A stretch of 56,304 nt of DNA from NCBI GenBank assembly GCA_020161315.1, contig JAIUOH010000022.1, forward strand, positions 1 through 56,304, written 5' to 3'. This stretch comes from Actinomycetota bacterium (GTDB lineage: Bacteria; Actinomycetota; Actinomycetes; Actinomycetales; Microbacteriaceae). Position numbers and translations under genes: made by a program. The notes under the pieces were generated by a model. That model worked only from the letters and a program-made list of their open reading frames with translations. It searched no databases and was not told the DNA's origin. This document shows positions 1 to 56,304 of the stretch, piece after piece; within the stretch, counting starts at the first letter, position 1, and every line of letters starts with the position of its first letter.

Positions 1-20
1 ACACCGCCAACTGAGCCAAA

Positions 21-62
21 AGTGCGAGCGCGCAACCGCTTCCAGGTACGCGCGCTCGCACT
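21..62. terminator. Hairpin, probable terminator of an upstream gene
   Basis: The arms AGTGCGAGCGCGC (21-33) and GCGCGCTCGCACT (50-62) are perfectly complementary over 13 bp, with a 16-base loop. There is no clear T-run, which is common for actinobacterial terminators. It probably ends transcription of a gene outside the left edge. Confidence 0.5.
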
Positions 63-123
63 TCCCGATCGTTACATCAACGCTTCCCAATGCACCGGCT
101 AAACAGATTGCAGACAAACGCTG

Positions 124-277
124 AGCATTCAACTTGGAAACCGGAATCAGCGGGAGCGAGGATGCCTTGAGAAATAGTTCACTCCAAGTCCCCTAAACGA
201 CTCAGCCAGAGGGAACGCTGGAAAAGTCCGGCACTTAACCTGGAAGACCGAAATTCAGGCGGGCCGCGATGCCTTGC
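124..277. repeat. Imperfect direct repeat, two units of about 47 bases
   Basis: The segments 124-170 and 231-277 align along their whole length with scattered differences, with the start-to-start distance 107 bases. Both begin GCAYTYAACYTGGAA and both contain GATGCCTTG near their end. Neither lies in a recognisable gene. The origin is unknown; they could be remains of a duplicated element or of a decayed gene. Confidence 0.45.
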
Positions 278-360
278 AAATCAGGGCCTCCCGATATTTG
301 CTTAACCACCCACGAGTGGAAGTTTGGGAAATCATTCCCTTCTTTTCATGAAATACATTT

Positions 361-394
361 GAACGGCCGGAGATCATTGAATCTCCGGCCGTTC
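361..394. terminator. Hairpin with perfect 14-bp stem
   Basis: Arms GAACGGCCGGAGAT (361-374) and ATCTCCGGCCGTTC (381-394) pair perfectly around a 6-base loop. The sequence that follows on the plus strand is only mildly T-rich. It resembles an intrinsic terminator and would separate the gene at 541 from anything upstream. Confidence 0.55.
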
Positions 395-540
395 GTCGTT
401 TCACCCCAACCATTGAATTCCGTAGGCGTGTAGCGGATGCTTCGCCTTTCGCGTTCGGGATTTCCCTCGCACGGTTCTGGCTGACGAGTGCGCCAAGTGA
501 CTCAAGCGCTCGTTAGCATTGAGAAAACGAGAGGTGAGTC

Positions 541-921
541 ATGTCTGAAGACGTAACAGTCAACTTGATCCGCACCCTGGTCGAGAACCTGGAAAACGCG
601 CCTGAGCAGTGGGTGTCTCTGGCAATGGTGCTCGGTTTCGACACAACTAAGGTGTATCGCACTTTCGGGTTCGCATACGACGAGACCGGCAAGGATCACG
701 CGGTCACGGTATCGCCCTACGACATCCGACCAGCGGTTAAGGCCTACACCGATCAGCATTACGCGCAGGGAGAGAGTTTGCCGGTCAGCCTGCTCGTGCA
801 GTTCGACCGCGGGACCGGTCGATTCGAGGTGACCTTCGAAGACACCGATGAGGATCGCTGGCGAGTCACCCCGGCCACTTTCTCATCGATCAGAGACGAA
901 CTGCGCCCGAACTTTAGCTGA
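541..921 (+). CDS. Small soluble protein, YezG/DUF600 immunity-like
   Basis: This is a 126-residue acidic protein without signal peptide or membrane segment. The early PEQW motif, the aromatic GFAYDE segment and the C-terminal LLVQFDRGTGRFEVTFE strand, followed by an acidic patch, resemble the YezG (DUF600) family. Known YezG proteins act as immunity partners of LXG/YeeF-type toxins. No toxin gene is visible here, so a toxin-neutralising role is only an inference. The start has a GAGAGGTGA ribosome binding site. It converges with the TPR-SUKH operon on the other strand, whose proteins also carry an immunity-type fold. The family call is tentative; a plain hypothetical protein is the alternative. 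Confidence 0.5.
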   Translation: MSEDVTVNLIRTLVENLENAPEQWVSLAMVLGFDTTKVYRTFGFAYDETGKDHAVTVSPYDIRPAVKAYTDQHYAQGESLPVSLLVQFDRGTGRFEVTFEDTDEDRWRVTPATFSSIRDELRPNFS

Positions 922-997
922 TCGGCGGTGGATCGGGAAAATCGATGCCGAGGGTTGCTTCGAGCGCGTCGAGCCCTGGCAGCTCGCGCGCTGCTGA

Positions 998-2278
998 CTA
1001 TGCGCCCACTCGCGCATCCCTGCCCCCGAAGGCGACGACGCGATCCCACACCCAGTCGGCAAAGCTCGGTGCGATCTCGACGTCGGGGCCTTCGCTCGAC
1101 CAGCAGAAAAGCCTTCCACCCATTGCCTCGAGAAGATAGCGGCCCTCATCATCGGTAGCGATAAGCCAGAAATAGTCTGACTTCGACGCCCACGGCGCGA
1201 ACGCTCCCTCGGCTGCCTCGATAGCTGCGTCAGTCTCGGCGACTTCTGCGTGGCTGAGCAATCGAAAGTTGCCCTCTGCGCCCCAGAGCACGCCGGTGCC
1301 TGGCATCTGCCCGTCGTGCCACTCGAGCACATCATCGAGCCCACTGGCCTGGCTCGCGTCGTCAAGCTCAAGGGGAGCGTGAAGCGCGGCTGCAAGAGCA
1401 TCCGGCATGACACGATCGAGTGCGGCAAGCGCATCTTTCAGGCCCGTGCCGAGGTACTTGTCTCGGAGCACCTTCCACGCAAACTCACCCGAGCCGAGCT
1501 CACGCATCTTTTCGAGCGTGGCGTCGCCCCGCTCGATCGGTGTGAGAAACCCTCTCGTGAGCGCAACGCCAACGTGCGCCGTGTGCAACGTTGGGTCTTC
1601 TCGCAGCAACGCATGAAACTGGGCGAGCGCGTCATCGGGCCGATAGTCGTAGAGCCGTGCGAAACCGAGCACGAGCCCGAGCATCTGGTCCGTGGGGTCG
1701 GCCTCAATCGCCTGCTCAACCGCGGGAACAATGAGTTCGGGAGGAGCCATCGTCGCCCAAAGCCGAGTGGCGCGCTGGCCCAGCGCCAAAGCGTGCTCTT
1801 CGGAGCCGAGCTGTGCTGCGCTTCTCACAGCCTCGTCGAAGAGCTGGATCGACCGTTCGCGCTGGCCCGTATATGCGAGCGCTGCACCGAGTTCCATCTG
1901 TTCAAGCCAGCTAGCCTCGGGATCCTCGCGAAGCACTATCTCTGTGAGGCGGAGCGCCTCGGCGAAGTTGCCCTCGGCCTGTTCGAGGTCGCGAAGGCTC
2001 TTCACCGCATTGAGAAACTGGTGGTCTCGGCGACCCATGAGGCCCTGCAGCAGGCGCCTCGCCTCGGCGATCTCGCCGCATGCTTCGCGGTGCAGTGCGA
2101 GCAGATTGATCATCCCGGTGAAGGCGGGTTCGCGCGAGAGCACACTCTGCGCAAGTTCGGCGATCCGGGGATGCGTCGGCTGGGCGTCATACAGCTCCCA
2201 CGCAAGGTCTCGATCGTGTTCGATCGAGCTACGCTCGGCGTCGTCGTGCGGCAGGGGCACCGTACCGTTGCCATTCAT
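998..2278 (-). CDS. TPR-repeat protein with SUKH-like C-terminal domain (paralog 2)
   Basis: This is a 426-residue soluble protein. About residues 15-300 are helical repeats of TPR type, with recurring blocks such as ALAYTGQRERSIQLFDEA and ADPTDQMLGLVLGFARLYDY. The last 110 residues look like a SUKH (SMI1/KNR4) fold: a GNFRLLSHAEV start, then WLIATDDEGRYLLE, then EIAPSFADWVWDRVVAFGG. The ATG at 2278 overlaps the previous gene's stop as ATGA, so I chose it over a longer frame. The protein is clearly paralogous along its full length to the gene just upstream. SUKH proteins are often immunity or scaffold modules; the role here is unknown. Confidence 0.7.
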   Translation of the reverse strand: MNGNGTVPLPHDDAERSSIEHDRDLAWELYDAQPTHPRIAELAQSVLSREPAFTGMINLLALHREACGEIAEARRLLQGLMGRRDHQFLNAVKSLRDLEQAEGNFAEALRLTEIVLREDPEASWLEQMELGAALAYTGQRERSIQLFDEAVRSAAQLGSEEHALALGQRATRLWATMAPPELIVPAVEQAIEADPTDQMLGLVLGFARLYDYRPDDALAQFHALLREDPTLHTAHVGVALTRGFLTPIERGDATLEKMRELGSGEFAWKVLRDKYLGTGLKDALAALDRVMPDALAAALHAPLELDDASQASGLDDVLEWHDGQMPGTGVLWGAEGNFRLLSHAEVAETDAAIEAAEGAFAPWASKSDYFWLIATDDEGRYLLEAMGGRLFCWSSEGPDVEIAPSFADWVWDRVVAFGGRDARVGA

Positions 2279-3552
2279 AGCGCATCGATCCTTCCCGGTC
2301 GCCGCTCGTCGCCGCCGAAGGTGACGACGCGATCCCACACCCAATCGGCGAGGCTCGGAGCGATCTCGACGTCTGCCGCCCCTGACACCCGGTGATAGAG
2401 CCGGCCCCCAAAACCTTCGATGAAGTAGCCGCCCGCCTCGTCCGTCGCGATGAGCATTGCGTAGGCCTCAGGATCCCACCCCGGCCACTTGTCAGGATGC
2501 GCCGCAATCTCAGACTCCAAGGCTTCGATCTCGGCGTGCGAAAGCAGTCGGAACGGAGCTTCGAGGCCCCAAGCGTCTCCTGTCCCCTGGTCTTGCCCAT
2601 CGTGCCAGGAGAGCAGCTCCCGGCTGCCCTCGGTGGTCTCGCGGTATTTTCGCTTCAGCGGGCCGCGCAACGCACGAACGAGAGCTCGGGGCAGCACGCG
2701 ATCCAGGGCACTGAGTGCCTGGCTCGCACCAATGTCGAAGAGGCTCTCGTGCAAGCTGCGCCAAAGAACTTCGCCAGCGCCGCTTGCACGCAGGGCCTCT
2801 ATCGTCGTGTCGCCACGCTCGATCGGATCGAGAGCGCCGCGCACCGCGATCAGCCCACCCTGTGCGACAGTGTTCGTCGGGTCCTCTCGAAGCACCCGCA
2901 GCAGCAGGTCACGCGCTTCTTCCGGGCGGTAGTGAAACAAGTACGCATAGGCGAGAGCTATCGACAACGTCTGCTCGGAAGGATCGGCGGCGATCGCCTC
3001 CTCGGCGGCGGTGAGAAACCGCGACGGTGGCGCGGCCGTTGAGAGAAAGCGCACGGCTCGCTTCTGCAGCGCATTCGTGTAACTCTCTGGATCAGTGCGG
3101 CCCGCGTGCTCAACGGACACGTCGATGAGATCCCAGCCAGCTTCTCTGCTTCCGGCGAAGATGGTCGCCGCACCGAGCGTATGAATGTCGAGCCAGTTGG
3201 GCTCAGGCGTCGCTTGTAAGACCTGGTCGGCTATGCGAAGCGACTCGATGTAGTCTCGCGCGTCGTACTCGAGATCGCGCAGAATGCGCAGCGCTGTCAG
3301 CTGGTCATCGTTCTGCATTGCAATGAGCGTGCGAAGATGCGTGCGCGCCTCGTCGAGTTCTCCGCGCACCTGCAGGTGCAGCGCGAGTATGAGCTGCATC
3401 TCTGTGAGGCTGGGGTCGCGAGCCAAGACGCTGCGGGCCAGGTTGCCGACCTTCTTGTGGGTGGGCTGCGCCTGTATAAGCTCTAGGGCGAGATCGCGAT
3501 CGCGAATGATTGCGTCGCGCTCGGGGTCTTCGTCGTGCGAGACCCGGTTCAT
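2275..3552 (-). CDS. TPR-repeat protein with SUKH-like C-terminal domain (paralog 1)
   Basis: This 425-residue protein has the same architecture as its downstream neighbour: N-terminal TPR-like helices and a C-terminal SUKH-like domain with FRLLSHAEIEALESEI, AMLIATDEAGGYFIE and EIAPSLADWVWDRVVTFGG. Shared landmarks include LAxDPS or LSREPA near residue 45, PIERGDTTIE near residue 250 and LSWHDGQ before the C-domain. Its ATG overlaps the stop of the AAA+ ATPase gene as ATGA, so the three genes are translationally coupled. A duplicated substrate-binding or adaptor subunit for the ATPase is a reasonable inference, but no characterised relative is known to me. Confidence 0.7.
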   Translation of the reverse strand: MNRVSHDEDPERDAIIRDRDLALELIQAQPTHKKVGNLARSVLARDPSLTEMQLILALHLQVRGELDEARTHLRTLIAMQNDDQLTALRILRDLEYDARDYIESLRIADQVLQATPEPNWLDIHTLGAATIFAGSREAGWDLIDVSVEHAGRTDPESYTNALQKRAVRFLSTAAPPSRFLTAAEEAIAADPSEQTLSIALAYAYLFHYRPEEARDLLLRVLREDPTNTVAQGGLIAVRGALDPIERGDTTIEALRASGAGEVLWRSLHESLFDIGASQALSALDRVLPRALVRALRGPLKRKYRETTEGSRELLSWHDGQDQGTGDAWGLEAPFRLLSHAEIEALESEIAAHPDKWPGWDPEAYAMLIATDEAGGYFIEGFGGRLYHRVSGAADVEIAPSLADWVWDRVVTFGGDERRPGRIDAL

Positions 3553-4787
3553 CGCATGCCCCGGCGCACGCGGTAGGCGCGCAGCTGCTCGAAGGTGCCG
3601 TCGTCTACGCCGTACTCGATAACCGGGGCCACTTGGTCGAACCAGGTAGTGGTCGATGGGGTGATGCCGGCAGCGGCCGCAAGCAGCGCCTCCGTGGTCA
3701 CCGGAACGATCGCACCAGCGCTCATTGAGGCCTGCATCGACTGCTGCAGCGCGATCTTCGCGACCTGCGCAATGTCGGCACCAGAGAAGCCTTCGGTCAC
3801 GGCGGCTACCGCCCCGAGATCTGTGCCGTTGACGGGCTTGCCCTCGAGGTCACCTTGCAGAATCGCTTCGCGAGCCACCGCGTCTGGGGGCAACACGAGC
3901 ACGGTCTTGTCGATACGGCCGGGGCGGCGCAGAGCGGGATCGATGTCCCACGGCCGGTTGGTCGCGGCGAGAAAGTAGACCCCATCGTTTTCGCTTGTCA
4001 CGCCGTCGAGCTCTTCGAGCAGCTGCGTCACGACCATGCGCATGGCTTGCGAACCGCCGCCGCCCGAAGTTCTGCGGCCACCCAGCGCATCGAATTCGTC
4101 GAAGAAGATCACGCAGGGCGCGGCAGCTCGAGCGTCTTGGAAGATGCTTCGAATCGCCTTCTCGCTGTCGCCGATGTACTTGCTCAACAGGTCGGCGAGC
4201 GTGACGTGAATGAACGCTGCTCCGAGGTCACCCGCAATCGCTTTTGCGATGTGCGTTTTTCCGCAGCCGGGAGGCCCGTACATGAGCAGCGACCCGCCGG
4301 GTTTCTGCCCGAAAGCAGCGGCGAGTTCTGGGTTGCGAAGCGGCGCGAGAAAGGTCGAGTCGATGTGCTGCTTGACCTCGGCAAGGCCAGCGACGTCGGC
4401 GAGCGTCACTGACGGCCGTTCTGCGTCCCACAGGCCGGGTTGATCCAACGCGTCTTCCGAGACGTCGCCGTCCGCGGGAGCCGACACCGGCGTCGGCACA
4501 GAACTCGCCGACGTACCGGAAATGGGAGGTACCTGCGCCGCTGCAGCCTCGGTCGGCGTCGTCGGGCCGTGACCGCTGCGCAGGCGTGTCGCCATGAGGC
4601 GTGCCCTGAGCACGCGGGCGCGAGCAGGATCGCCGCCGTGCGCCTCGAAGGCGTCGACCTCTGACGCCACCCGCTCGGGCTCGTATTGCAACAGCAGCGT
4701 GATGAAATCCTCTCGAAGCGCGGAGTTCTGCGGATCCTGCGCGACTTCAGCCTCGATCACCTCGAGAAAACCCTCATCTTTCGACAT
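3549..4787 (-). CDS. AAA+ ATPase of CDC48/proteasomal-regulator type
   Basis: This is a 412-residue protein with one AAA module. Residues 1-70 form a helical, TPR-like region and residues 75-120 a Pro/Ala/Thr-rich linker. The ATPase has Walker A GPPGCGKT (171-178), Walker B VIFFDEFD (226-233) and a second region of homology ATNRPWDIDPALRRPGRID. The lid contains GFSGADIAQVAK. The start was set at ATG 4787, preceded by AAAGGGGC. It heads an operon whose next two genes start on ATGA overlaps. Such ATPases unfold or remodel proteins; the two TPR-SUKH partners probably supply substrate recognition. It is unlike EccA of type VII secretion, because no ESX genes are nearby. Confidence 0.85.
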   Translation of the reverse strand: MSKDEGFLEVIEAEVAQDPQNSALREDFITLLLQYEPERVASEVDAFEAHGGDPARARVLRARLMATRLRSGHGPTTPTEAAAAQVPPISGTSASSVPTPVSAPADGDVSEDALDQPGLWDAERPSVTLADVAGLAEVKQHIDSTFLAPLRNPELAAAFGQKPGGSLLMYGPPGCGKTHIAKAIAGDLGAAFIHVTLADLLSKYIGDSEKAIRSIFQDARAAAPCVIFFDEFDALGGRRTSGGGGSQAMRMVVTQLLEELDGVTSENDGVYFLAATNRPWDIDPALRRPGRIDKTVLVLPPDAVAREAILQGDLEGKPVNGTDLGAVAAVTEGFSGADIAQVAKIALQQSMQASMSAGAIVPVTTEALLAAAAGITPSTTTWFDQVAPVIEYGVDDGTFEQLRAYRVRRGMR

Positions 4788-5011
4788 CTTGCCCCTTTGT
4801 TTCGTTCTCCTCGAGCCCCCGCTGCTTTCTTCCAAGCTAGACCATGAAAACCTCAAGAAAGCGGCCGAGGTGAGGAATTGATGCCGTGGTTTTGACCCGA
4901 AGGGCGCCAATCACGCGCAAGGTTACTTGCGTGACGCCGAAGGCCTCGCTCAGCCCCGATATCGAACTCTTGCTGCGTCACGCCGTGCGATTGCTGTGCC
5001 GCAGCCGAGCT

Positions 5012-5047
5012 TGTAACGCCAGGGCGTGTGGTGGAAACATCACTAGT
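5012..5047 (+). promoter_or_regulatory. ECF-type autoregulatory promoter of the sigma gene
   Basis: A bipartite motif, TGTAACGCC (5012-5020) and GGAAACATCA (5033-5042), ends four bases before a TAGTGTG that contains the GTG start at 5048. The same two blocks with exactly the same spacing recur at 7095-7133 after the operon. That repetition suggests a promoter read by the neighbouring ECF sigma factor. The transcript would start at or next to the GTG, giving a leaderless message. Confidence 0.6.
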
Positions 5048-5620
5048 GTGACGGGGCAAAAAGGAAGAGTCGATCTTCCCGATACGAGAGCGGGCGACGA
5101 TACCGCCTGGTTCGGTGCGCTCTTTCGCGCCTACCATCCAGTGATGGTTTCAGCCGCTTACAACCGTTTGAACAACAGGGCCGATGCTGAAGAGGTTGCA
5201 GCCGAAGTCTTTCGAATTGCGTGGGATCGACGCCAAACACTCAGGGAAACAAAGCGTTTGGCCTGGCTCTACTCGATCCTCAGAAATGTTGTGGGAAATG
5301 AGTATCGCCGCAGGACGCGGGCCGACAAACGCAGTGAGCGTGCAGCGAGCGAGTTGCTTGCGGTTCCCGACCTGCCGAAGGCAGCTTCTTACCTTTCAGA
5401 TCAACTTGAGGTTCGCGAGGCTGTTGCCGCGTTGTCGCCCAGTGACCGAGAGCTGATCTGGATGGCGTACTGGGAAGAGCTCACCCGCGAGGAGATGGCC
5501 GAGGTGCTGGACTGCTCGACCGCTTCGGTGCGAGTGCAACTTCATCGAGCGCGGGGGCGCTTAAAAGTCGTGCTGCACCATCTTGCGCATCAGAGTTCAG
5601 GAGGTGCGCATCATGATTGA
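5048..5620 (+). CDS. ECF-subfamily RNA polymerase sigma factor
   Basis: This is a 190-residue sigma factor. Region 2 spans about residues 24-92, with the core LFRAYHPVMVSAAYNRLNN, the typical ADAEEVAAEVFRIAW segment and WLYSILRNV. Region 4 spans about residues 122-178, with LSPSDRELIWMAYWEELT and AEVLDCSTASVRVQLHRAR. I chose GTG 5048 because the motif TGTAACGCC-N12-GGAAACATCA ends just before it and because family similarity starts at AWFGALF. An in-frame extension to 4886 exists but would be transcribed through the promoter. Its last 8 bases overlap the next gene, which encodes a membrane partner, so this looks like a sigma/anti-sigma-like pair. Confidence 0.9.
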   Translation: MTGQKGRVDLPDTRAGDDTAWFGALFRAYHPVMVSAAYNRLNNRADAEEVAAEVFRIAWDRRQTLRETKRLAWLYSILRNVVGNEYRRRTRADKRSERAASELLAVPDLPKAASYLSDQLEVREAVAALSPSDRELIWMAYWEELTREEMAEVLDCSTASVRVQLHRARGRLKVVLHHLAHQSSGGAHHD

Positions 5621-6584
5621 CGATGACGCGCTTGACGGCAGGCTGTTTCGCGCTCGCCCCGACACACCACTCAGAGGTGCGCCACTTACAGGTGAGCAAG
5701 AGGAGTTGCTGGCCAGCATTATGGCGAGCGCTGGGGTGGCTCGGCCGAGACGCGCTCGTGGCTCCAAAACGGTGCTCGAACGCTGGTCGCTGGCCGCCGC
5801 ACTGCTTCTGGTGCTCGTGGTCGTAAGCGCGACGGTCTCTGTGTGGCCGGTTCAGACCAGCCATGCGGTCGCGGTGACGCCGAGGGCGCTTCAGATTCAA
5901 CCTCTTCAGGGGAACGCCGAGAACTTGCTCCTAGAACTTTCGGAAAGCGTTGCCGCTGCCGCGGAGCCTCGCCCGGCAACCACGATTCGATTTGAGTTCT
6001 GGGGGCTGGCGCTGTCGCCACAGGGGTCGTCGGTGTCGATGCAGCCGCACGAGACGCTTCTCGACTATCGCTCCGACGGGAGCACAGCGGTTGAGACCCG
6101 AGCTTTGCAGGCATTGGCGGCCGACGGGAGTCCTGTTGACGACCCTGACGCGCGCGACGCGGGCGAGCTGGTCCTATGGCACCTCTATAAGAAAGGTGAA
6201 GCGGTGGGCGTGTTCTCAAAACCGTCGCTGGACACTGAGTGGGGCTCGTTGCTTCGAGAGGGCGAGAGACTGCCCGCAGACGCCGATGCGGCCGGCTATT
6301 TTCGGGCGGTAGCGAACCTGCTGAGCGAGCACCCGCTGAGCGGATCTGAACAGTCCGAGCTGGTGCGTTTCTTAGCGACTCTTCCCGATATTCACGTCGA
6401 GGGGGAACTGATTGATCGCCTCGGGCGACCAGGGGTGGGCTTCGTCGCTCCCGACGGCGACTACCGTCGCATGTTGATCATCAGTCCGGAGCTGGGGGTG
6501 CTGGCCTACGAATTGGTCTATACCGGTTCGAGCCGCACCGATGTTCCGTCGCCAGCCGTCATCGACTACAAAGCCTGGTATTAA
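5613..6584 (+). CDS. CU044_5270-like membrane protein, probable sigma-factor partner
   Basis: This is a 323-residue protein with a cytoplasmic N-terminus of about 55 residues, one membrane segment at about 57-78 and a large outside domain. The N-terminal pattern DTPLRGAPLTGEQEELLASIM and the outer domain of about 240 residues resemble the CU044_5270 family, which is regularly encoded next to ECF sigma factors in actinobacteria. It may hold or release the sigma factor in response to an envelope signal, but no zinc-binding anti-sigma motif (HxxxCxxC) is present. GGAGGT lies 9 bases before ATG 5613, which fixes the start. It overlaps the sigma gene by 8 bases. Confidence 0.7.
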   Translation: MIDDDALDGRLFRARPDTPLRGAPLTGEQEELLASIMASAGVARPRRARGSKTVLERWSLAAALLLVLVVVSATVSVWPVQTSHAVAVTPRALQIQPLQGNAENLLLELSESVAAAAEPRPATTIRFEFWGLALSPQGSSVSMQPHETLLDYRSDGSTAVETRALQALAADGSPVDDPDARDAGELVLWHLYKKGEAVGVFSKPSLDTEWGSLLREGERLPADADAAGYFRAVANLLSEHPLSGSEQSELVRFLATLPDIHVEGELIDRLGRPGVGFVAPDGDYRRMLIISPELGVLAYELVYTGSSRTDVPSPAVIDYKAWY

Positions 6585-6610
6585 CAACCACATTCGCAAA
6601 GGAGCGAAAC

Positions 6611-7087
6611 ATGAAGAGAATCTTGACCCTGACGTTCGCCGTCGTGCTCACGTGTGCTTGGGGAGGGGCCGCAGCCCACGCGCAGCCAACCAGTTTGCAG
6701 CAAGAAGTGAACCAGGTGCTTGCTGATTATCCGGGAGGGGTGCAAACTGGGCCCGCTGAAGTCACCTGGAACGATGGTGACGTCATTCTCACGTTGCGCT
6801 CAGAGCAAAGCAGCACCTACGGAACGGACGCGAGCACGTCAGTTGGTTCCTGCGCAACGGGATACTTCTGCGGCTTCTCCTCGATGAATCTCACGGGGTC
6901 GAAGATTTCGTTTTCATCGTGCACTGCCCCGAACCTGGTTGCACCTCTGGGCTCGCCTGTGAGATCAATCGCGAACGCGCGTAGCTCAGGCAACGTGCTG
7001 GCTTTCAACGGGGGATCGCCGGTTCTCTCTGTGAGCGCCAACTCCTTTGTCAACAACAATCTGACAATCACCAGACTCGGTTGCTGA
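6611..7087 (+). CDS. Small secreted protein, peptidase-inhibitor I36-like
   Basis: This is a 158-residue exported protein. A signal peptide of about 24 residues ends in AAAHA. A region around residues 40-60 reads PGGVQTGPAEVTWNDGDVIL, a lead-in common in Streptomyces-type I36 (SMI-like) inhibitor and beta/gamma-crystallin-like proteins. The core CATGYFCGFSSMNLTGSKI and three further cysteines would form the disulfide-bonded domain. AAAGGAGC precedes the ATG. It is 26 bases after its neighbour and is probably part of the sigma operon, so it may be an envelope-stress product. Inhibitor activity is not shown by sequence alone. Confidence 0.6.
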   Translation: MKRILTLTFAVVLTCAWGGAAAHAQPTSLQQEVNQVLADYPGGVQTGPAEVTWNDGDVILTLRSEQSSTYGTDASTSVGSCATGYFCGFSSMNLTGSKISFSSCTAPNLVAPLGSPVRSIANARSSGNVLAFNGGSPVLSVSANSFVNNNLTITRLGC

Positions 7088-7094
7088 AATTGGT

Positions 7095-7133
7095 TGTAAC
7101 GCCGAGGCGCGAGGCGGAAACATCAATAGTGTG
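7095..7133 (+). promoter_or_regulatory. Second copy of the ECF-type promoter motif
   Basis: TGTAACGCC (7095-7103), GGAAACATCA (7116-7125) and TAGTGTG (7127-7133) repeat the upstream motif of the sigma gene at 5012-5050 with identical spacing. It lies 8 bases after the stop of the secreted-protein gene and points right, but no gene follows on this strand. A GTG at the predicted start opens only short frames of 6 or 22 codons before or through a hairpin at 7150-7179. It could drive a very short RNA, or be left over from a duplication. Confidence 0.55.
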
Positions 7134-7149
7134 GTCACCCACAAAGCGT

Positions 7150-7179
7150 GAACGAACCCCACCGACAGGGGGTTCGTTC
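7150..7179. terminator. Hairpin at the end of the sigma operon
   Basis: Arms GAACGAACCCC (7150-7160) and GGGGTTCGTTC (7169-7179) pair perfectly over 11 bp with an 8-base loop. It lies 17 bases after the predicted start point of the second ECF-type promoter and 63 bases after the operon's last stop codon. It probably ends the operon and could also serve the convergent gene. Confidence 0.6.
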
Positions 7180-7203
7180 GTGAGTACCTCGCGCTAACGG
7201 CCC

Positions 7204-7632
7204 TCACTGGCGCGAGAACAAACGGCCAGGGACCTTCGGGTCTCTGGCCGTTACTCGTTCACCGCCTGGCTCGACAAGGAGGCGCTGTGCATAGCGTGAG
7301 AGAGCTGATTCGTCAGCGAATTGACCGGCCATCGTCAGCTGGGTGTAGTCGGTGAGCCAGAGGCCATCTTCTCCAACCGTCACCACCCCGGTGGCCTGGC
7401 GGCGCATCGCCGAGGGAGCTTGCGGGCTCAATTCGAGGGCCGCATTCGCATCGTCCGGCCCTGGGTAAGCGATGAACAACACCTCACCGTTCATCTGCTC
7501 GACGAAGCGCGCGAGCAGATCTTCGAGCTCCCAATCCTCGTCAACGAAACCGCTGTACGCGTCGGGGGCAACGAGCGCGACGAAGCCGTCCTCGTCTACT
7601 CGCAAATCAGTCGGATCAGTTGCACTCTGCAT
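7204..7632 (-). CDS. Hypothetical soluble protein
   Basis: This is a 142-residue acidic protein without signal peptide or membrane helix. I do not recognise the family. Features include a tryptophan/acid-rich VDEDWELEDLLARFVEQM segment, an aromatic FIAYPGPDDA strand and a basic C-terminus that holds a DNA hairpin. It lies 9 bases downstream of the membrane protein gene on the same strand, so the two may be co-transcribed. Coding is supported by codon use and length, but the function is open. Confidence 0.6.
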   Translation of the reverse strand: MQSATDPTDLRVDEDGFVALVAPDAYSGFVDEDWELEDLLARFVEQMNGEVLFIAYPGPDDANAALELSPQAPSAMRRQATGVVTVGEDGLWLTDYTQLTMAGQFADESALSRYAQRLLVEPGGERVTARDPKVPGRLFSRQ

Positions 7633-7641
7633 GCGCTCATT

Positions 7642-8295
7642 TTACGAAAGAGCTGCGTTGATTTTTCTTCGTTCGAAGAGGATCGAGGCCAGGTCGAACC
7701 CGAGGTGCAGCAGTGCGAGCAAGATCGCCGCCGCGGGTGCCCAGCCGAGCTTTTCGATGAGCCAGATGCCGCCGAGCACGGTGATGTGCAGCTTGATGAT
7801 TCGCGGGTAGGGCTGCCAGAACAGTTTGCTGGCAGCGGGAAGCCGATCTGGCCGAGTGAGCAACAAGGCGATGAGCTGCACCACGGTACCGCCGAACCAG
7901 ATCAGCAGGATCCCGCGCCAATTGACGAGCGAGAGATCGCCGAAGAGGCCCTTGCCGACGATCGATCCGCCCAGAAAGTTGAACACGCCCGCGCAGATCA
8001 GCAGCACGAAGATGCCGTGCACCAGCGTGAAGATGCCGTAGTGCGCGATGAAGAAGAGCACGAGACCGCTTCGCGAGGCAGGTTTTGTGCTGTCGTTGAA
8101 GGTCATAGGAGCCTCGCCCTCGGGCTGCACGCGCTTCGTGCGAATCATTGACACGACGTTCAGCAGGCCGGCGGTGACGTTCTCAAACCAGTAGAGCAGC
8201 AGCACCGATCGCCAGTCCCAAGCGAAGACGAGAATGCCCACGATCGGCAGGAGTCCATAGAAGACGGCGGTGAGAATACGGGGGGTCACGCACAC
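7642..8295 (-). CDS. DUF6498-like integral membrane protein
   Basis: This is a membrane protein of about 217 residues with five to six predicted hydrophobic segments. The motif VLLLYWFENVTAGLLNVV near residue 35 and a later FFIAHYGIFTLVHGIFV segment fit the DUF6498 family of unknown function. Starts are ambiguous between GTG 8295 and GTG 8289, both close to the first membrane segment. It lies in a minus-strand pair with the hypothetical gene at 7204-7632. Confidence 0.65.
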   Translation of the reverse strand: MCVTPRILTAVFYGLLPIVGILVFAWDWRSVLLLYWFENVTAGLLNVVSMIRTKRVQPEGEAPMTFNDSTKPASRSGLVLFFIAHYGIFTLVHGIFVLLICAGVFNFLGGSIVGKGLFGDLSLVNWRGILLIWFGGTVVQLIALLLTRPDRLPAASKLFWQPYPRIIKLHITVLGGIWLIEKLGWAPAAAILLALLHLGFDLASILFERRKINAALS

Positions 8296-8445
8296 AGGCT
8301 AACCCGGAAGTCGCATCGTGCATGGGTTCAGTTTCGGAGGCCGTCCCCGAAGCATCACCCGCAGGGCTCCAGGTTCGCAAGAGCCAAGGTGTGCGCGACG
8401 GTTTTGCATAGGGACAATCGCCCGGCTCGGCTGTTGGGCTGAGGC

Positions 8446-8475
8446 TTGACTGTTGCCCTCGGCACACAGTATCGA
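8446..8475 (+). promoter_or_regulatory. Sigma70-type promoter before arsC
   Basis: TTGACT (8446-8451) and TATCGA (8470-8475) are separated by 18 bases and lie about 75 bases before the arsC start. They fit a housekeeping promoter. No ArsR-type operator was recognised in the leader. Confidence 0.45.
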
Positions 8476-8550
8476 TCTCGTGTGTAACGTTTGTCGCAAG
8501 GAGCGCTGTTTCTCTGTCCCGTCATCAGCAGCGCTGGGAGGAGCCAACAC

Positions 8551-8952
8551 ATGACCGGTCAGAAACCATCGGTTCTGTTCGTCTGCGTCCACAACGCGGG
8601 CCGTTCGCAGATGGCGGCCGGCTGGCTCCGCGAGCTCGCAGGGGAGCGTGTCGAGGTTCGATCCGCGGGATCCATGCCCGCAGAACAGATCAACCCAGTT
8701 GCGGCCCAGGCCATGCGCGAGGTTGGGATCGACATCACGGCTGAGCGCCCCAAGGTGCTAAAGGCTGAGACAGTTCAGGAGTCCGACGTGGTGATCACCA
8801 TGGGATGCGGAGATGCGTGCCCGTTCTTTCCGGGCAAGCGCTACGAAGACTGGAAGCTCGATGATCCCGCCGGGCAGGGTATCGAAGCCGTGCGCCCGAT
8901 CCGCGACGAGATCAAAGCCCGCGTGCAGGCACTTCTCGCCGAGCTGCTCTAG
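8551..8952 (+). CDS. arsC: Arsenate reductase, mycothiol/thiol-dependent, LMW-PTP fold
   Basis: This is a 133-residue enzyme. The phosphate-binding loop FVCVHNAGRSQMA carries the nucleophile Cys12. The distal segment MGCGDACPFFPGKRYEDWKLDDP has the cysteines and the DDP motif typical of actinobacterial ArsC. Such enzymes reduce arsenate to arsenite, in these bacteria through an arseno-mycothiol adduct and mycoredoxin. The start at ATG 8551 has GGGAGGAG upstream; a 20-codon in-frame extension is less likely. There is no arsR or arsenite exporter next to it, so this is a stand-alone gene. A phosphotyrosine phosphatase is the alternative, but the GCGDAC motif favours arsenate. Confidence 0.9.
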   Translation: MTGQKPSVLFVCVHNAGRSQMAAGWLRELAGERVEVRSAGSMPAEQINPVAAQAMREVGIDITAERPKVLKAETVQESDVVITMGCGDACPFFPGKRYEDWKLDDPAGQGIEAVRPIRDEIKARVQALLAELL

Positions 8953-9004
8953 GGGCTGAGCGGGTTTCTGTGATCGATGCGGTCGTCACAGTCGATCAGC
9001 CCCT
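8951..9004. terminator. Bidirectional terminator between arsC and ltrA
   Basis: AGGGGCTGA (8951-8959) pairs with TCAGCCCCT (8996-9004), and an inner stem CTGTGA/TCACAG continues it. It lies between two converging genes and overlaps both stop regions, so it can serve both. Confidence 0.55.
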
Positions 9005-10184
9005 ACACCAGCACACTTCGCCGCTGCCGAACTCGGTGCAGTTCGACCGTGACGACCGCGACGACCACGCAAGTCGCCGCCCCGACGATCGTGATGACCG
9101 GCAGGAGCGCGCACGCGAGGGTTGCCAACGCGGCGAGCAGAAACACCACCGATGCGGTGGCAGGGATTCTGCTGCGAAGCAGGATCAGCCAGACCACCGC
9201 CATGAAGACCGCTACGGGCACGGTGAGCGAGAGCGAAGCCGTCGCGGTACTCAGGTGTTCCGACGCCCCCGAGAGCAGATCGAGTTCGACCTCGATACCT
9301 GCCGAGATCGCGCCGATCGCGGCGAACAGCAGATAGTGCGCGTATCCGAACGCGAATCCGCTGCTCGCCGAGTCGAGTTGTTCGCCGTACTCGTGAGAGA
9401 AATACATCCACCACACACCGGCGGCCAACACGAGACCTGCCGCAGCGAGCCCGACGATGCCGTCGACATGCTCGCCCGAGTTCAGCGCGTCGATGATCGC
9501 GTTGGCAGAGGCGAGCAGGCTCTCGCCCAGCAGAATCAGCACGAACAGGCTGTAGCGCTCAGCAATGTGATGCGGGTGCCAGGGAGTGTTCCTCGCCCGT
9601 TCGGCCCACACGGGCACAAGCACCTCGAGCAGCATCGCCGGCAAGAAGCTCCAGAACTGCACCTCGGACGAGAAGGCGATCCTCGCCACCCAAATGCACT
9701 GCACCACAGAGATCCCGACCGCGTACCGCAGCGCGACAGCCCTGAGCTCCGGGTCGGACACCGCAAGCCGCACCCACTGCGCGACCATCGCAAGCCGCAT
9801 GATCACGTAGCCCCAGGTGACAGTCGCCCACTCACCCTCGGCCATGGCGTCGTGCACACCAGCTGCGAGCACGAGCACGCCGCCCATCTGCACGATGGTC
9901 GTGACGCGATATAGCCAGTCGTCGGTGTCGAACGCTGAGGCGAACCAGGTGAAGTTCATCCACGCCCACCAGATGGCGAAGAAGATCATGGCGTACGCCA
10001 GCACGGTCGCCATCGCGTGACCCTCGACTATGCCGTGGTGCAGATTCTGCGAAGCCTGCGAAACGGCGATCACGAACACGAGATCGAAGAAGAGCTCGAG
10101 CGAGCTTGCGACGCGGTGCTGCTGGCGAGGGTCGCGACCCGACATGCGTATGAGGCCGAACCGCCCCAGTACCGTGCTGCTCAT
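9003..10184 (-). CDS. ltrA: Low temperature requirement protein A family (LtrA)
   Basis: This is a 393-residue membrane protein with about ten to twelve hydrophobic segments. Diagnostic motifs of the LtrA family are VASSLELFFDLVFVIAVSQ near residue 28, WWAWMNFTWFASAFDTDDW near residue 75 and ERYSLFVLILLGESLLA near residue 210. The biochemical function is unknown; the family is named after a Listeria cold-growth gene. The ATG at 10184 overlaps, as ATGA, the stop of a 38-codon reading frame that carries the strong ribosome binding site. LtrA is therefore probably translated by coupling. Confidence 0.88.
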   Translation of the reverse strand: MSSTVLGRFGLIRMSGRDPRQQHRVASSLELFFDLVFVIAVSQASQNLHHGIVEGHAMATVLAYAMIFFAIWWAWMNFTWFASAFDTDDWLYRVTTIVQMGGVLVLAAGVHDAMAEGEWATVTWGYVIMRLAMVAQWVRLAVSDPELRAVALRYAVGISVVQCIWVARIAFSSEVQFWSFLPAMLLEVLVPVWAERARNTPWHPHHIAERYSLFVLILLGESLLASANAIIDALNSGEHVDGIVGLAAAGLVLAAGVWWMYFSHEYGEQLDSASSGFAFGYAHYLLFAAIGAISAGIEVELDLLSGASEHLSTATASLSLTVPVAVFMAVVWLILLRSRIPATASVVFLLAALATLACALLPVITIVGAATCVVVAVVTVELHRVRQRRSVLV

Positions 10185-10297
10185 GCGCGGGGCGGGCTTC
10201 GGAACGAGGCGACGCGGTCGCCCTCGACTGTGACCAATGCGATCGATTCGCCGGTGACGACCCGTCGCACTGCTTCGGGAACATGAATATTGCTCAT
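10181..10297 (-). CDS. 38-residue ORF coupled to ltrA
   Basis: ATG 10297 follows AAGGAGGAAGAGATT, a near-perfect ribosome binding site. The frame runs 38 codons (MSNIHVPEAVRRVVTGESIA at the start) and ends in TGA overlapping the ltrA ATG as ATGA. LtrA has no good binding site of its own outside this frame. The product could be a real small protein or a translated leader whose job is coupling. The sequence is soluble and I do not recognise a family. Confidence 0.55.
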   Translation of the reverse strand: MSNIHVPEAVRRVVTGESIALVTVEGDRVASFRSPPRA

Positions 10298-10402
10298 AAT
10301 CTCTTCCTCCTTCATCGTTAGAGAGCGCCGCTCTGCAGAAAAGTGACGCCTGTCATCGCTCTCAGCTTGTTGCGCGTATCCGTTGCACGTGACCGTTTGA
10401 AG

Positions 10403-10861
10403 TCAGGATCGTCTGATGGCATCGGTGCCACCTGTGTTCGGCGAGGTCAGCAAGTGTCGAACGAAGAACCGATTCGCGTCTTCCCCCGCGTGCCGCGGCA
10501 CCCCCGTGTGCCCGCCGAGGTTCGCATTCAGTGTCTTCTCTCGCGACCCTAGCGCATCGAAAAGTTCAAGTGCCATCTGCCGGTCGTTGCCCTCGTCATC
10601 CCACTGCAGCAGCATGTAAAGAGGAATGGTGATCCCGTGCGCCTGCTCGAGAATCGACCGGGGCACGTAGCTGCCGGCGAAAAGCACGGCCGCCGCGATT
10701 CGATCATCTACCGCCGCGAGGCGCACTCCGATCGAGACCACCCCGCCCGAGAAGCCGACCGGGCCGGCCGCGACGCGGTTCGGGCGATCCTCGCCGAAAT
10801 ACCTGCTGCCGAGCTGTCTTGACCTAACCTCGTTCGCGTGATTCCTCCCCTCCCGTAGCAA
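10403..10861 (-). pseudogene. Fragment of an alpha/beta hydrolase (dienelactone-hydrolase type)
   Basis: The 152-codon frame matches only the C-terminal part of an alpha/beta hydrolase. It has a nucleophile-elbow-like VGFSGGVVSIGV, then RIAAAVLFAG, then the acid-bearing PLYMLLQWDDEGNDR and the catalytic His segment LGGHTGVPRHAGEDA. Intact relatives are about 240-270 residues and have an N-terminal half that is missing here. The first 25 residues look unrelated, and the elbow lacks the usual GxSxG spacing to its helix. I call it a decayed remnant, not an active enzyme. It lies next to another decayed gene at 11482. Confidence 0.65.
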
Positions 10862-11040
10862 TTGGGCACTTAATGTTGTCTGAACTCAGCAGAGACAACA
10901 CCTACTGCCCATCTGCTTGAGCAGGGCAATCAAGCTTGAAAAAATTTCTCGCGAGCTTGTCGGTTCGCAATACTCTGGTTCGACGTAGTGAGTAAGAAGA
11001 ATCAACCGGCCCTTCGAAGCACACCAACATTGGAGTCATC

Positions 11041-11463
11041 ATGAAGTACATGCTCATCATGCGCGCAGTCGATCAGGCAAAGGTCGAGCAGTACCAGCAG
11101 CGCCCATTCGAAGAAATCATCGCCGAGATGGGCGTATACAACGAGGCCATGATCAACGCGGGCGTCATGGTCGACGGCGCGGGCCTGTCAGACGCCTCGG
11201 AGGGCGCGGTAGTTGCGTTCGGCGACGGCGATCCAGTTGTCACCGACGGCCCCTACGGCGAGCTGCGCGAACTGTTCAACGGCTTCTGGATGCTCGAGGT
11301 CTCGTCGAAGGAAGAGGCGATCGAGTGGGCTCGCAGGGCCCCGCTCGGCGACGGCTCGCAGATCGAGGTGCGCCGCGTGACCGGCCCCGAAGACTTTCCG
11401 CAGGACAACGAGTGGATTCAGAAAGAGCAGGAGTGGATCGCCGAGGGCAAGGCCCGCGGCTAG
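11041..11463 (+). CDS. YCII/DGPF-domain protein, partner of ECF42-type sigma factors
   Basis: This 140-residue protein begins MKYMLIM and holds the hallmark VVTDGPYGELRELFNGFWML segment of the DGPF/YCII family, ending in a charged tail. In actinobacteria such genes sit directly before an ECF42-type sigma factor, and here one follows after 18 bases. That sigma gene is broken (see 11482), so this gene may have lost its partner. The YCII fold is dimeric alpha/beta and may bind a small ligand; no activity is assigned. GGAGTCATC is a modest ribosome binding site. Confidence 0.85.
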   Translation: MKYMLIMRAVDQAKVEQYQQRPFEEIIAEMGVYNEAMINAGVMVDGAGLSDASEGAVVAFGDGDPVVTDGPYGELRELFNGFWMLEVSSKEEAIEWARRAPLGDGSQIEVRRVTGPEDFPQDNEWIQKEQEWIAEGKARG

Positions 11464-14400
11464 CCGCACGCCGATCACCTGATGCCCGCGCGGGATGCAG
11501 CTGCCGAGGTGGCCTCGATCGCGAGAGTGGTCGAGGCCACCTGGCGCATCGAGGCCGCCAAGATCGTCGCGACGCTCACGAGGTACGTGGGTGACTTCGG
11601 CCTCGCCGAGGATCTCGCGCAGGATGCGCTCGCCGCAGCCATGAGCGAGTGGCCGCGCTCGGGCGTGCCGGCCTACCCTGCCGCGTGGCTGACAACGACG
11701 GCGAAGCGGCGGGCGATCGATGGGTGGCGCAGGCGCGAGAATTTTGAAAAGAGGATCCCGCTGCTCGCCGATGAGCAGCGAGTGATTGAGGGGGCCGAAG
11801 CCACCGAGCTGCCCTGGAACCCCGACGTCATCGAAGACGATGTGCTGCGCCTCGTGTTCATCTCGTGCCACCCGGTGCTGCTCGCCGGCCAGCAGCGCAC
11901 CCGCTGGGATCGCTCGCTCATCGGGCTCGGAAATCGTTCCCTCGCAAAGGCACGCGAATCGTGGGCCCGACGATCTGCCGAGAGCGGGCGAAGCGAATCG
12001 GGCTCCTACACTCTGCAGGCCGAGATTGCCGCGTGCCATGCGGCTGCCCCGCGTTTCGAGCTGACCGACTGGCGGCGCATCGCCGAACTGTACGCGCAGC
12101 TTTGCGCGGTCGCCCCGTCGCCGATCACTGAACTGGGTCGGGCAATCGCGGTCGCCGAAGCAGACGGGCCCGCCGCCGGGCTTGCGCTCGTAGAAGGTCT
12201 CGCCGACACCAAGCAGCTCAGCGAGCAGAGTGAGCACCGCGGCGGCGGTGCTCGGGTCTTCGATCCGCTCGTGCGCTGCGCTTTCTCCGGAGCCCACCTT
12301 GACTCCGAGATCCTCCGGCCCGAGCGACACGAAGACGTCTTCGTCGGTCACGTCGTCTCCGAGAAAGAGCACCCGCGCATCGGGAAGAGAGGATCGTATG
12401 CTCTTGAGCATCGAGCCCTTGTCTGACTGGCGCAACGTGAACTCGCGCACCTCCTTTCCCGACCTCACATGCAGGCCGGAGTCGGTGCCGAGGTGTTCGG
12501 CTGCCTCGAGCAATTCTGAGGCGTGGGCCCGGTCTGCGACGGCCCTCGTGTGCACGGCGATCCCGAACGGCTTTCGCTCGAGATAGACACCAGCGACCTC
12601 GCGAAATATTCGATTGAGCCTCGTGGTGAAACGCTCCAAGCGCTGAGTCTCTTGCTCGCTGGGCTCGAGAAGGGCCGGCGTCGCATCTGCGCTGGGGGCC
12701 CGGTTGCGGCTTTGCGTGCCTTGGTCGCGCTGTCGCTTTCCCGGCTCGCTGAGCTCGGCTCCGTGAGAACCAGAGACGATCCAGGCGTCTGACTCGAGCC
12801 CGGTAGCCGCGAGGCTGGTCAGCGACCTACCCGAGAGCAACACGACAGTCACGCCCTGCGCCTCGGCAAGGGAATTGAGGGCGCGCTGCGCGGCCGGAAG
12901 AATCTTGGCGTCTTGCGGGCGCGAAACCAGCGGCGCGACCGTACCATCGAAGTCGACCGCGACGATCAGACTCGGATGCGCTGCGAGGCGCCGGATGCCG
13001 TCGGCAACGCGGTCAGGTATGCTCGGCGCGCTCGCCGCGAACGCATCAGCCGATTGGGCGGCCTCGCGCTGCTGACGCATCTTCGTTGCCTGTGAGACCG
13101 CCTCGAGAAGGCTCTCGGTCCAGTGCGCTACGTCGTGCTGGCGCACTGTCTCTCGCATCGCGTGCATGCGGCGCTGCTGCTCTGCAGCCGGCATGTGCAC
13201 CGCGCGCAGAATCGCCGCTTTCAGGCCCTCGATGTCGTGCGGGTTGACGAGCACCGCACCCTGCAGCTCGTCGGCGGCGCCCGCGAACTCGCTGAGCACC
13301 AGGGCTCCGGTATCGTCGACCCGACAGGCCGCATACTCTTTGGCAACCAGGTTCATGCCGTCTCGAAGCGGAGTGACGAGCATCACATCGGCGGCGAGAT
13401 AGAACGACACCATCTCTTCTCGTGAGTAGCTTCGGTGCAGATAGACGAGGGGTGTGTGCCCGATATCGCCGTGTTCACCGTTGAGACGCCCAGCGGTGGT
13501 TTCAACCTCGTCGCGAAGTGCGCGGTAGGCGTCGACGCGCTCGCGGCTCGGAGAGGCGATCTGCACGAAAGTGATCTCGCGCGTCTCGAGCTCGCCGTCG
13601 GCAAGCATCTCTTCGTACGCCTTGAATCGGTGCAGAATTCCCTTCGTGTAATCGAGGCGATCGACCCCGAGCACGAGGGTCTGAGGGTTGCCGAGTTCTT
13701 CACGAATCTCGCGTGCCCGACACCGCACCTCATGCCGACGTGCCAGCCGCTCGATCGTCTGCGTATCGATGGAGATCGGAAACTCGCGGGCGAGCACTGG
13801 CCTTGTGGCACCGTGTTGCTCCTGTGCGGGCACGAGCACTGAGTTCTCGTGTATTGCGTAGCCAGCAATTCGCTCGGCGGCTTCGCGGAATGCGCTTGCG
13901 TCGGCTTCGCGCTGAAAGCCGAGGATGTCTGCGCCGAGCAGCCCCTCGATGATGCGTCTGCGCCAGGGAAGCTGAGCGAAGAGCCGTGTCGGCGGAAACG
14001 GGATGTGCAGAAAGAAGGCGATGACCAGGTCGGGGCGTTGCTCGCGCAGCATCTCTGGCACGAGCTGCAGCTGGTAGTCGTGCACCCAGACGAGCGCGTC
14101 GGGTGCGGCGACCTGAGCAACGCGCTCGGCAATCCGGCGGTTGACCTCGCAGTAGCGCTCCCACCACTCGCGGTGATACTCGGGTGGGGCAATGACATCG
14201 TGATACAGCGGCCAGAGGGTGCCGTTTGCGAAACCCTCGTAGTACAGCTCGACGTCTTTACCGCTCAGCGGCACGGGAACCAGCCGCATAGAACCGAGTT
14301 CGAACGGCTCGATCGTTTCGTCGGCATTGCCTGCCCAGCCCACCCACATGCAGCCCAGTTCTTCGACCACGGGCCCAACCGCCGAGACGAGCCCTCCCGG

Positions 14401-14502
14401 CGAGGGCTGCCATGCACCTGAGCCGTCTTCCTGCTCGACCCGATCGACGGGGAGCCGGTTCGAAACCATGACGAGTTGCCTTTCGCCCAGATCCGGTATC
14501 AC
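11188..14502 (-). CDS. otsAB: Trehalose-6-phosphate synthase/phosphatase fusion (OtsA-OtsB) with read-through tail
   Basis: Residues 1-480 are a GT20 synthase joining UDP-glucose (or another NDP-glucose) and glucose-6-phosphate. Motifs are VSNRLPVDR, WVHDYQLQLVPEMLR, FFLHIPFPPTRLF, GVDRLDYTKGI and TPLRDGMNLVAKEYAA. Residues 520-770 are the HAD phosphatase with VDFDGTVAPLV, VVLLSGRS, KGSML and LGDDVTDEDVF. GTG 14502 follows AGGAGGTCG; ATG 14469 is the alternative. Homology ends at about 12193, yet the frame stays open to 11188, antisense to the broken sigma gene and part of the YCII gene. This adds about 335 unrelated residues. The original stop was apparently removed by a deletion at the junction. 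Confidence 0.85.
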   Translation of the reverse strand: MIPDLGERQLVMVSNRLPVDRVEQEDGSGAWQPSPGGLVSAVGPVVEELGCMWVGWAGNADETIEPFELGSMRLVPVPLSGKDVELYYEGFANGTLWPLYHDVIAPPEYHREWWERYCEVNRRIAERVAQVAAPDALVWVHDYQLQLVPEMLREQRPDLVIAFFLHIPFPPTRLFAQLPWRRRIIEGLLGADILGFQREADASAFREAAERIAGYAIHENSVLVPAQEQHGATRPVLAREFPISIDTQTIERLARRHEVRCRAREIREELGNPQTLVLGVDRLDYTKGILHRFKAYEEMLADGELETREITFVQIASPSRERVDAYRALRDEVETTAGRLNGEHGDIGHTPLVYLHRSYSREEMVSFYLAADVMLVTPLRDGMNLVAKEYAACRVDDTGALVLSEFAGAADELQGAVLVNPHDIEGLKAAILRAVHMPAAEQQRRMHAMRETVRQHDVAHWTESLLEAVSQATKMRQQREAAQSADAFAASAPSIPDRVADGIRRLAAHPSLIVAVDFDGTVAPLVSRPQDAKILPAAQRALNSLAEAQGVTVVLLSGRSLTSLAATGLESDAWIVSGSHGAELSEPGKRQRDQGTQSRNRAPSADATPALLEPSEQETQRLERFTTRLNRIFREVAGVYLERKPFGIAVHTRAVADRAHASELLEAAEHLGTDSGLHVRSGKEVREFTLRQSDKGSMLKSIRSSLPDARVLFLGDDVTDEDVFVSLGPEDLGVKVGSGESAAHERIEDPSTAAAVLTLLAELLGVGETFYERKPGGGPVCFGDRDCPTQFSDRRRGDRAKLRVQFGDAPPVGQLETRGSRMARGNLGLQSVGARFASPALGRSSGPRFACLCEGTISEPDERAIPAGALLAGEQHRVARDEHEAQHIVFDDVGVPGQLGGFGPLNHSLLIGEQRDPLFKILAPAPPIDRPPLRRRCQPRGRVGRHARARPLAHGCGERILREILGEAEVTHVPRERRDDLGGLDAPGGLDHSRDRGHLGSCIPRGHQVIGVRLAAGLALGDPLLLFLNPLVVLRKVFGAGHAAHLDLRAVAERGPASPLDRLFLRRDLEHPEAVEQFAQLAVGAVGDNWIAVAERNYRALRGV
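11482..12205 (+). pseudogene. ECF42-type sigma factor with internal deletion and lost 3' end
   Basis: The N-terminal half is a normal ECF42 region 2: TRYVGDFGLAEDLAQDAL, PAYPAAWLTTTAKRRAIDGW and DVLRLVFISCHPVL. It then jumps at about 11882 to QQRTRWDRSLIGLGN, a motif that in intact relatives lies some 150 residues later. Region 4, which binds the -35 element, is therefore gone. The C-terminal SnoaL/TPR-like part continues (TDWRRIAELYAQLCAVAPSP, AVAEADGPAAGLALVEGL) until about 12205. There the frame runs into the antisense of otsB without its own stop. It cannot work as a sigma factor. Confidence 0.75.
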
Positions 14503-14648
14503 TGCCTGCTTCGACCTCCTGCTGTATTGCTTTCTCGAGACACTCGATGCCCCGCAACGAGTGTCTCGAAGGGCGTGGCAGGGCCGCAAGGGGTTGCTGA
14601 GACCGCGACGACCGGGTAAGAGTGGTTGGTGAGATAAGAGGAGCGTGG

Positions 14649-15623
14649 ATGAGCACTGGGCATGTCGGGATCGTCTGGAATCCCTCGAAGACGTCGCGTT
14701 ATGAACTCGAGAACGCGCTCGAGAAAGCATTTGAGCGAGTGCTGACGGGCACCGCAGAAGTGCGAGTCTCATGGCACGAAACGGGCGAGGACGACCCGGG
14801 GCTTGGCGCAGCGCGGGGCGCAGTCGAAGCCGGGGCAGATGTCGTGCTCGCCGCGGGCGGCGACGGTACGGTTCGGGCGGTGGCCGAGCATCTTGCCGAG
14901 AGTGGCGCACGCGCCGAGCTCGGCATCATTCCCCTCGGAACGGGTAACCTGCTCGCACGTAATCTCGGTGTGCCGCTCAAAGATCTCACCGCCGCGTTCG
15001 AGCGGGCGTTGACCGGCGAGGCGATCCCACTCGATATCGGCTGGGCGAGACTTGCTGTCGACGGCGAAACCGATGGCAAACGCTACGCCTTCGCGGTGAT
15101 GGCGGGGTTCGGCATCGACGCGCACATGATCACCGAGACCGACGACGACCTCAAGGACCGTGCCGGGTGGCTCGCCTACGTCGAATCGTTGGGGCGCGCG
15201 CTGTCGGCGAGCGAGGTGATCGATATTCGCTTGTCGGGCCAGAACCTCGAACCCTCCGATGAGCAGGCGCACACCCTGCTCATTGGCAACTGCGGCAGCC
15301 TGCAGGGCGGCATGACACTGTTGCCCGACGCCGACCCCAGCGATGGAGAGCTCGATCTGCTCGTGCTGAGCGCCGACAGCATCCCCGGCTGGGCCGATAC
15401 GATGCGAAATCTGGTGTGGGATAACGGGCTGAGGCGTCTGCTCTCGCCGTCATCGAGCGACGAGGATCAGGCCAAGAGCAGCGACAGCGCCACTCACCGG
15501 CGCATCACAGAACTAACGGTAGAGCTCGATGAGCCGCGTGTTTTCGAGGTCGACGGCGATGCTCTGGGTGAAACGAGCCGCGTCGAGATATCGGTGCAGC
15601 CGGGGGCAGTGCAGGTGCGCTAA
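14649..15623 (+). CDS. Diacylglycerol/lipid kinase family protein
   Basis: This 324-residue protein starts HVGIVWNPSKTSRYELENAL and carries the nucleotide-binding AAGGDGTVRAVAEHL at about residues 72-86. It then has LGIIPLGTGNLLARNLGVP and GFGIDAHMI, all typical of the DagK/sphingosine-kinase-like fold. These cytosolic or membrane-associated enzymes phosphorylate diacylglycerol or related lipids with ATP. The ATG at 14649 has GAGGAG upstream. It is divergent from otsAB, with about 145 bases between the starts for both promoters. Confidence 0.88.
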   Translation: MSTGHVGIVWNPSKTSRYELENALEKAFERVLTGTAEVRVSWHETGEDDPGLGAARGAVEAGADVVLAAGGDGTVRAVAEHLAESGARAELGIIPLGTGNLLARNLGVPLKDLTAAFERALTGEAIPLDIGWARLAVDGETDGKRYAFAVMAGFGIDAHMITETDDDLKDRAGWLAYVESLGRALSASEVIDIRLSGQNLEPSDEQAHTLLIGNCGSLQGGMTLLPDADPSDGELDLLVLSADSIPGWADTMRNLVWDNGLRRLLSPSSSDEDQAKSSDSATHRRITELTVELDEPRVFEVDGDALGETSRVEISVQPGAVQVR

Positions 15624-15658
15624 CCTCTTGGCTCCTCTCGCGATGCCGACGAGAACGC

Positions 15659-16054
15659 TCACTCCCAGCGAGCGCAGCTGACCTCTGAGAAACCAAGAAT
15701 CGCCGCGTCCTTCGTTACGAGCGTGAGGCCGTAGAGCTGTGCCTGCGCAACAAGCATTCGATCGAACGGGTCGCGATGATCCCAGCGCAGTGACCCTGCC
15801 TGCAGCATCACTGAACCCGTCAGGGCGACTTCAGTGGCGAACATGTTCTGGAGAAGTTCACCCCATCTCGCGAGCACGGCCTGAGCCCCTGGCAGGCGGC
15901 CGATGTTTGCTTTCTGCGAGAGCTCGTAAGCGCTGATGGGTGAAACAAACAGATGCTCCGCCTCAAGCAGCAGCGCTTGCACCTTGGGCGGAACCTTCTG
16001 CGGTTCGGCAGCGAGCCAGAGCACCACGTGCGTATCGAGAAGATAGCTGCTCAT
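15659..16054 (-). CDS. vapC: VapC-family PIN-domain toxin
   Basis: This 131-residue PIN nuclease has the acidic residues expected for the metal site: Asp7 (YLLDTHVVLW), Glu44 (SAYELS), Asp95/Asp98 (RDPFDRMLVAQA) and Asp116 (TLVTKDAAIL). VapC toxins cleave tRNA or rRNA loops and are held inactive by VapB. The ATG at 16054 overlaps the antitoxin stop as ATGA, which decides the start over an 18-codon extension. The module is complete and appears functional. Confidence 0.92.
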   Translation of the reverse strand: MSSYLLDTHVVLWLAAEPQKVPPKVQALLLEAEHLFVSPISAYELSQKANIGRLPGAQAVLARWGELLQNMFATEVALTGSVMLQAGSLRWDHRDPFDRMLVAQAQLYGLTLVTKDAAILGFSEVSCARWE

Positions 16055-16335
16055 GCGTTGTGTTGCTCGTCTTCGAAGAGAGGGTCGCCGGAGTGACCTT
16101 GCTCCCACTCGAGCAGTTCATCGTCGCTCATCGCCTCAAAAAGAGGATCGGTTGAGATCGGAGCAAGCCCAGGGAGTAGTGGTTTGCTGAAGTCTCGTCG
16201 CGGCGGAGTCGCAGCTTGTAGCCGCGCGATGACGGTGCCGGCGCGCGCGATCGAAACTTCTTCGCCGCGCTCGACAAGGCGCAGCAACTCCGAGAGACGA
16301 GTCTTGGCCTCTTGCACGTTCACGGTAGTGCTCAT
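16051..16335 (-). CDS. vapB: Phd/YefM-type antitoxin (VapB)
   Basis: This is a 94-residue antitoxin. The N-terminus MSTTVNVQEAKTRLSELLRLV, followed by GEEVSIARAGTVIARL, is the DNA-binding Phd/YefM fold. The C-terminus is acidic and unstructured (MSDDELLEWEQ) and should wrap VapC. It precedes vapC with an ATGA overlap. A perfect 12-bp inverted repeat at 16348-16378 just before its start is the likely autoregulatory operator. Confidence 0.92.
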   Translation of the reverse strand: MSTTVNVQEAKTRLSELLRLVERGEEVSIARAGTVIARLQAATPPRRDFSKPLLPGLAPISTDPLFEAMSDDELLEWEQGHSGDPLFEDEQHNA

Positions 16336-16347
16336 GCAAAGAGCATA

Positions 16348-16378
16348 ACTTGGTCTGGTTTACATGACCAGACCAAGT
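16348..16378. promoter_or_regulatory. Palindromic operator of vapBC
   Basis: ACTTGGTCTGGT (16348-16359) and ACCAGACCAAGT (16367-16378) are perfectly inverted around 7 bases. The site lies 13-43 bases before the vapB ATG, where a promoter is expected, fitting conditional autorepression by VapB-VapC. Binding is inferred from position. Confidence 0.7.
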
Positions 16379-16422
16379 ACTCACGGAAGCTGTGACGATG
16401 TTTGTATACTCGGCGAGGATCA

Positions 16423-16453
16423 CACGCTATTCATCAAAATGATGAATAGTGTG
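16423..16453. promoter_or_regulatory. Probable NrtR operator before prs-nadV-nrtR
   Basis: CTATTCATCA (16427-16436) and TGATGAATAG (16440-16449) are perfectly inverted around AAA. With one mismatch the repeat extends to 14 bp per arm (16423-16453). It ends 13 bases before the prs ATG and follows a TATACT box at 16405-16410. Since the operon encodes an NrtR-family repressor as its third gene, this is the natural operator. The specificity is inferred from context. Confidence 0.7.
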
Positions 16454-16466
16454 CTAGCCTGTGATC

Positions 16467-17300
16467 ATGGCAATCGAATTCTTCGCACAGCACCCAGGCG
16501 GCCACGTCGTTCTCAGCGCGATCGAGCCGTTCAAGTTTCCCGGAGGGGAGTGGCACCTGCGGCTTCCGGCTGAGCCCGAGACTCCGGCGTACGCCCGGGT
16601 CAACGGATGCACGGCCGATGACCTCGTGCTGCTCGGCCTCTGGGCAGACAGCGCGCACCAGGCGGGCCACCGTGCGATCGCGCACATTCCCTACCTGCCG
16701 GCGGCGCGCGCCGATCGGGGCACCCCTTTTGGTGCGAAGGTCTACGCAAACATGCTCAATGCGGCGGGCCTCGACGAGGTGGTGGTGTTCGACCCGCACT
16801 CGCCGGTCGCGCCGAGCCTCGTGCAGAACATCAGAATCGTCTACTCGGCCGAGGTGCTCGCCGAAGTGCTGCGCGAGGCAGGCGAAACCGACAGTTACAG
16901 CGCAGTGCTCGCCCCAGACAAGGGCGCGGTCGAGCGGGCGTCGAAGGCCGCCGACGCGCTCGGGCTGCCGCTCTTCACCGCGACGAAGACCCGCGACTTC
17001 GACACCGGCAAGCTCACCAGCTTCGAGGTGCCGCAGCTGCCGCGAAGCGGCAGGATCCTCGTCGTTGACGACATCTGCGACGGAGGCGGTACGTTTCGCG
17101 GCCTCGCAACCGCCGCCGGCATCGGGCGCGACCGCCTGGGCCTCTGGGTGTCGCACGGCATCTTCTCGGGAGCCGCCGGCGAACTCACAGGTCACTTCGC
17201 CCAGATCTTCACCACCGACTCCCACCCCGGCGCCCGTCGCGCAGACGTCGGAGCCCACGTCACCGAACTTGCCCCGTATCTCGAGTCAGAGAGGAACTGA
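16467..17300 (+). CDS. prs: Ribose-phosphate pyrophosphokinase-like protein of the NAD salvage operon
   Basis: This 277-residue protein has the PRPP synthetase/type I phosphoribosyltransferase signature ILVVDDICDGGGTFRGLA at about 195-212 and PDKGAVERASKAADALG upstream. It supplies 5-phosphoribosyl-1-pyrophosphate from ribose-5-phosphate and ATP. It is shorter than housekeeping Prs (about 310-325), as in the nadV-linked versions. The next gene, two bases away, is nadV, which consumes PRPP, so the pair is functionally linked. The ATG at 16467 was chosen over an earlier in-frame ATG at 16461. Confidence 0.88.
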   Translation: MAIEFFAQHPGGHVVLSAIEPFKFPGGEWHLRLPAEPETPAYARVNGCTADDLVLLGLWADSAHQAGHRAIAHIPYLPAARADRGTPFGAKVYANMLNAAGLDEVVVFDPHSPVAPSLVQNIRIVYSAEVLAEVLREAGETDSYSAVLAPDKGAVERASKAADALGLPLFTATKTRDFDTGKLTSFEVPQLPRSGRILVVDDICDGGGTFRGLATAAGIGRDRLGLWVSHGIFSGAAGELTGHFAQIFTTDSHPGARRADVGAHVTELAPYLESERN

Positions 17301-17302
17301 CC

Positions 17303-18787
17303 ATGCACACCACTGACCGTTTCGCCCCCATCCGTGCACTGATGATGACCGACGTGTACAAGCTCGGCCATATCGAGCAGTACCGCCTCGCGGGCACCCC
17401 CGAGATCGTCTACTCGAACTGGACCAACCGCGGCAGCCGCATCGATGGCGTCGACCACGTCGTGCACTTCGGCCTGCAGGCCTTTCTGATCAAGCTCGGT
17501 GACTGGTTCGCTCCGTTCTTCGCGGCAGACGAAGACCTCGTGTGCGAGCTCTACGAAGAGCGCCTCGCTCAGATTCTCGGCCCGAATACGATCGGCTCAG
17601 ACCACATTCGTGCGCTGCACCGAAAGGGCTACCTGCCGCTCAGCTTCTCCGGCGTCGAAGAGGGCACCCCGGTGCCGGTGCGCGTGCCGTCGTTCGTGTT
17701 CTGGAACACCGACGCCGAGTTCTTCTGGCTGACGAACTACATCGAGACCACCGTCTCTGCCGAGATCTGGCAGCCGTCTACCTCGGCGACAATTGCGCGC
17801 GAGCTGCGGCGAGTGCTCGACGAGGGCGCGGTGCGCACCGGCGGCGACCCCGCAGCGGTCGACTGGCAGGGGCACGACTTCTCGTTTCGCGGCATGTCGA
17901 GCGTCGAGACCGCGGCGGCGTCTGGCGCGGGCCACCTGCTCAGCTTCAGCGGCACCGACTCGCTGCCGTCGCTCGATTGGATCGAGCGCCACTACGGCGG
18001 CACATACGTTGCCGGCTCCGTGCCCGCCACCGAGCACAGCGTTATGTGCACCGGCACATCGGTGCTCGGCGAGCGCGAGATGTTCTCTCGCCTGATCGAC
18101 CTGTATCCGGCAGGCATCTTCTCGGTCGTGAGCGACACCTTCGACCTGTGGACCGTGCTCACCGATTTCTTGCCCGCGATGAAGGATCGCATCTTGGCGC
18201 GCGACGGCAAGATGGTGATCCGCCCCGACTCGGGTGACCCCGTCGATATTCTCTGCGGCACGGCGGCCGAGCTGGGCGCCGGCACCGCCCCCGCTGAGAA
18301 GGGCGTGATCGAGTTGCTGTGGGACACCTTCGGCGGCACGGTGAACGACGCCGGCTTCAAGGTGCTCGACTCGCACATCGGCGCAATCTACGGCGACTCC
18401 ATCAACCGCGAGCGCGCCGCGCGCATCATCGACCGTCTCGCGGCGAAGGGATTCGCCTCGACAAACGTGGTGTTCGGTGTCGGCTCCTTCACCTACCAGT
18501 TCAACACCCGCGACACGTTCATGAGCGCGGTCAAGGCGACGTGGGCGCAGGTCGACGGCGTGGGCTACGACCTGCAGAAAGACCCGGTCACCGACGGTGG
18601 CACGAAGAAGAGCGCGCGCGGCAGGCTCGCAGTCACCCGCGACGGGTACGGTGCCCTGCGCCTCATCGAGCAGGCAACCCCGGCCGACGAGGCAGCGAGT
18701 GAGCTGCAGCACGTCTGGGCTGACGGCGAGTTCGTGCGCACCCAGACCTTCGCCGAGGTGCGTGAGGTGTTGGCGGCGGCGAAGTGA
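17303..18787 (+). CDS. nadV: Nicotinamide phosphoribosyltransferase
   Basis: This 494-residue enzyme has the full NAMPT/NadV length. Motifs include LMMTDVYKLGHIEQYRLAGT at the N-terminus, FRGMSSVETAAASGAGHLLS, the SFSGTDSLP region, GSVPATEHSVMC and, in the active site, VIRPDSGDPVDIL. It converts nicotinamide and PRPP to NMN, the first step of one-step NAD salvage. It lies between prs (substrate supply) and nrtR (repressor), in one operon. Its stop overlaps the nrtR GTG. Confidence 0.95.
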   Translation: MHTTDRFAPIRALMMTDVYKLGHIEQYRLAGTPEIVYSNWTNRGSRIDGVDHVVHFGLQAFLIKLGDWFAPFFAADEDLVCELYEERLAQILGPNTIGSDHIRALHRKGYLPLSFSGVEEGTPVPVRVPSFVFWNTDAEFFWLTNYIETTVSAEIWQPSTSATIARELRRVLDEGAVRTGGDPAAVDWQGHDFSFRGMSSVETAAASGAGHLLSFSGTDSLPSLDWIERHYGGTYVAGSVPATEHSVMCTGTSVLGEREMFSRLIDLYPAGIFSVVSDTFDLWTVLTDFLPAMKDRILARDGKMVIRPDSGDPVDILCGTAAELGAGTAPAEKGVIELLWDTFGGTVNDAGFKVLDSHIGAIYGDSINRERAARIIDRLAAKGFASTNVVFGVGSFTYQFNTRDTFMSAVKATWAQVDGVGYDLQKDPVTDGGTKKSARGRLAVTRDGYGALRLIEQATPADEAASELQHVWADGEFVRTQTFAEVREVLAAAK

Positions 18788-19452
18788 CCACGGGCTCTGG
18801 GGTGAGTTCGATGCTCGAAAAGGATCAGGGCCGACCGGCGGGGGGCTGGCAACAGCCCCTCGTCTCGGTCGACGTGGTGGCGCTTTCGTGGCGCGACGAG
18901 CAGCTGCGATTCGCGCTGCACGAGCGCCCCAACGAGCCGTTTGCGGGTCGAAGCGCGCTGCCAGGGGTGCTGCTCTTGCCGGGCGAACTGCTGGGCGGCG
19001 CCGTGACACGTGCGCTCGAGTCGAAGCTCGCGCTTGCGCGGGACCAGATTGCGCACGTGGGCCAGGTCGGCGCGTTCGACGGCACCAACCGCGATCCTCG
19101 TGGCGCCACAATCTCGATCGCGCACCTCGCCGTCATCTCAGGCTCGGAGGGTGAATTACCGCTCGGAAGCTGGGAGACCAGCGCTGAGGGGCTGCCCTTC
19201 GATCATGACGCGATCGTCGCTGCCACCTTTGCAGAGCTCGGCCTGCGCCTCTGGAATGACTGGGAACTGACCCGGGCGATCCTCGGCGAACAATTCACGA
19301 CCAAATCGGCGCTTGCGCTCTCGCACCGACTCGATGCGGTGCCGGGTCGTGCCTCAAACATCGCCCGGTGGCTTGAGGCGACCGGGCGCGTGCGCCGTGC
19401 AGGTTCGAGCGGTCGGGCGGCCGTCTGGCAGTGGGAATCGCCGGTACAGTAA
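18784..19452 (+). CDS. nrtR: NrtR, Nudix-related repressor of NAD metabolism
   Basis: This is a 222-residue protein. Residues 20-150 are a Nudix-like domain (VSVDVVALSWRDEQLRFAL, then ALPGVLLLPGE) in which the catalytic Nudix box REx2EExGU is degraded, as usual for NrtR. Residues 155-220 form a winged helix (FTTKSALALSHRLDAVPGRA). NrtR proteins bind ADP-ribose or NAD-related ligands and release DNA. GTG 18784 overlaps the nadV stop as GTGA. The repressor probably acts on the palindrome at 16423-16453 and so controls its own operon. Confidence 0.88.
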   Translation: MTTGSGVSSMLEKDQGRPAGGWQQPLVSVDVVALSWRDEQLRFALHERPNEPFAGRSALPGVLLLPGELLGGAVTRALESKLALARDQIAHVGQVGAFDGTNRDPRGATISIAHLAVISGSEGELPLGSWETSAEGLPFDHDAIVAATFAELGLRLWNDWELTRAILGEQFTTKSALALSHRLDAVPGRASNIARWLEATGRVRRAGSSGRAAVWQWESPVQ

Positions 19453-19493
19453 TCACCAGTGTGCATTGCGGCGCGAGTTGAGCGGAGGCAGAG

Positions 19494-20363
19494 ATGACGG
19501 GAACTTTCTGGGGTGAACGCCCCGATGAGTCGCTGCGGGTGGGGCCAGGGTTTCGCCTCGAAGACGTCGATCCCGACTCGAAGCCGGGCACGAACGCCAA
19601 CAAGGCCGAGGGCCTCGCAGAGCTCGCCTCGAGCGCACAAGAGCTGCGTGAGCTGCAAGAAAAGCTCTTCGCGCAGAGCCGAGAGGGCGCGCCGCAGCGG
19701 CTGCTCGTCGTATTGCAGGCGATGGACGCCGCGGGCAAGGGTGGCGTGGTCAACCACGTGTTCGGGCAGCTCGAACCATACGGCCTCGAACTCACCGCGT
19801 TCAAAGCACCGAGCGAAGAGGAGCGGGAGCACGACTTTTTGTGGCGCATCGAGCCGCGCGTTCCCGGGCCCGGGGTCATCGGGCTCTTCGATCGATCGCA
19901 CTACGAAGACGTGCTGATTCAGCGCGTGCGCGGGTTTGCGCCGCCTGAGGAGATCGAGCGTCGGTATGGCGCCATCGCCGAGTTCGAGAAGCGCATTGCC
20001 GACGAGGGTGTGCACATTATCAAGATCATGCTGCACGTGTCGCCTGAAGAGCAGGCCTCGCGCCTGCTCGATCGTCTCGACACCCCCGAGAAGCACTGGA
20101 AGTACAACCCGGGCGACGTTGACGAACGGCTGCACTGGAAGAGCTACATGGAGGCGTTTCAGATCGCCATCGAGCGTACGAACGCTGAGCACGCGCCGTG
20201 GTTCGTCGTGCCGGCAAACGCGAAGTGGTACGCGAGGGCCGCGGTGCAGCGCATCGTCATTTCGGAGCTTCAGCGCATTGCGCCAGCGTGGCCGGCCGTG
20301 AAATTCGACGTGGCGGCCGAGCGTGAGCGCGTGCAGCAGTCGCTCGGCTTGCGCTGGCCGTAG
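19494..20363 (+). CDS. ppk2: Polyphosphate kinase 2 family protein
   Basis: This 289-residue PPK2 enzyme carries Walker A AMDAAGKGG (76-84), the DRSHYEDV motif (133-140) with Walker-B-like LFDRS, and a lid region IEPRVPGPG. PPK2 enzymes transfer phosphate between polyphosphate and nucleotides; single-domain forms like this usually phosphorylate AMP or ADP. It follows nrtR by about 40 bases with its own GGAGGCAG site and may be transcribed separately. The preferred nucleotide cannot be read from sequence. Confidence 0.92.
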   Translation: MTGTFWGERPDESLRVGPGFRLEDVDPDSKPGTNANKAEGLAELASSAQELRELQEKLFAQSREGAPQRLLVVLQAMDAAGKGGVVNHVFGQLEPYGLELTAFKAPSEEEREHDFLWRIEPRVPGPGVIGLFDRSHYEDVLIQRVRGFAPPEEIERRYGAIAEFEKRIADEGVHIIKIMLHVSPEEQASRLLDRLDTPEKHWKYNPGDVDERLHWKSYMEAFQIAIERTNAEHAPWFVVPANAKWYARAAVQRIVISELQRIAPAWPAVKFDVAAERERVQQSLGLRWP

Positions 20364-20369
20364 TAGCTG

Positions 20370-20990
20370 CTAGATCCACCCCTTATCGCGGGCAATTCGC
20401 GCAGCCTCTGCGCGGTTGCCCGCGCCGGTCTTGCCGATCGCGGCCGACAGGTGGTTGCGCACCGTGCCCGCCGAGAGAAACACCTCGGCAGCGATCGCCG
20501 CCGCGCTGAGGCCGTCGCCTGCGAGTCGTAAGACCTGCCGTTCGCGCTCGGTGAGGGGGTTCGCGCCCTCGAAGAGCGAAGCCTCGGCGAGCGCCGGGTC
20601 AACGACGCGCAACCCCGCATGCACGCGTCGTACGGCGTCGGCAAGTTGCTCTGGCGGGGCGTCTTTCACGATGAAGCCGCCGGCTCCGGCATCGAGAGCG
20701 GCCCGCAAATAGCCGGGCCGGGCGAAGGTCGTGACCACGAGCACTCTCGTGCCCGGGTTCGCCTCGCGCACGCGTTTTGTCGCGAGGATCCCGTCGTCGC
20801 CGGGCATCTGAATGTCCATGAGGCAGACATCTGGGGCGAGTTCGATCGTCTGCTGCACCGCTTCGTCGGCGTTCGCAGCCGTACCGGCGGTGTGCAAATC
20901 GGCCTCGAGATCGAGCAGCGCCCCGAGCGCACCTCGCACGAGCGCCTGGTCATCGACGATGAGCAGCCGAATAGGAGCCTGGACTACCAC
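20370..20990 (-). CDS. LuxR/NarL-type response regulator
   Basis: This is a 206-residue response regulator. The receiver domain has IVDDQ near residue 12, the phosphoacceptor Asp59 in LMDIQMPG, and the conserved Thr and Lys in VVTTFARPGYL and GFIVKDAPP. The C-terminus is a LuxR-type HTH with LTERERQVLRLAGDGLS. GTG 20990 overlaps the kinase stop by 7 bases. With the kinase and the ABC-2 exporter upstream on the same strand it forms a DesKR-like module, and probably controls that exporter. Confidence 0.9.
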   Translation of the reverse strand: MVVQAPIRLLIVDDQALVRGALGALLDLEADLHTAGTAANADEAVQQTIELAPDVCLMDIQMPGDDGILATKRVREANPGTRVLVVTTFARPGYLRAALDAGAGGFIVKDAPPEQLADAVRRVHAGLRVVDPALAEASLFEGANPLTERERQVLRLAGDGLSAAAIAAEVFLSAGTVRNHLSAAIGKTGAGNRAEAARIARDKGWI

Positions 20991-22093
20991 GTCACACTCA
21001 CCGCCGTTCCGCCATTCTTGCCATCCCCAATTCGAAGCGTTGCTCCCGCAGCAGACGCGCGTTCGGCCATGCCGCGCACACCGTTGCCGCTGCGGCCTTT
21101 CGCTCCGACACCGTCGTCCTCGATGACGACCGTGCCCGGCGCAAACGAGATGCCAACCCGTGTCGCGCCCGCATGGCGAAGCACGTTCGTGGTCGCCTCT
21201 CGCAAGATCCATGCCGCTGGCAGCGACTGCGCGGGCGAGAGCGCGCCGGGATCGCCGTCAACGGCGACGGCTACGCCGTTCGATTCGAGTGCGGCGCGGC
21301 TCGACCGCACCTGCTCTGCCAACCCCTCGGCGCGCAGCCCCGTTACGGTGCCACGCACGCCGGCGATCGCCTCGCCTGTCAGCCGCACGATCTCTCCGAG
21401 CTCGTGACGTGCGGCGGCGGGATCCTTTTCGAGCACACGCATCGCAAGCTCAGCCTTCAGCTTGACGACCGTCAGCGAGTGACCAAGCAGATCGTGCACG
21501 TCGCGGGCGATCGACTCGCGCTCTTCGCTCGTCACGAGATCGAGGCGCAGCTCGTCGGCGATGATTGAGCGGCCGATCAACCAGACGTTCAAGGTGTTCA
21601 CCGCGAGCATGATCACGGTGATTGCAAGCAGCATGAACGGTGGTTCGCCACCCGCTGCGAGTGCGAAGGCCGAAAGCAGTGTCAGCGCGATGGCCGCGCC
21701 AGCGGTCACCCAGTGCCAGACCGTGCCAAGCACGTACGAGGCATAGGCCATGAGAAACGGCACGAAGCTGACTGCGTGCCAGCCGAGCGGCAGACTCGTG
21801 AGCGCTGCGCACGCGATGGCGGCAAAGAAGAGAGCCACCACGAGGCGCGAAGGCTGGTGCCAGCCGGCGCGCATGCCGAACACGAAGCCAGCGAGGTAAC
21901 AGGCTGCGAACGCCACAAGCGCCGCCCAACCGAGCGCGATGAACCAGGGGTTCGCCGCCGGTGCCTCTGCGAACTCGATGAGGTCGGTCGCCGGATAATA
22001 GAGAAAGCCGAGCCAGACCACCGACATGAGCCAGCCGTAGCGCTGCCACGGGCCAGCAGGTGCGCGGCCAGCACGCGCTGGTTTGCTGGTCAC
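20984..22093 (-). CDS. DesK-type sensor histidine kinase
   Basis: This is a 369-residue membrane kinase. Residues 20-175 hold five or six membrane segments; the HisKA_3 box ERESIARDVHDLLGHS carries the phosphorylated His200. The ATPase region has REATTNVLRHAGATRVGI and VIEDDGVG. GTG 22093 overlaps the stop of the hydrolase gene as GTGA, which I prefer to a 22-codon extension. The missing periplasmic loop suggests that it senses the membrane itself, as DesK does, or the state of the neighbouring exporter. Confidence 0.9.
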   Translation of the reverse strand: MTSKPARAGRAPAGPWQRYGWLMSVVWLGFLYYPATDLIEFAEAPAANPWFIALGWAALVAFAACYLAGFVFGMRAGWHQPSRLVVALFFAAIACAALTSLPLGWHAVSFVPFLMAYASYVLGTVWHWVTAGAAIALTLLSAFALAAGGEPPFMLLAITVIMLAVNTLNVWLIGRSIIADELRLDLVTSEERESIARDVHDLLGHSLTVVKLKAELAMRVLEKDPAAARHELGEIVRLTGEAIAGVRGTVTGLRAEGLAEQVRSSRAALESNGVAVAVDGDPGALSPAQSLPAAWILREATTNVLRHAGATRVGISFAPGTVVIEDDGVGAKGRSGNGVRGMAERASAAGATLRIGDGKNGGTAVSVTW

Positions 22094-22899
22094 TCGGCGA
22101 TCCTCGCCACTGACTCTTCGACACGGTTCTGCACCAACGGCCAGAACGTATCGGCCCAAATCTCATACCCGCGGTCGTTCGGGTGAAACGCGTCTTCGGC
22201 GAACTCGGTGAAGATGCCGGTGAGGCCGCGGCGCCGGGTCGCCTCATACAGCGGTACGACCGCGAGGCCCCGCGCTTCGGCGATGGCGTGCACCATGCCG
22301 TTTGCCTCGATCACCTTGCGGTCGTTCCAGGGCAAGTGAAAGCAGGGCAGCTCCGAGACGATCGTCTTTGGAGGCAGCACATCAAGAATGGTGTTGAGGT
22401 TGCGGTGAAACGCGACCGGGTTCCACTCGGCGATGTCGTTCGCCCCGATGGCGAGGGTCACGAGATCGGGGGTGTGCTTCGCGAGCACCTTCTCTGCGCG
22501 CGGCAGCTGGTCGCGCACGCACAGCCGCGTCGGCGCGCCCGAGACGCCGAGGTTCGTCGCTGCGATGGGGGTGCCGAGCTGCGCCTCGATGCGGTCGGCG
22601 AGCTGACCCACGTAGCTGCGGCCCGGGATAGAGGCCCCGATGCCCTGCGCTGTCGAGTCGCCGAGCGCGAGGTAGTGAAACTCGCCGGCCTGCTTGCGGC
22701 GCTCGCGCCACCACGCGGCGGTCACGGGCTGCATCTCGGCGAGCCGCATGAGGGGGCGGTTCGCTCGCTCGAACAGCGCCTCTTGCCCGAGCGAGCGAGC
22801 GAGATTCGCCGTCGCCGATAGGGCAAGGGCCTTGGCGCCGAACGCGGGGGAGTTTGCTGAGTGCACGCACCCAGCGTAATCCAGCGATGTCGCGAACAT
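22090..22899 (-). CDS. SGNH/GDSL-family hydrolase
   Basis: This protein of about 269 residues has the block I motif YLALGDSTAQGIGAS with the catalytic Ser, block III IGANDIAEWN and block V DAFHPNDRGYEIWA with the Asp/His pair. These are esterases or lipases acting on acyl or acetyl groups. No signal peptide is clear, so it is probably cytoplasmic. The start could be ATG 22899 or GTG 22866. It lies between an exporter and a two-component system with a GTGA overlap to the kinase gene, which suggests a shared membrane-lipid or antibiotic-defence task. Confidence 0.85.
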   Translation of the reverse strand: MFATSLDYAGCVHSANSPAFGAKALALSATANLARSLGQEALFERANRPLMRLAEMQPVTAAWWRERRKQAGEFHYLALGDSTAQGIGASIPGRSYVGQLADRIEAQLGTPIAATNLGVSGAPTRLCVRDQLPRAEKVLAKHTPDLVTLAIGANDIAEWNPVAFHRNLNTILDVLPPKTIVSELPCFHLPWNDRKVIEANGMVHAIAEARGLAVVPLYEATRRRGLTGIFTEFAEDAFHPNDRGYEIWADTFWPLVQNRVEESVARIAE

Positions 22900-22913
22900 G
22901 CCAGGGACCGCAC

Positions 22914-23669
22914 TCAGCGACGTCGCCGCGATCGCAGCACGCCGAACCTCGTCAGCACCGCGAAGAGTGCTGTCCAGACGAGCACGTTCAGCAGCACGAC
23001 CCAGAGCTCATCGCTGCCACCCGACACGAGCACCCCCTCGGTGATCGGCCAGCGAACGAGCGCGACGTAGCCGTACATCGGCGTGAAGTGCGCGATGTCG
23101 AGCATCACACCGTCAAGCGGCATGAACACGTTGCCGAAGAACCCGAAGAAGGTGATCGAGATCGAAGCGAGCGCGGCCGCCGAGTCCGAGTTGAACGCCA
23201 GGCCGACACCGAGGCCGAACAGCCCGAAGATGAGCCCGCCCGCGAGAATGAGCCCCGCAACTGCGGCCCAGCGCCACCCGTCGTCGGCCTTCGCTCCCGT
23301 CGTCGCGCCCACCAAAAAGACGGCCGCGGTCGACAAGGCCGAGAAACTCAGCGCCGTGACGAGCTTCACGGCTGCGTAGCCGGCGATCGAGAGGGGAGTC
23401 ATGGCGATCTGGCGACCCCAGCCCTGGCCGACCTCGGAGGCCGCGATCGAACAAATCGAACTCATCGCGGTTGCCGCACCGAACGCGGCCATCGAGCACA
23501 TCACGTAGAACGCGACGTTGCCGTGGCCCGCGCTGCTGTCTGCGTACGCCGCGTTTGCGCCGAACAGCAGGTACATCGCGATCGGCATCGCGAGCGTGAA
23601 TGCCAGCGTGTAGGGGTTGCGCAGCTGCCGCTTGACCTCGGTGAGGTAGAAGGTGCGTGAGAAGAGCAT
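22914..23669 (-). CDS. ABC-2 type exporter permease
   Basis: This is a 251-residue membrane protein with six hydrophobic segments: a first segment with NPYTLAFTLAMPIAMYLLFG, a central SDSAAALASISITFFGFFGN and a basic end. It fits the ABC-2 family of drug or lipid exporters. It pairs with the ATPase gene directly upstream (27 bases) and is followed by the hydrolase and two-component genes. The substrate is unknown. Confidence 0.88.
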   Translation of the reverse strand: MLFSRTFYLTEVKRQLRNPYTLAFTLAMPIAMYLLFGANAAYADSSAGHGNVAFYVMCSMAAFGAATAMSSICSIAASEVGQGWGRQIAMTPLSIAGYAAVKLVTALSFSALSTAAVFLVGATTGAKADDGWRWAAVAGLILAGGLIFGLFGLGVGLAFNSDSAAALASISITFFGFFGNVFMPLDGVMLDIAHFTPMYGYVALVRWPITEGVLVSGGSDELWVVLLNVLVWTALFAVLTRFGVLRSRRRR

Positions 23670-23696
23670 GGGTGATCCTTGGTTCGCAGATTTCGG

Positions 23697-24692
23697 CTAC
23701 TCGCCGGCGTCTTGGGTGAGGGCAGTGAACGCCGTTTCGAGGGTGGGCGCGACGATCTCGAGGTCGTGTGCGCCGAGCTCGAGCAGCTTTGCGGCCAGCG
23801 CGTCAGAGCGCGCGGTGCGCACCCGCATGATGCCCGAGGCGTCGATCTGCATATCGGTTGCCTGCAAGCCATCGAGCAGCCCGCCTTGTTTCAGTGCGTC
23901 GAGGATCGCCCCTACGGTCACCGTGTTGACCGGCCCGGGCAGTGTCGCGGTGACGGTGCGGCCGCCGAGTGCGGCACGAAGTTCTGCCGTGGCACCATCG
24001 GCGACGATCTTGCCACGGTTCATCACGACGGTGCGCTGCGCGAACTGTTCGGCCTCTTCGAGATAATGGGTCGCGAACACGATCGTGCGACCCGCGCGGG
24101 CCTCTTCTGCCATCGCCTCCCAGAAGCTGCGGCGCGCGACAACGTCCATGCCCGTCGTCGGCTCATCGAGCACGAGCACGTCGGGGTCGGGCAAGAGCGC
24201 GAGCGCAAACTTGATGCGCTGCTGTTCGCCGCCAGAGCACTTGCTGACCTTTCGCTTAGCGATGGGTGCAAGCCCGGTTCGCTCCATCACTTCGGTCACC
24301 CGAGCGCGAGCGCCGTGAAAGCTCGCGATGACGTCGACCGTCTCGGCCACGGTGAGATCGCTCAGCAACCCACCAGTCTGCAGCAGTGCCGAGAGCCTGC
24401 CCGAGGCAACCGCCTGGCGGGGGCTCTGACCGAGCACCTCGACCGCACCTTCATCGGGGTCGCTCAGCCCGAGCAGCATGTCGATCGTGGTGGTCTTGCC
24501 CGCGCCGTTCGGCCCGAGCAGTGCGACGATCTCACCGCGCCCCACCGTCAGATCGACGCCGGCGACTGCTCGCACGCGGCGCTCGCCGCCACCGAATCCT
24601 TTGGCGAGGCCAGTGATCTCGATAGCCGGAGCGTCTTGCGTTGCCCGACTTGCCGTGGGCTCTGTTGGGGTGCTGCGTGTGTTCATACTCAC
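23697..24692 (-). CDS. ABC exporter ATP-binding protein
   Basis: This protein of about 331 residues has Walker A LLGPNGAGKTTT, the signature CSGGEQQRIKFALAL (with Cys in place of the common Leu or Ser), Walker B VLVLDEPT and the H-loop VFATHYLEEAEQ. The roughly 90-residue C-terminal extension resembles DrrA-type drug exporter ATPases. Start codons GTG 24692 and ATG 24686 are both possible. It heads the minus-strand run exporter-hydrolase-kinase-regulator. Confidence 0.9.
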   Translation of the reverse strand: MSMNTRSTPTEPTASRATQDAPAIEITGLAKGFGGGERRVRAVAGVDLTVGRGEIVALLGPNGAGKTTTIDMLLGLSDPDEGAVEVLGQSPRQAVASGRLSALLQTGGLLSDLTVAETVDVIASFHGARARVTEVMERTGLAPIAKRKVSKCSGGEQQRIKFALALLPDPDVLVLDEPTTGMDVVARRSFWEAMAEEARAGRTIVFATHYLEEAEQFAQRTVVMNRGKIVADGATAELRAALGGRTVTATLPGPVNTVTVGAILDALKQGGLLDGLQATDMQIDASGIMRVRTARSDALAAKLLELGAHDLEIVAPTLETAFTALTQDAGE

Positions 24693-24847
24693 AGCCTGGC
24701 ATCGGGGTGCGAGCGAGTCAGGGGGCCAGTGTCACGCCTCGCGCATGACGGTTGTCATGTTCGGCTCCGTGCGATCCTTGTGCTGCATTGCTTGCGGGGC
24801 GTACTGGCAGAATGAGCGAGAAGGATCGCACGGCCGAGAGGGTTCGT

Positions 24848-25318
24848 ATGTCAGACGCACACGCACGAGTGAGAGACGCCGCGGCCGCCCGTGGTCTCGA
24901 CATCGAGATTCGCGAGCGACCAAACGCACGTTCGCTGCAAGAGGCCGCCGACATTCTGGGAATTGACGCTTCGGGCATCGTGAAGACGCTCGTCGTAAAA
25001 CGATCAGACGGCACGTATCTCTTCGCGCTCGTGCCCGGCGGTCGAGCGATCTCGTGGCCGAAGCTGCGCGCGGTGGTTGGCGTGAACAAGCTGCGCCTGC
25101 CCGAGGCCGAGCTGGCGCTCGAGGCAACCGGCTACGAGCGGGGCACGATTACGCCGATCGGCAGCACTCACGACTGGCCCGTCTTCGCCGACGAGACGAT
25201 CGTTGGTCAGTGCGTCGCGATGGGGGCGGGGGCGCACGGCTTCAGCCTGTTTGTCGAGGCCGACGACCTGATTCGGGCGTATGGCGCTACGGTCGCCGAC
25301 ATTACTGTGCTCGAATAG
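24848..25318 (+). CDS. ybaK: YbaK/EbsC-type Cys-tRNA(Pro) deacylase
   Basis: This 156-residue protein has the YbaK fold with DASGIVKTLVVKRSDGTYLFALVPG, containing the essential Lys, and the closing GSTHDWPVFAD and GAHGFSLFVEADDL. It removes Cys mischarged on tRNA(Pro) or edits related aminoacyl-tRNAs in the cytoplasm. I chose ATG 24848 with GAGAGG upstream; an earlier ATG at 24812 lacks a site. It is divergent from the exporter operon. Confidence 0.88.
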   Translation: MSDAHARVRDAAAARGLDIEIRERPNARSLQEAADILGIDASGIVKTLVVKRSDGTYLFALVPGGRAISWPKLRAVVGVNKLRLPEAELALEATGYERGTITPIGSTHDWPVFADETIVGQCVAMGAGAHGFSLFVEADDLIRAYGATVADITVLE

Positions 25319-25344
25319 GCCCGAGCGGGCTGGCATCTCAGCCG

Positions 25345-27257
<1,913 letters not shown>

Positions 27258-27275
27258 CGGTCGAGGGGCCAGCAG

Positions 27276-27899
27276 CTAAAGATCGGCGACCGGCTGCCGC
27301 AGCAGCGTGCGCATCTTCTCAGGAGCGACCTTGCGTGCGTCGGTGAAGTACACCTCGTGGTGTGTGCCCGTCATTCGCAGCCCGTGGGAGGGAATGAAGT
27401 CGTCATGCATGTACGCCAGCGTCGGAGCCTCGTCATCATATGAACCGCGGTGCAGCGTCTGCAGGCAGCGGCCCTCGGCGAGAGATTCGAGGCGCACGTC
27501 GCTGAGCCGCCGCGGCGCGACCTTCGCTCTCGATACCTGCGCGACGGCAGCCTCGAACGCTGCCCGGTCGATCCAGTCGGGGGCGAGGATCATCATGGTC
27601 CAGCTCCACTGAGACTTGTCGCGAGCGCTCGTGAAGGCGGTCATGTCTTCAGCCCACCACAGGCCCTCGAGCGGAGGCACGACGTAGTCGCGGCCGAGAT
27701 CCCGCTTGCTTGAAAACTTCAACTTGTACGCCACCGGATACAGGGCCTCGAGAGCAGCCACGTACTCTTGTGACGTATTCGGGTCGCCGCTGCCGTCGAT
27801 CATGAGGTACTGCAGCTCGGGCACGTCGATTACCCGAAACTCGCCGGCCCTCGCCTGATAGCTGTCGAGGGTCTTCTTGAAGTCGATCTTTTGGGTCAT
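27276..27899 (-). CDS. GyrI-like small-molecule-binding domain protein
   Basis: This is a 207-residue soluble protein. VPELQYLMIDGSGDPNTSQEYVAALEALYPVAYKLKF and WSWTMMILAPDWI are typical of the stand-alone GyrI-like family; each of these segments is cited from residues 20-125. A C-terminal pair AYMHDDFIPSHGL and HHEVYFTDARKVAPEKMRT completes it. These proteins bind hydrophobic small molecules and some hydrolyse them. ATG 27899 with AGGAG upstream decides the start. It converges with leuA. Confidence 0.85.
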   Translation of the reverse strand: MTQKIDFKKTLDSYQARAGEFRVIDVPELQYLMIDGSGDPNTSQEYVAALEALYPVAYKLKFSSKRDLGRDYVVPPLEGLWWAEDMTAFTSARDKSQWSWTMMILAPDWIDRAAFEAAVAQVSRAKVAPRRLSDVRLESLAEGRCLQTLHRGSYDDEAPTLAYMHDDFIPSHGLRMTGTHHEVYFTDARKVAPEKMRTLLRQPVADL

Positions 27900-27958
27900 C
27901 GCGGCTCCTGGGTGATGACTACATTTTGCACGACGGCTCGCCCGACGGCGCACCTCGT

Positions 27959-28474
27959 TCAGGCGCGGGTTGCGCGCACTCTCGCCAAGAGCAGGTAGAG
28001 CTCGCAGCCGAGGCAGAACCCGAAGGCGGCGTTGAGAAATGCGGCGATGAACGCCGCCGAAGCAGCAATCACCAGCGCCCACGGTACTGCAACGAGGTGC
28101 AGCACGAGGCCGATGCCGACCACGAACAGGCCGACGCCTTGGGCGAAGCGAGGCGGGCGCGCATCTTCCCACTCAGTGGGCGGGCCGAGCCTCGGTCGAA
28201 CGATGCCGCGAAAGAGCGCAGCGAAGGGGTGGGTGCGGGCCGAAACGAGCGACCAGGCGAAGAGGATCGCGACTGCGAGCAATACGACGAATCCGGGATC
28301 CGCTGCACGTTCGCCGAGCGGGCGCCCTGCGAGGCCAGGCTGCGCGGAGGTGCCGATCGCCGCCAGATACACGCCAATGAGCAGTAGCGCCGAGGTGATC
28401 GACGCGCCGAAGCGAGGGGAGCGAGGATCGACCGTGCCCGCAGGTTGCGGGGTCGTGCTGCGTGTTGTGGTCAT
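27959..28474 (-). CDS. DUF4395 membrane protein
   Basis: This is a 171-residue protein with about four membrane segments. The pattern DPRSPRFGASITSALLLIGVY near the N-terminus and the C-terminal GFCLGCELYLLLAR with two cysteines are hallmarks of DUF4395. Such proteins are often encoded beside thioredoxin-like proteins, as here, where its ATG overlaps the thioredoxin gene's stop as ATGA. A role in membrane thiol-disulfide exchange is plausible, but unproven. Confidence 0.85.
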   Translation of the reverse strand: MTTTRSTTPQPAGTVDPRSPRFGASITSALLLIGVYLAAIGTSAQPGLAGRPLGERAADPGFVVLLAVAILFAWSLVSARTHPFAALFRGIVRPRLGPPTEWEDARPPRFAQGVGLFVVGIGLVLHLVAVPWALVIAASAAFIAAFLNAAFGFCLGCELYLLLARVRATRA

Positions 28475-28989
28475 GCGATGGCCCCGGTGGTGAGGGCGCT
28501 GGTGCTGGTGCTGCGTGCGGTGCGGACCGCGGTGCCGCTCGCGGTCTGCCGCGCGGAAGATGCGGCGGCATCGACAAACGTGTCGACTGCCTCGCGAATT
28601 GCTTTATGGTCGAGCTGGCCGCTGAGCCTCGCGCTCGGTCGCCCCGCGGCATCGATGAAGAGGATCGTCGGCGTCTGCAGCACGTTGAAACGCGCCGCCA
28701 GCTCGGGCTCGTGGGTGAGGTCGAGGTGCACGAACTCCACACTGGGCACGGCGTCGACCTGCTGTGAGAGCAGCCGCCGCACCCCGGGGCAGCGCGAGCA
28801 GAACTCGGTGCTGAACTGCACGACGGTACCAGCTGTGCCGAAGCGCTCCACGCCGAGCGTTGCGGGTTCAAGGCGCGCGGTCCCGGCCAGCGTGCGCACC
28901 CGCCCTTTGCGTGTGCGCAGTAGTAAGCCGATCGTGGTCGCCACGGCGACGAGTGCGATAACGCCGAGCAGTGGGGCGATGGGGTGCAT
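28471..28989 (-). CDS. Membrane-anchored thioredoxin-like protein
   Basis: This 172-residue protein has an N-terminal anchor (about residues 5-23), a thioredoxin domain with active site FCSRC in VVQFSTEFCSRCPGVRR, and the cis-Pro in VLQTPTILFID. The C-terminal 30 residues are Ser/Thr/Ala-rich. It probably faces outward or exchanges electrons with the DUF4395 protein encoded downstream by ATGA overlap. CxxC spacing is normal, so redox activity is likely. Confidence 0.85.
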   Translation of the reverse strand: MHPIAPLLGVIALVAVATTIGLLLRTRKGRVRTLAGTARLEPATLGVERFGTAGTVVQFSTEFCSRCPGVRRLLSQQVDAVPSVEFVHLDLTHEPELAARFNVLQTPTILFIDAAGRPSARLSGQLDHKAIREAVDTFVDAAASSARQTASGTAVRTARSTSTSALTTGAIA

Positions 28990-29095
28990 GCGAAGAGCCT
29001 AAAAACACAGAGCGCGTAGTTCAACAAACTACTTCACAATTTGTAATGTGAGACATAAGAGAGGCTTCAGTGTCTGGGCGTAGCTCACCTTTGAC

Positions 29096-29113
29096 CGGGC
29101 CGCTTGCGGCCCG
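29096..29113. terminator. Short hairpin after ilvD
   Basis: CGGGCCGC and GCGGCCCG pair over 8 bp around TT (29096-29113), 34 bases past the ilvD stop on the minus strand. It probably ends the ilvD transcript. One copy of the repeated 10-mer GATCCTCGCC follows at 29115-29124. Confidence 0.5.
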
Positions 29114-29146
29114 AGATCCTCGCCCCGAATGCTCGCGACCGGCCCG

Positions 29147-30997
29147 TTACGGAACGATGCGCACCGCACCCTTGTCGGCCGACTGCGCGAACGCCGCATA
29201 GGCTCGCAGCGCGTCTGACACCTCGCGTACGCGGGTCTTCGGCTTGTAGCCGCCGTTCGCCTCGAGCTCGGCGCGACGGCGGTCGAGCTCGGCCTCTGGC
29301 ACCTCGAGCGAGAGCGCGCGCGTCGGAATATCGATCGAGATGATGTCGCCGTCTTCGACCAGCGCGATCAGCCCGCCGGCCGCCGCCTCGGGCGAGACGT
29401 GCCCGATCGACAGGCCCGAGGTGCCGCCCGAGAATCGGCCGTCGGTGATGAGCGCGCACGCCTTGCCGAGGCCGCGGCCTTTCAAGAACGAGGTCGGGTA
29501 GAGCATCTCTTGCATGCCGGGGCCGCCCTTCGGGCCCTCATAGCGAATCACGACGACGTCGCCCTCGGTGACCTGCTTGTTCAGAATCTTCTCGACGGCT
29601 TCGTCTTGCGACTCGCACACGACCGCGGGGCCCGAGAACGTCCAGATCGACTCGTCGACGCCGGCGGTCTTCACCACAGCACCGTCCACGGCGATGTTGC
29701 CGCGCAGCACGGCCAGACCGCCGTCTTTCGAGTACGCGTTCGCCACGTCGCGAATGCAGCCGTTCGCCGCGTCGAGATCGAGGTCGCGCCAGCGCTCCGA
29801 CTGCGAGAATGCGGTCGAGGATCGCACGCCGCCGGGCGCGGCGTGCCACAGCTCGTGTGCCTCGTCGCTCGCCTTGCCGCCGCGCACATCCCACTCGTCG
29901 AGCCACTCGCCGAGGGTCTTCGCGTGCACCGTGTGCACGTGCTCGTCGAGGTGGCCGCCGCGGCGCAGCTCGCCGAGCAGCGCGGGAATGCCGCCAGCGC
30001 GGTGCACGTCTTCCATGTAATAGGTCTTGCCGTTCGCGACATTGGGGGCGACCTTCGCGAGGCAGGGCACGCGGCGCGACACCGCATCGATCTCGGTGAG
30101 GCCGAAGTCGACGCCGGCCTCGTGGGCCGCCGCGAGCAGGTGCAGAATCGTGTTGGTCGAGCCGCCCATCGCGATGTCGAGCGCCATCGCGTTCTCGAAG
30201 GCCGCTGGTGTCGCGATGTTGCGGGGCAGCACGGTGTCGTCGCCGTCTTCGTAGTAGCGCTTCGCGATGTCGACCACGAGGGCACCGGCCTTCTCGTAGA
30301 GGGCGCGGCGGGCAGTGTGGGTGGCGAGGGTTGAGCCGTTGCCCGGCAGCGACAGGCCGATCGCCTCGGTGAGGCAGTTCATCGAGTTCGCGGTGAACAT
30401 GCCCGAGCACGAGCCGCAGGTCGGGCAGGCCGACTCCTCGATCTTCTGCATGTCTTCGTCAGAGATGTTGTCGTTGACCGCATCCGAGATCGCGTCGACG
30501 AGATCGAGGGTGCGCACCATGCCGTTCGCGAGCACCGCGCGACCCGACTCCATGGGGCCGCCCGACACGAACACGACGGGAATGTTGAGGCGCAGCGACG
30601 CGAGCAGCATGCCCGGGGTGATCTTGTCGCAGTTCGAGATGCAGACAATGGCGTCGGCACAGTGCGCGTTCACCATGTATTCGACCGAGTCGGCGATCAG
30701 ATCGCGCGACGGCAGTGAGTAGAGCATGCCGCCGTGACCCATCGCGATGCCGTCATCGACGGCGATGGTGTTGAACTCGCGGGGAATACCGCCCGCCTCT
30801 TTGATCGCGTCGCTGACGATGCGGCCGACGGGAGCGAGGTGGGTGTGGCCAGGCACGAACTCGGTGAACGAGTTCGCGACCGCGATGATGGGCTTGCGTC
30901 CGAGGTCGGCGCCGTCGACGCCTGCCGCGCGGAAGAGAGCCCTGGCCCCCGCCATGTTTCGTCCGTGCGTGACAGTGTGCGAGCGATAAACAGCCAT
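29147..30997 (-). CDS. ilvD: Dihydroxy-acid dehydratase
   Basis: This is a 616-residue enzyme of the branched-chain amino-acid pathway converting dihydroxyacids to 2-keto acids. The iron-sulfur ligands are visible in [15 protein letters not shown] and [39 protein letters not shown] lies near the C-terminus. The first residues, [19 protein letters not shown], fix the start. It lies 1.9 kb from leuA but on the other strand, so the two are not an operon. Confidence 0.96.
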
Positions 30998-31034
30998 TCT
31001 TCTAACTTACTGTGCGCGGCATGCGCGTTCAGCC

Positions 31035-31107
31035 GGATGAGGCACGTAACAGCGGATGGATCCGGCGATTTCATCCGCTGTTACGTGCCTCATCCGCAGT
31101 TACGAAC
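31035..31107. repeat. Dispersed palindromic repeat, copy 1
   Basis: A 24-bp perfect inverted repeat, 31035-31058 against 31072-31095, encloses GATCCGGCGATTT. It is followed by GCAGTTACGAAC. Nearly the same sequence recurs at 43025-43090. The palindrome lies between a methyltransferase gene's 3' end and the start of ilvD, so it may act as a terminator, but its conservation at two places shows a repeat family. Confidence 0.75.
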
Positions 31108-31162
31108 GACATGGGGGCTGGTTATTGGAAATTCCAATAACCAAAATGTTGAGGGGCGAGGA

Positions 31163-32116
31163 TCAGCCCCGCGCCTGCGTGCGCGGTACCCAGCAGGCGA
31201 CGCGGTTGCGATAGGCAGCGAACTCATCACCGAAGCGGGCCTCGAGGTCGGCCTCTTCGTGCGGTCGCACAACCCAGTTCCACATCAGCGAGCCTGCGAG
31301 CGCGTAGAGCACCACGAGCCAAGAGCCGAGCATCAGGCCCACGCCGACAGCCTGCGCAATGCCCGCGACGGCCATTGGGTTGCGCACGAACCGGTAGGGG
31401 CCCGCGATCACCAGCCGCGACGCGGTTGCCGATGGCAGGGGAGTGCCTTCCCCTCTAGTCGCCATCGAAGTCGCAGACCATACCCCGAGCGCGCTTGCAG
31501 CCAGCAGCAGGGCGAGCCCGCAAAGCTGCACCCACGCCGGTAGATCGAGGCGCAGGCGCCACCGATCCTCGCCCCAAGAAATAAGAAGCGGGAGCAGCAC
31601 GAGAAACACGCCCCAGAAGACAAGCATCTGTGTGATCGTGATGCCGAGGTGGGTGACTTTGGCGGCGGTCTTTGCCTCTTTGAACGCGAACGGGCCGATG
31701 AGCACGAGGCGCGCGGGCACCCCGCCGAGCAGCAACAGCATGCCCGCGAGCACGCTGCCAGCAGCCGCGGCGATCATGAGCACCGCGCCAAGACCCGCGA
31801 GCTGCGTCGTGGTTGCGTAGAGGGTCATGAGGGCGGCGACGAATGCGGTCCAGGGTGCGGCGATGTAGACCGCCCAGCGCACCCCGAATGCGGCAAGGGC
31901 AGACGCGAGCACGAAGAGGGGCAGATCGAACGCGGCGACGAGCACCGGGTCGAGATCGCCGAGAGTTGCGCGGCGCACTTCATCGACGGTGAACACCGAT
32001 GCCCACCAGGTGGCCCCGGCGAGTGCCTGCGCCGCGAAGTAGGCACGGGCCGCAGCCCACGGTGCTAGCCCAAAGATTCGGGGTGCGCCTATGCCCGCAT
32101 TCGCGCCCTCATTCAT
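31163..32116 (-). CDS. Isoprenylcysteine carboxylmethyltransferase-family membrane protein
   Basis: This is a 317-residue integral membrane protein with about eight hydrophobic segments. The C-terminal third has the family core: TRGEGTPLPSATASRLVIAG, then GPYRFVRNPMAVAGIAQ, then RPHEEADLEARFGDEFAAYR. Bacterial members methylate small substrates or have unknown function. The product has a long N-terminal membrane part. Its TGA forms part of a GGCGAGGATC 10-mer. Confidence 0.82.
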   Translation of the reverse strand: MNEGANAGIGAPRIFGLAPWAAARAYFAAQALAGATWWASVFTVDEVRRATLGDLDPVLVAAFDLPLFVLASALAAFGVRWAVYIAAPWTAFVAALMTLYATTTQLAGLGAVLMIAAAAGSVLAGMLLLLGGVPARLVLIGPFAFKEAKTAAKVTHLGITITQMLVFWGVFLVLLPLLISWGEDRWRLRLDLPAWVQLCGLALLLAASALGVWSATSMATRGEGTPLPSATASRLVIAGPYRFVRNPMAVAGIAQAVGVGLMLGSWLVVLYALAGSLMWNWVVRPHEEADLEARFGDEFAAYRNRVACWVPRTQARG

Positions 32117-32166
32117 ACTTCGATCGTAGGCCGCGTTCGCGCTACTGCGGCCCCGTTCGCGCTGCT

Positions 32167-32246
32167 TCGCCGAGCTCGGCCTTCTTTACCGAACTCGGCG
32201 CCTTTTCCAAGATAATTGGGCCGAGCTCGGTAAACGGCACCGAGTT
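32167..32246. repeat. Cluster of CCGAGCTCGG-type palindromes in a divergent promoter region
   Basis: The divergent intergenic region holds GCCGAGCTCGG near 32170 and again at 32220-32230, ACCGAACTCGG at 32189-32198 and ACCGAGTTTG at 32239-32248. The second and third form a hairpin, with TTTACCGAACTCGGC (32185-32199) against GCCGAGCTCGGTAAA (32220-32234), 14 of 15 pairs. Repeated half-sites suggest a multi-site operator, but no cognate regulator is adjacent. Confidence 0.45.
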
Positions 32247-32330
32247 TGCTGATGGGGTCGGGGTGGGGCGCGGGATCGGCCGAACCGTGTGCGTCGCAGC
32301 CGCGTCGGGGGCGAGCGTTAGTATCAGCGT

Positions 32331-32819
32331 GTGTCACTCGAAAACCTGCTCTTGAAGCTTGATCGCATCGCCGGGGGCCGTCAGGCCGGCGTCGCGATCT
32401 CTGCGGATGCCCTCGCGCACCCGAAAACACGCCGTGCGTTTACCTGGATCATGTGGCTGCTCGTGGCCGAGCTGCTAATCGGCCTGGCCGCGGTGGTGAT
32501 CGCGCTGGTGCTCACTCTGGGTGGTCACCCGCAGCCCTTCGCTGTGTGGATGCGCGGGCTGATCGTGCTCGGCATGACGGCAACTCTCTTCTACTTTGCG
32601 TGGCGCGCTGCGCGAGGGTGGGTCTGGGCGTACTCTCGGCTGCGGCTCTTTGCGCAGATCTTCCCGGTGATCACGCTGGTGATCGCAGCGATTCCGGGTC
32701 TCTACCCCGCGTGGATGATTACCGAGCAAATTGTCTTCAGCCTCATCATGATCGGCATCGGTGACTTTCTGACGAGCGATCACATGCGTGACGCCTACCG
32801 CCGCCCGAAGGCGGCCTAG
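32331..32819 (+). CDS. Hypothetical membrane protein
   Basis: This is a 162-residue protein with four predicted membrane segments (about 36-62, 72-90, 105-125 and 128-148) and charged termini. I do not recognise the family. TAGTAT at 32319-32324 lies 7 bases before GTG 32331, so the message is probably leaderless. Its stop overlaps the start of the next gene, encoding a dipeptidase, so the two are coupled. Confidence 0.65.
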   Translation: MSLENLLLKLDRIAGGRQAGVAISADALAHPKTRRAFTWIMWLLVAELLIGLAAVVIALVLTLGGHPQPFAVWMRGLIVLGMTATLFYFAWRAARGWVWAYSRLRLFAQIFPVITLVIAAIPGLYPAWMITEQIVFSLIMIGIGDFLTSDHMRDAYRRPKAA

Positions 32820-33727
32820 TGCTCGTGATGTTGGTGGCACTCGCCGCACTGGTGCTGGCACTGGCGCTCGGCCTCGGCCTGGTGCCGGGTGCGCGAGCCC
32901 ACGCGGTGCGCGTGGCGTGTGCCGCCGTGGCGCTGGTTGCTGGGCTGGTCCTGGCTGGTGCCGCGGTCGCCGTGTCACTCGCGTCAGCTGCAGAAACAGC
33001 AGGGGCGCAGGCCGGTGCAGAGCAGGCGGCCGGCCCTGAGGCTCCGACTAGCGGAGCCGAAGGCGAAGCCAAGGATGGCGATGAAGCCGGCGAGGCAGCG
33101 TCGGTCGCGACCCGTGAGCCGCTTCCCGAGGGTTTTTCGTATGTGCGAGACCTTGCGCCCACCATCGAAGTCGAGCTGCGCTACGCCACGACCGACAACT
33201 TCACCGGGCAGATTGTCGACGGTTATGAGTCGACCGAAGCGGCGGTGCTGCGCACGGAGGCGGCAGAAGCACTAGCGCTCGTGCAGCAAGATTTAGAACA
33301 ACAAGGGCTCGGCCTACGCATCTACGACGCGTTTCGGCCTACTCGGGCGGTGAGCTTCTTCATGGAGTGGTCGCGAAGCGGCGACGAGGCAACGAAGCTC
33401 GAGTATTACCCCGATTTCAACAAGCCCGAGCTGTTTGAGCTCGGCTACATCGCAGAGAAGTCGGGGCACTCCCTTGGTGGCACGGTTGACCTCACGCTTG
33501 TAAGTCGTTCTACCGGCGAGCCGCTCGATATGGGCGGGCCGTTTGACTACTTCGGCGAGCTCTCGCACTACGAGACCGTGGGCCTTGACGAAGCACAAAC
33601 CGCAAACCGGGCACTGCTGCATAACGCAATGCAGGCGCGAGGCTTCAAGCAGTATCCGCTCGAGTGGTGGCACTTTTCGTACCCGCTGCCCGAGGGCACC
33701 ATGCCCATGAACTTCGTGGTGCGATGA
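32819..33727 (+). CDS. D-Ala-D-Ala dipeptidase, VanX-like (M15D)
   Basis: This is a 302-residue protein with two N-terminal hydrophobic segments, an Ala/Glu-rich linker (about 60-95) and a zinc dipeptidase domain. Zinc ligands are in SGHSLGGTVDLTL (His and Asp) and EWWHFSY (His), with a catalytic Glu in EWWH. RIYDAFRPTRAV contributes the conserved Arg. VanX-type enzymes cleave D-Ala-D-Ala. The membrane anchor and the absence of vanH/vanA suggest peptidoglycan turnover and not vancomycin resistance. GTG 32819 overlaps the previous stop; ATG 32828 is the alternative. Confidence 0.85.
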   Translation: MLVMLVALAALVLALALGLGLVPGARAHAVRVACAAVALVAGLVLAGAAVAVSLASAAETAGAQAGAEQAAGPEAPTSGAEGEAKDGDEAGEAASVATREPLPEGFSYVRDLAPTIEVELRYATTDNFTGQIVDGYESTEAAVLRTEAAEALALVQQDLEQQGLGLRIYDAFRPTRAVSFFMEWSRSGDEATKLEYYPDFNKPELFELGYIAEKSGHSLGGTVDLTLVSRSTGEPLDMGGPFDYFGELSHYETVGLDEAQTANRALLHNAMQARGFKQYPLEWWHFSYPLPEGTMPMNFVVR

Positions 33728-35019
33728 GTTCGCAGCCAGAGTCGACGCGCAAGACGCGCCGGGTGCACCCCGCCTGGTGGGTCGTCATTGTCGCGTTTCT
33801 CGCGCTGTTTGGCGCGGCCGGCTTCCGCGGTGCCCCGGGCGCCCTGCTCATGCCGCTGCACGAGGAGTTCGGCTGGTCGATGAGCGTGATGTCGCTCGCG
33901 GTCAGCGTCAACCTGGTGCTCTACGGCCTTGTCGCCCCGTTCGCGGCGGCGTTCATGGATCGCTTCGGTCTGCGCCGAGTCGTCGCGGTCGCGCTCAGCC
34001 TCGTCGCCCTGGGCGCCGCGGGCAGCGTGTTTGTGACTGCGTCGTGGCAGCTGCTGGTGTTCTGGGGTGTGCTCATCGGTGGCGGTACCGGGTCGATGGC
34101 GTTGGTGCTCGCCGCGACCATCGCTGAACGCTGGTTCGTGACGAAGCGCGGTTTCGTCATGGGCGTGCTGACCGCGGGCCAAGCAACCGGCCAGCTGCTC
34201 ATTCTGCCGCCCGCCGCAGCGATGGCCGAGAACGTCGGCTGGCGAGAGGCCTCGCTGCTGATCGCGGTCGTGGCGCTTGCCGTGATCCCGCTTGCTATCT
34301 GGGTCCTGCGCGACTATCCAGAAGACCGCGGGGTGTTGCCGTTTGGTGCCGACCCGGCGAGCTACGTTGCCCCCGAGCGGCACCGCGGCGGGGCAGTCAA
34401 GCGGGCACTCGACGGCCTCGTCTATGCGGTGAGGCAGCGCGCATTCTGGGCACTCGCGATCGCCTTCGCGGTGTGCGGCGCGACCACGAACGGCCTCGTG
34501 GGTGTGCACTTTATTCCTTCGGCGCACGACCACGGCATGCCGCAGGCGGTTGCAGCGAGCCTGCTCGCGGTCGTGGGCATCTTCGACGTGCTTGGCACCG
34601 TCGCGTCGGGCTGGCTGACCGACCGCTTCGACCCCCGCAAGCTGCTTGTGATCTACTACCTGTTTCGCGGGGTCAGCCTCATGCTGTTGCCGTGGTTGCT
34701 CGCGAGCACCGTGCACCCGAGCATGATTCTGTTCGTGGTCGTCTACGGGCTCGACTGGGTCGCCACGGTGCCGCCGACGGCCGCACTGTGTCAGGCCATC
34801 TTCAAGGATCGCGGCACAATCGTCTTCGGTTGGGTCTTCACCGCCCATCAGCTCGGGGCGGCAGCGGCGGCGCTCGCCGCGGGCCTCGTGCGTGACGTTT
34901 TCGGTGAGTACACCTATGCCTGGTGGGGTGGGGCTGTGCTCTGCATCGTCGCGGCCGCGACTTCGATCCTTGCGAAGCCGCAATTAGGTAAGCGCCTCGT
35001 GCCACAGGTCGCGGCATAG
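33724..35019 (+). CDS. MFS transporter
   Basis: This 431-residue permease has twelve predicted membrane segments. Typical MFS motifs are FMDRFGLRRVVAVALS after the second helix and GWLTDRFDPRKLL in the second half. ATG 33724 overlaps the dipeptidase stop as ATGA. It resembles monocarboxylate/oxalate-type MFS porters by its N-terminal VAFLALFGAAGFRGAPGALL segment, but the substrate is not evident. Confidence 0.85.
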   Translation: MSSQPESTRKTRRVHPAWWVVIVAFLALFGAAGFRGAPGALLMPLHEEFGWSMSVMSLAVSVNLVLYGLVAPFAAAFMDRFGLRRVVAVALSLVALGAAGSVFVTASWQLLVFWGVLIGGGTGSMALVLAATIAERWFVTKRGFVMGVLTAGQATGQLLILPPAAAMAENVGWREASLLIAVVALAVIPLAIWVLRDYPEDRGVLPFGADPASYVAPERHRGGAVKRALDGLVYAVRQRAFWALAIAFAVCGATTNGLVGVHFIPSAHDHGMPQAVAASLLAVVGIFDVLGTVASGWLTDRFDPRKLLVIYYLFRGVSLMLLPWLLASTVHPSMILFVVVYGLDWVATVPPTAALCQAIFKDRGTIVFGWVFTAHQLGAAAAALAAGLVRDVFGEYTYAWWGGAVLCIVAAATSILAKPQLGKRLVPQVAA

Positions 35020-35055
35020 GCTGCAAAGAGTTCGATAAGCAACGAAGAGGATCGC

Positions 35056-35412
35056 ATGATCGACATCAAGATCGACCCGGAGTCGGCAGCGCCACCCTTC
35101 GAGCAGCTGCGCGAGGCACTGATCTCACAGATCGTCGAGGGCAAGCTCGCTCCCGGCACAAAGCTGCCGCCCGTGCGGGCACTCGCGACGGAGCTCGGGC
35201 TCGCGGCAAACACCGTCGCGCGCAGCTACAAGGAACTCGAGGCCGCGGGCTTCGTGCAAACCCACGGTCGCGGGGGCACGACCGTTGCGTCTCAACTGGG
35301 CGGCGCCGACCAGCACCGGCGAGCGCTCGAACTCACGCGCGACTATCTCGCTGCGATGCAGGCAATCGGTGTGCCATCTAGCGAAGTGTCGAGCTACCTC
35401 GACCGCAGCTAG
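35056..35412 (+). CDS. GntR-family regulator, YtrA type
   Basis: This is a 118-residue regulator with an N-terminal winged helix-turn-helix (PPFEQLREALISQIVEGKL, then TKLPPVRALATELGLAANTVARSY) and only about 40 further residues, as in the YtrA subfamily. YtrA-type regulators usually control ABC transporters, but no such genes lie next to it. AAGAGGATCGC precedes the ATG. Its stop codon TAG is part of the CTAG at the left end of an inverted-repeat element, which may have inserted exactly there. Confidence 0.88.
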   Translation: MIDIKIDPESAAPPFEQLREALISQIVEGKLAPGTKLPPVRALATELGLAANTVARSYKELEAAGFVQTHGRGGTTVASQLGGADQHRRALELTRDYLAAMQAIGVPSSEVSSYLDRS

Positions 35413-35563
35413 GGCACGTTGATTTAGTCTGCACACGCTCCGGTGCACCCGAGCCGCGCGCTTGCTTCGTTGTCAAAGCTCAACGATGCTTCCGGCATCG
35501 CCTCGCAATCACGCATCTCGGGCACATCCTCGCCAGCGCACAGACTAAATCAACGCACCCTAG
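35409..35563. mobile_element. MITE-like inverted-repeat element, copy 1
   Basis: A 155-base element has 23-base terminal arms (35409-35431 and 35541-35563) that pair at 21 positions, both edged by CTAG. On the minus strand the inside reads GCTGGCGAGGATGTGC (35537-35522), GTGATTGCGAGGCG (35512-35499) and GACAACGAAGCAAGCGC (35474-35458), which recur in the element at 41042. It encodes no protein. The CTAG edges fit a 4-base target duplication as in IS5-type insertion, so a non-autonomous element is the leading view. A structured RNA gene is the alternative. Confidence 0.6.
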
Positions 35564-35572
35564 TACCCCAGG

Positions 35573-36514
35573 CTAGACAGCCGACTTCGTCGCCCGCAAC
35601 TCGCCGACCTTCACCGTCGCGACGCCCGCGATGATGAGTGCCGCACCCAGCCACTGCATGCCCGTCGGCAGCACCGAGAGCAGCAGAATTGTCCAGAGAA
35701 TGCCAAAGAGGGGCTCGGAGTAGCCGGTGAAGCTCGCAACGGTTGCACCAAGCCTGCGTGAGGCGGCGACGCCAAGCACGTAGGCGAGCACGGTCGAGAT
35801 AAGCACCATGCCCGTCACGATCAGCCACGGCGAGAACTCTCGGCCCGCGATCACACCAGGGTCAGTCTTGGCGACAAAGGGCAGCAGGCCCGTGGCGCTC
35901 ACGATAACGAGCATGATGCCCGCGACGCCGAGCCCTAGCCCGACGAAGGGCAGCGGAGGAATGCCGTGGTCGGCCTTCGCGCCCGCGGCAAAGTAGCTGG
36001 CGTTGCCGACTGCCGCGATCAGCGCGAACACAATGCCGAGCGGATGCAGCCCGCCGCCGAGCACCGCACCCGAGACAGCGACGAGGCCGAGCACTGCGAG
36101 TGCTGCTCCCAGCAGTGTCAGGCCCGACGGGGCGATCCGCGTGCGAGCCCACGACCACAGCATGAGCAGCACCGGCCCCATGAACTCGATGAGCAACGCA
36201 AGGCTCGGCGGAATAAATTGCACCGCGAGAAAGAACGCAAGCTGGCAGCCCGCGACCGCGAGCACGCCGAAGAGCAGCACCGAACCCCAGGCACGGCGCA
36301 CCAGCTGCCACGACCCGCGCAGCATGATGAGCGTGGGCACCAGCAGCACGAGCGCGGCGAAGCAGATGCGCGCAGTGGCTGCTGCGCCGGGGCTCCAACC
36401 AGACGACATCAGGGCGCTCGCGAAGATGCCCGAGAGCGCGAAGCTTGCGGCCGAGCCGATGGCGAGCAGAAAACCTGCCATTGATACCGAAGATACCGAC
36501 CGCGCTGTGCTCAC
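35573..36514 (-). CDS. EamA/DMT-family transporter
   Basis: This is a 313-residue protein with ten predicted membrane helices in two five-helix repeats. The first repeat has FALSGIFASALMSSGWSPG and PPSLALLIEFMGPVLLML, the second VLAYVLGVAASRRLGATVAS and GYSEPLFGILWTILLL. This is the RhtA-like drug/metabolite exporter pattern, probably for amino acids or metabolites. It is monocistronic. Confidence 0.88.
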   Translation of the reverse strand: MSTARSVSSVSMAGFLLAIGSAASFALSGIFASALMSSGWSPGAAATARICFAALVLLVPTLIMLRGSWQLVRRAWGSVLLFGVLAVAGCQLAFFLAVQFIPPSLALLIEFMGPVLLMLWSWARTRIAPSGLTLLGAALAVLGLVAVSGAVLGGGLHPLGIVFALIAAVGNASYFAAGAKADHGIPPLPFVGLGLGVAGIMLVIVSATGLLPFVAKTDPGVIAGREFSPWLIVTGMVLISTVLAYVLGVAASRRLGATVASFTGYSEPLFGILWTILLLSVLPTGMQWLGAALIIAGVATVKVGELRATKSAV

Positions 36515-36544
36515 CCAGTTAGCTTAGCCGGGTGGGCGACATTC

Positions 36545-36579
36545 GCCCCGCACCCTGAGCTTGTCTCCGGGTGCGGGGC
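36545..36579. terminator. Hairpin between EamA and FMN reductase genes
   Basis: GCCCCGCACCC (36545-36555) and GGGTGCGGGGC (36569-36579) pair perfectly over 11 bp around 13 bases. It lies 43 bases past the stop of the FMN reductase gene on the minus strand and so probably ends that transcript. The loop and the following bases contain GAGCTTGTC and TCGACAAGCTCAG, members of a short repeat family. Confidence 0.6.
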
Positions 36580-36622
36580 TGCCAGGTGTTCACTTCGACA
36601 AGCTCAGCGAACGGTGGGGCGC

Positions 36623-37186
36623 CTAGCGCAGCGGGCTCAGCGTCTCGTCGAGGGTGACGAGTTCGTCGAGCATGAGCTGCAGCACGTTCGCCTGCTGCTC
36701 GTTCGGGGTGAACACCCCATCTGCGAGGTGCGTGCCGGGAAAGTTGATCTCGATCAGGCCATGGGTGAGCACCATGCCAAGAGCCGCGACCACGGGCTTC
36801 AGCGCGGCCTGCGCGCGCGTGCCACCCGAGTTGCCACCCCAATTCACAAAGCCGACGGGCTTGCGATCCCACTCGAGAGCCAAGTAGTCGAGTGCGTTCT
36901 TGATGGCGGGCGAGTAGCTGTGGTTGTACTCGGGAAAGGCGAAGATAAACGCGTCGGCCGCCTCAACGCGCTGCGACCACTCGATCGTGTGCTGCTTCGT
37001 GTACTTGCGGGCGCGCGGGTGGTTCGGCTCGGCCATCATCGGCAGCGCGAGCTCTTTGAGGTCGACCAGATCGATGCCGAAGCGGCCGTCAGCGGTGGCT
37101 GCATCGCGCACCCAGTTCGCGATGGGTTCGGCGATGCGACCCTCTCGCACGCTGCCTACGACGATCATGAGCTTTGGCTTTGCCAC
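36623..37186 (-). CDS. NADPH-dependent FMN reductase
   Basis: This 187-residue flavoprotein has the phosphate-binding loop VVGSVREGRIAEPIANWV at the N-terminus and FAFPEYNHSYSPAIKNALDYL, the flavin contact of the NADPH-dependent FMN reductase family. It reduces FMN, quinones or azo compounds in the cytosol. GAGAAACAC precedes the ATG as a weak ribosome site. It stands alone. Confidence 0.9.
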   Translation of the reverse strand: MAKPKLMIVVGSVREGRIAEPIANWVRDAATADGRFGIDLVDLKELALPMMAEPNHPRARKYTKQHTIEWSQRVEAADAFIFAFPEYNHSYSPAIKNALDYLALEWDRKPVGFVNWGGNSGGTRAQAALKPVVAALGMVLTHGLIEINFPGTHLADGVFTPNEQQANVLQLMLDELVTLDETLSPLR

Positions 37187-37451
37187 GTGTGTTTCTCCTG
37201 GGTTGCGTTAGATTCTTGAGGCGCGCGGGATCAACCCTCGCCACGGTGAGATCCAACCTGTCGGGCAGGCGAAGTATTCCCGTGCTTTCTGCGCAACAGA
37301 CTGACCCTGTGAGGTGGGCGAAGGTTGCAGATTGATCCCAACTCTACGAACTCGGCATTCGGCTCGCATTCTGCGCGCTATGCTCGCCGTGTGACCAGGT
37401 GACCCTGGTGCCGTATGAAACACATCAGAAAATGAAGAGGATGTTGGATCG

Positions 37452-38312
37452 ATGAAGATTCGTTTTGTGGTTCCCGCGCTGGCAGCTGCCGCCGCGCTTA
37501 CGCTGACCGGTTGCGTCAACGACGATTCGGCTGTGAAAGAAAGCAGCTCCACCTCGAAGAGTGTTGTGACTGCTGAGCAGATCAAGGAGTCGGGCGTGCT
37601 CATTATTGGCACCGACGCCGAGTACCCGCCGAACGAGTTCAAGGATGCCGATGGCAACCCGACCGGTTGGGGCGTCGAGCTTGCAAACGCAGTCGCTGAA
37701 GAGATGGGCCTGAAGCCCGAGTGGCAGATCATGCCGTTCGAGGGCATTCTGCCCCGCATCGAAGAGGGCGCAATCAACATGGGATCGTCGTCGTTCACCG
37801 ACAACGCCGAGCGCCAGAAGACCGTTGACTTCGTGAACTTCTTGAACGCTGGCAGCATGTGGGCTGCTCCCGTCGGCTCGACAGTCAACCCTGACGATGC
37901 GTGCGGCCTCACCATTGCCGTGCAGTCAGACACCGTGCAGCACACCGACGAGCTGCCCGCAAAGTCGAAGGCTTGTGAGGATGCGGGCAAGGCACCCATC
38001 AACATTCTGCCGTTCGGTGGCCAGCCCGAGGCAACCACTGCTGTGATCCAGGGTCAGGCCGCGGCATTCTCGGCTGACTTCCCAGTGACTGTTGACGCGG
38101 TCAACAACACTGACGGTGCGCTTGAGACCGTTGGCGAGATGTTCGATGCAGCTCCTTACGGCTTCGCCGTGCAGAAGGGCTCGGGCATGGACAAGGCAGT
38201 GCAGACCGCACTTCAGGCCCTGATCGACAACGGCACCTACCTCGAGATTCTCACCAAGGCAGGCTTCGAAAAGGGCGCGGTTACCGAGGCGACCATCAAC
38301 GCCGGTAAGTAA
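37452..38312 (+). CDS. Amino-acid ABC transporter substrate-binding lipoprotein
   Basis: This 286-residue lipoprotein has lipobox LTGC with Cys21. The SBP family 3 domain starts GVLIIGTDAEYPPNEFKDADG and has WGVELANAVAEEMG and QAAAFSADFPVTVDAV. It binds a polar amino acid outside the membrane and delivers it to the permease encoded next. The 265 bases upstream hold the promoter; a GCTATGCT box lies near 37379, and GAAGAGGATG is the ribosome site. First of three operon genes. Confidence 0.92.
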   Translation: MKIRFVVPALAAAAALTLTGCVNDDSAVKESSSTSKSVVTAEQIKESGVLIIGTDAEYPPNEFKDADGNPTGWGVELANAVAEEMGLKPEWQIMPFEGILPRIEEGAINMGSSSFTDNAERQKTVDFVNFLNAGSMWAAPVGSTVNPDDACGLTIAVQSDTVQHTDELPAKSKACEDAGKAPINILPFGGQPEATTAVIQGQAAAFSADFPVTVDAVNNTDGALETVGEMFDAAPYGFAVQKGSGMDKAVQTALQALIDNGTYLEILTKAGFEKGAVTEATINAGK

Positions 38313-38332
38313 CCGACGCGAATCGAACTGTC

Positions 38333-39388
38333 ATGAGTGACATGCAATCTGCGGCTGCGGGGGCATCTTCCCCGCAGCCGCAGCGGCATGGTGAGCCCCA
38401 GGCAATTGAAGCGATCAAGCTGCGCCACCCGTGGCGTGCGGTGGTCGCCGCCCTGCTCATCATCATTGTCGGCCTGTTTGTCTTCGACGCACTGACCAAC
38501 CGGCCGGTGTATTCGTGGGACATCGTCGTCAACTACCTCTTCGACGTGCGCGTGCTCAGCGCACTCGGCTACACACTGCAGCTGACCATCTACCCGATGA
38601 TCATCGCGGTGCTGCTCGGCATTCTGCTTGCGATTATGCGGCTCTCACCGAACCCGGTGTTTCGCGCTGTCGCGTGGGTGTACCTCTGGATCTTTAGGGG
38701 CACCCCGGTCTACGTGCAGCTCGTGTTCTGGGGCCTGATGCCGGTGATCTATAAGAGCATCACGCTCGGCATTCCGTTCACCGAGGTAGGGATTCAGCTG
38801 GTTACAGCTGACCTCTTTAGCTATTTCACGCTTGCGGTGATCGGCCTTGCGCTCAACGAGGCGGCCTACATGGCCGAGATCGTGCGCGCGGGCCTGCTCT
38901 CGGTTGACAAGGGTCAAGACGAGGCAGCAGTTGCCCTCGGCCTCGGCTGGTGGCACACCATGAGCCGCATCGTGCTGCCGCAGGCGATGCGCGTGATTGT
39001 GCCACCCACCGGCAACGAGGTGGTCTCGATGCTGAAGACAACCTCGCTGGTCATTGCGGTGCCGTTCACGCTCGACCTGTACACGCGCACCCACGACATC
39101 GCGGTTTCGATGTACAAGCCGGTGCCGTTCTTGCTGGTCGCATCGTTCTGGTACCTGATTTTGACCTCGATTCTGATGGTCGGCCAGTTCTACGTTGAGC
39201 GCTACTTTGCGCGCGGCGTTGGTGCTCGGCCCGACGTGCAGAAGCCGACGGTTGAGACCTCGGCGATCGGCGTAATCGGCCTTTCGTCAGCAACAGAGGC
39301 TGGCGGCGGGTACCCGACCGCAACGGGAGCCGATGGCGGCGATCAGATCGTGCCGCCGCACGGCCGAGCCGGAGGAGGTGGCGTATGA
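38333..39388 (+). CDS. Amino-acid ABC transporter permease
   Basis: This is a 351-residue permease. A 35-residue polar N-terminus precedes five or six membrane helices. The EAA-type loop [20 protein letters not shown], which contacts the ATPase, is present, as is the His/Glu/Gln/Arg-type [20 protein letters not shown] start. A low-complexity Gly-rich tail of about 50 residues closes it. Its stop overlaps the ATPase gene start as ATGA. Confidence 0.92.
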
Positions 39389-40158
39389 GCCAGACAGATA
39401 TTCCAATGGTGAAGGCCGAGGCCGTCTCGAAGGCCTACGGCTCAAACCAGGTGCTGAAGTCAATCTCGCTTGAGGTGAAACGTGGCGAGGTGCTCTGCCT
39501 CGTTGGCCCTTCGGGCTCGGGCAAGTCGACCTTCTTGCGCTGCATCAACCACCTCGAGACGATCAACGCTGGTCGGCTCTCGGTTGACGGTGAGCTCGTG
39601 GGTTATCACGAGCGCGGTGGCAAGATCTACGAGATGCACCCGAAAGAGGCCGCAAGGCAGCGGCGAGACATCGGCATGGTGTTTCAGCGCTTCAACCTGT
39701 TCCCTCATAAGACCGCGCTCGAGAATGTGATGCTGGCGCCCACACTGCTGAAAAAGGGCAACAAGGCTGCACTGCAGACCAGAGCGATGGATCTGCTTGC
39801 CCGAGTCGGCCTCGCAGAGCGTCACGACTACTACCCGGCTCACCTGTCGGGTGGTCAGCAGCAGCGTGTTGCGATCGCTCGTGCGCTCGCGATGGAGCCG
39901 AAGCTGATGCTCTTCGACGAGCCGACGTCGGCGCTCGACCCCGAGCTGGTCGGTGAGGTACTCGACGTCATGAAGGGCCTCGCCGAGAGCGGCATGACCA
40001 TGATCGTCGTGACGCACGAGATGGGTTTTGCCCGCGAAGTCGCCGACGAACTGGTGTTCATGGATGGCGGCGTCGTGGTCGAGTCGGGCGACCCGACCGA
40101 GGTGCTTACGAACCCGCAAAGGGAGCGCACCAAGGCGTTCCTGTCGAAGGTGCTGTAG
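39385..40158 (+). CDS. Amino-acid ABC transporter ATP-binding protein
   Basis: This is a 257-residue GlnQ-like ATPase with Walker [16 protein letters not shown]-loop [11 protein letters not shown], signature [16 protein letters not shown], Walker [15 protein letters not shown] and H-loop VVTHEMG. It has a short insertion after Walker A ([19 protein letters not shown]), as in some actinobacterial members. It powers uptake through the permease encoded just before it. A long hairpin terminator follows. Confidence 0.95.
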
Positions 40159-40170
40159 CGCTATTCGCAT

Positions 40171-40223
40171 AAGAAGCCCGTACCGTTCATCTTGACAAGC
40201 TCGATGAACGGTACGGGCTTCTT
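40171..40223. terminator. Strong hairpin terminator after the amino-acid ABC operon
   Basis: The arms 40171-40191 and 40203-40223 are perfectly complementary over 21 bp, starting AAGAAGCCCGTACCG and ending CGGGCTTCTT, around an 11-base loop. The T-rich 3' side supports an intrinsic terminator. It can also serve the convergent tagD gene. Confidence 0.85.
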
Positions 40224-40355
40224 GCGTGCGGGTGCCGGTCGAGCCCTTCGACAGGCTCAGAATGTGGGCCAGTTGCATACGCCGCCGGCCGAGCATGTAG
40301 GGACCAAACGAAAGCGTGCATCTCGACAAGCTCGATGAACGGCGCGAAGTGGCGA

Positions 40356-40754
40356 TTAGGCGTTCACGCCCAGATCGCGCTTGATCTTCGTGGTCGAGAC
40401 GCCCTCGGTGCGGTCGAGATAGATCACGTCGCAGTAGTCGGTGAGAATCTCAAAGCGCGGGTCGCCCTCCCAGTCACCACCCATGACGACGGCGTCGACC
40501 TGATACTTCTGCACGTCGCTGATTTTCTGATCCCACGATTCTTCAGGAATCACCAGATCGACGTAACGCACCGCCTCGAGCATATTCTTGCGAGTCTCGA
40601 AGTCGTGGTAGGTCTTCTTGCCCTTGCCCGCATTGAACTCCTCGGTCGACGCCGCGACGATCAGGTAGTCGCCCTGCGCGCGGGCACGCTGTAGCAGGCG
40701 AATGTGGCCCCAGTGCAGCAGGTCGTAGGTTCCGTAGGTGAGGATGCGCTTCAT
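40356..40754 (-). CDS. tagD: Glycerol-3-phosphate cytidylyltransferase-like enzyme
   Basis: This is a 132-residue nucleotidyltransferase with the TYGTYDLLHWGHIRLLQRAR start (HWGH for the HxGH motif) and the closing RTEGVSTTKIKRDL (RTxGxSTT). Length and motifs fit TagD/GCT, which makes CDP-glycerol for wall or capsule polymers. It follows a small membrane protein gene with a one-base gap, so the two are co-transcribed. A related polyol cytidylyltransferase is possible. Confidence 0.88.
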   Translation of the reverse strand: MKRILTYGTYDLLHWGHIRLLQRARAQGDYLIVAASTEEFNAGKGKKTYHDFETRKNMLEAVRYVDLVIPEESWDQKISDVQKYQVDAVVMGGDWEGDPRFEILTDYCDVIYLDRTEGVSTTKIKRDLGVNA

Positions 40755-40755
40755 G

Positions 40756-40974
40756 TCAGGCTCCGATCAAAAGGGCAACGCCGGCGACCGCCGATGCAAC
40801 TGCGATGACGATTGCAATGCTAATGAGAATGGCATGCACTCGATAGAACTTTGTGGGTGCGCCTGCCTCATCGCGTGCGCGCGGGTCGGCCGCGACTCGC
40901 TTCCAAAACTGTGGCCACACGATTGCGTTGTAGCCGGCGTTCACGAGCAGCATGATTCCTGCGAGTACCGTCAT
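40756..40974 (-). CDS. SCO4848-like small membrane protein
   Basis: This is a 72-residue protein with two hydrophobic helices (about 3-20 and 47-70) and the conserved YNAIVWPQFWKRVAADPRAR loop between them, followed by KFYRVHAILIS. It fits the SCO4848 family of small actinobacterial membrane proteins of unknown function. It precedes tagD by one base. Confidence 0.75.
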   Translation of the reverse strand: MTVLAGIMLLVNAGYNAIVWPQFWKRVAADPRARDEAGAPTKFYRVHAILISIAIVIAVASAVAGVALLIGA

Positions 40975-41041
40975 GTCTCAAGCCTACGGTGCCAGGCTGT
41001 GCCCCGGCCGCAACCGGCTGACTCGTGGGTGCCGGGGCGCA

Positions 41042-41207
41042 CTAGGGCATGTCTTGTAAATGGTGGTGCTGGCGAGGATGTGCTCGAAGTCTGTGATCGC
41101 GAGGCGGAGGAGGAGGCTTTGCTGGTGGCAAAGCCGACGACGACAACGAAGCGAGCGCTGACTTGGAGCGCACCGCAGCGCGACACCATTTACAAGACAT
41201 GACCTAG
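41042..41207. mobile_element. MITE-like inverted-repeat element, copy 2
   Basis: A 166-base element has 24-base arms (41042-41065 and 41184-41207) that pair at 23 positions, edged by CTAG. It shares three core blocks with the element at 35409: GCTGGCGAGGATGTGC (41068-41083), GTGATCGCGAGGCG (41093-41106) and GACAACGAAGCGAGCGC (41142-41158). The arms differ almost fully from those of copy 1, yet pair as well. The next gene starts 10 bases after it, so it probably carries or displaces that gene's promoter. Confidence 0.6.
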
Positions 41208-41216
41208 GCTCGGAGC

Positions 41217-41621
41217 ATGAGCGAAGCTACCTACGTCGTACGCAAATGGGTCAAGCCTGACGACCTGAACCAGCACGGTGCGCTGTTCGGTGGCAGGCTG
41301 CTGCAGTGGGTCGATGAAGAGGCCGCGATTGTTGCGATCACGCAGCTCGGCACGATTGAGGTGGTGACGCGTCACATCTCGGCGCTCGATTTCGTTGCGC
41401 GAGCAGAGCGAGGCGACCTGCTCGAGCTCGAGTACCGCGTGCTGAGCTTCGGCCGCACCTCGCTCAGTCTGAGCTGCCGCGTGTTCAACTCCGTGACCGG
41501 CCATGACATTCTGCGGCTCGAGAACATCGTTTTCGTTGCGGTTGATAGCGATGGCAACCCCGTCGCGCACGGCCAGACACTCACGACCGCCGGCACGGAG
41601 CGGCTGCGCACCGCCGGCTGA
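41217..41621 (+). CDS. Acyl-CoA thioesterase, hotdog fold (YciA-like)
   Basis: This 134-residue protein has the hotdog pattern of acyl-CoA hydrolases: NQHGALFGGRLLQWVDEEAA with the catalytic Asp, then RHISALDFVARAERGDLLEL and FVAVDSDGNP near the end. It hydrolyses acyl-CoA thioesters in the cytosol. ATG 41217 lies 10 bases after an inverted-repeat element, with CTCGGAGC as a weak ribosome site. Its TGA begins a copy of the repeated 10-mer. Confidence 0.9.
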   Translation: MSEATYVVRKWVKPDDLNQHGALFGGRLLQWVDEEAAIVAITQLGTIEVVTRHISALDFVARAERGDLLELEYRVLSFGRTSLSLSCRVFNSVTGHDILRLENIVFVAVDSDGNPVAHGQTLTTAGTERLRTAG

Positions 41622-41629
41622 TCCTCGCC
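41620..41629 (+). repeat. Iterated 10-mer GATCCTCGCC (representative copy)
   Basis: This copy overlaps the thioesterase stop codon. The same 10-mer occurs on the plus strand at 9678, 10786, 22099, 29115, 31564, 43752, 52809 and 54975, and as GGCGAGGATC at 16412, 27582, 31155 and 42496. By eye that is 13 exact copies. The core GGCGAGGAT is also inside both inverted-repeat elements. No function is known to me. Confidence 0.75.
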
Positions 41630-41806
41630 CCGCGTTGCAGTCGGTGCCCGAAAGCAACGTGAGGCATTGCGCAACGCAACAAAACCATCACGTGTCGGCG
41701 TGGGGGCGCGCCACATGCCCCGCGGGGTGCATGCTTAGAGCAGAGTGAGCGCAACCGGGCACGACAGGCGAGCCCGAGCCAACGCGCAGCAACAAAAGGG
41801 GTAACC

Positions 41807-42385
41807 ATGGCCGAACAAGAAACCATCGTGATCGACGGCCGCAAGGCAACCGACGTTATTCGCACCATCATGGGCGTTGGCGGTCTCGTCTCGCTCGTTA
41901 TCGGCGTGCTGATTCTCATCAACCCAGTGCAGTCGGGTGCCGTGATGATGAAGTTCGTTGCGATCATCTTCGCGATCTACATGACCGTGACGGGCCTCGT
42001 GTTTCTTGGCTCGATGATCTTCTCGAAGACCATGTCGGGGTGGCGTCGCGTGGGCAACGCTGTGCTTGGTCTGCTCTACCTGATCGCCGGCATCATCGTC
42101 TTCGGCAACCTCGGTGCGACCGCAGCAGTGCTGACCGCGGTGCTGTCGATCTTCATCGGTGTGCTCTGGATCTTCGAGGGCATCATGTCATTTGCGGCTG
42201 CCCGCGAGTCGAAGAGCAAGACCTGGAGCATCATCTACGGCAGCGTCAGCATCATCGCGGGCATTGTGCTGATCGTGACCCCGCTGGCCGCCGCCGTCAC
42301 GCTGTGGCTGCTCGTCGGCATCTCGATGGCGATCATGGGTGTCGTGCAGATCGTGCGTGCGTTCACGCTGAAGCCTGCAAAGTAG
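41807..42385 (+). CDS. hdeD: HdeD-family membrane protein
   Basis: This is a 192-residue protein with six hydrophobic segments arranged in pairs, starting MGVGGLVSLVIGVLILINP, a signature of HdeD (DUF308). Repeats such as GVLWIFEGIMSFAAARESK and the SIIAGIVLIVTPLAAA segment support it. HdeD is linked to acid resistance in Escherichia coli; the role in actinobacteria is unknown. AAAAGGGGTAACC is the ribosome site. Confidence 0.88.
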   Translation: MAEQETIVIDGRKATDVIRTIMGVGGLVSLVIGVLILINPVQSGAVMMKFVAIIFAIYMTVTGLVFLGSMIFSKTMSGWRRVGNAVLGLLYLIAGIIVFGNLGATAAVLTAVLSIFIGVLWIFEGIMSFAAARESKSKTWSIIYGSVSIIAGIVLIVTPLAAAVTLWLLVGISMAIMGVVQIVRAFTLKPAK

Positions 42386-42413
42386 GTCTGAGCGCGGCTT
42401 TGCGAAACTTCTG

Positions 42414-42443
42414 CGGCACCCTCGGTTACGGCTGAGGGTGCCG
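42414..42443 (+). terminator. Intrinsic terminator after hdeD
   Basis: CGGCACCCTC (42414-42423) and GAGGGTGCCG (42434-42443) pair over 10 bp around 10 bases, followed by TTTCGTTTGT. This is a good intrinsic terminator for hdeD. Confidence 0.8.
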
Positions 42444-42503
42444 TTTCGTTTGTGCGGCACCCGAGCCTGTCGTGGCGTCGATGCCCGGCATTTCGGGCGA
42501 GGA

Positions 42504-42959
42504 TCAGCCCAGCTGTTCGAGCGCGGCGGCCTCGATGGGCTCGTCGCTCAGCACGAGAGCGACGTACTTGCGCACCACGGGGAGCGCCGCTGAGCCCGCG
42601 TTGAACTGCACCGCGACAAACGGGCTCGTCTGGATGAGGCGGAGCGCCTCGAGCGCGGGCATGATCGCACCCTTCGCCTGGTCGCCTCGACCCTTGGGGT
42701 AGGCGAGGCGCAGCTCGTCCATCGAGGTGAAGAGGGGCAGCAGCAGTTGTCCCTTGGTCGATCGCACGGTGCGCACACGGGTCGACTTCTTCTTGTGGGT
42801 GCCCGTCACGTCTGCGACGAGAAAGCCCTCGCGCAGCGCATTCAGAAACTCGGCGAGTCGCTCGTAGTCGGGCGTCTGCTGCAGTGCGGCGAGCGAGTCT
42901 CGCACGCCCTCGTTCACGTAGTCGGGGGTGATGCCCTCTGGAGTCTGCGCTTCGGCCAT
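42504..42959 (-). CDS. SseB-like protein
   Basis: This 151-residue acidic protein has an SseB N-terminal-type domain: FLNALREGFLVADVTGTHKKKST, then QLLLPLFTSMDELRLAYPKG and ALEALRLIQTSPFVAVQFNAGS. This pattern is seen in SseB-family proteins of actinobacteria, whose function is not established. It is monocistronic. Its TGA overlaps a GGCGAGGATC 10-mer. Confidence 0.75.
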   Translation of the reverse strand: MAEAQTPEGITPDYVNEGVRDSLAALQQTPDYERLAEFLNALREGFLVADVTGTHKKKSTRVRTVRSTKGQLLLPLFTSMDELRLAYPKGRGDQAKGAIMPALEALRLIQTSPFVAVQFNAGSAALPVVRKYVALVLSDEPIEAAALEQLG

Positions 42960-43024
42960 GCCTCAAGCCTATCGAGGGGTGGCCGGCGGGCCGCCTGTGT
43001 GGGCTGTTCATAAAACCGGACGGC

Positions 43025-43090
43025 GCACGTAACAGCGGACGGATTCGGCGATTTCATCCGCTGTTACGTGCATCATCCGCTGTTACGAAC
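43025..43090. repeat. Dispersed palindromic repeat, copy 2
   Basis: GCACGTAACAGCGGACG (43025-43041) and CATCCGCTGTTACGTGC (43055-43071) are inverted with one mismatch. The following CATCCGCTGTTACGAAC gives a third, direct half-repeat. The element matches copy 1 at 31035-31107 with few differences. It ends next to the bioN stop codon at 43091. Confidence 0.75.
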
Positions 43091-43702
43091 TCAGTCGTCA
43101 CCGAAGCCGCGCGCCTGCAGCGCCTCGCCCGTGAGCTGGGCGTGAGCCACAACGCGTAGCACGAACGGCACAAGATAGGCGCGTGGGCTGCGCTCGAGCC
43201 CGCGCGCCTTCGCGGCGGCGCGCGTTTCGCGGGCTTGCGCGAGCACGATCGGAATCGACCTGATTGTGAGCGAGAACGCCAGTGCGACCTGATCCGGCTT
43301 CACACCGAAGCGTCGAAGCGGGCCCAGCAACCAGACGATGGTGTCGATCAGCTCATCTGCCGCGGTACTCGCCGTCAGCGCGCTCGCCGCAAGCAGCAGA
43401 GCGAAGAGCGTCGCGACCACAGCAAAGCCGTGCTCCCAGCCGCGCTGCCAGGCCTGAAACGCAAACAGCAGCACCCCGACGATCAAAAACCGTCGCCCCA
43501 CGCGCAACAGATCTGCCATGCGCATGCCCGAGAGCAGAGCTAGAGTCACGCCGATGGCCAGCGCGACGAGGCCCACCGGCACGGAACGAAAAGCGACGGT
43601 GAAGATGCCGAAGAGAAACAGGCCGAGCAGCTTCGCGCCGGGGCGTAGCCGGTGCAGCGGTGAGCGCTTCGTAATGTACTCACCGAGTGGTGACGAGGTC
43701 AC
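43091..43702 (-). CDS. bioN: Biotin ECF transporter T component (BioN)
   Basis: This 203-residue membrane protein of the CbiQ/BioN family has about five helices and the Ala-Arg-Gly coupling motif KARGLERSPRAYLVPF, plus QARGFG at the C-terminus. It transmits ATPase motion to the biotin-binding subunit BioY. Its ATG overlaps the bioM stop as ATGA. Confidence 0.9.
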   Translation of the reverse strand: MTSSPLGEYITKRSPLHRLRPGAKLLGLFLFGIFTVAFRSVPVGLVALAIGVTLALLSGMRMADLLRVGRRFLIVGVLLFAFQAWQRGWEHGFAVVATLFALLLAASALTASTAADELIDTIVWLLGPLRRFGVKPDQVALAFSLTIRSIPIVLAQARETRAAAKARGLERSPRAYLVPFVLRVVAHAQLTGEALQARGFGDD

Positions 43703-44499
43703 GTGCTCGGGCCGATCTCGCCCTGCGGGGTGGTGCCGGGCTGCGCCTGGCGATCCTCGCCGCCGATATTGTTGCTGCCACGCGCCGAAAGCTCGCGGTA
43801 GAACGCAATTGCCTCTGCCGGAGGCCCATCGAAGATGACCTGTGCGTCGTCAACCACAAGCGTGCGATCGGCGCGCGCGGCGAGCTCGAGATCGTGCGTG
43901 ATCACGAGCACCTGCTGCGGCAATGACAGCAGCAGGTCGTTGATCATGCGCGCGTTGCGAAGGTCGAGCAGCGTGGTTGGCTCATCAGCAACGAGGATCG
44001 CGGGATCGCTTGCGAGCACCGCCGCGAAGGCGAGCAGCTGCCGTTGCCCGCCAGACAGCGTGTGTACGCTTCGCTCGGCGAGCTGGGCGATGCCGAAACG
44101 CTCGAGCACCGCCCGGGCAGCCTCGAGCCGATCGGGCTTTTTGCGGTGCTCGCGACGCAGCGAGAGCGCCACGTCTTCGAGCACGGTCGGCATGATGAGC
44201 TGCGCGCTGGGGTCGCTGAACACGAAACCGACGAGGCGACGAGCGGCGGCCCCATGGCGTGTGGTGTCTAGGGCTGTTGCGGCGCCGGTGGTGATGTCGG
44301 TGTCGGCCGAGACAATCACGCTGCCCGTCGTGGGCTCGATGAGCCCGTTGCAGAGCCTCGCGAGCGTCGACTTGCCCGAACCGTTGCCGCCGATGATCGA
44401 GATGCGGCGCTCGCCGAGGGTGAGCGTTGTGGGGTGCAGGATCACCGCATCGTGCTCGCCCGAGGGTACGGTGACTCCGGCCCCACGCAATTCGATCAT
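43699..44499 (-). CDS. bioM: Biotin ECF transporter ATPase (BioM)
   Basis: This is a 266-residue ABC ATPase with Walker A IIGGNGSGKSTLARL, Q-loop-like VGFVFSDPSAQLIMPT, signature LSGGQRQLLAFAAVLA, Walker B ILVADEPTTLLD and H-loop VLVITHDLEL. The C-terminal 25 residues are low in order and contain GGED encoded by a GGCGAGGATC 10-mer. It couples ATP hydrolysis to biotin uptake by BioYMN. bioY lies 25 bases upstream. Confidence 0.93.
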   Translation of the reverse strand: MIELRGAGVTVPSGEHDAVILHPTTLTLGERRISIIGGNGSGKSTLARLCNGLIEPTTGSVIVSADTDITTGAATALDTTRHGAAARRLVGFVFSDPSAQLIMPTVLEDVALSLRREHRKKPDRLEAARAVLERFGIAQLAERSVHTLSGGQRQLLAFAAVLASDPAILVADEPTTLLDLRNARMINDLLLSLPQQVLVITHDLELAARADRTLVVDDAQVIFDGPPAEAIAFYRELSARGSNNIGGEDRQAQPGTTPQGEIGPST

Positions 44500-44524
44500 G
44501 CCGAGATTTTACGCGGTTGCGACG

Positions 44525-45133
44525 CTAGGCGCTTGCGGGGGCCGGCTTCGCGCGACGGCGTCGGGGCAGCAGATTCGGGAACGCGCGGTGCACCGCGGTT
44601 GCGACGATCGCCGCGAGCAGTGCCTTCACCGCATCCATAGGCAAGAACACGACGTCGACGAAGGTCGCCTCGTAGAGTGACATTCCCGCGACCAGCCAGA
44701 GCCCAATGATGCCGCCGAGGTGGTTGACGATCACGCCGGCCAGGGTGGCGAGCAGCATGAGCGCGGTGCTCGCGACGATGCCCTTGCGGGGTAGGCGCGA
44801 TGCAACGAAGCCTGCAGTTGCCGCGGCGAAGGGGAATGAGATCAGGTAGCCACCGGTCGCGCCAATGAAGGGCGCTGGGCCCGCCGATGCGCCGGCGAAC
44901 ACTGGAATACCAACCAGGCCAACCGCGAGATACAGCAGCGCGGCGAGGAAGCCGCGTCGGGCGCCGAGCACCGCGCCGGTGAGCACCACGGCGAAGGTCT
45001 GCAGGGTAAACGGCACACCGCCGGCAACTGGGATCGCGGGGAGCAGCGCACAGGCCGCAATAAGCGCCGCAAAGGCGGCGATCAGGGCGATATCGGTCGC
45101 GGGGTTGCCGCGTCGAGTGGGTGTAACAGTCAT
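44525..45133 (-). CDS. bioY: Biotin transporter substrate-binding subunit BioY
   Basis: This is a 202-residue membrane protein with six helices. The family core is LPAIPVAGGVPFTLQTFAVVLTGAVLGARRG, cited from residues 28-60, then GPAPFIGATGGYLISFPFAA and VFLPMDAVKALLAA. It binds biotin as the S component. Its ATG shares one base with the stop of the zinc-finger gene (TAATG), so the four genes form one operon. Confidence 0.95.
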   Translation of the reverse strand: MTVTPTRRGNPATDIALIAAFAALIAACALLPAIPVAGGVPFTLQTFAVVLTGAVLGARRGFLAALLYLAVGLVGIPVFAGASAGPAPFIGATGGYLISFPFAAATAGFVASRLPRKGIVASTALMLLATLAGVIVNHLGGIIGLWLVAGMSLYEATFVDVVFLPMDAVKALLAAIVATAVHRAFPNLLPRRRRAKPAPASA

Positions 45134-45555
45134 TATTGCTCCCTTTCAAGGGTGGTTAATGCGCAGGCGGTATCGCTTCCGGACCCGGCGTTTGCCGCCT
45201 CGTTGTTCGTTGCGTGTGCTGGAAGGTCGAAATAGATATGGCGATGCAGTTTGCAGCCGGGGTTGAACTCGGAGTTGCACGCCGGGCAGCGTTCGGCACC
45301 AAGGTAGTCGGCAATGGTGAGCAGTTCGTTGCAGACGCCGCAAAGAATTGCTCGTTCGTTCAGCTCGGCTTCGACCCATCGCGACGACTGGTGAGTTACC
45401 GCTTCGTCGTGGCACTCGTAGCAAGGGTAGAAGTCGCCGCAGCACTTGAACTTCAGCGCGATGATGTCGGCCTGGCCTGCATAGTGTGCGCAACGCGTCT
45501 GTGCGTCGACCACACGCCCGAGCACCTGCGGTGCTGGTGTGCTCGATGCGGTCAT
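45133..45555 (-). CDS. CHY zinc-finger protein in the biotin operon
   Basis: This 140-residue protein has the CHY-type metal ligands: RCAHYAGQADIIALKFKCC, then FYPCYECHDE, then CGVCNELL and CPACNSEFNPGCKLH. CHY fingers bind several zinc ions; bacterial members have no assigned role. ATG 45555 fits the domain and lies 55 bases from two BioQ-type boxes. Being first in the bioYMN operon it may share control by biotin status, but a mechanistic link is unknown. Confidence 0.85.
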   Translation of the reverse strand: MTASSTPAPQVLGRVVDAQTRCAHYAGQADIIALKFKCCGDFYPCYECHDEAVTHQSSRWVEAELNERAILCGVCNELLTIADYLGAERCPACNSEFNPGCKLHRHIYFDLPAHATNNEAANAGSGSDTACALTTLEREQ

Positions 45556-45610
45556 TTGCGTCTCGAATCCGTGCTGTTGGGTGTGATTGGGCGGGGCTGA
45601 TGATGCTACC

Positions 45611-45638
45611 TGAACAGTGTTCTGGTGAACGGTGTTCA
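45611..45638. promoter_or_regulatory. Two BioQ-type operators between the bio operon and bioQ
   Basis: TGAACAGTGTTCT (45611-45623) and TGAACGGTGTTCA (45626-45638) both fit TGAAC-N3-GTTCA, the type of site described for actinobacterial BioQ. They are 15 bases apart, between divergent starts at 45555 and 45660. BioQ would repress both directions when biotin is plentiful. Confidence 0.75.
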
Positions 45639-45659
45639 GGTTAGCGCTAGAGTGGGGAA

Positions 45660-46172
45660 ATGCGCAATACCCTCGCCGATGTTGTCGATGCGGCGTTGCG
45701 CGTGCTCGATGCGCACGGTTTAGAGTTCTGCTCGATGCGCCGGGTGGCTGCTGCGCTCGAGGTGCAGCCGAGCGCGCTCTACCACCATGTGCCCAACAAA
45801 CAGACACTGCTTGCGCTTATGGCCGATGAGATCGTGCGGCATGTCTCGGGTGGCGATGCGGCGATGCTCTGCCGCTCGCTGCGCCTTGCGATGCTGATGA
45901 TTCGCGACGGCGCAGACGTGGTTGCGACGGCGTCAGCGTTTCGTCTGGGCGTGTCAGACGTAGAGGCAAGGCTGGCCGAAATGGTCGGTGCCGACGGGGC
46001 GCGCACCCTGCTGCTCTACACCTTTGGGCACGCGCAGGCCACGCAGACACAGATGCAGGCCCATGCGATTGGGGCGCTGCCCGGCAGCGAGCGTGGTGAC
46101 CCCGCGGGGGAGCTCACGAAGGGCTTCGACCGCGGCATTGCGATCATTCTCGCGGGTGTGGGTGCCGTGTAG
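45660..46172 (+). CDS. bioQ: TetR-family biotin regulator (BioQ)
   Basis: This 170-residue TetR regulator has the N-terminal HTH SMRRVAAALEVQPSALYHHVPNKQTLLALMADE. That segment is cited by residues 24-57. The ligand domain is small. It is divergent from the bioY operon across two BioQ-type palindromes, which fits BioQ. A TAGAGT box at 45647-45652 and the short leader suggest near-leaderless translation. Confidence 0.85.
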   Translation: MRNTLADVVDAALRVLDAHGLEFCSMRRVAAALEVQPSALYHHVPNKQTLLALMADEIVRHVSGGDAAMLCRSLRLAMLMIRDGADVVATASAFRLGVSDVEARLAEMVGADGARTLLLYTFGHAQATQTQMQAHAIGALPGSERGDPAGELTKGFDRGIAIILAGVGAV

Positions 46173-46250
46173 CGGCACCGATCCTTGCCGCAAAAACTGT
46201 GCGGGCGACGATGCGCCTGAAAGGTTGGGTTGCGGGGTCTTTCGCCGCGA

Positions 46251-46943
46251 CTAGAATAGCGTGTTGAGGTTCTGCATGCCACGCATCGCGTCGTAGTCGA
46301 GCACAACGCAGCGAATACCGCGGTCTTCGGCGAGGGTGCGGGCCTGCGGTTTGATCTCTTGCGCCGCGAAGATGCCCTGCACGGGCGCGAGCTTCGGGTC
46401 GCGGTTCATGAGCTCAAGGTAGCGAGTCAGCTGCTCGACACCGTCGATGCCGCCGCGGCGCTTAATCTCGACCGCGACCGACTCGCCGTCGGCGTCGCGC
46501 GCGAGAATGTCGACCGGGCCAATCGCCGTCATGTACTCGCGACGCACGAGCTTGTGGCCCTCACCGAGCAGCTCGATCTGCTCTGCGAGCAGCTCTTGCA
46601 GGTGTGCCTCGACGCCGTCTTTGATGAGGCCGGGGTCGACGCCGAGATCGTGTGAGCTGTCGTGCAGAATCCCAAAGAGCGAGACCACGAGCCGGTCGGC
46701 GGTTTTCGCGTGCGTGACCTGCCACACCTCTTTGACGCCGGCCTCGAGCTGCTCCTCATCGGGATCGATCGGCGCGAGCGCGCAGGGTGGACTCATCCAG
46801 TTCAGTGGCTTGTATGAGCCGCCGTCGCTGTGCACGAGAATCGAGCCGTCGCTCTTGAGCATGAGCACCCGGGTCGCTCGGGGCAGGTGCGCACTCAGGC
46901 GCCCTGCGTAATCAACAGCACAGTCAGCCACCACAATTCGCAC
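46251..46943 (-). CDS. nucS: Mismatch endonuclease NucS (EndoMS)
   Basis: This is a 230-residue protein. An N-terminal DNA-binding domain (to about residue 105) is followed by a nuclease domain with [20 protein letters not shown] (Asp, Glu-x-Lys). The C-terminal MQNLNTLF resembles a clamp-binding peptide. In actinobacteria without MutSL, NucS makes double-strand cuts at mismatches. It is an ordinary complete copy. Confidence 0.95.
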
Positions 46944-47184
46944 CCAGACAGCCTACCCGGGCGAGGCGTGAGCCGCACGCTCGGCAGAATCGATGGACGG
47001 CGGTGCTCGCGCGAAACCTCGCAAAGTTCGGGTCAAAAAAGACCAGTTCTGGGTGACTCAGACTGTGCTTTTGCGACCCGAATTCAGAAAAGGAACGGGG
47101 GAGGGCGGAGGAGGGAGGACGGGGCTCCGGCCCGGGAGACGCCGGCCGAGTTCTATGGAGAAGGGATAAAGAGCGGCAGTGCCC
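46944..47184. other. Intergenic region with polypurine G-rich tract
   Basis: The 240-base gap between nucS and the MFS gene has no ORF. A tract at 47086-47124 is almost all purine on the plus strand and has four or more runs of three to five G, so a G-quadruplex is possible. GTTCGGGTC (about 47036) and GACCCGAAT (about 47075) form an inverted repeat with a long loop. Both may relate to termination of the MFS gene. Confidence 0.5.
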
Positions 47185-48501
47185 CTACTGCTTCGGCTCG
47201 CGGGTGACCCCCGCGAGCACAATGCCCAGCACGACGAACAGCGGCAGCACCAAGAACGCGGTGAGCAGGCCGATCTGCTCGCCGAGCACGCCGAATGCCA
47301 TGGGGCCGAGCAGCATCGAGGTGTAGCCGATGGCAGACACCGTCGCCACGTCGCGTGCCGCGGTCTCGTGTCGATCTGCCGCCGCAGAGATGGTGATCGG
47401 CCAGCACACACCCGAGCCAAGCCCCCACAAGATCGTGCCAACGACCAGCGGAACAGGCCCCGGAACCAGCACCACTGTGAAAATACCGACAGCCGCGACA
47501 AGCAGGCTCATGCGCAGCACAGCCACACGGGTGAAGCGCATCAGAATCGCCGACCCCGCAAGTCGTGCCGTGACGACGGCGCCGTAGAACAGCGCGAGCA
47601 TCAGCGCGCCAAACTCGTTCGTGACGCCACGGCCGTCGACCAGCGCGAGCGGCAGCCAGTCGGCTGGAGAGCCCTCAATGAGGCCAGCCGAGAGCGTGAT
47701 GAGGCCGATGCAAATGACGCGCGGGTCGCGCCACGGGTTGTACCTGCGCTTGGTCGCGGGGGCGGTAGTTGCGCCGCCTTCGGTGAGATGCGCCGGGATC
47801 ACGGGAACCGAGCCCGTCACCGTTGCAAGCTCATCGCCGGTTGCCGACTCAACCACCGGCACGGGGCCCGTCGTCACGAGCGAAGCCGACGAGGTCACCG
47901 GCCGCAGCGCATCCTCGTTGCGCGGCACCCAACCGAGCACCGCAAACCCGGCCACGCCGAGCAGCACCCCGACGGCGATGAAGTGTGGCTGCAGGGGCAC
48001 TCCGAGAGCCTCGGTCGCTGATCCCACGCCCATTGAAGCCATCGCACCGATGCTGTAGAACGCGTGCATCAGGGGCAGGCGAGGCTTGCCGTAGACGCGT
48101 TCGGCGTTTGCGCCGCTCACGTTCATTGCGACATCGGCAGCGCTGAAGTTCAGCCCGTAGACAAAGAGTGCGATGATGCCGAGTGGGATCGACCCAGCCA
48201 GCATGAAGACCACCGTGAGGGGTAGCGCGACCACCTGCACCGCGATGGTGAACGCCATCATCTTGCGGGGGCCGAAGCGTTCGACCGCGCGCGCCGAGAG
48301 CAGCATGCCGGTCAGGCTGCCGGCGGCGAGGCACAGCCCGTAGAGGCTCATCTCGAGGGTGCTCGCACCGAGCGAGTCGCGCAGCGTTGGCAGACGGCTG
48401 AGCCAGGTGCCGAAGCCGAAGCCCATCAGAAAGAAGATCACAAGGATCGCGCGAATCCATCGGATCGTAGCGGGGGTATCTAGGGGCAGTCGCGCGATCA
48501 C
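47185..48501 (-). CDS. MFS transporter
   Basis: This is a 438-residue transporter with twelve predicted helices and an 80-residue low-complexity central loop (residues 190-260). The first helix FFLMGFGFGTWLSRLPTLRD and the VERFGPRKMMAFTIAVQV loop are typical of the YbjJ/FucP-like MFS branch. GTG 48501 was chosen because the domain begins at APATIRW-like TPATIRW shortly after it. It is divergent from an AraC regulator 100 bases away, which may control it. Confidence 0.83.
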   Translation of the reverse strand: MIARLPLDTPATIRWIRAILVIFFLMGFGFGTWLSRLPTLRDSLGASTLEMSLYGLCLAAGSLTGMLLSARAVERFGPRKMMAFTIAVQVVALPLTVVFMLAGSIPLGIIALFVYGLNFSAADVAMNVSGANAERVYGKPRLPLMHAFYSIGAMASMGVGSATEALGVPLQPHFIAVGVLLGVAGFAVLGWVPRNEDALRPVTSSASLVTTGPVPVVESATGDELATVTGSVPVIPAHLTEGGATTAPATKRRYNPWRDPRVICIGLITLSAGLIEGSPADWLPLALVDGRGVTNEFGALMLALFYGAVVTARLAGSAILMRFTRVAVLRMSLLVAAVGIFTVVLVPGPVPLVVGTILWGLGSGVCWPITISAAADRHETAARDVATVSAIGYTSMLLGPMAFGVLGEQIGLLTAFLVLPLFVVLGIVLAGVTREPKQ

Positions 48502-48600
48502 GTATCGAGTGTAGTAGTCGCACCGAAGTCGGGCCCAGAGCTGTGGCGTTGCAGCAGGAAAGGTGCAGAACGCGCGAGAAAACGACAGCAAGCGAATAAT

Positions 48601-49533
48601 ATGGCGCACATGGGGGATAACACAGCTGCGCGTATCGAAGGCCTCGAAGACCGTTCGATTACCGTGTATCAGCAATCAGATTTAGCACGCTCAGGGGTGC
48701 GAGGCGTCAACGGAAGCCTTGGAATGGCGGCCAGAGTGCGTGCCTATGGTGCCGTACTTGTGATCGGGGTGAGCGGCACCGGCAGCGAGTTTGAGCGCCG
48801 CCCGGTGCGTCCGGGGCTGCCCACGATCGACATCATTTTCGTGAAGCGCGGCGAGTTCGCCTACCTCGAGGGCGAGCAGTGGGTCGCCTCGCGCGGGCCC
48901 CTGATGGTGGCACCGAGCGGTCTGCCCAACAGGGTGCGCTTCAACAGCGACTGGGAGTTCGTGGTCGCGCGCATTCCTCGCGAGGCGCTGCTGCCATTCG
49001 TGCCGATGCTCTCAGATGAAGTGCAGATTTACGAAGAGCTTTCGGTGCCCGAGAAGGCAATGGAGGCATTTCTCGCGCAGTCGGTCGAATCTGAGCAAGA
49101 GGTCTCGCCGAGCGACAGCCACACCGTCGATCGCATGATTCTCGAGATGGCGGGCACGATGCTTCGCGCTCGTCAGGGCGAGACGCTGCAGCCGGGTTCG
49201 CCGCACGCGGCGCTCAGGGATCGCATCATGCTCGACATCGCGAAGCAGAGCAGCGATTCGCAGCTTGACCCGGCTCGACTCTCGCGTGATGCCGGGGTTT
49301 CGCTGCGGCACCTGCAGAGCGTGTTCTCAGAGGCCGGCACCTCGGTTGCCGGCGAGATTCGCCGGGAGCGCGCGAGAGTCGCGCGCTCCACGCTGCAAGA
49401 CGCGCGCTTCGACGAGCTGAGCATCGAAGACGTGGCCGGGCAGTCGGGCTTCGGCTCGAGCGTCAGCATGCGTCGCGCGCTCGATGAGATTTATCGCTTG
49501 AATCCGCGGGAACTGCGCAACCGCAGGGCTTAG
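48601..49533 (+). CDS. AraC-family transcriptional regulator
   Basis: This is a 310-residue regulator. The N-terminal 170 residues resemble the AraC-binding-domain-like region of NphR/feaR-type regulators (DIIFVKRGEFAYLEGEQWVA). The C-terminal 100 residues have two HTH motifs: DPARLSRDAGVSLRHLQSVF and IEDVAGQSGFGSSVSMRRAL. It is divergent from the MFS gene. Its last 10 codons and the following 25 bases are repeated 109 bases downstream. Confidence 0.88.
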   Translation: MAHMGDNTAARIEGLEDRSITVYQQSDLARSGVRGVNGSLGMAARVRAYGAVLVIGVSGTGSEFERRPVRPGLPTIDIIFVKRGEFAYLEGEQWVASRGPLMVAPSGLPNRVRFNSDWEFVVARIPREALLPFVPMLSDEVQIYEELSVPEKAMEAFLAQSVESEQEVSPSDSHTVDRMILEMAGTMLRARQGETLQPGSPHAALRDRIMLDIAKQSSDSQLDPARLSRDAGVSLRHLQSVFSEAGTSVAGEIRRERARVARSTLQDARFDELSIEDVAGQSGFGSSVSMRRALDEIYRLNPRELRNRRA

Positions 49534-49666
49534 TGCGGTTCGGCCGGGCCGAGCCCGAGGCGGGCTCGGGACATACAGCGCGCAATGCGGTGCATTGCTT
49601 TAGCGCTTTGGTCCGCGGGAACTGCGCAACCGCAGGGCTTAGTGCGGTTCGGCCGGGCCGAGCCCG
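49503..49666. repeat. Tandem duplication of the araC-type gene's 3' end
   Basis: The 55 bases 49503-49557, containing the last ten codons, the stop codon and a GGCCGGGCC hairpin, recur exactly at 49612-49666, a distance of 109 bases. The two copies are identical, so the duplication is recent or maintained. The spacer has CGCAATGCGG and GTGCATTGCTTTAGCGC. It may be the scar of a deleted duplicate gene. Confidence 0.85.
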
Positions 49667-49814
49667 TCGAGATCAAGCCTGACGAACTTGCTGTCACGCA
49701 TCTCGGCAAGCTCGATGAGCGGGAGTTGTGCGAGATTGCGCAGACTTTGATCAGTTTGCGCTCGGTGGCGGCGCAAGTCGTGACTTGGGCTGACCCTCGC
49801 CCTATTCTCTGAAC

Positions 49815-51353
49815 ATGAGTACATTGCAACGAGGTCTTCGAAATCGCAATGCACAGACGGGACGCTTTGCGGCGCTCGCCGCTGCTGCTGCGTTGCTGTT
49901 GAGCGGCTGTGCGGGCGCGGCCGAGCCGGCCGAACAGACAGAGAGCGCCTGGCAAGAGCAGAACTTTGCCGGGGTGTACGAGCAAGAGGTCGGCTGGCAG
50001 GAGTGCGGGCCAGGCTTCGGCGTCGTGGATGGGCTTGAAGAGCTGCTGCTTGGGCAGGGAATGCGCGCGGAGGGCATTCGCTGCGCGTGGATCGATGCCC
50101 CGCTCGACTGGAGCAACCCCGAGAGCACTGAAACCATAAGGCTTCGGGCCGTGCATATTCCGGCGACCGGTGCGAAGCGGCTCGGCACGCTGCTGAGCAA
50201 CCCCGGCGGCCCCGGCGCGAGTGGTGTTGACTTTGCGATCGGACTCACCGCGGGGAAGTCGTTTGCCCCCGTGCAAGAGCAGTACGATCTGCTGGGCTTT
50301 GACCCTCGAGGCATCGCGGGCAGCTCGCCGATTGACTGCCAGAGCGACACCGAGATTCTCGAGTTGCAGCTTTCGCTGTGTGCGGCAGAAGAACCCCTCG
50401 CGCAGTCGATGGGCACTGCGCAGGTGGCGCGCGACATGGAGCTGATGCGGCATCTCGTTGGCGACCCCAAGATGCACTACGCGGGCTTCTCGTACGGCAC
50501 AACAATTGGTGCGAGCTACGCGACGCTGTTCCCCGAGAAGGTCGGCCGCATCATGCTCGACAGCGCGTGGCCGAGCGACTGGTCGAGCCCGCTCGGCTCG
50601 TACCTGCAGCACGAGGCAATCGCGAACGCTACCAATGAGCTGCTCTTGAGTTGCGCCACCGACTACGCCGTTGCGGTCTGCCCGCTGGGCGGCGAAGATG
50701 CGCTGCTGCGGGTACAAGAACAGCTCGACTCGCAGCCGCTTGTGGCGACCGATGGCGCCGAGGTCAGCGGTGACATGCTGAACGGCTATCTCACTACGGC
50801 GCTCTACATGCTGCCACAGGGGCGGCACGACGTGCTCGACGTGACCGGTCGCGCGCTCAGCGGCGACCAGGAGGCGATCGACAAAATCGCCGAGGCAATG
50901 GCGGGTGGCGGCATGAGGGTGCAGCTCTCAGGCATGGTGGTGCGCTGCCTGTCGTCGCCGCACGACCCGAACCTCGTCGGCGTTTATGACTACATCAATA
51001 AGCACGGACTGCCGGAGGCGCTCGGCGGGCCAGAGATCAACGATGACACGATTCGCGATTACGTCAGGCTGAAGTGCGAGGGCCTGCCCGACAGCGGTGA
51101 AGACTACCTTGACTTCTCGAACAAGAGCGAGGAGCCGGTGCTGATCTTCGGTATCACCGGCGACCACGCGACCCCGTACGCGGGCGCGCAGCAGCTTGCA
51201 GACGAGCTCGGCAATGCGACGCTCGTGACGCTCGAGGGGCGCGGCCACATCGCGACGTTCCAGGAGCGCTCGAAGTGCGCCGACGACATCGCGGTGGCTT
51301 ACTTCTTGAAGGGTGAGGTGCCCAAGGTCGGCACTGTCTGCACCGACGACTGA
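49815..51353 (+). CDS. Secreted lipoprotein alpha/beta hydrolase, TAP-like peptidase
   Basis: This is a 512-residue protein with lipobox LLSGC (Cys32). The alpha/beta hydrolase part has the oxyanion segment LLSNPGGPGASGVDF, the DLLGFDPRGIAGSS strand and the nucleophile GFSYGT. The C-terminal TAP domain carries the acid in GITGDHATPYAGAQ and the His in GRGHIATF. This is the Streptomyces tripeptidyl aminopeptidase (SlpD/SlpE) pattern. GTGACT (49780-49785) and TATTCT (49803-49808) are 17 bases apart just before the ATG, so the message is probably leaderless. Confidence 0.88.
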   Translation: MSTLQRGLRNRNAQTGRFAALAAAAALLLSGCAGAAEPAEQTESAWQEQNFAGVYEQEVGWQECGPGFGVVDGLEELLLGQGMRAEGIRCAWIDAPLDWSNPESTETIRLRAVHIPATGAKRLGTLLSNPGGPGASGVDFAIGLTAGKSFAPVQEQYDLLGFDPRGIAGSSPIDCQSDTEILELQLSLCAAEEPLAQSMGTAQVARDMELMRHLVGDPKMHYAGFSYGTTIGASYATLFPEKVGRIMLDSAWPSDWSSPLGSYLQHEAIANATNELLLSCATDYAVAVCPLGGEDALLRVQEQLDSQPLVATDGAEVSGDMLNGYLTTALYMLPQGRHDVLDVTGRALSGDQEAIDKIAEAMAGGGMRVQLSGMVVRCLSSPHDPNLVGVYDYINKHGLPEALGGPEINDDTIRDYVRLKCEGLPDSGEDYLDFSNKSEEPVLIFGITGDHATPYAGAQQLADELGNATLVTLEGRGHIATFQERSKCADDIAVAYFLKGEVPKVGTVCTDD

Positions 51354-51420
51354 GTGCGTTCTGCGGGATTGTCCGGCCGATCATCGAGCTTGTCGAGATG
51401 TTGGCTGCTGCGCCTTCTGC

Positions 51421-52833
51421 TCACACCCCGAGTGTGACCCAGCGGTCGCCGCGGGCGCGCAGGCCGAGCGTGAGCGCGCGTGCCAGCATGAACACGATTG
51501 TGAACGCGGCCGTGAGCGCGACGAGCGCAATGGTACCGGTGGGCACGAACACGGTGACGGCCCAGAGCACGGGTAGATAGACGGCAAGATTCGCGAGGCT
51601 CGTCCAGGCGAGGTACCGTGCGTCGCCCGCGCCCATGAGCACTCCGTCGAGCACGAACACGAAACCGCCGAGCGGCAGCGAGAGGCCGAGCACGAGTAAC
51701 GATGGCGGCAGCACCGTTAGTACGTCGGGGTCGCTCGTGAATATACGGCCGAGGATCGGGCTCGTGCCCGCGAGCAACAGGCCGATTGCCGCACCGCACG
51801 TGAGCCCCCAGAACACGGTGCGCCGCAGCACCTGCCTGGCGCGCTCGGCGTTGCGGGCCCCGAGCGCGTCGCCCACAAGCGCCTGTGCGGCGATCGCGAG
51901 GGCATCGAGCGCGAAGGCCGCGGTCGAGAAGATCGTGAAGACCACCTGATAGCCGGCGGTCGCCACCGTGCCGTGGCTGGCAGCGGCCGCGACAGTGAGC
52001 ATGAGCGCCGCGCGCAACCCGATGGTGCGCACGAACAGCCAGCCGCCGCTGCGCCCGGCGCTGCTGAGGCCGTCGAGGTGCGGTAGCAGGCTCGCGCCGT
52101 GCCTTCTCGCGTGTCTCGCCACGACCACGAGATAGATCGCGACCATCGCCCACTGCGCGGCAACCGTGCCCCAAGCGCTACCCGCGATGCCCCAGCCGAG
52201 ACCGTAGATGAACCACCAGTTCAGCAGTGCGTTTGCGGCAAACCCGAGGGTGGCGATGAAGAGCGGGGTGCGCGTGTCTTGCAGGCCGCGCAGCAGACCG
52301 GTCGCCGCGAACACGACGAGCATTGCAGGCAGCCCCGCGCACGAGACCGCGAGATAGATGACCGCCTGCTGCGCCACCCCCGCGTCGGTGCCAAAGAACC
52401 CGACGAGCGGCGTGCTCACCGCCCAGAGGCCCACCCCGAGCACGGCACCAAGGCCGAGTGCGAGCCAGAGCCCGTCGATGCCCGCCTGCACGGCGCCCCG
52501 CAGATCGCCCGCGCCCCGCCTGCGCGCCACCAGGGGTGTGGTGGCGTAGGCCAAGAAGATCATGAGCCCGACCGCTGTCTGCAAGATGGTGCTCGCGATC
52601 GCGAGCCCGGCCAGCGGTTCGGCGCCGAGGTGGCCGATGAGCGCCGAGTCGACGATGAGAAAGAGGGGCTCGGCGACGAGCGCCCCGAGCGCGGGAATCG
52701 CGAGACCGGCGATGCTGCGGTCGATCGCGCGGCGGCCGCGTGTGCGGTTGGCGCCGCTGGCGGCGGTTTGGTCGGCCCGCTCACCCCCGTCTGCCTCGGC
52801 GCCCGGCTGATCCTCGCCCTCTGAAATACTCAC
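51421..52833 (-). CDS. MATE-family efflux protein
   Basis: This 470-residue protein has twelve membrane segments. The MATE pattern is clear: ALVAEPLFLIVDSALIGHLG, then PLAGLAIASTIL, then TPLVARRRGAGDLRGAVQ and, in the second half, VGDALGARNAERARQV. It is the DinF-like type with a polar N-terminus of about 35 residues, part of which (GEDQ) is encoded by a GGCGAGGATC 10-mer. It exports cationic compounds in exchange for H+ or Na+. It converges with the hydrolase gene. Confidence 0.92.
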   Translation of the reverse strand: MSISEGEDQPGAEADGGERADQTAASGANRTRGRRAIDRSIAGLAIPALGALVAEPLFLIVDSALIGHLGAEPLAGLAIASTILQTAVGLMIFLAYATTPLVARRRGAGDLRGAVQAGIDGLWLALGLGAVLGVGLWAVSTPLVGFFGTDAGVAQQAVIYLAVSCAGLPAMLVVFAATGLLRGLQDTRTPLFIATLGFAANALLNWWFIYGLGWGIAGSAWGTVAAQWAMVAIYLVVVARHARRHGASLLPHLDGLSSAGRSGGWLFVRTIGLRAALMLTVAAAASHGTVATAGYQVVFTIFSTAAFALDALAIAAQALVGDALGARNAERARQVLRRTVFWGLTCGAAIGLLLAGTSPILGRIFTSDPDVLTVLPPSLLVLGLSLPLGGFVFVLDGVLMGAGDARYLAWTSLANLAVYLPVLWAVTVFVPTGTIALVALTAAFTIVFMLARALTLGLRARGDRWVTLGV

Positions 52834-52931
52834 CCCTTAACCGTAGCCGTGGGGTACGACATTCTTGGGGTGGGCTTTGAATAGTTCGCGAAGCACAAAG
52901 CTTGCCTGTTGTGATCGATAGGCTTGTGCGC

Positions 52932-54953
52932 ATGACCGCCAACGACGCATCAGCCCCCGTTTCGCCCGGCAACTTTGGCCCCGCAGGCATCGACCTCGCT
53001 GAGATCGACGCGGCGGTGCGCCCACAAGACGACCTGTTTCGCCACATGAATGGCAAGTGGATCGCCCGCACCGAGATTCCGGGTGACAAGGCGCGCTACG
53101 GTTCGTTCGCGGTGCTTGCAGAGAACGCCGAGGCCGCGGTGCGCGACATCATTACGGGTATGGCGGCACCTGCCGCGGGTCTGATCGAGGGTGGTTCAGA
53201 CCGCGAGGCCGACAAGATTGCCGCGCTCTACGCGAGTTTCATGGACGAGGATCGCGCGAACTCTCTTGGTGCTGAGCCGATTGCGGCAGACCTTAAGCGT
53301 GCGCTCGCCGTCGCCTCCATCGCCGAACTCGTCGCGCTGGTTGCCGAGCTCGAACGTCAGGGCCTTGGTGGCTTCTATGGCATGGGGGTCGACAACGATC
53401 CGGGCGACCCGAACCGCTACATCGTGTTCGTGATGCAGGGCGGCATTGGCCTGCCCGACGAGTCGTACTACACCGACGAGCAGTTTGCGGAGGTGCGCGA
53501 GCAGTACCGCGCCCACATCGCGCGCATGCTGCAGCTCGTGGGCTTTGCCGAGGGTGAGGCGTCGCACTTTGCCGCACTCTCATACGACCTAGAGTCGCGC
53601 ATCGCCGCTTCGCACTGGGATCGCGTGGCGAGCCGCGACATTCAGAAGCTGTACAACCTACGCAGCTCCGCAGAGCTTCAAGATCTCACCCCGACACTCG
53701 ACTGGGCTGCCTACCTCGAGGCCGCTGGCGCGCCCGAGTCGGCCTTCGCCGAGGTCGTCGTCGGCATGCCCGACGCGGTTTCGGGCCTCGCCGCGCTGCT
53801 CGTACACGACGAGCTCGAGGCCTGGCGCGCCTGGCTCGTCTGGCAGATCGTGCGCGGCTCTGCCGCACTGCTTTCGACTGAGATCTCAAAGGCAAACTTC
53901 GATTTCTATGGCACTGCGCTGACCGGTGCGACTGAGCAGCGCGAGCGCTGGCGCCGAGGTGTCTCGTTTGTCGAGGGTGCGGTGGGCGAAGCCGTGGGCC
54001 GTCTGTACGTCGAGCGCCACTTTGACGAGTCGGCGAAGGCGTCGATGGATGTGCTGGTGGGCAACCTCGTCGAGGCGTACCGGCAGTCGATTCTTTCGCT
54101 CGCATGGATGGGCGAAGAGACAAAGGAGCGCGCGCTCGAGAAGCTCGCAAAGTTCACCCCCAAGGTGGGCTACCCCGTGAAGTGGCGCGACTATTCGTCG
54201 CTCGCTGTCGACGCTGCCGACCCGCTCGGCAACTCGCGCCGTGTCGCAGAGATGGAGTTCGATCGTGAGCTCGGCAAGGTCGGCAAGCCGATCGACCGTG
54301 ACGAGTGGTTCATGACCCCGCAGACGGTCAACGCGTACTACAACCCCGGCTTCAACGAGATCGTCTTCCCCGCAGCCATTCTGCAGCCACCGTTCTTCGA
54401 TGCCTCGTGGGATGATGCTGCGAACTACGGCGCGATCGGTGCAGTGATCGGCCACGAGATCGGCCACGGCTTCGACGACCAGGGCTCGCAGTACGACGGC
54501 GACGGCAAGCTCACCGATTGGTGGACGGCCGAAGACCGCGAAGCGTTCGAGGCCCGCACCTCGGCGCTTATTGCGCAGTACAACGCGCTCTCGCCAGAGG
54601 GCGCAGACGGTCAGACTGTCAACGGCGAGCTGACGATCGGCGAGAACATCGGCGATCTCTCGGGGCTCGAGATCGCGTGGAAGGCCTACCTCATCTCGCT
54701 CGACGGTGCCGAGCCGCCGGTCGTTGAGGGCCTCAGCGGCGCAGAGCGCTTCTTCCTGGCGTGGGCGCAGGCCTGGCAGCAGAAGTCGCGCCCTGCCGAG
54801 ACGGTGCGACTGCTCACGATCGATCCGCACTCGCCAAACGAGTTCCGTTGCAACCAGATCGTCGCAAACCTGACCCCGTTCCACGAGGCGTTTGGTACGA
54901 AGCCGGGCGATGGCCTGTGGCTCGAGCCAGAAGAGCGCGTCGCCATTTGGTGA
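52932..54953 (+). CDS. M13-family zinc metallopeptidase (neprilysin-like)
   Basis: This is a 673-residue enzyme. The N-terminal domain begins with DDLFRHMNGKWIARTEIPGD. The catalytic domain has NAYYNPGFNEIVFPAAILQ, the zinc motif HEIGH at 508-512 followed by GFDDQGSQYDGDG, and the third ligand Glu in GENIGDLSG at about 571. There is no signal peptide or anchor, so it is a cytosolic PepO-like oligopeptidase. ATG 52932 was chosen over an in-frame start 10 codons earlier. It ends with VAIW, near the usual CxxW end but lacking the cysteine. Confidence 0.95.
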   Translation: MTANDASAPVSPGNFGPAGIDLAEIDAAVRPQDDLFRHMNGKWIARTEIPGDKARYGSFAVLAENAEAAVRDIITGMAAPAAGLIEGGSDREADKIAALYASFMDEDRANSLGAEPIAADLKRALAVASIAELVALVAELERQGLGGFYGMGVDNDPGDPNRYIVFVMQGGIGLPDESYYTDEQFAEVREQYRAHIARMLQLVGFAEGEASHFAALSYDLESRIAASHWDRVASRDIQKLYNLRSSAELQDLTPTLDWAAYLEAAGAPESAFAEVVVGMPDAVSGLAALLVHDELEAWRAWLVWQIVRGSAALLSTEISKANFDFYGTALTGATEQRERWRRGVSFVEGAVGEAVGRLYVERHFDESAKASMDVLVGNLVEAYRQSILSLAWMGEETKERALEKLAKFTPKVGYPVKWRDYSSLAVDAADPLGNSRRVAEMEFDRELGKVGKPIDRDEWFMTPQTVNAYYNPGFNEIVFPAAILQPPFFDASWDDAANYGAIGAVIGHEIGHGFDDQGSQYDGDGKLTDWWTAEDREAFEARTSALIAQYNALSPEGADGQTVNGELTIGENIGDLSGLEIAWKAYLISLDGAEPPVVEGLSGAERFFLAWAQAWQQKSRPAETVRLLTIDPHSPNEFRCNQIVANLTPFHEAFGTKPGDGLWLEPEERVAIW

Positions 54954-55018
54954 CCGCCGCTGCTCGGCGCGCGCGATCCTCGCCCGAAACGGCATATGCG
55001 GGCGGCTACGGTAGAGGA

Positions 55019-55624
55019 ATGTTTTTGACGTCGTTGCGCGCCGCGATCGCGCGAGTCTTCTGGTGGCTCTCTCCCTGGAAGCTGGTTCGCGAAGCCGTGC
55101 CCGTCGACGGACCGCGCATCTTGATCGGGGCCCCGCACACGTCAAACTTCGACTTCGTGCTGATGCTCGGCATTGCCTGGGACGCGCGCATGCGCATTCA
55201 CTGGCTCGGCAAGCGCGAGTTGTTCAAGGGCATTGCAGGCCCAATTATGCGCGGGCTTGGTGGCATCGCGGTGGATCGCAAGAACGCCGCCGGGGTGGTC
55301 GATGCGGTGGTCGCAAAGGCTCGCACGACCGATCGGTTCTTGCTCGTGGTGACCCCCGAGGGCACCCGCCAGGGTAATGGGTGGCGAAGCGGCTTCTACC
55401 GCATCGCGATGGCCGCGGGTCTGCCGGTGACGCTGGGCTACGCCGATGGTTCGACGAAGACCGCGGGGCTTGGCGAGACCATCAAACTCACGGGCGACGT
55501 CGAGGCCGACATGAACAGGGTGCGCGCGTTCTACGCCGACAAGTCGGGGGTGCGCCCCGAGTACCGCACCGAGCCGCGTCTGCAAGACGAGGCTGGTCTG
55601 ACGAAGCAGCTCGCCGAGGGCTGA
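55019..55624 (+). CDS. 1-acylglycerol-3-phosphate acyltransferase-like protein
   Basis: This is a 201-residue protein with the acyltransferase motifs IGAPHTSNFDFV (H-x4-D), RGLGGIAVDRKN and VTPEGTRQGN. It is of the short kind found in actinobacteria, with one N-terminal hydrophobic stretch. It transfers an acyl chain to a phospholipid precursor or a related alcohol at the membrane. AGAGGA precedes the ATG. A GATCCTCGCC copy lies between it and the peptidase gene. Confidence 0.85.
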   Translation: MFLTSLRAAIARVFWWLSPWKLVREAVPVDGPRILIGAPHTSNFDFVLMLGIAWDARMRIHWLGKRELFKGIAGPIMRGLGGIAVDRKNAAGVVDAVVAKARTTDRFLLVVTPEGTRQGNGWRSGFYRIAMAAGLPVTLGYADGSTKTAGLGETIKLTGDVEADMNRVRAFYADKSGVRPEYRTEPRLQDEAGLTKQLAEG

Positions 55625-55703
55625 GACGCCCGGTACCCGAGAGTGTCGGGGGTGCCGCTTAGTCTTCGAGCATGTGAAACTCACCTGACTCGAAGGAGCC
55701 CCC

Positions 55704-56222
55704 ATGGCACACGCAGCCACTCTTGCGGCAGAGTTACTTGCCGCGCCGTCAATTAGCGACGAGCATTTCTATGAAGCTACCGCCCTGCTCGCGACAAGGT
55801 TCGATAGACGCAGCGAGCTGGGCGACCTTCGCGCTGACAATGAGGCGCCGGGCGTGCTCTTCGCGTGGTTTGAGCACGCGGCGTCGCGCGCTCCGGACAT
55901 GCGAGTGTGGGACATGACCTGCAGGGTCAACGACTACTTCGACCCCGAGTTTGGGCTCTACCTGCCTCACGATTGGCCGTGGAACACAAGAGAAACGCTG
56001 CTCTCGTCGAGCGCGCGGCTGCGGTCGCTGCCCGAGTGGCGGCCGGCGTTTGAGCGAGCCCTCAGGGGGCCAGACGAGCACTCGATACGCGCGATTGCGT
56101 GCTGCGGTGGTGAGGTCGTCGGGGTTGAACCGTTTGCCGCGGTGTGGGCGTATCTCAGCGAGCACGTCGAAGACGGGTTCCCGGATTCTAGTTGGAAGTG
56201 CAACACCCGGTCGTGGGGGTGA
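55704..56222 (+). CDS. Hypothetical protein, 3' end probably changed by IS30 insertion
   Basis: This is a 172-residue frame of unknown family, perhaps DUF4240-like in its length and its acidic pattern (APGVLFAWFEHAASRA, YLPHDWPWNTRETLL). GAAGGAGCCCCC gives a good ribosome site. The last nine residues come from sequence that belongs to an IS30-type element end, so the native C-terminus is missing or replaced. Residues up to DGFPDSS appear original. Confidence 0.6.
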   Translation: MAHAATLAAELLAAPSISDEHFYEATALLATRFDRRSELGDLRADNEAPGVLFAWFEHAASRAPDMRVWDMTCRVNDYFDPEFGLYLPHDWPWNTRETLLSSSARLRSLPEWRPAFERALRGPDEHSIRAIACCGGEVVGVEPFAAVWAYLSEHVEDGFPDSSWKCNTRSWG

Positions 56223-56304
56223 GTTCCCAGGCTAGCTCGTTGAAGACCTCTGCCGGGGTCGCCCACCCCAGGACCTTCCGGGGGCGGTTATTGATCTCGC
56301 TCAC
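56188..56304 (-). CDS. IS30-family transposase, C-terminal part (runs off the window)
   Basis: The minus strand from the right edge reads 38 codons and a TAG. The pattern EINNRPRKVLGWATPAEVFN is the typical C-terminal signature of IS30-type DDE transposases. The tail ends with TTGCCTSN, and the last bases TTGGAAGTGCAACACC are probably the element's inverted repeat. The rest of the element lies outside the window. It converges onto and overlaps the hypothetical gene at 55704. Confidence 0.85.
   Translation of the reverse strand: MSEINNRPRKVLGWATPAEVFNELAWELTPTTGCCTSN

Follow-up and report, generated by a model that had tools for sequence, protein, structure and literature searches.

Self-specific DNA uptake is described, in passages of two papers, for two Gram-negative families (PMC1626085, PMC3630211), and monoderm DNA uptake is said in part of a 2025 paper (PMC12153270) to show no sequence specificity. 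The USS of the Pasteurellaceae (core AAGTGCGGT) combines, according to sections of PMC1626085, a short asymmetric core with a one-sided AT-rich flank, and it occurs in both orientations, with many genic copies and with forms that differ between clades. A 10-mer, GGCGAGGATC, whose host genome is that of a Leucobacter, is alike in these respects. Its core differs from that of the USS, however, and it has one tract on the 5' side as written, whereas the USS has two on the 3' side; its density is about a tenth of that of the USS by exact copies, its host is Gram-positive and no receptor for it is known.

The DUS of the Neisseriaceae, as presented in parts of PMC3630211 and PMC2397512, likewise resembles the Leucobacter word in being a 10-mer that is frequent in spacers, forms inverted pairs and has species dialects. 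Unlike that word, the DUS is far denser, its inverted pairs are numerous rather than three in a genome, it is described in a passage of PMC1626085 as having no flanking motif, and it has a known receptor, ComP, named in a section of PMC6370729. The cyanobacterial HIP1 (GCGATCGC) is also a highly iterated short word with GATC, but it is a palindrome discussed together with methyltransferases (part of PMC4390886). A HIP1-like word was among the interpretations listed in the initial annotation of this DNA, and it fits poorly because the Leucobacter word is asymmetric rather than palindromic and its AT tract is one-sided; of the interpretations listed there, a DNA uptake signal fits best.

Copies of the 10-mer and the extended motif

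The window is the whole stretch of DNA that was analyzed, 56,304 nucleotides in length. Each of the 13 exact copies of the 10-mer reported in the initial annotation was found in place, four on the plus strand and nine on the minus strand:

9678..9687, minus strand: in gene 9003-10145 (minus)
10786..10795, minus strand: intergenic
16412..16421, plus strand: intergenic, divergent
22099..22108, minus strand: last codons of gene 22090-22866 (minus)
27582..27591, plus strand: in gene 27276-27899 (minus), frame xILA; kept in G007
29115..29124, minus strand: intergenic, 3' of ilvD; kept in G007
31155..31164, plus strand: overlaps TGA stop of 31163-32116 (minus)
31564..31573, minus strand: in gene 31163-32116 (minus), frame GED
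41620..41629, minus strand: overlaps TGA stop of 41217-41621 (plus); absent at the aligned place in G007
42496..42505, plus strand: overlaps TGA stop of 42504-42959 (minus); kept in G007 despite a differing flank
43752..43761, minus strand: in gene 43699-44499 (minus), frame GED
52809..52818, minus strand: in gene 51421-52833 (minus), frame GED
54975..54984, minus strand: about 26 bases past the stop of 52911-54953 (plus), inside an uncertain gene start

By our own gene calls, the copies at 31155, 41620 and 42496, which had been said to overlap stop codons, do so, with a TGA stop in all three, and the copy at 22099, said to lie near a stop, falls in the last codons of its gene. The copies at 16412 and 29115 are intergenic as described, and that at 10786 is likewise intergenic; the copy at 54975, also described as intergenic, lies past a stop yet inside the uncertain start of the next gene. 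By chance, 0.1-0.3 copies were originally estimated for the window; the expectation is 0.42 when the dinucleotides are shuffled 100 times, with no more than 2 in any shuffle, and 0.56 under a third-order Markov model. Further sites in the window, defined by a score of at least 12 in a 24-position model, are given below; codon use by itself would account for about a third of the genic model sites.

1921..1930, minus strand: model site
7533..7542, minus strand: model site
8898..8907, minus strand: model site
10124..10133, plus strand: model site
11748..11757, plus strand: model site
15459..15468, plus strand: model site
16814..16823, minus strand: model site
19093..19102, minus strand: model site
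19278..19287, minus strand: model site
20781..20790, plus strand: model site
23898..23907, plus strand: model site
28420..28429, plus strand: model site
29814..29823, plus strand: model site
35525..35534, minus strand: model site
41071..41080, plus strand: model site
43990..43999, plus strand: model site
46180..46189, minus strand: model site
49792..49801, minus strand: model site
51748..51757, plus strand: model site
53244..53253, plus strand: model site

Over the whole genome (3,012,743 bases) the 10-mer was counted 301 times, 150 + 151, and a reversed control 0 times. Statistics for spacers and genes were taken from 830,240 bases, or 27.6% of the genome, with spacers at contig ends left out. 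In this sample, 62 of 99 exact copies lie inside genes and 32 in spacers. The spacers hold 32 exact copies where 0.30 are expected, and the genes 63 where synonymous shuffling leads us to expect 11.7 (sd 2.9, maximum 19 in 50 shuffles). The genome-wide over-representation of the 10-mer thus exceeds composition and codon use. The density nevertheless does not reach the value of roughly one per kb that a passage of PMC1626085 gives for the USS and the DUS, which we regard as typical of known cases rather than as defining them: the Leucobacter word is sparser, with 0.10 exact copies per kb over the whole genome and 0.38 model sites per kb in the sample. Distances between copies are random (CV 0.93, against 0.83-1.10 for random placement), so even spacing was rejected, and the longest gap without a model site, 14.4 kb, is within random expectation.

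The consensus of the word appears looser than that of classical uptake tags. In spacers, 32 copies are perfect and 40 carry one mismatch, in 30 variants (21 of the 40 are mismatched outside the first two positions), and genes contain 63 perfect and 229 singly mismatched copies, 192 of the latter being expected from shuffling. Copies sit in permissive places, namely spacers, gene ends and tolerated frames. Several frames are used by the coding copies, as had been claimed, but unevenly, with 26 of 62 in GED, 23 in xILA and 13 elsewhere. Where Ile-Leu-Ala follows a G, 23 of 80 occurrences have the spelling that produces the word; where it follows another base, 2 of 60 have this spelling. Before C the codon pair GAG-GAT outnumbers GAG-GAC by 101 to 12.

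The 10-mer lies within an extended motif that is one-sided in build: a tract rich in AT, at 3-8 bases upstream, is followed by GG, then by the 10-mer as the core, then by a purine and GC-rich DNA. Across the 99 copies, AT content at positions -8 to -3 is 0.57 against a background of 0.36 (z 10.2), and it is 0.27 in the downstream mirror; a second form, CG(C/T)GGGATC, has the AT tract too. The genic copies (n = 62) fit a flank model built from the 36 non-genic copies, with p = 3e-14 against random genic places and p = 5e-11 against 435 genic occurrences of GGCGAGG followed by other letters. When 8-mers occurring at least 66 times in the Leucobacter sample were screened blindly for an upstream AT tract, rarer ones being left out, CGAGGATC came first (z 15.3). 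An EM motif fitted to the spacers has 70 sites there against 2 in reversed spacers (in-sample), and in genes, which are out of sample, it has 225 sites against 78 in synonymous shuffles.

Placement, relatives and rival readings

The core and AT tract together are what one DNA-binding protein would need, and it is possible, although unlikely, that a cytoplasmic protein of the nucleoid-associated or architectural kind reads hundreds of AT tract plus CGAGGATC sites in genes and spacers; the loose consensus would suit such a protein. The placement of the sites does not. The reported enrichment at gene ends persists over 830 kb in a weaker form, in that model sites are densest in convergent spacers (1.20 per kb, 17 in 14.1 kb), followed by co-directional spacers (0.98 per kb, 45 in 46.0 kb) and divergent spacers (0.58 per kb, 15 in 26.0 kb). 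The divergent, promoter-containing spacers are thus lowest, rather than showing the excess that sites of a promoter regulator would show, and there is an excess in genes as well as in spacers and no strand preference. The motif is strong in few species, and hundreds of its copies are perfect, whereas regulatory sites are usually more relaxed in consensus according to a passage of PMC1626085.

Somewhat less probable is that the word is a relic, an uptake sequence that was selected in an ancestor and is now decaying, no longer read even in its host. Low density, mixed forms and patchy occurrence speak for this. The motif is strong in the host and in its near relative G007, 14 further Leucobacter samples show it weakly or not at all, and flank counts mark the host, G007 and G010, the last of which has a DNA identity to the host that is not visibly above that of G017 or G243. 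A spacer excess in G004 (5 against 0.20) was discounted, as three of the five copies form one tandem 15-base repeat, and dialects in other Leucobacter were rejected after a blind 8-mer screen of five other genomes (80-160 kb each) reached z 5.2 at most. Many Microbacteriaceae genomes contain about 100 copies of the 10-mer each, but exact spacer copies are lacking in G083 and in 12 of the 14 further Leucobacter samples; we therefore take most of the family-wide copies to be codon-driven and reject family-wide conservation. The apparent restriction of copies to one strand in several family genomes is an artefact of incomplete lists, which favor the forward strand, the strands being mixed among 100 of 102 copies in G083.

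Against decay stands a comparison with G007: over 18 sites (alignments above 76.5% identity, two hits taken as paralogous left out), the core has an identity of 0.917 and its flanks 0.806 and 0.842. The neighbor word GGCGAGGACC is missing as well, with 0 copies in genes against 15.7 expected and 1 genome-wide against the 301 of the 10-mer, which also argues against a relic; we give this striking absence little weight, and did not retain GGCGAGGACC as a control word, since GAG-GAC is avoided in general. Other results from G007 count against the uptake reading itself. At aligned places (alignments of more than 74% identity and 200 bases), four of six exact copies are kept; the AT tract, at 0.741, is not conserved; and at the five non-genic sites the core (0.775) exceeds the upstream flank (0.620) and falls below the downstream flank (0.881).

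KOPS and Chi words are short, iterated and polar along replichores. The Leucobacter word is likewise short, G-rich and highly iterated, but it is not polar, and it is very improbable that it serves as an FtsK-orienting (KOPS-like) or Chi-like recombination site. No strand bias is seen: neighboring exact copies have the same orientation in 30 pairs and different orientations in 51, and for neighboring model sites these numbers are 126 and 169. The contig piece that carries dnaA has 18 model sites, all on one side of dnaA, with 9 on each strand. This lack of polarity, found throughout the sample read, contradicts the chromosome-orienting and recombination motifs that the initial annotation had considered, and 32 of 99 copies in spacers speak against them too. 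Neighbors alternate slightly above chance (p 0.026 and 0.014), for which we offer no explanation.

An element acting in transcription or at the RNA level, as an intrinsic terminator stem or an RNA-binding site, is equally improbable. Inverted pairs can form hairpins, and convergent spacers have more sites. Pairs within 25 bases number only three in the Leucobacter genome, however (three of 198 other family genomes have one each), 93 of 99 copies lie outside any such pair, and 62 of 99 are inside genes. For single copies the reading is contradicted by co-directional spacers, where sense and antisense are about equal (7/9 and 23/22). Since the motif is placed without regard to promoters or to the strand of replication or transcription, the KOPS/Chi, RNA-level and promoter readings are all disfavored.

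In 12 of 15 samples from other species the ratio for genes is 1.3 to 4.5 but spacers show no comparable density, so codon pairs explain part of the genic excess. Codon-pair and dipeptide bias by itself, to which the mostly GED and xILA frames and the genic excess in relatives would point, is nonetheless the least credible account, as the spacer excess excludes it as a full explanation and the AT tract precedes genic copies as well.

A putative self-DNA tag in Leucobacter

The comEA-comEC pair is full-length in the host genome. ComEC is present in 52 of 54 Leucobacter irrespective of motif strength, and being near-universal it does not discriminate, so a correlation with the motif was discarded. 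A crude letter search of 27.6% of the genome for a Tad/Flp pilus and DprA gave one spurious match only, and no receptor for the motif was found in the material examined. Rhodoluna and Aurantimicrobium, which belong to the family of Leucobacter, are reported in part of PMC11577799 to undergo natural transformation. No report of such a tag in Actinobacteria was among the literature matches listed, the matches listed for the 10-mer string were all unrelated by title, and a Micrococcus luteus paper (PMC8467076) contained none of the terms sought.

What is observed comprises the number of copies, where they lie, their one-sided tract and core, their lack of polarity, the strength of the motif in few of the Leucobacter species examined and the comEA/comEC genes. 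We lean toward the view that the 10-mer serves as core of a putative self-DNA tag, a DNA uptake sequence on the plan of the Pasteurellaceae USS but in a monoderm. Reading of the tag during uptake is inferred, as is whatever reads it. Low density, the looser consensus with its second form, the share of codon pairs in the genic excess, random spacing with slight alternation of neighbors and the occurrence of ComEC regardless of the motif all weigh against this view. More tentatively, it may be a living self-DNA uptake code of independent origin in a monoderm actinobacterium, with competent Leucobacter of this clade recognizing the core and AT tract of double-stranded DNA at their surface, contrary to the view that monoderms have no preference.

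In such a mechanism, competent cells would have a protein, at the surface or linked to a pilus, that binds the AT tract and core on double-stranded DNA, and DNA of the same or near species would be preferentially taken up and then pass through ComEA and ComEC. Fragments bearing the tag would enter cells and recombine with higher frequency, and mutations that create or restore it would therefore spread at tolerated places (gene ends, spacers and permissive frames) to hundreds of copies.

If this is true, a tag consisting of a core plus an AT tract would have originated independently in an actinobacterium, and its receptor could be sought by comparing close Leucobacter with and without the tag. 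It would also be relevant to the question of whether drive or an advantage gives rise to such tags.

Copy number of the 10-mer

An exact search of the window located all 13 copies of the 10-mer GGCGAGGATC that the initial annotation had reported, each at the position it gave, against a chance expectation of 0.42 on average and at most 2 in 100 dinucleotide shuffles, and of 0.56 by a third-order Markov model. The genome containing the window (3,012,743 bases in 74 contigs, 99.26% complete, 5.29% contamination) carries 150 copies in the forward and 151 in the reverse orientation, and the reversed word, used as a control, is absent. We then analyzed a sample of 830,240 bases (27.6% of the genome, 19 contig pieces) in which genes were called with a home-made caller. 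Its 99 copies comprise 62 genic, 32 intergenic, and 4 that span a gene end, as well as 1 at a contig end; in all four that span gene ends, the TGA stop codon forms part of the word. The 86 kb of spacers hold 32 exact copies, where a second-order Markov model predicts 0.30, and the genes hold 63, with 11.7 expected from 50 synonymous shuffles (SD 2.9, maximum 19). Genic copies are read as GED (26), xILA (23) or otherwise (13), and Ile-Leu-Ala is spelled ATCCTCGCC in 23 of 80 cases when preceded by G and in 2 of 60 when preceded by other bases. GAG-GAC is avoided before C in the genes of this genome (12 occurrences, versus 101 of GAG-GAT), indicating that codon-pair bias inflates the genic count of the word.

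An extended motif around the core

The region from -8 to -3 upstream of the word has an AT content of 0.57, against a sample background of 0.36 (z 10.2); the downstream mirror region is GC-rich (AT 0.27). The 36 copies in spacers and across gene ends were used to train a flank model, under which the 62 genic copies far outscored random genic positions (p 3e-14) and also outscored 435 genic positions that start with GGCGAGG and end differently (p 5e-11). Likewise, in a blind screen of 8-mers with at least 66 occurrences, CGAGGATC ranked first for the upstream AT tract (z 15.3, 307 places). Expectation maximization (EM) on the spacers recovered the core G G C G A G G A T C, less strict at its first two positions. 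The core is preceded by G at both -2 and -1 and, between -10 and -3, by a weak A/T preference (T at -6 to -4), and it is followed by a purine and then by G/C. Sites scoring at least 12 with this 24-position model number 70 in the spacers, which were also used for fitting, versus 2 in the reversed spacers, and 225 in genes versus 78 in synonymous shuffles. Overall, the sample holds 314 model sites (3.78 per 10 kb), 33 of which lie in the window. The word also has a second form, CG(C/T)GGGATC, whose AT tract lies equally far from GGATC; it is found 18 times with 1.48 expected and 9 times with 0.67 expected in spacers, and 51 times with 15.4 expected and 29 times with 5.9 expected in genes. This form may be a further dialect, or one protein may read both forms with less strictness.

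Two other repeats occur in the spacers. A putative REP-like intergenic family around CTCGACAAGCTCGA is found at window positions 40322 and 51386 and in further spacers of the genome, its 10- and 12-mers reaching 7-15 copies in a first sample of 50 kb of spacers. Inverted copies of GTAACAGCGGA, part of a 12-mer seen 9 times across 4 spacers of that first sample, lie in two window spacers (31046/31074 and 43029/43057/43076).

Distribution and turnover in Leucobacter

One contig of G007, a genome of the same genus as the window's, is letter-identical to a contig of Leucobacter sp. UBA1945, which places the window's genome in Leucobacter, family Microbacteriaceae. G007 is a near relative (median protein identity 91.3%, 12 proteins); the corresponding medians for twelve other Leucobacter samples range from 42.8 to 82.9%, based on 1 to 16 proteins per sample and possibly including paralogues, and two more (G004 and G014) yielded no comparable protein.

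Across a 35.7-kb alignment to G007 (mean identity 0.852), 18 model sites have a core identity of 0.917, higher than that of the two flanks (0.806 and 0.842). Identity in the AT tract is only 0.741, suggesting that composition, and not letters, would be kept. At the five non-genic sites, the values are 0.775 for the core, 0.620 upstream and 0.881 downstream. Among the six exact copies at aligned places, 4 are kept and 2 lost, and one G007 copy aligns with a one-letter variant in the window's genome. At window position 42496, the word is retained in G007 and its flanks differ yet stay T-rich. All of these comparisons with G007 are based on few sites.

The proportion of copies carrying A/T at positions -6 and -5 alike was compared across 54 Leucobacter genomes. 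This share is 109/301 in the window's genome, 81/273 in G007, 29/87 in G010 and 29/112 in G252, and is low in most (8/205 in G004). Several others reach 20-29% (G014 6/21, G238 6/24, G251 11/45, G250 5/22, G260 33/154, G009 24/119), so this share alone proves nothing. Exact spacer copies number 32 in 86 kb in the window's genome, 3 in 6.9 kb in G007 (two forming one inverted pair) and 6 in 170 kb in 14 other Leucobacter samples, 5 of them in G004. Three of the G004 copies are in tandem within a 15-base repeat (contig C1, 34185-34224). Model sites per kb of spacer are 0.81 in the window's genome, 0.72 in G007 (5 in 6.9 kb) and 0 to 0.36 in 15 other genomes (the 14 Leucobacter and G083, another family genome), the highest value representing 2 matches in 5.6 kb. 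Inverted pairs within 25 bases number 3 in the window's genome and 1 each in G054, G083 and G196 among 198 other family genomes. In 12 of the 15 other genomes, the ratio of genic model sites to those in shuffled genes is 1.3 to 4.5 (one shuffle each). Given the 101 to 12 codon-pair preference in the window's genome, we interpret this excess as mostly a codon-pair effect, and part of the genic excess in the window's genome is discounted as well.

Orientation, competence genes and interpretation

Neighboring exact copies in the sample share orientation in 30 cases and are opposed in 51 (51/81, p 0.026), and neighboring model sites in 126 and 169 (169/295, p 0.014), a slight alternation and not a replication polarity. 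On contig piece C3, where dnaA, dnaN and gyrB lie close to the start, model sites fall 9 and 9 in the two orientations, all beyond dnaA. Co-directional spacers hold 7 sense and 9 antisense exact copies, and 23 and 22 model sites by transcription strand; model-site densities per kb are 1.20 in convergent, 0.98 in co-directional and 0.58 in divergent spacers. The motif is thus non-polar and favors tolerant places, and, with no preference for replication strand, transcription strand or promoters, it would act, if at all, as double-stranded DNA.

Two competence genes lie together in the genome:
comEA, contig C51: 225 aa, SLBB and helix-hairpin-helix domains
comEC, contig C51: 853 aa, Competence and lactamase-B domains

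A crude letter search of the sample (27.6% of the genome) for Tad/Flp and DprA gave a single, spurious match. ComEC was found in 52 of 54 Leucobacter, so its presence does not track the motif. In seven Leucobacter (G005, G006, G015, G017, G020, G225, G245), the ComEC match begins 26-28 positions into the Pfam model, and six of these have open frames of 569-700 aa; most other Leucobacter have at least 815 aa, with shorter frames in G009 (492), G240 (653) and G251 (725). Natural transformation is reported for two Microbacteriaceae members (PMC11577799).

The asymmetric core with its one-sided AT tract, the non-polar and permissive placement, the strength in only a few species and the uptake channel in the genome together suggest that the motif probably works like a DNA uptake sequence. 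That it is instead the binding site of a nucleoid-type protein is rather doubtful, and that it is a relic is less likely still. The Pasteurellaceae USS shares the short asymmetric core, one-sided AT tract, non-polarity and tolerant placement (PMC1626085), and the Neisseria DUS shares this pattern in part (PMC3630211, PMC2397512). Among the publications listed in our literature searches, none was on such a tag in Actinobacteria. Compared with both known tags, the Leucobacter motif is sparser and looser, and it could represent a young, weak or decaying code.
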